IMG/VR virus record: IMGVR_UViG_3300035670_000818
Coordinates: 1 to 33,122 of that record
Length of the DNA stretch: 33,122 nt
Source: a virus
Direction: 5' to 3' (one strand)
Positions within the stretch are counted from its first letter, which is position 1, and each line of letters starts with the position of its first letter. The position numbers and the translations under genes are program-made. Under the pieces are notes generated by a model. That model saw nothing but the letters and a program-made list of their open reading frames with translations. It ran no database searches and was not told the DNA's origin. Below, one piece after another: positions 1 through 33,122 of the stretch.

Positions 1-61
1 CCTTCCCGTCCACACGCGGAGGTATCACAAGTGGTTTTGATGACACGAATTGGATTTCCTG

Positions 62-148
62 ATGGGTAGCCCGTTCGCCTGGCTTGTGTTCGTGGTCACG
101 CCGGTCGTTGCCGTGCTGGCGCTTGTGCTTGTCGGTGGCTGCGTCTGA
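62..148 (+). CDS. possible 28-aa hydrophobic peptide
   Basis: A short ATG frame encodes a peptide that is almost entirely hydrophobic after the first few residues and could be one membrane-spanning helix ending in a Cys near the C-terminus. Its TGA overlaps the ATG of the terminase gene (TGATG), the junction type used elsewhere in this genome. No convincing ribosome binding site precedes the ATG. A separate 12-codon frame with a good GGAGG (GTG at 31, stop 67-69) overlaps it; that frame is also the continuation of the terminal HNH gene if the window ends are joined. The function is unknown and it may not be expressed. Confidence 0.3.
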   Translation: MGSPFAWLVFVVTPVVAVLALVLVGGCV

Positions 149-657
149 TGGGGGCGCGTGGGCCGAAGCCCAAGCCCGCTGAGGTGCGCAAGAAGGAGGG
201 CACTTACAAGCCGTCTGAGCATGGTGAGGTTGTTGTCATCGGCGGTCGCCCGGAGTCCATGCCCGCGCCGCAAAACCTGACACCGCATGAGGTCGCCATT
301 TGGGATGAGGTCGTACCGCCATTGCTCAGCGTGGGGTTGCTTGACCAGGTGGACACCTTCGCGCTTGAGGCGCTTGTGACCAACGTGGCCCGCTGGCGCG
401 AGGCCGAGGAGGCAGTCAAGCGCGACGGCATGTTGGTCATGGGCAGGTTTGACCAACCACAGGCGCACCCCGCCATTGCCATCGCGCAGAAGGCGCAAGC
501 GGAGTACCGCTCATGGTGCGCCAGGTTCGGGCTTAGCCCGAGCGACCGCATCGGGCTTGGCATGGCTGCCATCCGGTCGCGCTCGCTGAGTCAGGACTTG
601 GCCGAGCGCATCGGCCCGAGTCCGCGAGTCAAGGCGAAGGTGAACCTGAGTGAGTGA
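148..657 (+). CDS. terS: terminase small subunit, P27 family
   Basis: This 169-aa protein is recognised as a P27-type small terminase subunit, which binds the packaging site and recruits the large subunit to concatemeric DNA. The basic, proline-rich start (GARGPKPKP) is the usual N-terminus of the family. It is followed by the PxxLTPHEVAIWDEVVP-like helix and a helical oligomerisation region. The length is normal for the family. The ATG at 148 overlaps the upstream TGA. The gene sits at the left end of the rightward structural operon, and the large subunit follows after two small genes instead of directly. Confidence 0.88.
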   Translation: MGARGPKPKPAEVRKKEGTYKPSEHGEVVVIGGRPESMPAPQNLTPHEVAIWDEVVPPLLSVGLLDQVDTFALEALVTNVARWREAEEAVKRDGMLVMGRFDQPQAHPAIAIAQKAQAEYRSWCARFGLSPSDRIGLGMAAIRSRSLSQDLAERIGPSPRVKAKVNLSE

Positions 658-787
658 GGACGCACAGCAGCAGGACCGCATTGCGGCATGTCCGCGTTGC
701 GGCTGGTCCCCGGTCCCGCATGAGGTGTGCGGCGGCTGCGGGTGGAACGTCAATGAGGAAAGCACGGAGGCAAAGCATGGGCGCTGA
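650..787 (+). CDS. small zinc-ribbon protein (45 aa)
   Basis: This GTG-started frame overlaps the end of the small terminase gene and the start of ssb. It encodes 45 residues with two closely spaced cysteine knuckles (CPRCG and CGGCG, 10 residues between the pairs), the pattern of a treble-clef or rubredoxin-like zinc ribbon. A GAAGG lies about 10 bases before the GTG. It fills the only space between terS and ssb. A long alternative frame starting at 654 is simply an upstream extension of ssb without family sequence. The function is unknown; a DNA-binding or protein-docking role in packaging or single-strand handling is only a guess. It is too short for most gene callers. Confidence 0.5.
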   Translation: MSEDAQQQDRIAACPRCGWSPVPHEVCGGCGWNVNEESTEAKHGR

Positions 788-1196
788 TGTAAACGCGGTG
801 ACGCTGGTGGGCAGGCTGACGCGTGACCCGGAGGTGAGGGGCACCGGCAACGTGCTTGCCATGCGGCTCGCCTTCTCGGCCACGCGCAAGGACGGCGACG
901 AGTGGGTTGACGTGCCGCAGTACGTTGACGTTGTGACCTTCGGGCGCGGCGTGGAGGGACTGAGCAAGTTGCTCGGCAAGGGCGACCAGGTGGCCGTTGC
1001 CGGTCGCCTGTCCTGGCGCGAGTGGGAGGCCAACGACGGCAGCAAGCGGCAGTCACATGAGGTCGTGGCCGACCGCGTGCAGTTGCTCGCCAAGCCGCGT
1101 GACAAGCAGGACAGCACGCCATCGCCCGCGCCGCGTGACCCGGTGGCCGACGCGCCAGCGCCGCCGCTGCCCACCAACGATGACATTCCCTTCTAG
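777..1196 (+). CDS. ssb: single-stranded DNA-binding protein
   Basis: This 139-aa protein has the bacterial SSB OB-fold: N-terminal NAVTLVGRLTRDPEVR, then FSATRK and KGDQVAVAGRL strands, about residues 4-105, followed by a Pro/Ala-rich linker. It ends in the acidic-hydrophobic tip DDIPF that recruits replication and repair proteins. It coats single-stranded DNA during phage replication or recombination. The ATG at 777 is chosen because CGGAGG lies 7 bases upstream and the SSB homology begins there; the frame is open further 5' but without SSB sequence. Its place between the two terminase genes, inside the late operon, is unusual because ssb normally lies in the early replication region. Confidence 0.9.
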   Translation: MGADVNAVTLVGRLTRDPEVRGTGNVLAMRLAFSATRKDGDEWVDVPQYVDVVTFGRGVEGLSKLLGKGDQVAVAGRLSWREWEANDGSKRQSHEVVADRVQLLAKPRDKQDSTPSPAPRDPVADAPAPPLPTNDDIPF

Positions 1197-2699
1197 TTGG
1201 CGACGACCGCGCCCGACAAGCCCGCCGCGTTCCCAACACAGGGCGACCACTTTGCGGACTTTTGCCGTACCTACCTGCGGCACACCAAGGGCCGGTGGGC
1301 CGGGCAGCCTGTCGAACTTGAGCCGTTTCAACTCAACCTCATGCGCGAGGTGTTGCGGCTTGACCCCGACACCGGGCGGCGCGTTTACAGGACGTGCCTG
1401 GTTGGGCTGCCGAGGAAATCGGGCAAGTCAACACTTGCCTCAGCCCTCGGGCTGTATTTCCTGGTTGCCGATGGCGAGCCGGGCGCGGAGGTCATCATTG
1501 CCGCAGGCTCGCGTGAGCAGGCAAGCATTGTGTTTGACCAAGCGCGTGGCTTCGTGGAAACGTCGCCCCTGCTCGGGGACTTTTGCGACGCGCAGCGGTT
1601 CGTGATTCTCGGCCAGGACGGCGGGGTGATGAAGCGCATTGCCGCTGATGGTCGTTTGCAGCACGGGTTGAATCCGTCCGCCATCATCGCTGACGAGTTG
1701 CACGCATGGACGACGCCACGGCAGGAGGAGTTGTACGCGGCCCTGACCACGGGTTCCCATGCCCGTGAGGAGCCGCTTACGTTCATCATCACAACGGCGG
1801 GCTACGACAAGGCCACGGTCCTTGGGCGGCTGTATGACGAGGCCGTCAGGATGAACGAAGTTGAGCGGTCGCTTGGCTTGACCATCGCCCGCGATGAGCG
1901 TGCCGGGTTCCTCATGTGGTGGTACGGGCTGCGCGAGGATGAGCCAGCCGATGACGTGGAGTTGTGGGCGGCGGCGAACCCCGCGTCGTGGATTACGACC
2001 GAGGTGCTTGCGCAGCAGGCGGCGTCACCGACGCTGGACGAACTCGCGTTTAGACGCCTTCACCTCAACCAATGGACGAAGGCCCGAGACTCCTGGTTCC
2101 CGGCAGGCCAATGGGAGTCCTTGAAGTCCGGTGCCAAGATTCCTGACGGCGCTGACGTGTTCGTCGCCGTGGACGTTGGGCTTGTGCATGACACCACCGC
2201 CGTCGCCGTGGCGCACCGCGACGAGGATGGGCGCGTCATCGTGCGTGCCCGGGTGTGGGCTGCGCGTGATGATGCGGTCGCTCACCAGGTGTTGCCTGGC
2301 GGACGCGTTGACCTGTCGGTCGTGGAGGAACACATACGCGCCATCGCACAGCGGTTCCGCGTCGTGGAGTTGGTGTACGACCCGCGCTTTTTCGACAGGT
2401 CCGCCGACATGCTGGCGGGCGAGGGCATGACGGTCGCTCCGATTGAGCAGGGGTCACGCCGGATGCTTGAGGCGTACTCGCGTTTTCATACAGCCGTGAG
2501 TGAGGCTAGGGTGACGCATGACGGTGACAAGGTGTTGGCTCAGCATGTCGAAGCCGTCCAAGGTGTGATGACTGACAAGGGCTGGAAAATCAGCAGGGCC
2601 AGGAGCCAGCGCATTGACGCGGCGGTTGCGTGCGTCATGGCGCACTACCGGGCTGAGCGCAGCGACCCTGCTGAGTACGTCCTGTCGTGGGACGACTGA
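1197..2699 (+). CDS. terL: terminase large subunit
   Basis: This 500-aa packaging motor has an N-terminal ATPase with Walker A GLPRKSGKST at about residues 70-79 and Walker B IIADE at about 163-167. A C-terminal RNase H-like nuclease follows, with its first acidic residue in VAVDVG near residue 326 and further Asp residues in VYDPRF and near DAAVAC. It cuts and pumps phage DNA into the prohead through the portal. The start is TTG at 1197, immediately after the ssb stop and in the same frame. There is no clear Shine-Dalgarno, so expression may depend on re-initiation after ssb. No ATG or GTG would keep the conserved N-terminus. Confidence 0.93.
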   Translation: MATTAPDKPAAFPTQGDHFADFCRTYLRHTKGRWAGQPVELEPFQLNLMREVLRLDPDTGRRVYRTCLVGLPRKSGKSTLASALGLYFLVADGEPGAEVIIAAGSREQASIVFDQARGFVETSPLLGDFCDAQRFVILGQDGGVMKRIAADGRLQHGLNPSAIIADELHAWTTPRQEELYAALTTGSHAREEPLTFIITTAGYDKATVLGRLYDEAVRMNEVERSLGLTIARDERAGFLMWWYGLREDEPADDVELWAAANPASWITTEVLAQQAASPTLDELAFRRLHLNQWTKARDSWFPAGQWESLKSGAKIPDGADVFVAVDVGLVHDTTAVAVAHRDEDGRVIVRARVWAARDDAVAHQVLPGGRVDLSVVEEHIRAIAQRFRVVELVYDPRFFDRSADMLAGEGMTVAPIEQGSRRMLEAYSRFHTAVSEARVTHDGDKVLAQHVEAVQGVMTDKGWKISRARSQRIDAAVACVMAHYRAERSDPAEYVLSWDD

Positions 2700-3469
2700 T
2701 GCCAGCCGCGCTGGTCATCGGCTACGGCAGGCAGGGCAAGCGTCACGCTCGCGTGCTTGGCGGCATGGGCTTCGACGTTGACACGGTTGACCCTGTGGCC
2801 GAGGGCGCGACGTTCACCGACATGGGCGAGGCGCACGACAAGGACTACGACGCCGTTGCCGTGGCCGTGCCTATCCGGTCGCTGTCGCGCATCGCCATTG
2901 ACGCCATGTTCGATTTTGGCTCACCCGTGATGGTGGTGGAGAAGCCGCTTGGCGAAACCGCCGAGCAGGTTGCGCAGTTGGACAAGGCCGCGAAGTCAAC
3001 CGGCACCCTGGTCATCGCGGGCTACACCGAGCGGTACAACCCTGCGGTCATGCAGTTTGAGGCGATGCTTGCCGATGGCGACCGGCCCGGCGTCGTCCAT
3101 GTCGCGGCCCGGCGCTACTCCCCGGACGGTGGTGCGCCCGACGTTGACCCCATCATTGACCTTGGCGTGCATGACATTGACCTTGCCATCAGGCTCGCGC
3201 CTGGCGCGGTCACGCACGTTGACGCCGGGCAGGCACCGCACCGCTCGCGCACCTTCGTCACACTCCATGAGGACGGCAGCGCCACGGTCATTGACCTTGC
3301 CAACCGCATGGTGGACAACGAGGCCATTGACGGTGCTGAGCCGTTGGTGTCCCTGTGGGACTTCGCGCTTGGACACCCCCACGGGTATGTGTCCCTTGAG
3401 CATGAGGTTGACGTGATGCGCTGCGCGGAATACCTGATAGGTCACGCGGAGGACGTACCCGCCGCGTAA
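2699..3469 (+). CDS. Gfo/Idh/MocA-type NAD(P)-dependent oxidoreductase
   Basis: This 256-aa protein has an N-terminal Rossmann fold with GYGRQG at residues 8-13 and the family EKP motif at 81-83 (VVEKPLG). The C-terminal substrate domain includes DLGVHDID with the typical catalytic His at about 158. The family oxidises or epimerises sugars, nucleotide sugars or inositols; examples include UDP-GlcNAc 3-dehydrogenases. At 256 aa it is shorter than the usual 330-400, so the substrate domain is reduced. The ATG overlaps the terL stop (TGATG). Two glycosyltransferase-like genes follow, so a role in making or altering a sugar donor is inferred; the substrate cannot be told from sequence. Confidence 0.82.
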   Translation: MPAALVIGYGRQGKRHARVLGGMGFDVDTVDPVAEGATFTDMGEAHDKDYDAVAVAVPIRSLSRIAIDAMFDFGSPVMVVEKPLGETAEQVAQLDKAAKSTGTLVIAGYTERYNPAVMQFEAMLADGDRPGVVHVAARRYSPDGGAPDVDPIIDLGVHDIDLAIRLAPGAVTHVDAGQAPHRSRTFVTLHEDGSATVIDLANRMVDNEAIDGAEPLVSLWDFALGHPHGYVSLEHEVDVMRCAEYLIGHAEDVPAA

Positions 3470-3537
3470 AAAGTGCGCTATTAGCGGGGAAGTCGGAAGC
3501 GTTTATACGTCGGTTCCCACACAGCGGCGGTGAGTCA

Positions 3538-3555
3538 TGTATAACTCACTCCACA
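3538..3555 (+). promoter_or_regulatory. promoter-leader module P1
   Basis: This is a copy of the TGTATA-type module seen at four other places in the window. The -10-like TATAAC at 3540-3545 is followed by CACTCCA. About 35 bases further on come the shared leader words GGCACGGAGGCC and then the ATG at 3584. No good -35 box is visible, making it the weakest copy. It would let the 97-aa gene be expressed separately from the late operon around it. Confidence 0.5.
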
Positions 3556-3583
3556 AGGAACGACGGCACGGAGGCCGACCGAA

Positions 3584-3877
3584 ATGACCAGCATCACCGA
3601 AATCCGCTTCACCCGCATCAAGCCCGGCCTGTACGTCAGCAAGTGCGGACGTTACGAAATCGCCCGCACCATCTGGCACGACAACCCGGCACACACCGCA
3701 TGGGTTCCCTACCGCGTTGACGGTAGCGGCGGAGGCATCTATGACGGTCGCTTGACTGACCGCTACGGATGCCGACTGCTGGCCGACGCCAAGGCGGTAT
3801 GCCAGCGCGAGGAGCAGGTTGCCGACTTGGTTGACCGTTTCATGCAGCAGCCGACCACCATCAACGTCATCAAGTAG
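3584..3877 (+). CDS. hypothetical protein, 97 aa
   Basis: I do not recognise this protein. It is mixed alpha/beta by appearance: an N-terminal ITEIRFTRIKPGLYVSK strand region, a central glycine-rich turn (DGSGGGIYDG), and a helical C-terminus rich in Ala, Glu and Gln. There is no signal peptide or membrane segment. It has its own promoter module and a CACGGAGG ribosome site, and a hairpin follows it, so it looks like a separate expression unit dropped into the late operon (a moron arrangement). Its style (short, single domain, standard leader) resembles the small genes at 30-32 kb. It may be expressed early or from the prophage; that is inference from the promoter. Confidence 0.7.
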   Translation: MTSITEIRFTRIKPGLYVSKCGRYEIARTIWHDNPAHTAWVPYRVDGSGGGIYDGRLTDRYGCRLLADAKAVCQREEQVADLVDRFMQQPTTINVIK

Positions 3878-3902
3878 CAGCAGCCGACATAAGCAGGACG
3901 CG

Positions 3903-3923
3903 GGGGGCGCTATCAGCGCCCTC
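3903..3923 (+). terminator. hairpin after the 97-aa gene
   Basis: GGGCGCT at 3905-3911 pairs perfectly with AGCGCCC at 3915-3921 around a 3-base ATC loop, and two more outer pairs (one G-U) are possible. The tract that follows is only weakly T-rich (CCGTCGTTG). It separates the 97-aa gene from the next promoter. Confidence 0.55.
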
Positions 3924-3938
3924 CGTCGTTGTGGGCGC

Positions 3939-3951
3939 TACAGTTGCCAGC
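3939..3951 (+). promoter_or_regulatory. leaderless-type promoter for the first glycosyltransferase-like gene
   Basis: A -10-like TACAGT at 3939-3944 is followed by TGCCAGC and then directly by GTG at 3952. Transcription would start within a base of the start codon. The same arrangement (GGGC, TAC-N2-T, GCCAGC, start codon, all after a hairpin) precedes the HNH gene at 32670. No clear -35 box is visible. Confidence 0.45.
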
Positions 3952-4620
3952 GTGCGCCCTTTGCTCATCGTCCTCAACCCGCGTGACATACGCGAGTGCG
4001 TGGAGTCCATCGCCAGGCTTCCGGTGGACAAGGCGTGGCTGCGGTCGTACACGGAGGATGACCTGACCCGGGTGATACCGGAAGTCATAAGCGACGCTCA
4101 TGCGTCGTATGACTACTTCCTGATTGTGCCGGATGATTGCGTTGTCAGCGCGGGCGCATTTGAGGCGGTGCTTGCACAGGCCGAGGCGCACCCTGTCGTC
4201 ACCGGGTTCACGCGGCTAGACGCGACGCACCCGCTGGTCAACATCACCACGCGCCCGCTCATCGGTGACCAGCCTGTGCCTGGCGCGTATGACTTCTACT
4301 CATACGCCGACGTTGCGGCGCACGACGGGCCGACGCTGCCCACGGGCTTTGTCGGCTTCGCGCTGACCGGCATGAGCCGCGAGTTGTGGCAGCGGTTTCC
4401 GTTCCGCGCCCGGGGTCACGGGTCAACGGCGTGCTGCTCAGATTTTGACTTGTCAGTCAGGTTGCGTGACGCCGGTATCCCGATGGTCGCGGCAACGGGC
4501 GGATACGTCGAACACGTCAAAATTGTGTGGGGTGAACGGGACTGCGCCAAAGACCCGCGCAAGCGGTTGCTCATTGGTGAGCGACCGGCTGAGGTCATCT
4601 ACGAGGAGGCACGGAGTTGA
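3952..4620 (+). CDS. glycosyltransferase-like protein (GT-A type)
   Basis: The GTG at 3952 is preferred to GTG 3931 because a -10 box lies between them. The 222-aa product has a GT-A-like layout: a short N-terminal strand (PLLIVLNPR), YDYFLIVPDD at about residues 54-62, where the Asp pair could be the metal-binding DxD-like motif, and SDFDLSVRLRDAG at about 163-175, resembling the ED-D base region of family-2 enzymes. There is no membrane segment. Such enzymes move a sugar from a nucleotide donor to protein, lipid or DNA. It is translationally coupled to the next gene (TTGA overlap). The acceptor is unknown; virion protein is one possibility given the flanking head genes. Confidence 0.6.
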   Translation: MRPLLIVLNPRDIRECVESIARLPVDKAWLRSYTEDDLTRVIPEVISDAHASYDYFLIVPDDCVVSAGAFEAVLAQAEAHPVVTGFTRLDATHPLVNITTRPLIGDQPVPGAYDFYSYADVAAHDGPTLPTGFVGFALTGMSRELWQRFPFRARGHGSTACCSDFDLSVRLRDAGIPMVAATGGYVEHVKIVWGERDCAKDPRKRLLIGERPAEVIYEEARS

Positions 4621-5384
4621 GAGTCATAGGACTGCTCAGTTGGTATGACGAGGCACCATCATGGCTGGCGTCAACGGTGGCGTCGGTCGCGCCGATGCTT
4701 GACCACCTGGTCGCCGTTGACGGGGCCTACGCGCTGTACCCGGACGGGCGTGCCCGGTCCGAGGCCATGCAGGCTGAGGTCATCATGCGGGCCTGCGATG
4801 GCGCGGGCATCGGACTGACGCTTCACCGACCGCAGGACCGCTGGCATGGCAACGAGACTGAGAAGCGCACCTATGCCTTCGCGCTCGCCAACGCCGAGGC
4901 CGAGGCCGGGCGCGATTGGGTATTTGTCATTGACGGTGACGACGTTGTGACCAACATCCCTGGCGACCTTCGGCCACGGCTCAAGGCCACCGAGCGCGAC
5001 GCTGCCGAGGTCACGCTATGGGAACGCGAAGCGTGGATTGAGGTCGCGCCCGAGGCAGCACAGGGCTTGCCGCTTCCGCCCGTCACTCGCATGAAGCAGC
5101 GCCGTCTATACCGGGCTGCCGACAGCATCAGCGTCACCGGGTCGCACTTTGTGTACCTCGCGCAGCGCGGCGAGGAATACTCATACCTGTGGGGGCCGAA
5201 CACGTTCCCGCTGGTTGAGGCAGCAGACTTGAGTGACCTTGAGGTCGAACACCGCACGCGTCACAGGGACCGTGCAAGGCGTGAGGCGGCGGCTGAGTAT
5301 TACCGTGTGCGTGATGCCCTCGGCATTGAGCAGACGGGGGGGCGCATGATGGAAACCGAGAACGGTGACAAGGTGGTCGTTTAG
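4617..5384 (+). CDS. glycosyltransferase-like protein with DGDD motif
   Basis: This 255-aa protein starts at TTG 4617, which overlaps the preceding TGA and has GGAGG about 10 bases upstream. The N-terminal strand RVIGLLSWYDEAPSWLASTV resembles the start of family-2 glycosyltransferases. VFVIDGDD at about residues 102-109 gives a DxD-type metal and nucleotide-sugar motif. The C-terminal half is charged and ends before the portal gene with a TAG/GTG overlap. Together with the upstream oxidoreductase and the first transferase it forms a compact sugar cassette in the head operon. Sequence does not show the donor or acceptor. A role in DNA-base glycosylation cannot be excluded, but no base-hypermodification enzyme is visible. 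Confidence 0.65.
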   Translation: MRVIGLLSWYDEAPSWLASTVASVAPMLDHLVAVDGAYALYPDGRARSEAMQAEVIMRACDGAGIGLTLHRPQDRWHGNETEKRTYAFALANAEAEAGRDWVFVIDGDDVVTNIPGDLRPRLKATERDAAEVTLWEREAWIEVAPEAAQGLPLPPVTRMKQRRLYRAADSISVTGSHFVYLAQRGEEYSYLWGPNTFPLVEAADLSDLEVEHRTRHRDRARREAAAEYYRVRDALGIEQTGGRMMETENGDKVVV

Positions 5385-6658
5385 TGGCGGACTTCCGCTG
5401 GCCGTGGCAGCGGGCCGAGGAGCCAAAGCCTGACAAGCCCGAGGAGCGGGCCGAGTGGGGCAGCAGCGCCATCCCGCTTCCCGGCATGGGTTACTTCTCC
5501 CTGACGGGCAGGCCGGTCAGTCCTGAGTCAGCGACCGGGCTGCCAGCGGTCACGGCTGCCATTCGGCTTGTCGCGGAGTCCATCGCGTCCATGCCGCTCA
5601 TCGTCTATGAGGGCCAGGGGCCGACCCGTGGCCGTGCATACGACACCGAGCAGTACCGCCTACTCCATGAAATGCCCAACGCCGACCAATCGCCTTTTGA
5701 CTTCATCAGCGATGTGGTCACGGCGCTTGAGGGTTTTGGCAACGCCTACATCCAGAAAATCAAGCGCAATGGGCGCGTGGTTGAACTCATCCCGATTGAC
5801 CCGGAAATGGTCTATGTGTACCGGGACCGCGACACGCATGAGCGCCGCTATGACGTGATTGTCGAAAGCAAGCGGGTCACCAAACTCACGCCGTCCGACA
5901 TTCTCCACATTCGGGGCATGACCCTGCGGGGTGGCCTGCTCGGCATGTCGCCCATCCAGGTTCACAAGAACGCGCTCGGCAACGCCGTCGCCATCTCGGA
6001 CTTCGTGAGCCGGTACTTCGCCAATGACGCAAGCCCCGGCCTGGCGCTCAAGATTCCCGGCCAGATTACGAGCCAGCAGGCCAAGAACATTCTTGAGATT
6101 TGGCAGTCATCGCACGGCGGCGTGATGAACGCGCACCGGCCTGCTGTGCTGGCGTCGGGGGCCGAACTTGACAAGGTGCCCATCACGCTTGAGGACGCAC
6201 TTGTCATTGAGGCGCAGCAGTACAACGTGCGCGAGGTGGCCCGCATTTTCAACGTGCCGCCCTCCCTGCTTGGAGCCGAGGGCACGACGAGTACCGCGTC
6301 AGCGCATGAGGAGGCTGACAGGTTTCTCAAGTTCAGCCTTGGTCCGCGACTGCGCAGAATTGAGTTGGCCTTCCGCGCTGACCCTGACCTGTTCGGTGGC
6401 ACGGAGTTGTTTCCCGAGTTCCTTGTTGACTCCCTGCTTCGCCCGGACACCTCCACCCGCTATCAGGCATACCTCATTGCCAGGCAAGCGGGCATCCTCA
6501 GCACAAACGAAATCCGCGAGTTGGAGAACCGCCCGCCCATTGAGGGCGGCGACAGCGTGCAGGTCACGCCGGTCGGTGGTGCCCCGAACTTGCAGCCCGG
6601 GGCCGAGCCGCCGCCAACCGAGCAGCCGCCCGTTGACCAGCCCGAGGAGGAGCAGTAG
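5384..6658 (+). CDS. portal protein, HK97 type
   Basis: This 424-aa protein has the HK97-type portal pattern. Examples are LPAVTAAIRLVAESIASMPL near residues 50-70, a central NAYIQKIKRNGRVVELIPIDP region, and VREVARIFNVPPSLLGAEG around 285-305. A Pro/Glu-rich C-terminal tail follows. The portal forms the dodecameric ring at one capsid vertex through which DNA is packaged and to which the tail attaches. GTG at 5384 overlaps the previous TAG. The maturation protease and major capsid protein follow, the normal HK97-like order; only the inserted sugar cassette separates the portal from the terminase. Confidence 0.93.
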   Translation: MADFRWPWQRAEEPKPDKPEERAEWGSSAIPLPGMGYFSLTGRPVSPESATGLPAVTAAIRLVAESIASMPLIVYEGQGPTRGRAYDTEQYRLLHEMPNADQSPFDFISDVVTALEGFGNAYIQKIKRNGRVVELIPIDPEMVYVYRDRDTHERRYDVIVESKRVTKLTPSDILHIRGMTLRGGLLGMSPIQVHKNALGNAVAISDFVSRYFANDASPGLALKIPGQITSQQAKNILEIWQSSHGGVMNAHRPAVLASGAELDKVPITLEDALVIEAQQYNVREVARIFNVPPSLLGAEGTTSTASAHEEADRFLKFSLGPRLRRIELAFRADPDLFGGTELFPEFLVDSLLRPDTSTRYQAYLIARQAGILSTNEIRELENRPPIEGGDSVQVTPVGGAPNLQPGAEPPPTEQPPVDQPEEEQ

Positions 6659-6660
6659 CA

Positions 6661-8244
6661 ATGCCGTGGCACGTTGAGGATGACAACCCCGAGTGCGGCG
6701 GCTTCGCCGTCGTCAAGGACGACACGGGTGAAGTCGTCGGGTGCCATGAGACTGCCGAGGGTGCAAACGACCAACTCACGGCGCTCAACATCGCGGAGGC
6801 CGAGGCCGATGAGGGTCGGGCGGTTGAGGATGTTGACCTGACGCCCACGGCGGAAATGCGCGACTTGGCAGCCCGTGGTGTTGAGTTGCACGAACAGGGA
6901 TTGTCAGGCGACGGTATCGCACCGGCCACCGTGCGTGATGCGCGGGCCATCGCCGCTGGCGAGGCCATCAGCCCTGACAAGGTGGTGCGCATGAACGCGT
7001 GGTTTGCACGCCACCTCCCCGACCTTGACGCGCCGCAGAACTCGGACCCGGACAACGAGGACTTTCCCGGGCCGGGCGCTGTGGCCTGGTACTTGTGGGC
7101 CGGTGACCCGACCGACCCGGAGGCTGCGGGCGTTGCGTGGTCGGCACGCAAGGTGCGCGAACTTGAGGCTGAGGGCTACCGCGCCGAGGTGCGCGAGGAG
7201 GACGACGCTGATGAGCGACTTACTCCCCGGCAGCGTGCCATGTACGACAAGTACGAGTGGATTGCTGAGTTGTTTGGGCCGTGGTCAAAGGACACCGGGC
7301 CTGACGGTGCGCACTACATCAGCGAGGCTGACAACACCTTCGCGGCTGACGGAATGAACTGCGCCGCGTGCGTGTTCTATGAGCAGGGCATGTGCGAAAT
7401 CGTGCAGGGCGAAATTGAGCCAGGCGGGCTGTGCAAGTTGTGGGTCATACCCGAGGGCGGGGCTGCGCCCTATAGTGACGACATGGTTGACGACTCAACT
7501 GACATTGAGCAGCCCACGGGCGACGACATGCCTGACGCCGAGCGGTCACACATTCGCGGCGGCGTGGAGTGGCGCGAGTCGGGCGCGGGCAAGCAGTACC
7601 GCGTGATTCGCGGATACGCCGCCGTGTGGAACAGCCGCAGCGAGGACTTGGGCGGGTTCGTTGAGGTGCTTGAGCCTGGTGCCTTTGAGGAGGCGCTTCG
7701 CGGCAACCCTGACGTGGCCCTGCTGTACAACCACGACGACGCGACCATCATGGCCCGCACGACCGCTGGCACCCTTGAGTTGGCCGAGGACGAGCGCGGC
7801 CTTCGCGTGTGGGCGCGTGTTGACATGAACGACCCGGACGTTGCCCGCATGGTGGGCAAGATGAACGCGGGCAACGTGTCGCAGATGAGTTTTCGGTTCA
7901 CGCTCAACAAGGGCGGGGACGAATGGGACACCTCCAACGGGACGCCGCTGCGCACCATTAGGCGCGGCGGCATCAAGCGTTTGTACGAGGTGACCGTCAC
8001 ACCATTTCCCGCATACCCGGAGTCCAAGGCTTCGGTGTACGAGCGGGCCATTGAGTCGGGCCGCTTGCCTTCCGCAAGGGCCGAGGACACCGCCGCGCAG
8101 GACAACCCTGCGGACGGTTCCGCTACCGAGCCGCGTGCCGATGGCGCGGGCGAGGATAGGCGTGCCGAGGTGGCACGCGTCCGGGCATCCCTGTGGGCTG
8201 CCCGTTTGTCCAAGCACCGCAAGAACAGGAGTGTGCAGAAATGA
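6661..8244 (+). CDS. multidomain prohead maturation protease
   Basis: This 527-aa protein is more than twice the length of a plain HK97-type protease. In order: an N-terminal PWHVEDDNPECGGFAVVKD-type segment (about 1-45) found on many phage capsid proteases; a helical region with a FPGPGAVAWYLWAGDP motif (about 70-170); a cysteine cluster at about 233-260 with spacing C-x2-C-x7-C-x12-C, resembling high-potential iron-sulfur segments; and the U35-type protease (about 310-460), with GYAAVWN, the His in LLYNHDD and the Ser in SQMSFRF. A charged tail follows. The protease removes scaffold parts during capsid maturation. The TGA overlaps the capsid ATG. The role of the cysteine cluster is unknown. 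Confidence 0.86.
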   Translation: MPWHVEDDNPECGGFAVVKDDTGEVVGCHETAEGANDQLTALNIAEAEADEGRAVEDVDLTPTAEMRDLAARGVELHEQGLSGDGIAPATVRDARAIAAGEAISPDKVVRMNAWFARHLPDLDAPQNSDPDNEDFPGPGAVAWYLWAGDPTDPEAAGVAWSARKVRELEAEGYRAEVREEDDADERLTPRQRAMYDKYEWIAELFGPWSKDTGPDGAHYISEADNTFAADGMNCAACVFYEQGMCEIVQGEIEPGGLCKLWVIPEGGAAPYSDDMVDDSTDIEQPTGDDMPDAERSHIRGGVEWRESGAGKQYRVIRGYAAVWNSRSEDLGGFVEVLEPGAFEEALRGNPDVALLYNHDDATIMARTTAGTLELAEDERGLRVWARVDMNDPDVARMVGKMNAGNVSQMSFRFTLNKGGDEWDTSNGTPLRTIRRGGIKRLYEVTVTPFPAYPESKASVYERAIESGRLPSARAEDTAAQDNPADGSATEPRADGAGEDRRAEVARVRASLWAARLSKHRKNRSVQK

Positions 8245-9527
8245 GCGACCTGATTGACGCTCGCAAGGCGCACGCCGAGGCCATTGACGCGATGGCTGAG
8301 GCGGTTGACGCCCTGGCTTCGCCCGCTGAGGACGCGGACATTGACGCCCTTGAGGCGCGTTGCCGCGAGGCCGAGGTTGAGGTTGAGCGCCGTAGCAAGA
8401 TGATTGAGCGCCTTGAGCGCATTGAGGAGGCCCGTGCCGCCGCGCCCGTGCTGACCTCGGACCAGGAGCCGCGCAACGTCGTGGTGACCCGTGACGAGCC
8501 GGTGTACCGGCCCGACGCCAAGGTGTCGTTTTTCCGTGACCTCATCACGGCAAAGAATGACCGCGACGCCGCTGAGCGCCTTCACCGTCACAAGCAGCAG
8601 ACGGAGGAGTCCCGTGACGTGTCCTCCTCGGGCAACGGGTACATCCCACCCGTGTATTTCCCGAACTTGGAGGCAGGATTTCCTAGGCCCGGACGGCCCT
8701 TCGCGGACGCTACCCCGAAGGCTGCCCTCCCCTCGGTTGGGACTTCGTTCACGCTGCCGAAGTTGAGCGGTGGCGCTGCCGTCGCCGCGCAGACTGATGG
8801 CGGCAACGTGCAGGAGACTGACCCGACCACCACGACTGTCACGACGTATGTGCGGACCGTGGCCGGGATGGTTGACATTAGCCAGCAGTTGCTTGACCGC
8901 TCGGACCCGTCGTTCGACGCGGTGATTTTCCGCGACCTCATCAACGCCTACGACTCCGAGTTGGACCGTCAGATGTTGGTGGGTTCGTCAAGCAGCAACG
9001 AGCATGTCGGCCTTGCGAACGTGTCGTCCATCAACACCGTGACGTACACGTCGTCCACGCCCACCGCCGCTGAGTTGCTTCCCAAGATTTATGACGCGAT
9101 TCAGAAGGTGGCGTCCAACCGCTACGCCTACCCCACTCACATCATCTGTCACCCGCGCAGGGCGGCGATGTTGGCGGCGGGCCTCAGTACCAGCAGCCCG
9201 CTGTTCCAGCAGGGCGGCTTGATGCAGGCCGTGGGTGAGCAGAACGGTGGCGTTGTCGGCACCATCGCCGGGCTTCCGGTCATCATTGACCCGAACATCC
9301 CGACGACGGACGGGGCATCTACGAATCAGGATGCCGTGTACGTCGTCCACATGCCTGACCTGGTGCTGATGGAAGGCGAGATTCGCACGCGAGTCATGGA
9401 GCAGCCGCTCAGCGACACGCTTGAGATTCGCTTGCAGGTGTTCGGCTATTCGGCCTTCTTGGATGAGCGTTACGCCAAGGGAATTGCCAAGATTTCCGGC
9501 ACCGGCCTGGTGACCCCGGCCTTCTAG
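8241..9527 (+). CDS. major capsid protein, HK97 fold
   Basis: This 428-aa protein has an N-terminal acidic coiled coil (about residues 1-75), the delta or scaffold-like domain that the protease upstream would remove. The HK97-type shell domain follows: a NGYIPPVYFPN start, a long ETDPTTTTVTTYVRTVAGMVDISQQLLDRS segment, IHICHPRR-like core strands and a C-terminal DTLEIRLQVFGYSAF strand. It builds the icosahedral shell. ATG 8241 overlaps the protease stop (ATGA); a GTG at 8193 would only add protease-overlapping sequence. A strong terminator follows directly, which is common after highly expressed capsid genes and would tune downstream transcription. Confidence 0.93.
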   Translation: MSDLIDARKAHAEAIDAMAEAVDALASPAEDADIDALEARCREAEVEVERRSKMIERLERIEEARAAAPVLTSDQEPRNVVVTRDEPVYRPDAKVSFFRDLITAKNDRDAAERLHRHKQQTEESRDVSSSGNGYIPPVYFPNLEAGFPRPGRPFADATPKAALPSVGTSFTLPKLSGGAAVAAQTDGGNVQETDPTTTTVTTYVRTVAGMVDISQQLLDRSDPSFDAVIFRDLINAYDSELDRQMLVGSSSSNEHVGLANVSSINTVTYTSSTPTAAELLPKIYDAIQKVASNRYAYPTHIICHPRRAAMLAAGLSTSSPLFQQGGLMQAVGEQNGGVVGTIAGLPVIIDPNIPTTDGASTNQDAVYVVHMPDLVLMEGEIRTRVMEQPLSDTLEIRLQVFGYSAFLDERYAKGIAKISGTGLVTPAF

Positions 9528-9555
9528 GCGCTACGCCTACAGGGGCACCTAGTAT

Positions 9556-9585
9556 GCGGGGGGGCTACTTCGGTAGCCCCCCCGC
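9556..9585 (+). terminator. strong hairpin with TTCG loop after the capsid gene
   Basis: A perfect 13-bp stem (9556-9568 with 9573-9585, including seven G:C pairs in a row) closes on a TTCG tetraloop and is followed by TTCGTTTAT. This is the best intrinsic terminator in the window. Because no clear promoter lies between it and the next gene at 9606, it probably lets some transcription through and lowers the level of downstream genes relative to capsid. Confidence 0.88.
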
Positions 9586-9605
9586 TTCGTTTATGGAGGA
9601 GAGCA

Positions 9606-9812
9606 ATGGGAATGAACGACGAGCAGCGCAAGGCGTACATTGCCGGGCTGATTGAGGAGCGTGCCGCCTATCTCGCCAGCGGCGATGAGTACCGCGCCGG
9701 GCTTGTCAGCGAGGAGTTGACGAAGTGGGGCGAGTCCGGTGCCGCACCAGCCGCCAGGGCTGAGAAGCGACCGCGCACCCGCAAGACCAAGGCTGACGGC
9801 GAGACTCGCTAG
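9606..9812 (+). CDS. small protein after the capsid gene, 68 aa
   Basis: The ATG at 9606 follows GGAGGAGAG, a strong ribosome site. The product has a helical N-terminal half (QRKAYIAGLIEERAAYLASG) and a basic C-terminal tail rich in Arg and Lys (about residues 50-68). Short proteins like this often sit between capsid and head-tail connector genes in actinobacterial phages. No specific family is recognised. A head-associated or DNA-contacting role is a guess from position and charge. It is separated from the next gene by only two bases. Confidence 0.75.
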   Translation: MGMNDEQRKAYIAGLIEERAAYLASGDEYRAGLVSEELTKWGESGAAPAARAEKRPRTRKTKADGETR

Positions 9813-9814
9813 CC

Positions 9815-10450
9815 GTGCCGAACGCCTACGACCTTACGACCCTGGCGGCAGTTCGGGAGACTCTTGAACTCCCGGCAGGCGACACGTCCCGCGACGCGCT
9901 CATTGGCACCATCATCGGTGACATGAGCAAGGCCATCATCAACGAGGTTGACCGCGAGTTCGCACCGGCTACCGCCAGCGCAACGCGCCGGTTCCGGCTG
10001 TATGCGGGGTCGCTCATGCTTGACCTTGCGCCGTATGACCTTCGCAGCGCGACCGCCGTGACGCTGAACCCTGAGTCCGCCAACAGCACGACCCTCACGG
10101 CGACGACGGACTATCAGTTGGTTCCGTTTCAGCCGCGTGACGGCACCTACCTCGGGATGAGGTTCGCGTCCAATCTGACCAACCTTCACACGTCGGACAC
10201 GGCGCGTGACTTCGGGTACACCCTGGTTGACGTGGCCGGGGCATGGGGCTTCGCCACCGTGCCTGACGATGTTGAGCGGGCGTGCATCATCGCCGTGACC
10301 GCGAGCCTTCGCCGTGACCTGACCGAGTTGGCGCTTGCCGGGATTGACGAGCCGCAAGCCATCGCGCCCGAGGGACCGGCAACGCACGCCCTCCCGCCCG
10401 CGAGCCGCCGCCTGCTGGCACCGTACCGGCGCACCGGGGGCGCGTTCTAA
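9815..10450 (+). CDS. head-tail connector protein (gp6-like)
   Basis: This 211-aa protein begins with a helix-rich domain (LTTLAAVRETLELPAGDTSRDALIGTIIGDMSKAIINEVDREF), the typical start of HK97 gp6-like head-tail connectors that sit under the portal. A beta-rich insertion and a C-terminal helix (VERACIIAVTASLRRDLTEL) follow. The GTG at 9815 is 2 bases after the previous stop, and the TAA overlaps the next ATG (TAATG). Its place after capsid and before the tail-terminator-like gene fits the connector assignment. It is longer than HK97 gp6 because of the middle beta region. Confidence 0.72.
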   Translation: MPNAYDLTTLAAVRETLELPAGDTSRDALIGTIIGDMSKAIINEVDREFAPATASATRRFRLYAGSLMLDLAPYDLRSATAVTLNPESANSTTLTATTDYQLVPFQPRDGTYLGMRFASNLTNLHTSDTARDFGYTLVDVAGAWGFATVPDDVERACIIAVTASLRRDLTELALAGIDEPQAIAPEGPATHALPPASRRLLAPYRRTGGAF

Positions 10451-10923
10451 TGGCGCACATCACCTATGCGTCATCCACCGTCCCCGAAGTCATGGACGCG
10501 TTGTACGACGACCTTGTTTCTTTGACACAGGTGGGCGGACACGGGCACTCAACTCCTCCGCTTGCTGGTGTGCGCGTCAACTACGGCCCGGCGCTGCCCG
10601 ACCCCGGGCGCGAGTCCATCAACATCCTCGGCGTTGAGGGTGAACAGTCGTGGGCCAGCCTTGGCAAGTTGTCGAAGGACGAGGTGTACACCATCACCGT
10701 CCTGGTCATTGTCATCCGTGAGGGGCAACAGACCAAGCAAGCGGTTGAGCGTGCGTATGCCATCGCCGCCGAACTTGAACAGTTGCTACGCGAGGACGTG
10801 ACGCTTGGTAACACTTGCCGCGTCGCTGCGCTTGACTCCCCGTTTGACTTGGAGGTTGGAGCGTCGGACACCACGCGCAGCGCCCTGCTTACAATAGGCG
10901 TGCGCGTAGAAGCGCGAATCTAA
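10450..10923 (+). CDS. tail terminator-like or tail completion protein
   Basis: This 157-aa protein opens with a helix (PEVMDALYDDLVSLTQ), then has alternating strands (GVRVNYGP, EVYTITVLVIVIREG), a long helix (TKQAVERAYAIAAELEQLLRE) and a final LLTIGVRVEARI strand. This alpha/beta order matches tail terminator proteins of the gpU and HK97 gp10-neighbour type, which cap the tail tube and join it to the head. It lies between the connector and the major tail protein, where that gene normally is. The ATG overlaps the upstream stop. Sequence similarity alone is too weak to be certain. Confidence 0.6.
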   Translation: MAHITYASSTVPEVMDALYDDLVSLTQVGGHGHSTPPLAGVRVNYGPALPDPGRESINILGVEGEQSWASLGKLSKDEVYTITVLVIVIREGQQTKQAVERAYAIAAELEQLLREDVTLGNTCRVAALDSPFDLEVGASDTTRSALLTIGVRVEARI

Positions 10924-10938
10924 ACGAGGAGTAACGCC

Positions 10939-11160
10939 GTGAAGGTTGAATACCGGGGGCCGCATAAGGCGGTTGAGGTTCCGCTTAGTGACGGTTCGGC
11001 GGTCGTCGTCCGTCGCGGCGAGGTGGTTGACGTGCCCGAGGAGATTGGCCTTGGGCTTGTCGTTCAGCACAATTCATGGAAGGCGGGCAGCGTGCAGGCC
11101 GAGGAGCCTGCTGAGGAGACTGCCACGAAGGCCCGCAAGGCCGGAAAGGATGGGAAGTGA
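10939..11160 (+). CDS. small head-tail region protein, 73 aa
   Basis: A GTG start at 10939 follows GAGGAG 10 bases upstream. The N-terminal 45 residues look like a small beta barrel (VEYRGPHKAVEVPLSDG, then AVVVRRGEVVDVPEE), followed by a charged Lys/Glu/Ala tail that may be disordered. Proteins of this shape next to the major tail gene are frequent in actinobacterial siphophages but have no agreed role. The TGA overlaps the start of the major tail gene. Confidence 0.7.
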   Translation: MKVEYRGPHKAVEVPLSDGSAVVVRRGEVVDVPEEIGLGLVVQHNSWKAGSVQAEEPAEETATKARKAGKDGK

Positions 11161-12140
11161 TGGCGATTCGTTCCGGCATTGCCGCGCAAATTGGCCTGGC
11201 TGCGGAAACGACGTGGGGTACTTACGTCGCCCCCGACCATTGGTACGAGTTCAATGAGGAGGACTTGTCACTCAGCATTGAGCCGATTGAGTCCGCTGGC
11301 ATCCGTGCCAACAACCGCGTGCTTCGCACCGACCGTTGGGCGCAGGGCCAGAAGCGGGTTGAGGGTTCGGTGACGATGGAGGTGCCCACCAAGTCGTTTG
11401 GCCTTGTCGCCAAGCACGCCCTTGGTGCCGTCAACATCAGCACGCCGTCAGGTGCCACCAACGCCCGGCTTCACCGCCACACGCTTGGTGACCCCTACGG
11501 TCTTGGCCTGACCGTGCAGGTTGGCCGTCCCGACAACCTCGGGACCGTGCAGCCATTTTCGTACACCGGGGCCAAGGTCAGCGAACTCACCTTGACCAAT
11601 TCGGTTGATGAGATTTTGCAGGCCGAGATTGGCATTGTCGCTCAGAACGAGACAACCTCGCAGTCGCTTGCGTCGGCGTCCTACCCCACGGGTAACCAGG
11701 TGTTCAATTGGACACAGGGCGTCATCAGCATCGGCGGCGGCGCTGTCGGCGTGGTCACCGACTTTGAGGTCACCGTCAACAACGGCCTCAAGGATGACCG
11801 CTACTTCCTCGGCGCGGCGACGATGAGCCAGCCCATCATTGCCAACATGACCGAGATTACGGGCAGCATGACCGTGGAATGGTCGGGCCTGACCGACTAC
11901 AACCGCTTCGTCAACGGGACCACGGCGAGCATCAGCGCCAAGTGGACTGCGGCCACCGCCATTGAGGGCAGCACTTTCCCTTACGTTGAGGTGACGCTTG
12001 CCAACTGCCGCTTCGACGGTGACACCCCCAACGTGGGTGGCCCGGACGTGATTACTCACGACCTGACGTTCAAGGCGCTGTACGACGGGACCAACGGCCC
12101 CATCGTCATTGACCTGATGAGCGACGACACCGTTTCGTAG
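11160..12140 (+). CDS. major tail (tube) protein
   Basis: This 326-aa protein starts AIRSGIAAQIGLAAETTWGTYVAP, the usual opening of phage tail-tube proteins of this type. It is almost entirely beta-strand by appearance, with a repeated pattern of ELTLTNSVDEILQAEI and TGSMTVEWSGL strands. It polymerises into the tail tube around the tape measure. ATG at 11160 is preferred over GTG at 11157 because TGATG overlaps are the rule here. Its position before the chaperones and tape measure supports the call. Confidence 0.85.
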   Translation: MAIRSGIAAQIGLAAETTWGTYVAPDHWYEFNEEDLSLSIEPIESAGIRANNRVLRTDRWAQGQKRVEGSVTMEVPTKSFGLVAKHALGAVNISTPSGATNARLHRHTLGDPYGLGLTVQVGRPDNLGTVQPFSYTGAKVSELTLTNSVDEILQAEIGIVAQNETTSQSLASASYPTGNQVFNWTQGVISIGGGAVGVVTDFEVTVNNGLKDDRYFLGAATMSQPIIANMTEITGSMTVEWSGLTDYNRFVNGTTASISAKWTAATAIEGSTFPYVEVTLANCRFDGDTPNVGGPDVITHDLTFKALYDGTNGPIVIDLMSDDTVS

Positions 12141-12530
12141 GTGGCTCGCCAGGGGGCCACGGTCATCGGCATGAAGGCGCTGTACCGCGACCTTCGCGCC
12201 GTTGACCGTGGCCTGCCTAATCAACTCAAGGCGGAACTGCGCCAGGCGGTTGAGCCAACCGTCACGCTCGCCAAGGCAATCGCGCCGTACAGGAAGGGCG
12301 GGCTGCGCAACAGCATCCGTGCGTACCCGTCGCAAAAGCAGATTGCCGTGCGTGCGACAAAGCGCCGTCGCGGGTTCCTGTACCCTGCCGTGTATGAATA
12401 CGGCGGCGCAGCGGGCCGTGGCTTTGGCCCGCGTGCCTACCTAAACCCCGCCCTTGACCGGACGGAGAACCAAGTTGTTGACCGGGTAGCCCGGGGGCTT
12501 GGTGACTTCCTCGCCCGGCACGGCTTGTAA
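12141..12530 (+). CDS. HK97 gp10-like head-tail joining protein
   Basis: This 129-aa protein has the gp10-like pattern: an N-terminal helix region (LYRDLRAVDRGLPNQLKAELRQ), then APYRKGGLRNSIRAY, a beta segment, YEYGGAAGRGFGPRAYLNPALD, and a C-terminal amphipathic helix. Family members complete the head-tail or tail-tube interface. The start is GTG at 12141, immediately after the major tail stop. It lies after the major tail gene instead of before it, a mild departure from the HK97 order but common in actinophages. Confidence 0.7.
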   Translation: MARQGATVIGMKALYRDLRAVDRGLPNQLKAELRQAVEPTVTLAKAIAPYRKGGLRNSIRAYPSQKQIAVRATKRRRGFLYPAVYEYGGAAGRGFGPRAYLNPALDRTENQVVDRVARGLGDFLARHGL

Positions 12531-12545
12531 ACACGGAGGACAGGC

Positions 12546-12833
12546 GTGAGCCAGATAGGAAACATTAGCGTCAACGGCAAGCAGTACGACCTTGACGACC
12601 TTGAGTTGGGCGAACTTGAGGCACTTGAGGACTTTATGAGTGCGCCCATCGGGGAAATGTCCCTTGGCAGCATCAAGGCCACCCTGTACCTGGTGTACCT
12701 CATCAAGCGCCGGGACAACCCTGAGTACACGCTTGAGGACGCCCGCCGCGAGAAGTTTGTCAGCGTCAAGTGGGGCGGCGATGACGAGGATGACAACAGC
12801 CCTTTGGACGCAAGCGCCGCAAGCAAGGACTGA
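12546..12833 (+). CDS. tail assembly chaperone, short form (G-like)
   Basis: The GTG start at 12546 follows GGAGGAC. The 95-aa product has LDDLELGELEALEDFM and a helical ATLYLVYLIKRRDNPEYTLEDAR segment, as in lambda gpG-like chaperones, and an acidic C-terminus. The chaperones hold the tape measure while the tube assembles. The last part of the gene contains the CCCTTTG slip site from which a longer -1 product is made; most ribosomes should stop at 12831-12833 and give this short form. Confidence 0.82.
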   Translation: MSQIGNISVNGKQYDLDDLELGELEALEDFMSAPIGEMSLGSIKATLYLVYLIKRRDNPEYTLEDARREKFVSVKWGGDDEDDNSPLDASAASKD

Positions 12834-12997
12834 GGGCTGACGGCAGGCTTCGTGCCCGGTCCCTGTGGAGGCCCGAGCATCTAGACCGTTGGGGCATTAG
12901 GCCGTGGGACATGGAACGCTTTAGCAGGGCCGAACTTGTGGCCCTCGGGGACATGGTGAAGCGGCAAAACCGGGAGGCAAAGCGCAAGCGTGGCTAG
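12546..12997 (+). CDS. tail assembly chaperone, -1 frameshift product (GT-like, about 150 aa)
   Basis: If ribosomes slip back one base at 12800-12806, translation continues in the -1 frame to the TAG at 12995-12997. This adds about 63 residues, including SLWRPEHLDRWGIRPWDMERFSRAELVALG in two adjoining stretches; the RxGIRPWxM pattern is typical of the T part of phage tail chaperones. The -1 frame is open only from base 12794, so the slip must occur between there and the zero-frame stop, which is where the heptamer is. The product overlaps the tape measure start at 12990. The frameshift is inferred from sequence and conserved gene logic. Confidence 0.8.
12800..12806 (+). promoter_or_regulatory. 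programmed -1 frameshift site CCCTTTG
   Basis: In the zero frame the bases read C CCT TTG, a perfect X-XXY-YYZ slippery heptamer. Slipping gives CCC TTT GGA in the -1 frame, which is open to 12997. It lies 25 bases before the zero-frame TGA. I see no strong stem-loop immediately downstream, which is usual for siphophage tail chaperone sites. Confidence 0.82.
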
Positions 12998-15900
12998 GGC
13001 ACGACGGGTAGAAATCGTCATCGGCGGCGACGCTACCGGGGCAGCCCGGGCGTTTGGCGCTGCCGGTGCCTCAGCCCGCCGCTTTGAAGGGCAGGTAAAG
13101 GCCAGCAGCGCCATGACAACGGCTGCCTTCCGGGCCATGCGCATTGGTGCCATCGGGCTTGGTGCCGCCATCGCTGGTGCTGCCGTCATCGGCACGAAGC
13201 AACTCATGGCCGAGGATGCCGCCATGAAGGCGGTTGCCAACACCATCAGGTCAACGGGTGGTGCGGCGGGCGTCACAGCCGGTGAAATCAACAAGTTCGC
13301 CGTGTCCCTTCAAAAGCAGACGGGCTACGCGGACGACGCCCTCATTGGTATGCAGAACATCTTGCTCACGTTCCGCAACATCAAGAACGAGGGCACCGAA
13401 CAGATTTTCGACAGGACCGCGAAGGCCACAGCCGACTTGGCGCGGCAGTTCAACAAGGACTTGCCATCAGCGGCCATCATGGTAGGCAAGGCGCTCAACG
13501 ACCCGACCATTGGCCTGACCGCCATGAGCCGGGCAGGCATCACGTTCAGCAAGGCCCAAAAGGAAGTCATCGTTGGGCTGGCCGAGTCGGGACAGATGGC
13601 GAAGGCCCAAACGCTCATCCTTGACGAACTTGAGAAGCAGGTTGGCGGGGCGGCATCGGCGTTCGGGAAATCCATCCCTGGTCAGGTGGAAATTGCCAAG
13701 CGCGAGTTTGAGGACATGACACAGGTGGTGGCCGAGGCGTTGCTTCCGGCCTTCATGGAAATGATGCCGGTGATTCGTCAGACTGTGACCGCCATTGGCC
13801 CGGTGCTGGCATCGCTTGGCAAGGCGTTCGCTGAGGTTGTCAACACGCTTGTCAATGACGAGGGCGTGCGTGCCTTCGCGTCGGCCATCACGGACGGGCT
13901 GACCAACGCACTCACCGGCCTGGCGGAAATCGCCAAGTCCGTTGCGCAGGCGCTTGGCCCGTTGCTTGGGGCAATCGCGTCGGTGGGCCGCACGGTGCTT
14001 GGCTCATCGGTCGGCATGGCCGCATTGACCGCAGCCCTCGGCGCGTTCATCGCGCTCAAGGCGGTTGCCTATGTGCAGGCGCTTGCGGCGGCGTTCATGC
14101 GGCTGGCCGTCGTGCAAACGCTTGGCCCGGCGTTCGCCACCCTGGCCGGGTCCATGCGCACGCTCACAATGGGATTCAGCGGAGTGAGCGCCGCGAGCAT
14201 GGGGCTGGCACCGGGTCTGACCGCAGCGGGCGCAGGCATCAGCCGGTTTGCTGTCGCGGGCACCGCCGCCCGCACCGGACTCGCCGCGCTCGGTCGCGGG
14301 ATGCTCAGTCTTGTCGGTGGCCCGGTCGGTGCCATCACGCTCGCTGCCGGTGCGCTTGCCATCACCATCGGTGACGACCTGGTGCGGTCGTTCTTTGGCG
14401 GACAGTCAGCAGCCGAGCAATACCGCATTGCGCAGGATGCGGCGCGGCTCGCAACAGATGGGCTGAGGAGCAGCACTCAGCAGTTGGTGGGTGCGCTCAC
14501 GGGCGTCGCACAGGCCGAGTCCGCCGAGACTGCCGCCAAGCAGGCGGCGGTTGCCGCGACCCGCGCCAAGCAGCAGGCGCTTGCGCAGTACGGCGCAGGG
14601 TCCGCGCAGTATCGGGCTGCGGTCGCCAACGAGCGACGTGCAAACGTGGACTTGGCATCAGCCATGTCGAACACCGACGCCGCCCGTGACCGTTCCAAGC
14701 AGTCCACTCAGCAGCAGATTCAAAGCCTCATAACCACCGGCAACAGCATCCGTGACCTTGCCAGCAAGTCGCGTGCCGGGCTTGGCGTCGTGCCGCCGCT
14801 GGTTGAGCGGTCAAGCAAGGCATGGCAGCAGTACCAGGTCACGGTTGCCGCCGCCGACGCGAGGTTCATGCGCACCAACAAGACGGTGCAGGAGCAGCAG
14901 CGCACCGCCGCCCGGCTCGCTGGTGAACTCAAGTTGCTCGGCCCGGAGTACGCCGCAGCCGCGCAGGCGGCAAACAGGCTCGCTACTGCCAAGACCCCGA
15001 GCGCCTACAACAAGGCGCTTGGCGACTTGACCAAGGCGCTTGGTGGGACCAAGAAGGAAGCCGACACCGCATCAGGTGAGGTCAACAAGAAGGTCGGCAT
15101 GATGGGTGCCGTTCCGACTCAGATGGGTCAGGTTGAGTCGCAAGTTGGTGTGGTGCTTGACCGCATCATTGCGAACGTGGACGCGAAGGTTGCGCAGGCC
15201 AATGAGAAGTTGCGCAAAATCGGTGACCGTTCATCGCCCGTCGTCGCCACTACCGTTGCCAACAACCTCAAGGCTGTCGGCGCGGTCATGGAGGGTGAAC
15301 TTGCCACCATCACCAACATCGCGGCTGAGGGTGCCAAGCAGGCCAACGAGGCGTTGCGCAAGGGCCTGTCATTCCGCGACGCCATCGCCAGCGCCACCAC
15401 GACGCTCGGCTCAGCACCGATGGAAACCGGCCTACGCGATGCCATCAGCCAGGCACGCGGGCAGGGCATCAACGTCGGTGCTGAGAACGACGCGACCGCC
15501 GCCGCGCTTGGCCGGGAAGTCGGTCAAACGCAACGGCTGTTCGATGCCGTCACGCGGCTCACCGAGGCCCGCAAGGCGCTCGGCCAGGAGAACAGCAAGG
15601 GCAATCAGCAGGCCGTCAGGAACGCGCTTGCGGACGTGCGCGAGGCGGCGACCAAGGCCGGGGTCACCGGCAAGGTCAACAACGCCAAGCAGGCCAAGGC
15701 CGCGCTCACGATGCAGACCAGGCAGATGGCTGCCGCACAGGCCGTGGCGCGTATGCGTGCGCAGGCGCTACAGGAGCAGATTCGCCAGCAGGAGGTTGCC
15801 GCGCAGGCAGCACAGGCCGCGTTTGCCAAGTACCGCGAACAGGTCATGCAGGCCACCGACGCGAAGTACAACGACTCTTTCAAGCGCGTTGGTGAAACCA

Positions 15901-16790
15901 TCACCCTCCTGCCGGGCAAGTTCACCGCGCTCAACCGCGAACTACAGGCCAACCTCAAGACCATTGAGGACACCCGTGCTGCGCTGACTCCCGCCGAGGC
16001 CGAACTCAAGCGGCTTGAGGAGTCGGTTGCGTCGGATGACCTCGCGGCCAAGGTGGCTGACGCGCAGGCCAAGTTGACCGAGGCCAGGCGCATCGGTGAC
16101 CCGCGCCTTGTGTCCGAGGCCGAAAAGGAACTTGCCAGCGCCGAGCGTGACACGCGCCTTGCCGAACTGCGGGCGACCGCCGAGACTGAGCGGGCTGAGC
16201 GCGACCGCATCGCCGCCGAGGCAGTCACCGCCGAGCAGGACAGGTTTGAGGCACGCCGCCTTGAGTTGGAGGCGCAGCGCGAGGAGGAGCGCAAGGCGGC
16301 TGAGGATGACCTTGCCGTGCTTGAGCAGCAGTTGAACCGCGTGCCCGCCATCCTTGCCGGGGCCAAGGCACCGGCTGAGGATGAACTTGCCAGCATCGTG
16401 CGCACCTTCGGGCGCTTCGGTGACCGGGCGGGTGACAACTACATTCGGTACCTGCGTCGCTCGCTTGGCGACATTGACAACGTGCTTGCGCGGACCATCG
16501 CAACAAAGGTTGAGCCGTACCTTCGCCTTGGCAGCCCGGCCAAAAAGGGGCCGCTGTCGAAGTTGGACAAGTGGTTCGTGCCATTCACGGACACGCTCAT
16601 GGAGGGCGTGGACACCGCCGCCCTGGCCCGCTCATCGTCGGCCATCGCAGGCGCGACCATGCCCACGGCCAAGGGCGCTGCCGCTGGCACCACCATCGTC
16701 GTGAACGTGGACGGCAACCAATTCGATGCGCGTGACTTCGCCCGCCGCCTTGAGCCGGAACTTGCCCGCATCGTGAGCGCGAACTTCTAG
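12990..16790 (+). CDS. tape measure protein
   Basis: This 1266-aa protein is by far the largest in the window and sets tail length. The N-terminal domain (IVIGGDATGAARAFGAAG, then VANTIRSTGGAAGVTAGEI, then LNDPTIGLTAMSRAGITF) is the TP901-like tape measure core. Several hydrophobic segments follow between about residues 310 and 480, which may form membrane-inserting helices during DNA ejection. Then come very long Ala/Gln/Glu/Lys coiled-coil regions (about 500-1130). The C-terminus has SPAKKGPLSKLDKWF, common in tape measures, and a final VNVDGNQFDARDFARRLEPEL segment. GTG 12990 overlaps the chaperone frameshift frame. At about 0.15 nm per residue the tail would be near 190 nm (inference). 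Confidence 0.93.
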   Translation: MARARRVEIVIGGDATGAARAFGAAGASARRFEGQVKASSAMTTAAFRAMRIGAIGLGAAIAGAAVIGTKQLMAEDAAMKAVANTIRSTGGAAGVTAGEINKFAVSLQKQTGYADDALIGMQNILLTFRNIKNEGTEQIFDRTAKATADLARQFNKDLPSAAIMVGKALNDPTIGLTAMSRAGITFSKAQKEVIVGLAESGQMAKAQTLILDELEKQVGGAASAFGKSIPGQVEIAKREFEDMTQVVAEALLPAFMEMMPVIRQTVTAIGPVLASLGKAFAEVVNTLVNDEGVRAFASAITDGLTNALTGLAEIAKSVAQALGPLLGAIASVGRTVLGSSVGMAALTAALGAFIALKAVAYVQALAAAFMRLAVVQTLGPAFATLAGSMRTLTMGFSGVSAASMGLAPGLTAAGAGISRFAVAGTAARTGLAALGRGMLSLVGGPVGAITLAAGALAITIGDDLVRSFFGGQSAAEQYRIAQDAARLATDGLRSSTQQLVGALTGVAQAESAETAAKQAAVAATRAKQQALAQYGAGSAQYRAAVANERRANVDLASAMSNTDAARDRSKQSTQQQIQSLITTGNSIRDLASKSRAGLGVVPPLVERSSKAWQQYQVTVAAADARFMRTNKTVQEQQRTAARLAGELKLLGPEYAAAAQAANRLATAKTPSAYNKALGDLTKALGGTKKEADTASGEVNKKVGMMGAVPTQMGQVESQVGVVLDRIIANVDAKVAQANEKLRKIGDRSSPVVATTVANNLKAVGAVMEGELATITNIAAEGAKQANEALRKGLSFRDAIASATTTLGSAPMETGLRDAISQARGQGINVGAENDATAAALGREVGQTQRLFDAVTRLTEARKALGQENSKGNQQAVRNALADVREAATKAGVTGKVNNAKQAKAALTMQTRQMAAAQAVARMRAQALQEQIRQQEVAAQAAQAAFAKYREQVMQATDAKYNDSFKRVGETITLLPGKFTALNRELQANLKTIEDTRAALTPAEAELKRLEESVASDDLAAKVADAQAKLTEARRIGDPRLVSEAEKELASAERDTRLAELRATAETERAERDRIAAEAVTAEQDRFEARRLELEAQREEERKAAEDDLAVLEQQLNRVPAILAGAKAPAEDELASIVRTFGRFGDRAGDNYIRYLRRSLGDIDNVLARTIATKVEPYLRLGSPAKKGPLSKLDKWFVPFTDTLMEGVDTAALARSSSAIAGATMPTAKGAAAGTTIVVNVDGNQFDARDFARRLEPELARIVSANF

Positions 16791-16794
16791 ACCG

Positions 16795-18117
16795 ATGCCA
16801 GCACCGACCATCAAGGTTGAAGTTGGGTGGACGGACACCCCGGGCAACATCTTTGAACTTGACTCGTCCGTGCTTGACGGGCTTGACGTGCTTGACGGGT
16901 TGGGCGTCGGGGACTTCTCCGGGCCGTATGACGACGTGACCGCCGACGTGGGACCGGACAGCCTGCGCATCCGGCGCGGGCGCTCGGACACCCTGGCGAC
17001 GATGCAGGCGGGCACCTGTGAGTTCACGCTGATACGCCCCAACGACCCGGACTACTACAACCCCAACTCACTCACCTCCCCGATTGCCTTTCAAGACCCG
17101 GGCTTCGCGCCGATGCGCCCGGTGCGCGTCACGGCGACCTACGACAGCGGCAGCGGCGACGTTGACTACCCGTTGTTCTATGGGTTCCTGCGCAGCATGG
17201 ATTGGGACTCAGATAGCCGCACCGCCAAGGTGCAGGCGCTTGACCTGTTCCTGTGGCTCAGCCGTACCAACCCTTCGTTCACTATCACCGACGCCATCAA
17301 CGCGGGCGTGTCGAACACGTCCGAGGCAATCGGGCTTGTGCTTGATGAAGCCCTGTGGACGGACCCCGCCAAGCGCGACCTCGCCACCTCGGGCGGCGAC
17401 ACCGTTGACCCGACCGCCGCGTCATTCGGCTACCCCAACGCCGACAAGTCGGCGCTCAACATCGTGGAGGAACTACTTGCTGCGGAGCGCGGCGTTGCCT
17501 TTGCCAGCGCGGCTGGCACGTTCGTTTACAAGGACCGCAACGCCCGAGCGGAAACCGACACCATCACCGCGACCTTCAACGCGCAGCAGCAGTTGTCCCT
17601 TGGGTCATCGCTTGACCTTGACAAAATCATCAACCGCGTCCGCGTGACCAGGACGGGTGGCAGCACGGTCACCGAGGAGGACGCAACCTCACAGTCGCGC
17701 TACGGCATAAATGACTTCACGCTTGACAGCAAGTACATCCCGTCATTCAGCGCGAGCCAGAACCTTGCCAAGTGGCTCATCCGTCGTCTTGCTACGCCGC
17801 AGCCACCTGTTGAGGTGACGCTTGAGAACGACACGTCAGGCACCCTGGTCACGCAACTCAGCATTGAACTTGGTGACCGCGTTGAGGCACCTGTTGAGTT
17901 CGACGCGTTTGTGTTCGGTGAATCCGCGTTCGGTGCTGGCCTGTTCGGTGGTGACATTGGCTCATACCATGTTGAGCAGATTGAACACCAGGTCGGTGGC
18001 GGCGGGCTTTACCTGTCCACTAGGCTGTTGTTGTCCGCCCGTGGCGCGGACGGTGACCAATTCCTTTTTGGTTACGGCGAGTTTGGTGACGTAGAAACCG
18101 GCACCTTTGGTTACTAG
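16795..18117 (+). CDS. minor tail or baseplate hub protein
   Basis: This 440-aa protein lies directly after the tape measure, where the distal tail or tail-associated hub is encoded. It has LRIRRGRSDTLATMQAGTCEFTL and VRVTATYDSG segments and a GFLRSMDWD motif, which are common in actinophage minor tail proteins that begin the tail tip. The C-terminal part is beta-rich and ends in a Gly/Phe/Tyr-rich run (FGESAFGAGLFGG, then FLFGYGEFG). No separate Dit and Tal genes follow, so this protein may perform both tip functions. ATG 16795 is 4 bases after the tape measure stop. Confidence 0.75.
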   Translation: MPAPTIKVEVGWTDTPGNIFELDSSVLDGLDVLDGLGVGDFSGPYDDVTADVGPDSLRIRRGRSDTLATMQAGTCEFTLIRPNDPDYYNPNSLTSPIAFQDPGFAPMRPVRVTATYDSGSGDVDYPLFYGFLRSMDWDSDSRTAKVQALDLFLWLSRTNPSFTITDAINAGVSNTSEAIGLVLDEALWTDPAKRDLATSGGDTVDPTAASFGYPNADKSALNIVEELLAAERGVAFASAAGTFVYKDRNARAETDTITATFNAQQQLSLGSSLDLDKIINRVRVTRTGGSTVTEEDATSQSRYGINDFTLDSKYIPSFSASQNLAKWLIRRLATPQPPVEVTLENDTSGTLVTQLSIELGDRVEAPVEFDAFVFGESAFGAGLFGGDIGSYHVEQIEHQVGGGGLYLSTRLLLSARGADGDQFLFGYGEFGDVETGTFGY

Positions 18118-18131
18118 GGGGACTTGAGCGC

Positions 18132-18737
18132 ATGGCATGGGTTACACCGTCAAACGTCGCCACAGGTGACGTCCTTACCGCGAGTAAGTGGAATCAGGAC
18201 GTAGTTGCCAATCTCACGGCGATTTCACCGCTTGTAGTCACAAGCCTTCCCGTGTCACCGTCGGTTGGCGACATAGTTATTTACCGTGCGGATTCCACGA
18301 ACGGTATTCATTGGCAATTTGTGTATGACGGTGTTGGTTCGTATCCGTGGAAGTTCATCGGCGGCGCACCGCTATGGGCGGAAAGCACTACTAACACGAC
18401 GACCAACTCAAGCAGTTATCAAACGTCAAACATGCCCACGATTACTATTCCGCTCGCGGGCGATTACATGTTTGGTTTCGGCGGCTTCGTTCAGAAAACG
18501 ACAAGCAGCGTGGGTGTTGCCGACATGAAGTTTGGGCTTCATGTAAATGGTGTTGTGAAGGCCGATTGTGGCGAATCCAACTCAACAATCAACGACGGCG
18601 GAAACGCGCATAGGTCTTATCGGGTAACGGCTATTTCCGCTTCTCATGTTGCCGACGTTCGCGTGAAGTCAAGCGCCGGTCTTGACGGCACATTCCAAGC
18701 GCGTTATCTCAACGCGACACCTATCAGGGTTGCGTAG
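18132..18737 (+). CDS. tail tip protein A (likely receptor-binding), 201 aa
   Basis: The N-terminal 30 residues (AWVTPSNVATGDVLTASKWNQDV) match the start of the next gene's product in pattern and look like a short docking module. The rest is Ser/Thr/Asn-rich and beta-rich, with a jelly-roll-like ITIPLAGDYMFGFGGFVQK strand pair reminiscent of C1q-like tips. The gene is less GC-rich than its neighbours and uses A- and T-ending codons more freely, as host-range genes often do. Its place at the end of the tail operon supports a receptor-binding role; no family was identified with certainty. Confidence 0.55.
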   Translation: MAWVTPSNVATGDVLTASKWNQDVVANLTAISPLVVTSLPVSPSVGDIVIYRADSTNGIHWQFVYDGVGSYPWKFIGGAPLWAESTTNTTTNSSSYQTSNMPTITIPLAGDYMFGFGGFVQKTTSSVGVADMKFGLHVNGVVKADCGESNSTINDGGNAHRSYRVTAISASHVADVRVKSSAGLDGTFQARYLNATPIRVA

Positions 18738-18739
18738 TC

Positions 18740-19300
18740 ATGCCGTGGACGACCCCCGAAACCTTTACCGCAGGGCAGACGCTTACCGCTGCCAGCATGA
18801 ATGCGATTAGTGGGAACCTCACGGAGTTACAGGCGGGGCGCACGGATGCTAAGACGCCCTCATGCGTGCTTGTGCGTACGTCACTATTCACGATGACGAG
18901 CGCGAACACGGACTACGCAATAACCTTTGGGTCAAGTGACGAAGCCGTGGACACGAACACGATGCACGACACCAGCACGCAAACTGACCGCATTACCATA
19001 AATACTGCGGGCGTGTATTGCATCACGGCGAGTTGTCAGTTCGCCGCCTACAACTTCGCGGGGTCATTTCGCTACATGTGGATTGACCAGCGCGGAACCC
19101 GCAACGGCATTATCACGGCGGCATACAAGACGCCCGCCGCGAGTGAGGCATACCAAGCCAGCGTGTCAATCATCGTAAACGCTGCGGCAAGTGACTACTT
19201 CCGCATGTTCGTCCGGCATAACGACAACGTGAGCCGGGATGTGGTCGTGACCACGCAGCCGATTGTATTTAGCGCCGCTTGGCTGGGGCCGAGTACATGA
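18740..19300 (+). CDS. tail tip protein B (paralogous N-terminus), 186 aa
   Basis: The N-terminus (PWTTPETFTAGQTLTAASMNAI) repeats the pattern of protein A: W-x-TP, then TG or AG, LTAs, and a conserved Asn, so the two probably use the same docking site. The C-terminal domain differs but shows the same beta-sandwich style (RITINTAGVYCITASCQFAAY). Base composition is again lower in GC than the rest of the operon. The stop overlaps the next gene (ATGA). Two tips with one anchor suggest trimers of two kinds, or a replaced and a retained receptor binder; this is inference. Confidence 0.55.
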   Translation: MPWTTPETFTAGQTLTAASMNAISGNLTELQAGRTDAKTPSCVLVRTSLFTMTSANTDYAITFGSSDEAVDTNTMHDTSTQTDRITINTAGVYCITASCQFAAYNFAGSFRYMWIDQRGTRNGIITAAYKTPAASEAYQASVSIIVNAAASDYFRMFVRHNDNVSRDVVVTTQPIVFSAAWLGPST

Positions 19301-19560
19301 CCACCAACGACGTAACCCGCCTGTACCACCTGCTGGATGCCCTTCGGCATGAGTCAAAGCAGCAGGCGCAAGAAATCCGCGACGAGGTACAGGGCTACCG
19401 CGCCGACCTCAACGGGCGGCTAAAGGCGCTTGAGTTGGCCGAGGCCCGGCGCGAGGGCATGGGCGTCGCTCGCGGCAGCATTGGCCGCATCATTTGGGGC
19501 GTGGCTGCGGTGTCCGCCGCTATCGGGTCTATAGTGGGCGTCATCGCAACGCTTGTGTAA
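19297..19560 (+). CDS. holin-associated membrane protein (XhlA-like)
   Basis: ATG 19297 overlaps the previous TGA. The 87-aa product has an N-terminal amphipathic helical region (LYHLLDALRHESKQQAQEIRDEV, about residues 6-50) and one C-terminal membrane helix (IIWGVAAVSAAIGSIVGVIATLV, about 64-87). That layout matches XhlA-type proteins that act with a holin and endolysin. It lies just before the endolysin. A frame start at GTG 19279 adds nothing recognisable. Confidence 0.6.
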   Translation: MTTNDVTRLYHLLDALRHESKQQAQEIRDEVQGYRADLNGRLKALELAEARREGMGVARGSIGRIIWGVAAVSAAIGSIVGVIATLV

Positions 19561-19573
19561 CGGAGGCAAGTGA

Positions 19574-20347
19574 ATGACGCCAGGTGAGCGCGTGGCCCGT
19601 GAGGCCGAGAAGTACGTTGGGGTTCGTGAGAACCCGCTTGGCTCAAATCGGGGCAACCCTTACCCTGACCGCTGGCAGCGCCCGTGGGGCATGGGCTACG
19701 GGTGGCCTTGGTGTGGTGCCTATGCGGCAGCGATGTACAGGGCATGTGACGTGGATGACCAGGGCATCGGTCACCCGTCCACCGCGTACATGGCCGAGCG
19801 TGCGCGGAAGGTCGGCGCAGTCATCGCCCGTCCCATTCCCGGGGCGTACATCATCTGGCCCGGCACGCACACCGGCATTGTCATCCGTGACCTTGGCGGC
19901 AACGTGGCCCTCACCGTGGAGGGCAACAGTTCAGACGGCGTGTACTACCGCCGTCGCGCCTACGGCCCCGGCACGGGCGTCATGTTCGCCGCCCCGCTGG
20001 CCGTGCGTACCGGCAACCGCCCAAAGCCCGCTGAGCGCAACTACTACCTTGAGGACACCGCTGCCAAGCCGGTGCTTCGCGGCCCGTGGAGTACCAGGGC
20101 AGCGCGTGAGCGCGTCATTGCCAAGCGCCCGGCCAGCAAGCGCAACGTGCGCCGCGTGCGCGTCGGCAAGGGCTACGCCTTCTACGACGGCCCGCGCCGC
20201 GTGTATGGCCCGTGGGACAGCCGCGAGGCCCGCAATGACGCACAGCGCACCCTTGAGGCCCGCCTTGGGCGCAGGCTTCGCCCGTACTCCCGACTTGCCC
20301 CGACTGCTGCCGCCGTCGCTGCGGACGCGCTCGGCAGGACCGTCTAA
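19574..20347 (+). CDS. endolysin, CHAP-like cysteine peptidase/amidase
   Basis: This 257-aa lysin has an N-terminal NlpC/P60-CHAP-type domain: nucleophile Cys47 in WPWCGAYAA, His99 in GTHTGIVI, and the EGNSS motif at about 116-120 supplying the third polar residue. It would cut peptidoglycan peptides or the amide bond at lysis. The C-terminal part (about 153-245) is strongly basic and contains two related units, each with GPW followed by S/D-x-R-x-AR, about 60 residues apart, probably a wall-binding repeat. There is no signal peptide, so export would rely on the holin. CGGAGG lies 7 bases before ATG 19574. Confidence 0.85.
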   Translation: MTPGERVAREAEKYVGVRENPLGSNRGNPYPDRWQRPWGMGYGWPWCGAYAAAMYRACDVDDQGIGHPSTAYMAERARKVGAVIARPIPGAYIIWPGTHTGIVIRDLGGNVALTVEGNSSDGVYYRRRAYGPGTGVMFAAPLAVRTGNRPKPAERNYYLEDTAAKPVLRGPWSTRAARERVIAKRPASKRNVRRVRVGKGYAFYDGPRRVYGPWDSREARNDAQRTLEARLGRRLRPYSRLAPTAAAVAADALGRTV

Positions 20348-20362
20348 ACGGAAAGGACTGAC

Positions 20363-20629
20363 ATGCCCCACGTTCCCGTTGGTGCATCCACCAAAACCGC
20401 CATCATCCTCATCGTGGGCGCGATTGCCGCGTTTGTCGTCGCGTGGGTTGAGAGCGGCAGCGCACCCGCCTGGCTTGCTGGCGTGGCCGCTGGACTGACC
20501 GCGCTGATGGGCGTGCTGCGCTCATGGCAGGCCGTGGCGATGACCAAGGCCGGTGATGCGATGCCGTCCGGTGACCTCCTCATTGACGAGGCACCTGTCA
20601 TCCCCGACGACTACCCGGAGGCCGCGTAA
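20363..20629 (+). CDS. holin, two membrane helices
   Basis: This 88-aa protein has two hydrophobic segments, about residues 12-29 and 35-52, separated by a short Gly/Ser/Pro turn, then a hydrophilic acidic tail. That is a small class II-type holin architecture. It would make the membrane lesion that releases the endolysin. It follows the endolysin with a GGAAAGG ribosome site, and the next sequence is a terminator, so the lysis module ends here. Confidence 0.72.
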   Translation: MPHVPVGASTKTAIILIVGAIAAFVVAWVESGSAPAWLAGVAAGLTALMGVLRSWQAVAMTKAGDAMPSGDLLIDEAPVIPDDYPEAA

Positions 20630-20636
20630 GCGGCCT
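20619..20636 (+). terminator. hairpin at the end of the holin gene
   Basis: AGGCCGC (20619-20625) pairs with GCGGCCT (20630-20636) around a GTAA tetraloop that includes the holin stop codon, followed by TCGGTCTTTCC. It is a short but tidy intrinsic terminator candidate. Confidence 0.6.
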
Positions 20637-20674
20637 TCGGTCTTTCCTGACCCCGAGGCCACGGAGGGCCGAAC

Positions 20675-20914
20675 ATGGGACTCATGGACGACATCGCCGA
20701 GGAGCGCGACGCATCAGCCGTCAACCGCTGCCCTGTCAATCGGGCGCGTGAGACATTGAGCGACGCCGACTTTGCTGACCTGATGGCCGCGCTTGATGAC
20801 AGCGCCATTCCGGGCACCGCGATTCAGCGGGCGCTTGCGAAGCGAATCCCCAACGTGGGCATCCACGGCCTAAACGCCCACCGCAACGGAACCTGTGCCT
20901 GCGCTCGGGGATGA
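20675..20914 (+). CDS. hypothetical protein, 79 aa, possible HTH
   Basis: ATG 20675 follows CACGGAGGG. The protein has an acidic N-terminus and a helical region (LSDADFADLMAALDDSAIPGTAIQRALAKR) whose helix-turn-helix spacing suggests a small DNA-binding fold. The C-terminal HRNGTCACARG has two Cys. No family is recognised. It overlaps the metallophosphoesterase gene by 20 bases and is probably translated with it. Confidence 0.65.
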   Translation: MGLMDDIAEERDASAVNRCPVNRARETLSDADFADLMAALDDSAIPGTAIQRALAKRIPNVGIHGLNAHRNGTCACARG

Positions 20915-21923
20915 CATAGGGGCCGAGGGCCGCATTGCCGAACTTGAGTCAACGGCTCGGCGTTTGCAGCGGCAACTAGCGGCTGAGAAGGCCAAGACCA
21001 CGGAACTTGTCGGGGCCGTGTACGAGGCTGCCAGGGACGCCGCGCTTGTGGCAGGCACGCCCAAGCCCGTCCCACGCCCCAAGGCCAAGACCGGCAATGG
21101 TGACCCCGAGTGGGCCGTTGCCCACTTCACGGATTGGCAGTTGGGCAAGGTCGCCGGGCAGCCGGGGGCACCGGACTACTACGACCCCGACGTGTGTGCC
21201 GAGCGCGTGCGCCATGTGGTTGAGCGCATCCGGCGCATCACCGACATTCAGCGCAAAGACCACCCGGTCCCCGGCATCGTCGTGCTGTTCGGCGGCGACA
21301 TGGTTGAGGGCGTCAACATCTACCCCGGCCAGGCACATGAGGTGGACTCCTCGGGTTACTCACAACTGATGCAGGCCAGCGCACTCATGGCCGAGGTGGT
21401 CATGTCCCTGCTGGCCGACTTTGAGCAAGTGCGTGTTTACTCAGTCCACGGCAATCACGGGCGCATGGGCAAGCGCGGCGATTACCCGCGTGAGGACAAC
21501 CTTGACAACATCGCGTATGCCATCGCCCGGCAGCACCTCGCCGGTCAAGACCGAGTTGAGTGGTCAGAAAATCTAGGGTGGTACGCGCACGTTGAAGTGG
21601 GCAAGTGGTCGGGCCTGCTCATCCACGGCGACCAGGTGAAGGGCTGGTCGGGCACCCCTGCCGCTGGCTTGGCACGGCGAGCGACGGCGTGGTCATCCTC
21701 GCTGCCGTTTGCGTGGTCTGACTGCTTCCTTGGTCACTACCACCAACGGCTTGTGTTGACGCTGCCCTCGGGCGCTCAGGTTCGCATGACCCCAAGTACG
21801 GAGTCAGGCAGTCAGTACGCCGCCGAGATGATGGCGAGCCGGGGCAAGCCAGGCCAACTCCTGCTGATGGTTCACCCGGAGCATGGCCGCGTCACGGGTG
21901 AGTGGATGGTGTGGTTGGACTGA
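20895..21923 (+). CDS. calcineurin-like metallophosphoesterase
   Basis: This 342-aa protein carries the metallophosphoesterase motifs in order: HFTDWQLGK (Asp80 and Gln82 in place of the usual D-x-H), GGDMVEG (Asp135), GNHGR at about 186-190, IHGDQVKG and GHYHQR. An N-terminal coiled coil (about 10-50) precedes the catalytic domain. The family hydrolyses phosphodiesters with two metal ions; phage members act on nucleic acids or nucleotides, but the substrate here is unknown. The start is GTG 20895, inside the preceding gene. A terminator shared with the opposing gene follows. The D-x-Q variant is seen in several actinophage homologues (family knowledge from memory). Confidence 0.82.
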   Translation: MPALGDDIGAEGRIAELESTARRLQRQLAAEKAKTTELVGAVYEAARDAALVAGTPKPVPRPKAKTGNGDPEWAVAHFTDWQLGKVAGQPGAPDYYDPDVCAERVRHVVERIRRITDIQRKDHPVPGIVVLFGGDMVEGVNIYPGQAHEVDSSGYSQLMQASALMAEVVMSLLADFEQVRVYSVHGNHGRMGKRGDYPREDNLDNIAYAIARQHLAGQDRVEWSENLGWYAHVEVGKWSGLLIHGDQVKGWSGTPAAGLARRATAWSSSLPFAWSDCFLGHYHQRLVLTLPSGAQVRMTPSTESGSQYAAEMMASRGKPGQLLLMVHPEHGRVTGEWMVWLD

Positions 21924-21929
21924 GCCGGT

Positions 21930-21954
21930 GGCCCCGGGGCTGACCCCCGGGGCC
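21930..21954. terminator. bidirectional terminator between converging genes
   Basis: GGCCCCGGGG (21930-21939) pairs perfectly with CCCCGGGGCC (21945-21954) around a CTGAC loop. It lies between the rightward phosphoesterase and the leftward zinc-ribbon gene, so it can serve both. No T tract follows on either side. Two similar CCCCGGGG hairpins occur at 22765-22790 and 32610-32641. Confidence 0.7.
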
Positions 21955-21962
21955 GTGGCCTG

Positions 21963-22340
21963 TCAGCGGTGGCGGTCACAATCGTGCGGCATCCACGGCA
22001 TGACCTTCGTGCGGTACTCGCCGTATGAGCCGTTGCGAACCTCAGCGAAGTACCACTTGCCCGCGTTGCTCTTGACGAGTCCGACGCGGCGACCGCAGCC
22101 GCAGCAGTTGTACAGCGGGTGGCTGCCCCGGTGGCCCGCCATTGACGCTGCGCTGTAGCCGTCAGGCAGGGCCTTCGCGTTGGCGTGTGCGCACTCGCCG
22201 CAGTAGGTGACCCACTTGCCGCTGTCGCGGTCCTTCTGAGTCCAACCCGCGTCAGCCTCAACACCCGCGCCGCAGGCGCAGCACTTGGCGGCGTACTTGT
22301 TGGGGCGGACCCAATAGGAAATGTGGTGCTTCGTGGTCAT
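21963..22340 (-). CDS. small multi-cysteine zinc-ribbon protein, 125 aa
   Basis: Start ATG at 22340 is chosen because GGAGG of the shared leader lies just upstream; an earlier ATG at 22397 lies upstream of the promoter. The product has at least three CxxC knuckles (CCACG near residue 21, CGEC near 48, CCGCG near 80) plus a C-terminal His/Cys/Asp cluster, which suggests two zinc ribbons. The middle is Gly/Ser/Tyr-rich. The function is unknown; small phage zinc ribbons often bind nucleic acid or host protein. It has its own copy of the repeated promoter module (22367-22385). Confidence 0.75.
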   Translation of the reverse strand: MTTKHHISYWVRPNKYAAKCCACGAGVEADAGWTQKDRDSGKWVTYCGECAHANAKALPDGYSAASMAGHRGSHPLYNCCGCGRRVGLVKSNAGKWYFAEVRNGSYGEYRTKVMPWMPHDCDRHR

Positions 22341-22366
22341 GTCGGTTGGCCTCCGTGCCGTTGACT

Positions 22367-22385
22367 TGATGGAGTGGACTATACA
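22367..22385 (-). promoter_or_regulatory. promoter-leader module P2
   Basis: On the minus strand the -10 box TATAGT (22378-22383) sits in TGTATAGT and is followed by CCACTCCATCA, then the leader words GGCACGGAGGCCAACC and ATG. A TTGGGG 15 bases upstream is a poor -35 candidate and lies inside the terminator hairpin of the previous gene. Confidence 0.65.
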
Positions 22386-22388
22386 CGA

Positions 22389-22425
22389 CGGCGGCACCCC
22401 CCAAGGCCAACGGGAGGTGCCGCCG
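22389..22425 (-). terminator. hairpin downstream of the 68-aa gene
   Basis: CGGCGGCACC (22389-22398) and GGTGCCGCCG (22416-22425) form a perfect 10-bp outer stem with a partly paired C/G-rich inside. On the minus strand it follows the 68-aa gene and overlaps the upstream part of promoter P2, so termination and re-initiation are closely placed. Confidence 0.55.
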
Positions 22426-22445
22426 CAACTTTTACATTTTGACGT

Positions 22446-22652
22446 TTAGACGGTGCGAGCCCTTTTCACGCGCTTGACCTTGACCGGCGCGGCGTCCACT
22501 CGCTCGGGGGGCCAGGGCTTCACGTCCGCGAGCGGCACGCGCTTGACGCCCTCGGGCAGCCGCACCCTCGCCCACTTGTAGCCCGACTCCACCAGGTAGC
22601 CGAAGCGGCACCCGTGCTTGCTGCGGAAGTACACCGTGTCACCAATGTTCAT
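22446..22652 (-). CDS. small SH3/KOW-like protein, 68 aa
   Basis: ATG 22652 follows the standard CCACGGAGGGC leader; an upstream in-frame ATG at 22718 would run through the tRNA gene. The first 45 residues (MNIGDTVYFRSKHGCRFGYLVESG, then KWARVRLPEGVKRVPLADV) read like a small SH3 or KOW-type barrel. The tail is very basic (KVKRVKRAR). It could bind RNA or DNA. It lies directly downstream of the tRNA and has no separate promoter box, so it is probably on the same transcript and separated by tRNA processing. Confidence 0.7.
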   Translation of the reverse strand: MNIGDTVYFRSKHGCRFGYLVESGYKWARVRLPEGVKRVPLADVKPWPPERVDAAPVKVKRVKRARTV

Positions 22653-22685
22653 GTCAGCCCTCCGTGGCTGTGGTTGGTAGTGCAG

Positions 22686-22759
22686 TACCCGGGGCGGGAG
22701 TCGAACCCGCACTTGCATGAGTTTGAGTCATGTGCCTCTGCCAATTGGGCTACCCGGGC
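22686..22759 (-). tRNA. tRNA-Leu, anticodon CAA (short variable loop)
   Basis: The minus strand folds into a complete 74-nt cloverleaf. It has a 7-bp acceptor stem (one G-U at the end), a D arm with GG in the loop, a 5-bp anticodon stem CATGA/TCATG with loop CTCAAAC and anticodon CAA, a 5-nt variable loop, and a T arm GCGGG-TTCGACT-CCCGC with discriminator A73. CCA is not encoded. It reads UUG Leu codons, which are frequent in this genome. Bacterial leucine tRNAs normally have a long variable arm, which is missing here, so charging by the host LeuRS is not assured. The D arm has TAGCCC where TAGCTC is usual, matching the absence of AGCT. Confidence 0.88.
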
Positions 22760-22764
22760 AGGAT

Positions 22765-22790
22765 GCCCCGGGGACCGTAGCCCCCGGGGC
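22765..22790 (-). terminator. CCCCGGGG-type hairpin after the SprT-like gene
   Basis: GCCCCGGGG (22765-22773) pairs with CCCCGGGGC (22782-22790) around an 8-base loop. It lies between the metalloprotease stop and the tRNA. There is no T tract. It may be a weak terminator or a processing hairpin in front of the tRNA. Confidence 0.6.
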
Positions 22791-22798
22791 GGTCGTCG

Positions 22799-23458
22799 TC
22801 ACTTGGGGTCGCGGGCCACCTCAACCATGTCCTCACCGCACACGGGGCAGCAGGGGGCAAGGCGCTCATCAAGCCACTTGCGCGTGATGTTGGCGCTCAT
22901 GTCGGTGCAACGCTGCGGGCACATGATTTTGATGAGGCGCGTGCCCTGCTTGGTGCGGCGGGTCACGTCCATCGCGGCGTGCGGGTACGGGCCAACCTGC
23001 TCAAGCACCCACTCCGCGAACTCCGCGAACACCGGCCCGGCGTAGGTGGCCGTTGGCTTGCCCGCCAGGTCAAGCGCACGCATGACGCGACGGAAGTGCT
23101 TGCCGTGCCCGGCCCACAGGCCAGCGACGTGGTGGGCAATCTCATGGCCGAGTACGTCAATGACGCCAGGCTCGCCGTCCTCGGGCTTGCCGAGCGGGTC
23201 ACTCAGAACCGGGCTGATGAAAATGACGCCAACCTTGTCGTCGGTGACGCGGGCATCCCACGCCTGGCCGATGGCCCCGGACTTGTGCGACTTGCGCCCG
23301 GTGTAGGGGCGGGTGCCGACAGGGAACCCGCAGGACACCCGGTACTCGGGAACCTCAAAGCCCATCATGCGCAGCACGTCGTTGATGTGCTGGCCGACCG
23401 CCATGAGCCAATCCTCACGGGTGGTGTACTTGGCGGTGTTGTCGGTGATGTTGTTCAT
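22799..23458 (-). CDS. SprT-like zinc metallopeptidase
   Basis: This 219-aa protein has the metallopeptidase motif HEIAH at residues 105-109 within DVLGHEIAHHVAGLWAGHGKHF; a third His in GHGKH is the likely third zinc ligand, as in SprT-type proteins. A C-terminal zinc ribbon follows (CPQRC, then CCPVCG near the end). SprT/Spartan-like enzymes cut DNA-bound or crosslinked proteins; the phage target is unknown. ATG 23458 follows the leader with CCACGGAGGG. The gene has its own promoter P3 and is divergent from the rightward recombination genes. It could remove proteins from phage DNA or degrade a host factor (inference). Confidence 0.8.
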   Translation of the reverse strand: MNNITDNTAKYTTREDWLMAVGQHINDVLRMMGFEVPEYRVSCGFPVGTRPYTGRKSHKSGAIGQAWDARVTDDKVGVIFISPVLSDPLGKPEDGEPGVIDVLGHEIAHHVAGLWAGHGKHFRRVMRALDLAGKPTATYAGPVFAEFAEWVLEQVGPYPHAAMDVTRRTKQGTRLIKIMCPQRCTDMSANITRKWLDERLAPCCPVCGEDMVEVARDPK

Positions 23459-23486
23459 GGTCGCCCTCCGTGGCTTCCGTGGTTGC

Positions 23487-23524
23487 TGACGGAGGGCACT
23501 ATACACGTCGTGCAAACGACGCAA
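23487..23524 (-). promoter_or_regulatory. promoter-leader module P3
   Basis: On the minus strand TTGCGT (23519-23524) lies 15 bases before TATAGT (23498-23503), which is followed by GCCCTCCGTCA and the shared ACGGAGG leader. It drives the SprT-like gene and is the left half of a divergent control region. Confidence 0.7.
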
Positions 23525-23534
23525 CTGTCAGCGA

Positions 23535-23550
23535 TGTATAGCGACTTCCC
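23535..23550 (+). promoter_or_regulatory. possible rightward promoter of the divergent region
   Basis: TGTATAGCGACTTCCC resembles the first half of the promoter module (TGTATAGT, then CTTCC) and points rightward towards the 41-aa gene and the nuclease operon. No -35 box is evident at the right distance and the leader words are far away, so this is a weak call. About 120 bases of untranslated sequence follow. Confidence 0.4.
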
Positions 23551-23619
23551 TTTTTGCCGCTCATACCGTGTTTTTGTGTATCGGCCACGGCAGGCATGGC
23601 GCTCATTCCGTCCGAACAG

Positions 23620-23655
23620 GTGACTAGGTTGGGCACTACGAACACACCTAGTCAC
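23620..23655 (+). promoter_or_regulatory. 10-bp inverted repeat in the leader (operator or RNA hairpin)
   Basis: GTGACTAGGT (23620-23629) and ACCTAGTCAC (23646-23655) are perfect reverse complements with a 16-base spacer. The right arm abuts the GGAGGA ribosome site of the 41-aa gene. It could be an operator for a dimeric repressor or an mRNA hairpin that controls access to the ribosome site. It is the only long dyad in the divergent region between the leftward and rightward early units. Confidence 0.6.
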
Positions 23656-23667
23656 GGAGGACATGAC

Positions 23668-23793
23668 ATGAGGGAGAAGTACGGACGGGCGCTGCCCGGC
23701 ATCGTCGGGCTGTTGCTCGGCTTCGTCATCGCGGCGTACCTCACGCACAACATCGGGCCTAGCCCCGAGGTGTGGGCGGGGCTGCTGCCATGA
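23668..23793 (+). CDS. small membrane protein, 41 aa
   Basis: ATG 23668 follows CACGGAGGA; a minimal ATG-ACA-TGA frame at 23663 overlaps this start. The 41-aa product has a basic start (REKYGR) and one membrane helix (about residues 9-27), then a short Pro-rich outside tail. No family is recognised. It is first in the nuclease and Gp3-like operon, and its TGA overlaps the next ATG (ATGA). Small leading membrane proteins in phage operons can act in superinfection exclusion, but nothing here proves that. Confidence 0.6.
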   Translation: MREKYGRALPGIVGLLLGFVIAAYLTHNIGPSPEVWAGLLP

Positions 23794-24620
23794 CCATCAT
23801 CAACCGCAGCGTGGTCACCAGCAACAGCGACAAGTTGCGCACCGACTCCGACCGGGGCCGGTTGTACACATGGGGTGACGAGCAGTTTCGTTCAGTCACC
23901 ACCATTCTCAACGCACTCGGCAAGCCCTGGCTCGGCGCGTGGGCTGCCAAGATGGTCGCGGAGTACGCCTATGACCGACGCGACAAGTGGCACGACATGA
24001 CAAAGGCCGAAGCGGTGCGCTTGCTCAAGGGTGCGCCGTGGGAGAAGCGCGACGCGGCTGGCGACGTGGGCACGGCGGTACACAAGGCCATTGAGGCGCT
24101 TGTGCTTGGTCAGACGCCGCCGCCCTACCCGGACGACATTGCTGACCACATGGGCCACTTCAACAGGTTCCTCACCGACTACCAGCCCACCTGGTACGCG
24201 GCTGAGGCTGCGGTGTTCAGCCGCACGCATAAGTACGCGGGCACGCTTGACGGCATCGTCGGCATCGGTGACGCCACCTACATCATGGACGTCAAGACCA
24301 GCAAGGCCGTGTATCCCGACACCTACCCGTTGCAGTTGGCCGCGTATGCTCATGCCGAGTTCATCGGACTGCCTGACGGAACTGAGGCGAGCCTTCCCGC
24401 CATTGACGGCGGACTCATCCTTCACCTGACGGCGGGCGGTTATGAGGTCATCAGGGTCAGGATTGACGAGGCGGTGTTTCACTCATTCCTGTATGTGCTG
24501 GCCGCATACCGCTGGCAGCAGGACACATGCAAGTCGGCGCTGATGGGGCAGTTGCCCGTGCCGGTGAGCGCCGTGGTTGACAAGGCCAAGGCGGAACTTG
24601 GCGCGACGGTGGAGGACTGA
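23790..24620 (+). CDS. PD-(D/E)XK nuclease, RecB/Cas4-like
   Basis: This 276-aa protein has the RecB-family nuclease pattern: GTAVHKAIEAL (about 94-104), AAEAAVFS with the first acidic residue, GTLDGI (Asp154), IMDVKTSK (Asp167 and Lys169), and motif QLAAYAHAE (Gln182, Tyr186). It would act as a DNA exonuclease or endonuclease in recombination or genome processing. It is translationally coupled to the 41-aa gene and followed at once by the Gp3-like gene. No helicase domain is present. There are no clear four-cysteine iron-sulfur ligands, so it is RecB-like rather than a full Cas4. Confidence 0.85.
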   Translation: MTIINRSVVTSNSDKLRTDSDRGRLYTWGDEQFRSVTTILNALGKPWLGAWAAKMVAEYAYDRRDKWHDMTKAEAVRLLKGAPWEKRDAAGDVGTAVHKAIEALVLGQTPPPYPDDIADHMGHFNRFLTDYQPTWYAAEAAVFSRTHKYAGTLDGIVGIGDATYIMDVKTSKAVYPDTYPLQLAAYAHAEFIGLPDGTEASLPAIDGGLILHLTAGGYEVIRVRIDEAVFHSFLYVLAAYRWQQDTCKSALMGQLPVPVSAVVDKAKAELGATVED

Positions 24621-24621
24621 C

Positions 24622-25626
24622 ATGGGCATCATTGACCTTCAACGCCGCTTTGTGGAAATCGGGCGCATCCGTGCCGGTGCCAAGTCGGCCAAGGGCGCAC
24701 CAACCAAGTTGGAGAAGTGGCGGCTCACCTCGGCCAACAAGCCCGCGCTTGAGGCCGCTGCCGCCATCTACGGCGGCGAGGTGCAGCCGTGGGAGAACGG
24801 CCCCAACCTTGGGCTGTGGCAATTGTTCACCGAGTCGGACACGCTGCGCGTCCTGGTGCCGCCGTCCGCTGAGCCGTACTCGCTGTGGTACGAGGCGTGG
24901 TCAGGCGGCGGGTGCGACAAGCGGTGTGACGGGCAGCGCGACGTGTTGAACGACGCGCCGTGTTCGTGCGACCCGGACAACAGGGCGTGCAAGCCAACGC
25001 TGCGCGTGTCGCTGATGCTGCCCGACCTTCCGGGCTTGGGTGTGTGGAGGTGGGAGGGGCACGGCATAAACGCCGCGCTTGAACTGCCCGCCACGCTTGA
25101 CCTCCTGGCGCACGCGACCAGCAAGGGCGAGTTCCTTCCCGGCTACCTGCGCCTTGAGCAGCGCAGCACCAAGAAAAAGGGCGAGGGCACGCGCCGGTTC
25201 GCGGTGCCGGTCATTGACCTGACGGCGACCATTGGCGAGGTGACCAAGGCCATTGGCGGGCCTGCGATTCCCGACGCGCCCGCGCTGGAATCCGGCGAAC
25301 GCCCGGCGCTGCCCGCGCCGCAGGCTGATACATCGCCCGCGAACGAACTTGCGAGTACCGCTCAGAAGCGACTCATTTACGCGACCGCCAAGGAAGCGGG
25401 CGTTGACCGCGAGTTGGTCGGGCGGATTGCCGCGATGGTCACCAATCGTCACGGCGCAGGACTGAGCGAACTTGCCAAAGCCGACGTTGACGTTGTGGTT
25501 CGGTCCCTTGGACGGTTCGGCAATGACGTGGCAGGGTCCACGGCCAAGTTGGAGGCATGGGAGGCGGCGCAGTCGCAGGCGGACGGCGACGCGTGGGGGC
25601 CAACCCCGCCCATCCCGTCCGCGTGA
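24622..25626 (+). CDS. Gp3-like protein (recombination directionality factor family)
   Basis: The 334-aa product matches the phiC31 Gp3-like family pattern: GIIDLQRRFVEIGRIRAG at the start, then LEAAAAIYGGEVQPWENGP, LWYEAWSGGGCDKRCDG with a Cys-rich part (CSCD, then CKP), MLPDLPGLGVWRWEGHGINAA, and LEQRSTKKKGEGTRRFAVPVID. In phiC31 this factor switches the serine integrase to excision. Here the integrase is a tyrosine enzyme, so the protein may instead have a general DNA role. The C-terminal 100 residues (ASTAQKRLIYATAKEAGVD, then LAKADVDVVVRSLGRF) are an added helical domain like those on phage recombination proteins. Confidence 0.8.
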   Translation: MGIIDLQRRFVEIGRIRAGAKSAKGAPTKLEKWRLTSANKPALEAAAAIYGGEVQPWENGPNLGLWQLFTESDTLRVLVPPSAEPYSLWYEAWSGGGCDKRCDGQRDVLNDAPCSCDPDNRACKPTLRVSLMLPDLPGLGVWRWEGHGINAALELPATLDLLAHATSKGEFLPGYLRLEQRSTKKKGEGTRRFAVPVIDLTATIGEVTKAIGGPAIPDAPALESGERPALPAPQADTSPANELASTAQKRLIYATAKEAGVDRELVGRIAAMVTNRHGAGLSELAKADVDVVVRSLGRFGNDVAGSTAKLEAWEAAQSQADGDAWGPTPPIPSA

Positions 25627-25634
25627 GGGGTGCC

Positions 25635-25810
25635 GTGAGCGAGTTCCTAACCGTCAACGAGGCCGCTGCCAGGCTCGGCGTGCATCCGGTCACCGTGCGC
25701 AGGCACATACGCGCCGGGACCATCCGGGCCGTGCAGGTCGGGCGTGCTTGGCGCATCCCTGCGGCGGCGCTCAGCGATGGCTTCGGCCATCAGGTCAACC
25801 GGCCCGGTGA
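25635..25810 (+). CDS. excisionase-type HTH reading frame, 3' end unclear
   Basis: GTG 25635 follows GAGGGG and lies 8 bases after the Gp3-like stop. The first 52 codons give a clear excisionase/MerR-type winged HTH: FLTVNEAAARLGVHPVTVRRHIRAG followed by VQVGRAWRIPAAAL. Such proteins bind attachment sites and bend DNA for excision, or repress. The frame has no stop until 26886-26888 and runs through the whole integrase gene on the opposite strand, codon against codon. The end at 25810 is therefore only where recognisable sequence stops (it coincides with a TGA in another frame). Either the product is very long, or a stop has been lost, or there is a sequence error. Confidence 0.6.
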
Positions 25811-26810
25811 GCCGCACGTCCTCAAGAACGTGGGCGTAGGTGTCAAGGGTCATGCTGGCCGAGGCGTGCCCCAAGGCGGCGCTGACCGCGTGTACCGGGC
25901 GGCTGTACAGCATCAGGGTCGCGTAGGTGTGCCGCAGGTCGTATGGGACAGCGGTGACCTGCGCCTGCTCGCAGGCCCGCCGCCATTCGCGGCGCACGAA
26001 GTTGCGCCACACAAGCAGGCCCCCGCGTACCCCGGGGACGACGATGCCGCGACGCTGGCCGCGTGGCACATGCTCAAAATCGTCGCCAAGCGGTTGCTCA
26101 ATGGGGACTGCCCTGATGCGGCGTGTCTTGGTCGGGACAACCTGGCCGAACTGCGCCGAGCGGTCAACGATGATGCTGGCGGCGGTCACGTTTTCCCACA
26201 CAAGCCCGACCACCTCAGCGGGCCGCAGTCCCGCGTAGGCCAGCAGGCTTACGATGAGGCGGTCACGCGGGCATGTCATTGCCTTGCGAATGTCCTCCAC
26301 CTCGCGCACGGTCAGCGCACGGGGACGCGTGCGGAAGGCGGGCAGGGAACGGATGCCTGCCGCTGGATTGCCGGGGACAAGCCCCTCATCCACGGCACGC
26401 CCGAGGGCAGCCGACAGGACGGCCATGACGGCGTTGACGGTGCTGGCGCTTGCCTGGCTGGCGAGGTGGTCCCGGTACTCGCGCACGCGGGCGGGGCCGA
26501 ACTCGCGCAGCGGGACATGGCCGACATGGGCAACGACGTGCTTGGTCAGAATCCATCGGCGTTGGCGGCGGGTGGTTTCGGACCACCCCGGCCCGTAGCG
26601 GTCCTGCCAGCGGTCAAGCCAATCGGCCAGCGTGTCGGCGGTGGCAAGGACGGGCGCGAAGGCCCCGAGTTCCCTGCGGCGCAGCCGGTCAGCCTCAAAG
26701 GCAACGGCGGCGTCGTAGGTGCGGAAGTTGCGGCCACGGGCCTTGCCGCCCTCCCGCCAACGGACCCGCCAGGTTTCCCGGTTCGCGTCCGGGCGTCGCT
26801 CAATGCTCAC
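25647..26810 (-). CDS. int: tyrosine site-specific integrase
   Basis: This 387-aa integrase has an N-terminal arm-binding region (about 1-55), a core-binding SAM-like domain (about 56-150, with LADWLDRWQDRYG and SASTVNAVMAVLSAAL), and a catalytic domain. The catalytic residues are Arg196 (AGLRPAE), Arg293 (YDLRHTY; the box II His is Tyr, as in many actinophage enzymes), His315 (LGHAS) and Tyr325 (DTYAH). It joins attP to the host attB. The last 47 residues beyond the catalytic fold are antisense to the HTH gene and Pro/Gly-rich, so they are probably passenger sequence. The start is GTG 26810 with a promoter 3-10 bases upstream, giving an almost leaderless mRNA. Confidence 0.93.
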   Translation of the reverse strand: MSIERRPDANRETWRVRWREGGKARGRNFRTYDAAVAFEADRLRRRELGAFAPVLATADTLADWLDRWQDRYGPGWSETTRRQRRWILTKHVVAHVGHVPLREFGPARVREYRDHLASQASASTVNAVMAVLSAALGRAVDEGLVPGNPAAGIRSLPAFRTRPRALTVREVEDIRKAMTCPRDRLIVSLLAYAGLRPAEVVGLVWENVTAASIIVDRSAQFGQVVPTKTRRIRAVPIEQPLGDDFEHVPRGQRRGIVVPGVRGGLLVWRNFVRREWRRACEQAQVTAVPYDLRHTYATLMLYSRPVHAVSAALGHASASMTLDTYAHVLEDVRLTGPVDLMAEAIAERRRRDAPSTPDLHGPDGPGAYVPAHGDRMHAEPGSGLVDG

Positions 26811-26819
26811 GGTGCAAAC

Positions 26820-26848
26820 ACGGTAAAGCCGCCAATCAGGCCACGCAA
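26820..26848 (-). promoter_or_regulatory. integrase promoter
   Basis: On the minus strand TTGCGT (26843-26848) is 17 bases before TACCGT (26820-26825). Transcription would start about three bases before the GTG of the integrase. The -35 word is the same as in modules P3-P5. Confidence 0.6.
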
Positions 26849-26850
26849 CC

Positions 26851-26868
26851 GTGTCCGCAGCGTGTCCG
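26851..26868 (+). repeat. left pair of GTGTCCG direct repeats (arm-type site candidates)
   Basis: GTGTCCG occurs at 26851-26857 and 26862-26868, a period of exactly 11 bp. The second copy is followed by GGG. A matching pair with the same spacing lies on the other side of the attP core. The position and symmetry suggest arm-type binding sites for the integrase or its accessory protein. The left pair also lies upstream of the integrase promoter. Confidence 0.6.
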
Positions 26869-26931
26869 GGCTACCAACGACAGACTGACGACAGCAAAAG
26901 GAAAGGAATCCAATTGCAGGCATTTCCTACA

Positions 26932-26971
26932 TGGGCGCTCGGGGAATCGAACCCCGGACCTCCAACTTGTC
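26932..26971 (-). other. attP: attP core: 3' half of tRNA-Val(GAC)
   Basis: Read on the minus strand, 40 bases from GACAAG to GCGCCCA are the 3' half of a tRNA: anticodon GAC, the 3' anticodon stem, variable loop AGGTC, T arm CGGGG-TTCGATT-CCCCG, acceptor strand AGCGCCC and A73. The base at position 33, which must be T in a real tRNA, is C, and no 5' half is present, so identity to a host gene should begin at the anticodon. This is the classic attP design that restores the host tRNA after integration. It lies 122 bases upstream of the integrase start. Confidence 0.82.
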
Positions 26972-27093
26972 GAACTAGGCGTCAGCCTGTTCGTGAAGTT
27001 CGCTCAAGTTCGATTGAGCGCACAGATGCCCTTGCCGTAGCGGTTTCCGAGTTCGCGGCGCAGCGTCGCGCTACCGGCAGTCCGTGGGCCGTT

Positions 27094-27111
27094 GTGTCCG
27101 TGACGTGTCCG
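27094..27111 (+). repeat. right pair of GTGTCCG direct repeats (arm-type site candidates)
   Basis: GTGTCCG occurs at 27094-27100 and 27105-27111, again with an 11-bp period and GGG after the second copy. It mirrors the left pair across the attP core. The rest of 26811-27122 holds no gene: it consists of attP core, arms, a GC-rich spacer and an ATTGAGCG/CGCTCAA dyad near 26999-27020. Confidence 0.6.
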
Positions 27112-27122
27112 GGCGGTGCGCT

Positions 27123-27407
27123 GTGATTGCCCCGCATCAGTCCGCATGGCCGTTCCTCGCCCCGCACCTTGGCGGTGCGCTGGATGAGTTGCGGCGGCTG
27201 GTGAACATGCCGGTGCTGGACGACCCGCAGTTCATCGCCATGCTCAAGGCCCGGTACGAGGCCGGTGAGCGCGAGTACCAGCGCGATTGGGTGACCTGGC
27301 CCGACTCGCAGCGGTTCTACGACGAACTGCGCGAGGAGTTGGCTGACGCCATCATGTACCTCGCCATGCGTCGCGTGTCGTTCCCCGGACCGGGGGACAA
27401 CGCATGA
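27123..27407 (+). CDS. small helical protein, possibly MazG-like
   Basis: GTG 27123 gives 94 residues. An ExxE in KARYEAGEREY (about residues 42-52) and an ExxD in LREELADAIMYLAM (about 72-85) are spaced about 22 residues apart, as in all-alpha NTP pyrophosphatases (MazG or dUTPase fold). The protein is at the short end for that family and lacks other diagnostic sequence, so the enzymatic role is tentative. Such enzymes trim the nucleotide pool or remove unusual nucleotides. It is the first gene right of attP and is coupled to the next (ATGA). No promoter box is evident, so transcription may come from the attP region. Confidence 0.55.
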   Translation: MIAPHQSAWPFLAPHLGGALDELRRLVNMPVLDDPQFIAMLKARYEAGEREYQRDWVTWPDSQRFYDELREELADAIMYLAMRRVSFPGPGDNA

Positions 27408-27874
27408 GTCCCCGCGCAGCAGGACTGCTGTGGGGCGCGGTCATCGGGGCGTTCATCATCGTGCTTGTCGTTGCTGGCAATGGCAGCGGTGCCCCGTGCG
27501 AGAAGCACCAGGGCACGGACAAGGTGGCGTGCGTCAAGGCGCACAAGGCACAGGTCAAGCGGGACCGGATGAAGTTCCCGCCCAACCCGACCAAGCGCGA
27601 CGTTGCCAAGCGCGTGCCCGATTGGCAGGGCTTCGTGCGCCTTGGCCGGTGCGAGCAGCCCGGGCCGAGCAAGTACGGCGACGGCGTGAGGTGGGACCAC
27701 AAGGGGCCGACGTGGGGCGGCGGTGTCGGGCTTTACCACAGGACATGGCACGCGGCGGGCAGCCCGTACCGGCTGTGGTCCGGCGACAAGTGGGAAACCA
27801 TCCTTGTCAGCGACGCCATCCGTGACCGCTTCGGCATCACGGCGTGGGGCGCATGGCGGTGCTTCTACGGATGA
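27404..27874 (+). CDS. membrane-anchored lysozyme/Rpf-like protein
   Basis: This 156-aa protein has an N-terminal membrane helix (about residues 8-25) that may be a signal anchor, a Cys-containing linker (CEKHQGTDKVAC), and a C-terminal domain like resuscitation-promoting factors and transglycosylases. RLGRCEQPG has a candidate catalytic Glu84. WGGGVGLYHRTWHAAG resembles the GGLQFSxxTW motif, and the domain ends AWGAWRCF. It would cut or bind host peptidoglycan outside the membrane. It lies in the early region, not the lysis module, so remodelling of the host wall, or a prophage trait, is more likely than lysis. It overlaps both neighbours by four bases. Confidence 0.68.
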   Translation: MSPRAAGLLWGAVIGAFIIVLVVAGNGSGAPCEKHQGTDKVACVKAHKAQVKRDRMKFPPNPTKRDVAKRVPDWQGFVRLGRCEQPGPSKYGDGVRWDHKGPTWGGGVGLYHRTWHAAGSPYRLWSGDKWETILVSDAIRDRFGITAWGAWRCFYG

Positions 27875-28191
27875 ACCCGGTGTCGTATCCCAAGTGCGTG
27901 AACTGCGGGCTGCCGTTCATCCCGCCCGAGCCAGGGCAACTGACGTGCAGCCCGCGTTGCGCCAAGGAACGTCACAAGCACCTTGACCGCGTGCGCCGTG
28001 GTGTGCAGGGCGAGGAGAACCGGCCCCTTCGCAACCAGCGCAGATGCGAGTCATGTGGCTCGCGGCTGTCGGCGTACAACCGTGGGACGTACTGCCACGG
28101 CTGTTGGGAGAAGTTGAGCCTTCGCCAGCGCACGGCGGTCATCGCACGCAACCCCAAGGCTGAGCCTGTCCACGGAAGGCGGAACACATGA
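27871..28191 (+). CDS. double zinc-ribbon protein, 106 aa
   Basis: ATG 27871 overlaps the previous stop. The first zinc ribbon (KCVNCGLPF, then CSPRCAKERHKH, about 6-35) resembles the short CxxC ribbons found beside phage endonucleases. A second pair (CESCG, then CHGCWEKL, about 55-75) makes a second ribbon. The remainder is basic. It is probably a nucleic-acid-binding protein; I cannot assign a partner. Confidence 0.7.
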   Translation: MNPVSYPKCVNCGLPFIPPEPGQLTCSPRCAKERHKHLDRVRRGVQGEENRPLRNQRRCESCGSRLSAYNRGTYCHGCWEKLSLRQRTAVIARNPKAEPVHGRRNT

Positions 28192-28391
28192 CACCACAGG
28201 GCTGGCGTCCCGAGTACACGGCGACGTTTGCACGGGCAACCGCACGGCTGCGCGAGTACATGAACTCGCACGCCGACCCATGCCCCTACTGCGCGGGCAC
28301 CGGCATCATCATGCGCCGTGTCATGTTCCGCGACGGCAGGTTGTTCCCCGTGGCATGTGATTGGTGCCGAGGCACGGGGCGTGCATCGTGA
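28188..28391 (+). CDS. DnaJ-type zinc-finger protein, 67 aa
   Basis: The C-terminal half carries two CxxCxGxG repeats (CPYCAGTG at about 32-39 and CDWCRGTG at about 57-64), the cysteine-rich motif of DnaJ zinc centres. The N-terminal half is a basic helix (TFARATARLREYMNSH). There is no J domain. ATG 28188 overlaps the preceding TGA, and its own TGA overlaps the RuvC-like start. Phage proteins of this kind are common but of unknown role. Confidence 0.7.
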   Translation: MTPQGWRPEYTATFARATARLREYMNSHADPCPYCAGTGIIMRRVMFRDGRLFPVACDWCRGTGRAS

Positions 28392-28903
28392 GCCGCGCCG
28401 TCATCCTTGGGCTTGACCCGCAGCGGCCAGGCATCGGCTTCGGCATCGTGGACGCGTCCAACGGCAATGCGCTGTTGGCCGGGTGGACGCCCATAGCCGC
28501 CGAGGGGTGGTACGAACACAACGTCATCAAGGCGCTCGCCGGGACCAGCGAAGCAGAACGTGGCTGGCACATCGCGTGGCTGGTCATTGAGCGTGTGGCG
28601 GGCGGCAAGGGCGTTCAGTCAATGTTGCGCGTTTCGGACTGCGCCGGAATCGTCGCGGGCTGCGCGGCGAGCCGGTGGCCTGACGCCGCGCTGTGGCGTC
28701 CCACGCCAGGCGAGTGGAAAAAGGCAGCGGGCATGAAGGGCAACGCCACCAAGCGCGATGTTGCCGCGCTCGGCAAGCAGTTGCTTCGTGACGCGGGCGA
28801 GCCTGCGGACGACTTGCGCCAAGACGCATACGACGCCCTGTGTATGGCACGGGCGGCATACAACGACGCGGCACGGGCCGCGCAAACGGAGGAGGCACCA
28901 TAG
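28388..28903 (+). CDS. RuvC-like Holliday junction resolvase
   Basis: This 171-aa protein starts at GTG 28388. Its catalytic acids match the RuvC/RNase H-like fold: Asp10 in VILGLDPQRPGIGFGIVD, Glu68 in WLVIERV, and Asp146/Asp149 in RQDAYDALCMA. TPGEWKKAAGMKGNATKRDVA resembles the DNA-contacting part of RuvC-type proteins. It would resolve branched DNA before packaging. The length is typical of RuvC. It is tightly packed with the zinc-finger genes upstream and the small SH3-like gene downstream. Confidence 0.82.
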   Translation: MSRAVILGLDPQRPGIGFGIVDASNGNALLAGWTPIAAEGWYEHNVIKALAGTSEAERGWHIAWLVIERVAGGKGVQSMLRVSDCAGIVAGCAASRWPDAALWRPTPGEWKKAAGMKGNATKRDVAALGKQLLRDAGEPADDLRQDAYDALCMARAAYNDAARAAQTEEAP

Positions 28904-29245
28904 GTGAGCGTCACCGAACTGTTGACGGAAATGAGGGACCGGCTCAACCAGGCTGACGGCGGTGCGCTGTCGTCGGCCCTGCTGCGCGTTGACGAGGCGT
29001 GGAAGTTGGGCGTGCTGGTGACCGAGGTTGAACGGCTGCGCGACATGGAGGCCATGCCCACAGGCAGCCGCGTGCGCGTGAGCGCCGAGTGCCTTGTGAG
29101 CAAAGCCCGCATCAACAAGGACGCCGTTGGCACCGTCGTTGAGTACGCCAAGACCACGGCCCTTGTGGGCTTCGACGGCCAGGGCGATGACCCGGCCTGC
29201 TGCGCGTGGGTGCCCGTCCACATGCTGCGCAAGGTGGCCGCATGA
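28904..29245 (+). CDS. hypothetical protein with SH3-like C-terminus, 113 aa
   Basis: GTG 28904 lies directly after the RuvC-like stop and has GGAGG about 12 bases upstream. Residues 1-50 are helical (VTELLTEMRDRLNQAD, then VTEVERLRDME). Residues 52-110 look like a small barrel (GSRVRVSAECLVSKARINKDAVGTVVEYAKTTALVGFDG), similar to proteins that hold DNA or regulate binding partners. No family name is given. It is coupled to the next gene by ATGA. Confidence 0.65.
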   Translation: MSVTELLTEMRDRLNQADGGALSSALLRVDEAWKLGVLVTEVERLRDMEAMPTGSRVRVSAECLVSKARINKDAVGTVVEYAKTTALVGFDGQGDDPACCAWVPVHMLRKVAA

Positions 29246-29433
29246 GCGGCGTGGTGAAGGTGACCACGCGCACCCCCGTTGACCTGACCATCCTGCGGGA
29301 CAAGGTGGCCCGTGGCGAGCGTGTCACGCAAGCCGAGTGCCTACGGATGCAGGAACTTGAGCGATGGCTTGGTTGGCGCATCGGCCAGGAGTTGAACGAG
29401 GTGCCCACAGACGACCACTTCCCGATGCCGTGA
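29242..29433 (+). CDS. hypothetical protein, 63 aa
   Basis: ATG 29242 overlaps the previous stop; GTGA at the 3' end couples it to the replication protein. It is a short helical protein (LTILRDKVARGERVTQAECLRMQELERWLGW) with an acidic tail. I do not recognise it. Its position directly in front of the initiator suggests a replication-related role, such as a loader partner, but that is only context. Confidence 0.65.
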   Translation: MSGVVKVTTRTPVDLTILRDKVARGERVTQAECLRMQELERWLGWRIGQELNEVPTDDHFPMP

Positions 29434-30197
29434 AGTGGCTTAGGTGGGATGCCAACGCCAGCAGCAACCCCAAGTTGCTGAGCGTCCGGGCTGACGGCAT
29501 GTTCCTGTACCTGCGGGGCCTTGAGTATTGCGCCGCGCATGAGACTGACGGCCTCATTCCCCGCGAGGTGGTGCCGTCATTGGTGGCTGACTTCTCCACA
29601 ATCGGCCTGTGGATAACTCAGCCCAAGCGTGCGCAAGTGTCCGCCAAGTGTCCGCCAAGTGTCCCAGGTGTCACGGGACAGTCACGCGTGACACAGCGTG
29701 ACATGGTTGACGATGCAAGCAATGATGACGACACCGGGGAACTCTCCAAGCAGGCCCACGACCGTCGCCGCAGGCGGCTGGTGCAACGCCTGGTTGACGC
29801 CGGGCTATGGCACGAAACCCCGCACGGCTACGAGGTAAACGACTACCTCCAATACCAGCCTGAGCGCACCGAGATTGCCGAGCGCGACGAGCGCCGCAAG
29901 GCCAAGGCCCGCGAGCGCAAGCGCCGCCAACGGGCAAACCAAAGTGTCCGCGAAGTGTCCGCCAAGTGTCCAAATGTCACGCATGTCACGCCTTATACAA
30001 AACGGGGTTACTCCTTACGGAGTAACCCCCAAGTAGGGCGTGACGCGAACAGCGGCGGCACCCCCGCCCTTGAGGGGGCGGGTGCGCCTGTCGCGCCGAT
30101 GGACGAAACACCAACTGCTGATGTGGGTGCGGTCATTGACGAGCATGGGCCACAGGCAATCATCAAGCGCCTGGCCGACGCGAAGCGCATGACGTGA
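29430..30197 (+). CDS. replication initiator-like winged-helix protein containing the origin
   Basis: GTG 29430 gives a 255-aa protein. The N-terminus (KWLRWDANASSNPKLLSV, then LYLRGLEYCAAHETDGLIPREVV) and LVQRLVDAGLWHETPHGYEVNDYLQYQPER (about 117-146) are the two halves of the winged-helix domain of actinophage replication proteins. A basic RKAKARERKRRQRAN helix follows. A Ser/Asp-rich insertion of about 55 residues splits the domain. Two GTGTCCG repeat clusters, a dyad and an 11-bp hairpin lie inside the gene, as in lambda O. Both clusters encode VSAKCP in the same frame. The protein probably binds those repeats and recruits a host helicase; no helicase is encoded here. Confidence 0.68.
   Translation: MKWLRWDANASSNPKLLSVRADGMFLYLRGLEYCAAHETDGLIPREVVPSLVADFSTIGLWITQPKRAQVSAKCPPSVPGVTGQSRVTQRDMVDDASNDDDTGELSKQAHDRRRRRLVQRLVDAGLWHETPHGYEVNDYLQYQPERTEIAERDERRKAKARERKRRQRANQSVREVSAKCPNVTHVTPYTKRGYSLRSNPQVGRDANSGGTPALEGAGAPVAPMDETPTADVGAVIDEHGPQAIIKRLADAKRMT
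29637..29694 (+). repeat. iteron cluster I with inverted repeats
   Basis: GTGTCCG, GTGTCCG and GTGTCCC start at 29637, 29648 and 29659 (11-bp period), followed by GTGTCAC at 29668. That last copy is the left arm of GTGTCACG (29668-29675) paired with CGTGACAC (29687-29694). The perfect palindrome GTCACGCGTGAC occupies 29681-29692. The cluster is in the insertion that splits the initiator's winged-helix domain. Confidence 0.72.
29944..29989 (+). repeat. iteron cluster II
   Basis: GTGTCCG, GTGTCCG and GTGTCCA start at 29944, 29955 and 29966 (11-bp period), followed by ATGTCAC at 29974 and 29983. The order (three 11-bp units, then TGTCAC units) repeats cluster I 307 bp away. It is followed by the AT-richer CCTTATACAAAAC and the hairpin at 30004. 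Confidence 0.72.
30004..30029 (+). repeat. 11-bp perfect hairpin beside iteron cluster II
   Basis: GGGGTTACTCC (30004-30014) pairs with GGAGTAACCCC (30019-30029) around a TTAC loop. It lies inside the initiator coding region, so it is unlikely to be a terminator for that gene. Next to iterons and an AT-rich stretch it fits an origin structural element or a single-strand priming hairpin. Confidence 0.65.
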
Positions 30198-30205
30198 GTT
30201 GGCAC

Positions 30206-30244
30206 TTGCGCTGTCCGTGGGGTGGTGTATAGTCCCCTCCATCA
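30206..30244 (+). promoter_or_regulatory. promoter-leader module P4
   Basis: TTGCGC (30206-30211), a 16-bp spacer and TATAGT (30228-30233) form a good promoter, followed by CCCCTCCATCA and the leader GGCACGGAGGCC before ATG 30275. A minimal ATG-ACA-TGA frame at 30270 overlaps that start, as at 23663. Confidence 0.75.
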
Positions 30245-30274
30245 CAGCAACGTCAAGGCACGGAGGCCAATGAC

Positions 30275-30610
30275 ATGAGCATGACCATCAAGATGCCCGG
30301 CAAGTTCCGCGATTGGATGAGCGGCACCGGGATAGCGCAGGGGCAGGTTGACGACGACCAGGCGAGCCGTCACTTGGCGGACGCGTGGCAGCGGGTCACT
30401 TGGACGCGAGCAGGGCGCGGCGTATCCGGTGTCATCGTTCTTGACGACCGCGCTGCGGTCGCGGTGCTGGCCGAGTACGCCGATGCGGGCGTTGCGCAGA
30501 ACGCGGACGGAACAGGCTGCCCGGCTGAGGCACGAGCCAGCGCACAGGTGTTGAAGCGTTGCCAAGTGGCGCTTGAGGAGAGCGCCGAGCGCGAGGCGGT
30601 GGCGGCATGA
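30275..30610 (+). CDS. hypothetical protein, 111 aa
   Basis: This is the first gene after promoter P4. It starts MSMTIKMPGKFRDWMSGTGIA; the middle has QASRHLADAWQRVTWTRAGRGVSGVIVLDDRAAVAVLAEYADAG, split here by no clear motif, and a helical C-terminus rich in Glu and Ala. An alternating beta/helix pattern is visible. I do not recognise a family. It heads a run of five overlapping small genes to 31533. Confidence 0.7.
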   Translation: MSMTIKMPGKFRDWMSGTGIAQGQVDDDQASRHLADAWQRVTWTRAGRGVSGVIVLDDRAAVAVLAEYADAGVAQNADGTGCPAEARASAQVLKRCQVALEESAEREAVAA

Positions 30611-31005
30611 TTCGCCAGGACGGCATTGAGGTTGGCGAGTGGTACAGGGGGCGTGAGTTCGCCTACACCACCAACGCTGACGGCGACTACAGCGCCCGCC
30701 CCGTTGACGAGTGGCTTGAGGCTACCTACCCGGAGCGCACGCGTAACGCGCTTGCACATGTGCGTGTCGTGGTCCGCGAGAGCGGTAGCAGCAGCCGCAA
30801 GTATTGGCTTGCCCGCTGCGGCAGGCATGAGGGCCACGGCGAGACTCGCAACGCCGCCGTGTACATGGCATACGCCGAGTACGTCAGGCGCACCATGCGG
30901 ACGCGGGTGCTGCCGCTTGAGTATTCCAACGGCACGCTGACGTGGCCTGACGAGACTTGGCAGGAGCGCCACGCCCGCCAGCAGCGCGAGGAGGTCACGG
31001 CATGA
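30607..31005 (+). CDS. hypothetical protein, 132 aa
   Basis: ATG 30607 overlaps the preceding stop. The protein is mixed alpha/beta (IEVGEWYRGREFAYTTNADGD, then HVRVVVRESGSSSRKYWLARCGRHEGHGETRN), ending with a charged helix (TWQERHARQQREEV). One His/Cys group (CGRHEGHGE) could bind metal but is not a standard motif. The function is unknown. The gene is part of the P4 operon. Confidence 0.7.
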   Translation: MIRQDGIEVGEWYRGREFAYTTNADGDYSARPVDEWLEATYPERTRNALAHVRVVVRESGSSSRKYWLARCGRHEGHGETRNAAVYMAYAEYVRRTMRTRVLPLEYSNGTLTWPDETWQERHARQQREEVTA

Positions 31006-31106
31006 GCGAGCGCAACCGTTCCCTGTTCTGGCAGGCGGTCGGCAAGGCCGGGGCTGCGGAGTGCCCCCGCCTTGCCGGGTGCTACCTCAAGGCGGTGAAG
31101 GCATGA
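31002..31106 (+). CDS. very small protein, 34 aa
   Basis: ATG 31002 overlaps the previous TGA and its own TGA overlaps the next ATG, the exact coupling used by its neighbours, which is the main reason to believe it is a gene. It encodes a helical basic peptide (RNRSLFWQAVGKAG) with two Cys (CPRLAGC). GAGGAGG lies 9 bases upstream. It is shorter than usual gene-calling limits. Confidence 0.5.
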   Translation: MSERNRSLFWQAVGKAGAAECPRLAGCYLKAVKA

Positions 31107-31357
31107 GCATCATGGACGATGCCAACGAGGTCGTTGACAACCTCATCCTTGCCAGGGCCGCGCTTGAGCGCATGAGGGATGACGTACACCACGGCACCGA
31201 TGAGTGCGGCCCCGCGTGCGCGGACTATCACGACGCGATGCGGGCGGTGTCGCACGCGGCTGAGGCGGTCGGGCTTCCGGTGCGTGAGTTGGTGCGCGAA
31301 GCGCGGATACTCAACGGCGTCCCGTTCCCACTCCTCCCGAGCGCGGGACGGCGATGA
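31103..31357 (+). CDS. hypothetical helical protein, 84 aa
   Basis: ATG 31103 is chosen from the overlap with the 34-aa gene; a longer frame from 31061 adds nothing recognisable. It is mostly helical (ANEVVDNLILARAALERMRDD, then CADYHDAMRAVSHAAEAVG), with His, Cys and Asp in the loop (HHGTDECGPAC) that could hold a metal. It is coupled to the next gene. I do not recognise a family. Confidence 0.65.
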   Translation: MSIMDDANEVVDNLILARAALERMRDDVHHGTDECGPACADYHDAMRAVSHAAEAVGLPVRELVREARILNGVPFPLLPSAGRR

Positions 31358-31533
31358 TGGACCGTGAGAGCGTCATGCTCAGCATTGAGCGCCAGCAGCG
31401 TAGGTGGGAGAAGGACGACGCCGAGCGGCGCAGGGTCGCTGACCAGCAGTACAGCAAGGGCGTGCCCAAGCGTGTGATTGCTGACCTGTTCCGCCAGGCG
31501 GCGAAGCGTCACAAGAACTTGCGCGACGCCTAG
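31354..31533 (+). CDS. small basic helical protein, 59 aa
   Basis: ATG 31354 overlaps the previous stop (TGA at 31355-31357). The 59-aa product is a long charged helix (SVMLSIERQQRRWEKDDAERRRVADQQ) and a second helix (KRVIADLFRQAAKRHKN), suggestive of a dimeric DNA- or RNA-binding protein. The TTGCGC -35 box of promoter P5 is formed by its Leu-Arg codons near the C-terminus. Confidence 0.6.
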   Translation: MMDRESVMLSIERQQRRWEKDDAERRRVADQQYSKGVPKRVIADLFRQAAKRHKNLRDA

Positions 31534-31558
31534 CGCATCTGTATAGTCACTTCCATCA
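31519..31558 (+). promoter_or_regulatory. promoter-leader module P5
   Basis: TTGCGC (31519-31524), a 17-bp spacer and TATAGT (31542-31547), then CACTTCCATCA and leader words CCACGGAGGGC before ATG 31590. It is the best promoter in the window by spacing and match to the other copies. Confidence 0.8.
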
Positions 31559-31589
31559 CGTCAACGAGTCAGCCACGGAGGGCAGACCA

Positions 31590-31892
31590 ATGAGCAGGGA
31601 AGCAGACAGCATGGAACTCGGACAGGACACCTACGCACGCGGCGCATACGCACGGCTTGTGCTGCGCGGCGATGATGGCAAGCGCATCACCAGGTACGTC
31701 AAGGTTGCCCGCGAGTCGGCGGACGGGCTGTGCATCGGTGAGCGCGTGACCAAGGACGGCAACAGGTGGGAACGCGAGACTTCCACGGCGGTACAGGTCG
31801 GCGTTGTCGCATGGATGGCGTCTGACGTCATCAAGCGCACCGACCTGCGGCTGTCAATGCGGTACGCAACGCTTGTGGAGGTGTCGGCATGA
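31590..31892 (+). CDS. hypothetical protein, 100 aa
   Basis: First gene after P5. It is largely beta by appearance (ARGAYARLVLRGDDGKRITRYVKVARES, then DGLCIGERVTKDGNRWERE), with a C-terminal segment MRYATLVEVSA. It could be a small OB- or SH3-like protein. No family is recognised. It is coupled to the 72-aa gene by ATGA. Confidence 0.68.
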   Translation: MSREADSMELGQDTYARGAYARLVLRGDDGKRITRYVKVARESADGLCIGERVTKDGNRWERETSTAVQVGVVAWMASDVIKRTDLRLSMRYATLVEVSA

Positions 31893-32107
31893 ACCCCCGA
31901 CGCACGGCATGGCACACATGCAGCGATGGCACCAAGGTCATGTTGTTCGTGCAGCGTGTGGACTACTCGCCAATGAACAGGTGGGAGGCCGAACCTGTCA
32001 GGGGCAATGACGAGCCGTATGCGTCACGCGCTCGGCGCACGGGACGTACTCGGGAGGACGCGCTTGAGGCAGCAGCCGAGGCGTGGCTTGAGTTGGTCAA
32101 CGCATGA
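31889..32107 (+). CDS. hypothetical protein, 72 aa
   Basis: ATG 31889 overlaps the previous stop. An N-terminal beta region (AWHTCSDGTKVMLFVQRVDYS) is followed by RARRTGRTREDALEAAAEAWLELV, a helix typical of small double-stranded RNA-binding-like or DUF folds. Nothing allows a function call. Its stop overlaps the next ATG. Confidence 0.65.
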   Translation: MNPRRTAWHTCSDGTKVMLFVQRVDYSPMNRWEAEPVRGNDEPYASRARRTGRTREDALEAAAEAWLELVNA

Positions 32108-32331
32108 GCGCGTGCCCGGTGTGCAGCGAGGCAGCCAGGTACGCGGGCAAGTCGGATGAGTGCAGGCGTGCTGATGAGGTCATGGCCGCGTTTGAGGCGT
32201 TGCCTGACACGCTTGAAAAGGCAGCCATGCGCGACATGGTTGAGGACTTGGTGAGCATGGTGAAGCACGCTGATGAGGATGCGCTACGCGGGTGGCTGGC
32301 ATCCGACATGACCATTGACGACGACGACTGA
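32104..32331 (+). CDS. small acidic protein with an N-terminal CxxC, 75 aa
   Basis: Begins MSACPVCSEAARYAGKSDEC, giving a Cys pair and a third Cys that might bind metal. The rest is strongly acidic and helical (ALPDTLEKAAMRDMVEDLVSMV) and ends in Asp residues. High acidity in a phage early protein is compatible with DNA mimicry or with binding a host enzyme; this is speculative. Confidence 0.62.
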   Translation: MSACPVCSEAARYAGKSDECRRADEVMAAFEALPDTLEKAAMRDMVEDLVSMVKHADEDALRGWLASDMTIDDDD

Positions 32332-32341
32332 GGTGGTGGGT

Positions 32342-32545
32342 ATGGCAGCAGCACAGAACAGGCGCACGGTGCGTGCGCTGGTCAAGGCGGACGCGGACTA
32401 CCGCAAGGCGCGAGCCAGGCGGCGGACGTTGATGCTTGACGCCGTGAACGATGGTGCGCCGGTCAGCGACGTTGCCAAGGCGGCGAACGTCACCCGCGAT
32501 GCGGTGTACAAGTTGGTGCAGGCAAGCAGGCGTGAGGGTCGCTAG
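32342..32545 (+). CDS. small HTH DNA-binding protein, 67 aa
   Basis: ATG 32342 follows GAGGTGGTGGG. A basic N-terminal helix (KADADYRKARARRRTLML) precedes a helix-turn-helix (VSDVAKAANVTRDAVYKLVQASR, about residues 40-62), similar to resolvase-type or sigma-like HTH units. It may regulate the early promoters or help packaging. It is the last gene of the P5 operon; a strong hairpin follows at 32610. Confidence 0.68.
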   Translation: MAAAQNRRTVRALVKADADYRKARARRRTLMLDAVNDGAPVSDVAKAANVTRDAVYKLVQASRREGR

Positions 32546-32609
32546 TGTTGCCCTGCCCGCACGCACATACCGCGTGCCGTGGCCGGTCATACCTCCGTGC
32601 GACCGAAGG

Positions 32610-32641
32610 CAGCCCCGGGGTCATGGTGCGCCCCGGGGCTG
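32610..32641 (+). terminator. 11-bp hairpin at the end of the early operon
   Basis: CAGCCCCGGGG (32610-32620) pairs perfectly with CCCCGGGGCTG (32631-32641) around a 10-base loop, followed by TCGTCATTG. It shares the GCCCCGGGG core with the hairpins at 21930 and 22765. It separates the early operon from the HNH gene. The rest of 32546-32669 holds no gene. Confidence 0.72.
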
Positions 32642-32657
32642 TCGTCATTGCGTGGGC

Positions 32658-32669
32658 TACGCTGCCAGC
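32658..32669 (+). promoter_or_regulatory. leaderless-type promoter for the HNH gene
   Basis: -10-like TACGCT (32658-32663) is followed by GCCAGC and then by ATG 32670, exactly where transcription should start. The same words and order occur before the glycosyltransferase-like gene at 3952. There is no visible ribosome binding site, which fits leaderless translation, common in actinobacteria. Confidence 0.5.
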
Positions 32670-33122
32670 ATGAGCGTGCTGTCCACCATCTGCCTTGACT
32701 GCGGTGACCTGGTTGGTGCCGCCCGTGATGGTCGCTGTGCGCGGTGCTGGCCGGTGTGGAATGAACACAGGCGCAGGCGTCGTGCCGAGTACGAGCGCAG
32801 GCATGTGCGCACGCGAAGCCCCGAGGGGCAGCGCACCAGGGATGCACACCGGGCCATCATCAACACCGTGCGGTGGCAGCGCATCGCCAAGCAGGTGAAG
32901 CGCCGCGATGGGTTCGCGTGTACCGAGTGCGGTGCGACGGCTGACCTGACGGTGCATCACGTCAACCCGGCCCGCTTCGCTGAGAACCCCTACGACGCCG
33001 ACAACTGCGTCACCCTATGCCGTAGGTGTCATGGACGCGCTGAGGCCCGTACACGGCGTGTGAGAGCGTCACAGGGCGTGTTGCACAGGGGGGGGGCATC
33101 AAGCACGCAAGGGGGGCTAGAC
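32670..33122 (+). CDS. HNH endonuclease, runs off the window
   Basis: The ATG-started frame is open to the last base (151 codons). An N-terminal zinc knuckle (CLDCG, then CARCW, residues 8-27) is followed by a basic helix and an HNH domain: CTECG (84-88), LTVHHVNP (His96/His97), Asn112, and CRRCHGR (117-123) with the final His121. HNH enzymes next to terminases are needed for cos cleavage in several HK97-like phages. If the window ends are joined, the frame stops at 67-69. A run of nine G near 33088-33096 lies after the domain; one G fewer would give a stop at 33118-33120, so the true end is uncertain. Confidence 0.88.
   Translation, partial: MSVLSTICLDCGDLVGAARDGRCARCWPVWNEHRRRRRAEYERRHVRTRSPEGQRTRDAHRAIINTVRWQRIAKQVKRRDGFACTECGATADLTVHHVNPARFAENPYDADNCVTLCRRCHGRAEARTRRVRASQGVLHRGGASSTQGGLD

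Follow-up and report, generated by a model that had tools for sequence, protein, structure and literature searches.

Restriction-site avoidance is a textbook anti-restriction strategy, and the phage genome described here raises the question of how far such avoidance can go and what drives it. The window, by which we mean the whole stretch of DNA that was analysed, corresponds to a 33,122-bp virus record of IMG/VR and has a GC content of 64.6%. In a scripted count neither GATC nor AGCT was found once, as the original prediction, made from the sequence alone, had claimed; base composition gives an expectation of 108 for each, in line with the approximately 110 that it had named. Maximal-order Markov expectations are 73 for GATC and 90 for AGCT. 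Synonymous-codon shuffling, which preserves every protein and the codon usage of the 44 predicted genes, yielded on average 99 ± 8 GATC and 99 ± 7 AGCT (n = 1000), with minima of 72 and 82, respectively.

Other tetramer palindromes, namely GTAC, CATG, TGCA, GGCC, GCGC and CTAG, occur in the window, and the coding traces that had been described could be recovered as well. Isoleucine after a G-ending codon is written 52 times as ATT, seven times as ATA and never as ATC; leucine after an AG-ending codon is TTG in 48 of 49 cases, compared with 80 of 693 elsewhere; the serine codon AGC is never followed by T in the genes of the window; and the phage tRNA (GGGTAGCCCAATTGG) carries TAGCCC instead of TAGCTC. 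TTG is the sole common leucine codon that avoids AGCT after an AG-ending codon, and the tRNA-Leu(CAA) of the phage could be conceived as a compensation for these forced codons. This remains an idea, since no such tRNA was seen in the available sequence of the AGCT-free relatives.

By its gene order, with TerS at the left end and an HNH-like fragment at the right end, the genome appears to be near-complete. Structural genes comprise TerS, TerL, portal, protease, capsid and tail tube; in addition, the window encodes Mre11-like and further exonucleases, a Gp3-like recombination directionality factor (RDF), an Xis-like HTH protein, a tyrosine integrase and a RuvC-like resolvase. A tailed and probably temperate phage is suggested by the integrase, the RDF-like and Xis-like genes and the tRNA attP core. 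The Xis-like HTH frame (25557-25840, plus strand) nearly wholly overlaps the C-terminal end of the integrase (25647-25830, minus strand); either two genes converge and overlap here, or a stop has been mis-set. No methyltransferase domain was detected in the 56 open reading frames of the window, including with PF00145, PF01555 and PF02086, although hypermodification of bases may offer the phage DNA another kind of protection. A megablast search of 50,697 phage records with positions 1-25000 returned no close DNA match.

Features of the phage genome that bear on site loss, lifestyle and the search for relatives
Feature	Position	Strand	Remark
Whole phage genome	1..33122	.	GATC, AGCT and about 43 further motifs absent or nearly so
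Terminase large subunit	1197..2699	+	Query for relatives
Portal protein	5384..6658	+	Query for relatives
tRNA-Leu(CAA)	22685..22759	-	Reads TTG; TAGCCC replaces TAGCTC
Recombination directionality factor-like protein (Gp3-like)	24577..25626	+	Pfam PF18897, E 1.5e-37
Tyrosine integrase	25647..26810	-	Pfam Phage_integrase, E 8e-16; temperate lifestyle marker
attP-like core, 3' half of tRNA-Val(GAC), adjoins integrase	26932..26971	-	Sequence read directly

A count of palindromes against Markov expectation, which the original prediction had proposed, confirmed the loss and showed that a genome emptied of "two palindromic tetramers" was wrong in scale, as at least 42 motifs have been erased. TTAA and ATAT, both at zero, and TCGA, with 23 of 98 expected sites, had been overlooked, and the loss extends to most hexamer palindromes and to many sites that are gapped, degenerate or non-palindromic. 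Of the hexamer palindromes, 51 of 64 are missing and 13 occur, with 89 sites observed against 746 expected; GCGCGC (0 of 60 expected), CGCGCG (0 of 59), GCCGGC (0 of 52), CGGCCG (0 of 50), GGCGCC (0 of 45) and CCGCGG (0 of 37) are examples. Within genes there are 72 hexamer palindromes, compared with 573 ± 24 in synonymous shuffles. We then define as near-absent any motif observed at 5% or less of an expectation of at least 10. The search space comprised every word of four to six bases, 3+N+3 palindromes with a gap, and the Biopython set of restriction sites, with overlaps removed greedily. By this measure 45 independent motifs are near-absent from the window (32 in its first 21 kb alone); 32 of the 45 are exact entries in the Biopython enzyme list, and 42 fall below every one of 200 synonymous shuffles. 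The total shortfall amounts to approximately 1,331 expected sites. Half of all positions in the window are one substitution away from an erased site, and 21% of sampled single substitutions would restore one.

The same measure gives 0-6 near-absent motifs in other viral or prophage loci, counting those of 12 kb or more that lie outside this phage group, as well as 8 in T7, 5 in phage K, 9 in R4, 11 in Helicobacter phage KHP30 (two of which are known sites) and 44 in the halovirus HF2. The number of erased motifs in the window is thus about that of the most extreme virus compared. The Streptomyces phages phiC31 and TG1 score 29 and 25, mostly words without a listed enzyme, and their hexamer palindromes stand at 0.85 and 0.77 of expectation; since the Markov null over-calls in these genomes, the window was additionally assessed by shuffles and by hexamer totals. 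In their first 33,122 positions (L128, L129) both are short of many non-palindromic words, such as GCGGCC in phiC31 (3 of 73 expected) and CGCAG in TG1 (6 of 121), which mostly are not listed enzyme sites and could reflect codon structure or defence.

The footprints are as exact as those of enzymes. In scans of spacer length, GACN3GTC, GACN4GTC and GACN5GTC are each absent against about 15 expected, while GACN6GTC occurs 18 times; GCAN5TGC is absent (0 of 18 expected) and its neighbours GCAN4TGC and GCAN6TGC occur 21 times each; and CCAN5TGG and CCAN8TGG are reduced to one site each of 11 expected, with 19 copies each of CCAN7TGG and CCAN9TGG. Degenerate sets such as GTMKAC (the AccI set), GWGCWC, YACGTR, RGGWCCY and CTGRAG are wholly gone, non-palindromic members included, and GRGCYC is gone save for one site. 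Near neighbours stand at normal level, as seen for GTCAAC (64 observed, 51 expected), GGGCAC (39, 30), AACGTC (30, 22), CAATG (95, 92), ATTGG (49, 47) and ACCGGC (62, 56). Palindromes per se are not avoided, because CCCGGG (21 versus 15 expected) and TGCGCA (29 versus 19 expected) are retained. Erased non-palindromic words include CACTG, ACTGG, CCCAG, CTGAAG and CAGAG. Altogether, the erased words match Type II specificities down to degeneracy and spacer length, and it is these tests that carry weight; matching to named enzymes is weak, because nearly every hexamer palindrome has an enzyme. We know of no process besides the sequence-specific recognition of foreign DNA that leaves such marks.

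About a dozen of the erased motifs have no matching enzyme in the Biopython list; specificities of this kind are CGCGCG, CCGNCGG, CCCAG, GGTCGA, GCTCCC and CCTGAA, as well as GCGGAC in relatives. GCGGAC is nearly absent from G403/G404 (L117-L120) and G407/G408 (L122-L124), with 2 of 55, 0 of 55, 2 of 53 and 1 of 22 expected sites, and is missing from HF2 (L127; 0 of 22), while its level in the window is normal (49 of 43). Without a match in the enzyme list, it is a candidate for an undescribed recognition site.

Relatives were gathered by portal, TerL and exonuclease searches of IMG/VR, and kinship among the contigs was judged from a table of gene identities. In 15 related contigs including the window (290 kb), AGCT is observed 4 times against 706 expected and GCCGGC 0 times against 474, with GTAC and GGCC at normal levels. 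Another 25 relatives (239 kb) hold 1262 AGCT (926 expected) and 581 GCCGGC (349 expected). The AGCT-free state does not track the descent of head genes. Contigs L015, L017, L021 and L089 carry capsid and connector genes like those of the window, one connector being 68-70% identical, and are normal in AGCT; G407 and G408 are AGCT-free and have lysin, minor-tail and exonuclease genes in common with the window, and no TerL, portal or capsid shared with it was detectable in either. This independence of head-gene descent fits a host-linked cause.

The losses of GATC and AGCT have different histories. Loss of AGCT is common to the whole guild, whereas only the window and a short contig, L107 (0 of 17 expected), have lost GATC completely; GATC stands at 20 of 51 in G001 and 26 of 55 in G408, and is fully normal in G002-G004. 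Where the window and G001 can be aligned (16.5 kb, 79% DNA identity), CCWGG occurs 44 times in the former and never in the latter, and GATC 0 and 14 times, respectively; 13 of the 14 GATC sites of G001 lie one substitution from the window sequence, and both genomes contain GTAC, GGCC and CATG, with many sites in common. Every lineage adds its own accessory motif list to the joint losses of AGCT and GCCGGC, and motif sets as well as codon usage differ strongly among related phages.

One group of relatives, G002-G004 (L004-L006 and L084-L088; portal 75% identical), has a further peculiarity. Its observed/expected ratio for CA/TG is 0.35-0.44, compared with 1.27 in the window, GA/TC and CG are in excess, and the avoidance crosses codon boundaries, with TG at positions 3-1 at about 10 per 1000 versus 109. 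We know of no cause for this avoidance. The relative G004 (L006) was recovered from a metagenome of South San Francisco Bay (3300044674; PMC11334935).

Very probably, many restriction-modification systems, mostly of Type II, have purged this genome by long cumulative selection. We base this on the absences themselves, on their enzyme-like exactness and on their distribution among relatives; the agents we infer to be host endonucleases, and the hosts to be shared among these phages. Each unmodified site would carry a risk of cleavage on entry, so that point mutations that remove a site, many of them synonymous, would be retained, and at least 42 recognition motifs, or about 1,300 expected sites, would come to stand at zero or near zero. 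Since the phage has no recognisable methyltransferase, it would survive by offering nothing to cut. Systems that cut AGCT and GCCGGC would be those common across the host guild, and those directed at GATC, CCWGG, CTCGAG and other sites would be gained and lost between lineages. The original prediction had proposed long selection by restriction in a phage without its own methyltransferase. This part of it is well supported by the enzyme-exact footprints, the lineage-specific turnover and the lack of a match to any methyltransferase family; its restriction to two tetramers did not hold.

The phage would have met these systems either in a single host population that is heavily armed or in several hosts. 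That the list accumulated across many host species with few systems each is possible, and we entertain it tentatively. The strong differences in motif sets and codon usage between related phages are in its favour, as is the fact that AGCT and GCCGGC alone are common to all, although the tRNA-directed integrase suggests a limited range. In the search for the host, a portal-alignment scan of the genome collection gave a single match, 54% identical, in a Ca. Nanopelagicales MAG that is normal in AGCT. The tRNA-Val attB core was absent from the actinobacterial genomes searched: 396 genomes of the phylum of this MAG lacked it at one mismatch or fewer, and 148 genomes of its class lacked a 29-base core.

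Other forms of sequence-specific immunity, such as Dnd phosphorothioation or mismatch repair acting on GATC and BREX or Type III/IIG systems acting on non-palindromic words, are improbable as the general cause. Several of the erased words are indeed non-palindromic, CAGAG is a Type III site that phages avoid (PMC6286503), and the lack of GATC in phiX174 has been linked to mismatch repair (PMC5014478). Yet the majority of losses follow Type II patterns, either palindromic or gapped-palindromic, and mismatch repair cannot account for AGCT and GCCGGC. Such immunity probably holds for part of the motif list only: Type III or BREX-like systems may be behind some non-palindromic losses, and causes of the Dnd or mismatch-repair type may apply to GATC alone.

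It is very unlikely that a nuclease of the phage itself cuts AGCT and other sites and has forced their loss. The genome does encode exonuclease- and RuvC-like proteins and the HNH-like end fragment, but the Mre11-like exonuclease is 67% identical in G409, which is normal in AGCT, no RuvC was detected in the AGCT-free G407, and more than 40 specificities lie beyond any one nuclease. No nuclease gene tracks the AGCT-free state among these incomplete contigs, and we reject this candidate as one that does not fit. Equally hard to credit is that mutation bias, codon usage or the composition of the host removed these words as a side effect. Composition does differ strongly among the relatives, and in phiC31 and TG1 the Markov null does over-call. 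Yet shuffles that preserve proteins and codons still predict about 99 AGCT and 99 GATC, CCCGGG, TGCGCA and GTAC are retained, the losses hinge on spacer length and single letters, and the loss of AGCT is equal in relatives of very different composition. We reject composition and codon bias on these grounds, and likewise a general avoidance of palindromes.

Three relatives carry DNA methyltransferase genes of the N6/N4 or C5 families, located in G403 (C1:3068-4300; L117), G404 (C1:5283-5741; L119) and G409 (C1:23335-24177; L126). Of these, G409 is normal in AGCT. The three hint at methylation and site erasure as alternative answers to restriction, and the small number of genomes allows no more than a hint.

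Complete or almost complete site avoidance has been reported for about one in ten viral genomes (PMC6286503), where elimination mostly concerns non-temperate phages and orthodox Type II rather than Type IIG sites (Rusinov et al., 2018, PMC6286503). In accord with that survey, the window belongs to a dsDNA phage without its own methyltransferase and has mainly lost orthodox Type II sites; it differs in that it bears an integrase and lacks more than 40 motifs, CTGAAG/CTGGAG-type words included. The presence of integrase and attP counts against our preferred explanation, as temperate phages seldom eliminate sites in the published survey, and the window departs from this non-temperate trend, which is statistical and no strict criterion.

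Some words are also lost in T7 (GATC, 4 of 116 expected), Staphylococcus phage K (GATC, 0 of 69) and Streptomyces phage R4 (CTCGAG, 0 of 32), but these have only 5-9 near-absent motifs each, against the 45 of the window. TerL and portal of phiC31 and TG1 are about 33% identical to those of the window, and GCCGGC and CCGCGG are also rare in these phages; unlike the window, they are rich in GATC (93 and 144 copies) and AGCT (107 and 85 copies). Closest in degree is the HF1 group of haloviruses (HF1, HF2 and HRTV-7), archaeal myoviruses most of which have an N-6 methylase gene (PMC7230728). They have completely lost GATC and CTAG (HRTV-7 also AGCT) and many hexamers (PMC7230728), while AGCT persists in HF2 (140 copies in 33 kb) and CTAG in the window (21 copies). 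The likeness is limited to site loss, and positions 1-25000 of the window had no megablast match in a phage collection that contains HF2. In the literature searched, no closer precedent was found than the HF1 group and the survey of Rusinov et al. (PMC6286503). What is new is that erasure reaches an HF1-like degree in a bacterial phage that is presumably temperate, and that its shared core and fast-turning accessory set can be read by comparison.

That a 33-kb phage equipped with a lysogeny module has erased more than 40 motifs runs counter to the published trend for temperate phages, and the purge points to hosts armed with many restriction enzymes. Because spacer length and degeneracy are preserved in the footprints, genomes of this kind could reveal the restriction systems of uncultured hosts and link phages to shared hosts. 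Phages with unrelated head genes that have jointly lost AGCT and GCCGGC bear a host signature that can be tested directly. We speculate, with some reserve, that the erased motifs record, in readable form, the pan-restriction repertoire of a guild of uncultivated hosts, and that a guild of integrase-bearing phages would have exchanged methylation for near-total erasure, with AGCT and GCCGGC as a fixed core and an accessory set that turns over fast.

Follow-up and report, generated by a model that had tools for sequence, protein, structure and literature searches.

A short-armed tRNA-Leu(CAA) in an AGCT-avoiding phage is probably an ordinary accessory tRNA

A phage genome that avoids AGCT is forced to write leucine as TTG after codons ending in AG, and the phage genome analysed here carries a tRNA that reads UUG. 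Is this tRNA the price paid for the avoidance, does its unusual shape mean that it recodes UUG, or is it one accessory tRNA among many? The window, by which we mean the whole stretch of DNA analysed, is the 33,122-base linear IMG/VR record IMGVR_UViG_3300035670_000818. Its gene content, which includes a tyrosine integrase, a Gp3-like factor, exonucleases, terminase, portal, protease, major head protein and tape measure, points to a temperate siphophage, and its only tRNA is the tRNA-Leu(CAA). This gene and the features around it are:

22446..22718, minus strand: small ORF 3' of the tRNA, without PHROG match; homologues in G006, G007, G008 and L311
22686..22759, minus strand: tRNA-Leu(CAA), 74 nt; ARAGORN, Rfam RF00005 at 58.9 bits, cloverleaf
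22799..23524, minus strand: ORF lying 5' of the tRNA and co-oriented with it; PHROG 6361 (unknown function), with a resemblance to SprT that stays under the Pfam cut-off
24577..25626, plus strand: Gp3-like (recombination directionality factor-like) protein; Pfam PF18897
25647..26810, minus strand: tyrosine integrase; PHROG 1, Pfam PF00589
26932..26971, minus strand: putative attP core, 40 nt forming the 3' half of a tRNA-Val(GAC)-like gene, directly 5' of the integrase; from sequence and weak blastn matches

ARAGORN places the tRNA at 22685-22759 and Rfam RF00005 at 22686-22759, both on the minus strand. This confirms the position and the CAA anticodon given by an earlier sequence-only reading and adds the strand; the Rfam score supplies the structure-based scoring which that reading had proposed. 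The five-base variable arm and the G-U end pair that it remarked on are both present, as CAAGT and G1-U72. Moreover, the tRNA has A15-U48 and A73, and CCA is not encoded. With a 5-nt variable loop it departs from canonical class II tRNA-Leu, which is defined by a long variable arm. Judged from its sequence, we consider it, with a probability of about 0.72, to be an ordinary accessory tRNA-Leu(CAA) encoded by the phage, of a short-variable-arm type. The MFE fold, an incomplete cloverleaf, is a point against this reading.

The listed start of the small ORF on the 3' side overlaps the tRNA, and a start near 22652 would be likelier. A search for related loci using the SprT-like neighbour gave 82 pattern hits, none of them confirmed, and megablast of positions 1-25000 of the window against phages returned no match. 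Ranked by exonuclease, the nearest named phages (39-40%) are one Actinomycetia phage and one Streptomyces phage, and an actinobacterial host is therefore likely. No sigma-70-like promoter was found near the tRNA, a weak test if the host is actinobacterial.

A blastn search of named phages with the window tRNA returned 180 records, and the 13 that were retrieved each encode a tRNA-Leu of 74-78 nt, with anticodons that include UAG, UAA, CAA and GAG. The hosts of these 13 phages are Gordonia, Rhodococcus, Cronobacter, Mycobacterium, Myxococcus, Streptomyces, Synechococcus, Enterococcus and Vibrio; phage Phabba has two long-armed tRNA-Leu in addition. The window tRNA shares its length class of 74-78 nt, the D arm GCCCAATTGGCAGAGGC, a short variable loop ending in T and A73 with the UAG tRNA of Gordonia phage Keelan and the UAA tRNA of Cronobacter phage S13. 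Length, loop and A73 also recur in the CAA tRNAs of Myxococcus phage Mx1, Mycobacterium phage Knocker and S13, where the D arm GCCCAATTGGCAGAGGC is looser. Stems and anticodons differ between these phage tRNAs and ours, and many of the phages have tRNA arrays, whereas the window has a single tRNA.

An anticodon-blind scan of IMG/VR with the 5' half of the tRNA alone yielded at least 119 stretches. Among the matches listed, the new loci (L076-L166) hold 92 sites with 79 clean cloverleaves, and all 79 have a leucine anticodon (CAA 33, UAG 26, UAA 9, GAG 6, AAG 4, CAG 1), T48 and A73, with variable loops of 4-7 nt; G1-U72 occurs in 30 of them. The short loop, like the G-U end pair, is thus a trait of a family, and the window tRNA belongs with this family by its short variable loop ending in T48, its tRNA-Leu D arm, A73 and its leucine anticodon. 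The count of 79 omits 46 loci (L030-L075), whose scan pattern in effect fixed anticodon positions 34 as T and 36 as A; when they are added, 124 of 138 sites are clean and all are leucine, again among the matches listed. Of the 13 non-clean sites in L076-L166, two are tRNA-Leu according to ARAGORN, and most of a set of long tRNA-like elements are among the remaining 11.

These elements, 135-148 nt in length, were seen in twelve IMG/VR loci (L089, L094, L095, L145, L146, L149, L154, L166, L325, L329, L335 and L340). They have the D arm of tRNA-Leu, a T arm and an acceptor-like end (...CT), and often stand directly after another tRNA. Some 75-80 nt, with a recurrent YTCGC and an ATCGA-like motif, replace the anticodon arm. 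Rfam at gathering gave no match in the seven loci searched, and alifold lends little support beyond the D and T arms.

The sequence-only reading had suggested that the tRNA might be a converted class I tRNA and that, if otherwise charged, it would recode UUG. A class I shape joined to a leucine anticodon does invite this idea, and the similar Knocker tRNA is annotated as tRNA-Gln(caa). However, conversion from another isotype was rejected in view of the phage-wide short-armed family, which among the matches listed has leucine anticodons only, and of the leucine determinants present in the window tRNA. Conservation at the TTG positions contradicts the second part of the claim. When the window proteins were aligned with 11 related records, TTG positions met leucine in 64.3% of 272 pairs not preceded by xAG (AAG, CAG or GAG) and in 55.1% of 178 pairs that were, and CTN positions did so in 61.0% of 2046 pairs. 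Because TTG positions meet leucine about as often as CTN positions, UUG is not recoded. With all 79 clean family members among the matches listed carrying leucine anticodons as well, we regard a tRNA charged with some other amino acid and a reassigned UUG as extremely improbable.

The determinants themselves come from work that is mostly on E. coli rather than on the host of this phage: according to PMC9976931, A73, A15-U48, G18G19 and A20a are essential to the E. coli LeuRS and the long arm is dispensable. All of these are found in the window tRNA, where A15-U48 would form the trans-Levitt pair. The combination of A15-T48, A73 and A20a occurs in 95/96 and 48/51 short-armed tRNA-Leu, in 10/12 long-armed tRNA-Leu and in 54/616 other class I tRNAs of the same loci. 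We infer that the host LeuRS would charge the tRNA with leucine through A73, A15-U48, G18G19 and A20a, the arm not being needed. While the phage grows, the tRNA would then supplement the UUG-reading tRNA that the host itself supplies, and UUG would remain leucine.

The frequency of arm loss was measured in a leucine-blind sample of 120 phage loci picked by tRNA-Tyr. A short variable arm is present in 45 of the 110 parsed tRNA-Leu (two more were unparsed, and one short parse, L214 with V=3, is doubtful). In the other long-arm classes it is present in 1/84 tRNA-Ser and 0/101 tRNA-Tyr. By anticodon, the short tRNA-Leu are CAA 19/26, UAG 16/40, UAA 9/38, AAG 1/1, GAG 0/3 and CAG 0/2. Thus, loss of the long arm in phages is common and leucine-specific, and the short-armed accessory tRNA-Leu is a widespread, little-remarked kind; our literature search found no paper on a phage-wide family of short-armed tRNA-Leu. 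What looked like a recoding tRNA is replaced by a measured pattern, in which tRNA-Leu is often without the long arm and tRNA-Ser and tRNA-Tyr are not, and this pattern is a testable statement on LeuRS tolerance.

Such tRNAs may be misnamed by annotators and by isotype models alike. The short-armed CAA tRNA of Mycobacterium phage Knocker (L021, 624-698), annotated as tRNA-Gln(caa), is called tRNA-Leu by ARAGORN. A human tRNA-Leu-CAA without the arm, of doubtful isotype, is described in PMC8450103. The tRNA cluster of Mycobacterium mucogenicum/phocaicum, judged to be horizontally acquired in PMC6582537, includes a tRNA-Leu(TAG) with a short variable loop. It has this loop in common with the window tRNA but differs in its anticodon and in its location on a bacterial chromosome, and PMC6582537, in the portion available, draws no wider family.

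Short-armed tRNA-Leu also occurs in bacteria. In cluster J, phage Baka has an attP that contains a tRNA-Leu 3' half whose variable loop measures 5 nt, and PMC3706429 reports that the 44-bp core of Baka is identical to the M. smegmatis tRNA-Leu Msmeg_3245, with the left end in the anticodon loop. M. smegmatis's own tRNA-Leu-CAA would therefore be short-armed, and the type appears to be native in mycobacteria. The window tRNA resembles the native tRNA-Leu-CAA of Mycobacteriales (Msmeg_3245, attB-11; Tsukamurella L297) in its anticodon and 5-nt loop, and it shares its D arm with the Tsukamurella gene. The native copies, however, are integration targets borne on the chromosome or at prophage junctions, whereas the window copy lies 3 kb from the integrase and not at the putative attP.

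Two bacterial loci are of note. In Tsukamurella (L304, 37308-48989) a full short-armed tRNA-Leu(CAA) adjoins a prophage integrase, 47 nt of its 3' half recur exactly 10 kb off as a second copy of the core, and there are two integrases; the tRNA-Leu(CAA) integration site has apparently been used in tandem. A plasmid of Curtobacterium that encodes a MobF relaxase (L295, 4904-5399) carries a row of five tRNAs (Lys, short-armed Leu UAA, Gln, Met and Thr), which are missing from the listed annotation, whose gene table has no RNA genes.

The leucine-specific loss of the arm could also be read as anti-defence, a role with precedent in PMC13096335. The tRNA would replace host tRNA-Leu cut by a tRNA nuclease, and the missing arm would shield it from nucleases that cut the arm. 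It fits that phages have lost the arm only in leucine tRNAs, the one class whose synthetase tolerates the loss (for the tolerance, see PMC9976931). However, phage tRNA-Tyr and tRNA-Ser have kept their long arms, and the short-armed tRNA-Leu that appears native in mycobacteria needs no defence to account for it. We know of no phage-defence nuclease aimed at the arm of tRNA-Leu, and consider an anti-defence function very unlikely.

Integration offers another possible role. In phage Gaia, as PMC10865867 describes, lysogeny is tRNA-dependent and centres on tRNA-Leu-CAA: by analogy, the integrase would break the tRNA-Leu-CAA of the host, for which the phage tRNA would substitute. Like Gaia, the phage in the window is temperate and encodes a tyrosine integrase and a tRNA-Leu-CAA, and relatives that could be aligned gene by gene lack both this integrase and the tRNA (the integrase of G017 is only 27% identical). 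Unlike Gaia, where the target is tRNA-Leu-CAA and the core has 8 bp, the putative attP of the window is formed by 40 nt of a tRNA-Val-like gene, comprising the anticodon GAC, half of the anticodon stem, the variable loop, the T arm, the acceptor half and A73. All three weak blastn matches of this stretch in phage records are annotated tRNA-Val, at an E of only 0.08. The integrase target thus seems to be a tRNA-Val that would be rebuilt upon integration, since the 40-nt 3' half beside the integrase would suffice for this, and the leucine tRNA would then not be needed for integration. Moreover, no match between the tRNA and the integrase flanks is longer than 8 nt. Two scans of genome contigs for attB with the tRNA-Val-like 3' half gave 0 matches. 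Taken from the sequence, tRNA-dependent lysogeny is unlikely here, and we give the Gaia-style form of it only a slim chance.

The codon read by the tRNA leads back to AGCT. The window has 0 AGCT sites, as compared to a mean of 81.4 (sd 9.1) in shuffles and a Markov expectation of 90, which bears out the avoidance seen in the sequence-only reading; GATC, which that reading did not mention, is likewise absent (0 vs 72 expected). Other depleted words are TCGA (23 vs 96 expected), TGCA (70 vs 151) and ATAT (0 vs 12). AGAG is scarce on the plus strand (7 vs 46 expected), and CTCT, its complement, is less depleted (5 vs 14). Only the window, L002 and L010 lack GATC altogether; AGCT avoidance is clade-wide.

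Codons were counted in 38 hand-chosen ORFs (9577 codons). After xAG, leucine is written TTG in 47 of 48 cases, TTA in one and CTN in none, so that the earlier claim of TTG as the sole leucine codon after AG-ending codons stands but for a single TTA; in other contexts TTG accounts for 77 of 687. The 124 TTG among the 735 leucine codons of the window thus include 47 at xAG sites that are barred to CTN. The same restriction shows in the window ORFs where AGC is followed by T (0/181) and xxA by GCT (0/64). A second escape route is to end the Lys, Gln or Glu codon before leucine in A instead of G: in automatic ORFs such pairs are written xAG+TTR 38, xAG+CTN 0, xAA+CTN 37 and xAA+TTR 1. A low frequency of TTG, expected at 64% GC, is only partly borne out. 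Outside xAG the TTG share of the window varies with the ORF rule (11.2% in the 38 chosen ORFs, 14.4% and 15.2% in automatic ones), and G018, a related non-avoiding record with 61.6% GC and no tRNA found, has 15.2%, matching the window when both are read with one automatic rule.

Related records were collected via TerL (15) and via the exonuclease (three more); many are fragments, and their ORF sets are automatic. Eleven of the 15 TerL relatives (L002-L011 and L014) have 0-2 AGCT sites vs 9-35 expected in their stretches; one of them, L002, is a 10.5-kb contig whose TerL is identical to that of the window. The four TerL relatives at 39% identity do not avoid AGCT. Two of the three exonuclease-found relatives avoid it, and the third, G018, does not. 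A tRNA search found none in any of the 15 TerL and three exonuclease relatives; a 'tRNA-???' reported by ARAGORN in G003 was dropped, as it is without Rfam support. The avoiders with no tRNA found are G002, G003, G006, G007, G008, G016 and G017, with 0-3 sites each. The tRNA neighbourhood is covered in G003, G006, G007 and G016, and the tRNA site lies outside the record of G002, a near relation with 89% TerL identity. After xAG (Lys, Gln or Glu) these avoiders write leucine as TTR/CTN in proportions of 30/0 (G002), 6/0 (G003), 12/0 (G006), 15/1 (G007), 11/1 (G008), 22/0 (G016) and 16/0 (G017), whereas the proportions are reversed in non-avoiders (G018 9/84, L012 1/66, L015 0/16, L016 0/36). 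Since the seven avoiders with no tRNA found keep the TTG rule, avoidance with forced TTG works without the tRNA. Strict avoidance of one 4-mer thus fixes the leucine codon after xAG across a whole phage clade.

Does the tRNA nevertheless pay the translational cost of the avoidance, as the sequence-only reading proposed? On this account, strict avoiders can write Lys-, Gln- or Glu-Leu as xAA+CTN or as xAG+TTG, and a phage tRNA for UUG tips the balance to TTG and is kept as payment. The heavy use of TTG after xAG and in the window at large is consistent with it, and a short-armed body would suit the role, because the host LeuRS ignores the arm. Moreover, xAG is kept before leucine in 38/76 Lys/Gln/Glu-Leu pairs of the window vs 84/303 in six avoiders with no tRNA found (p=0.0003), and vs 38/113 in two GC-matched avoiders (p=0.034), shares that include two xAG+CTN pairs, one in G007 and one in G008. 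This higher share is a weak hint of payment rather than support for it. However, G002, whose record does not span the tRNA site, equals the window in this share (30/59) and in its use of TTG, all seven avoiders named above manage with no tRNA found, and a correlation cannot be shown from a single tRNA-bearing genome. Phages elsewhere that carry a CAA tRNA do not avoid AGCT either: the median observed/expected ratio is 0.80 in short CAA-tRNA loci of other IMG/VR phages (n=29) and 0.93 in TAA loci (n=42), with values under 0.3 in 3/29 CAA loci vs 2/42 TAA loci. The proposal is thus left unsupported by avoiders with no tRNA found and by CAA-tRNA phages with near-normal AGCT, and we hold payment by the tRNA to be unlikely. 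AGCT avoidance is most likely a separate trait, shared by the clade and independent of the tRNA.
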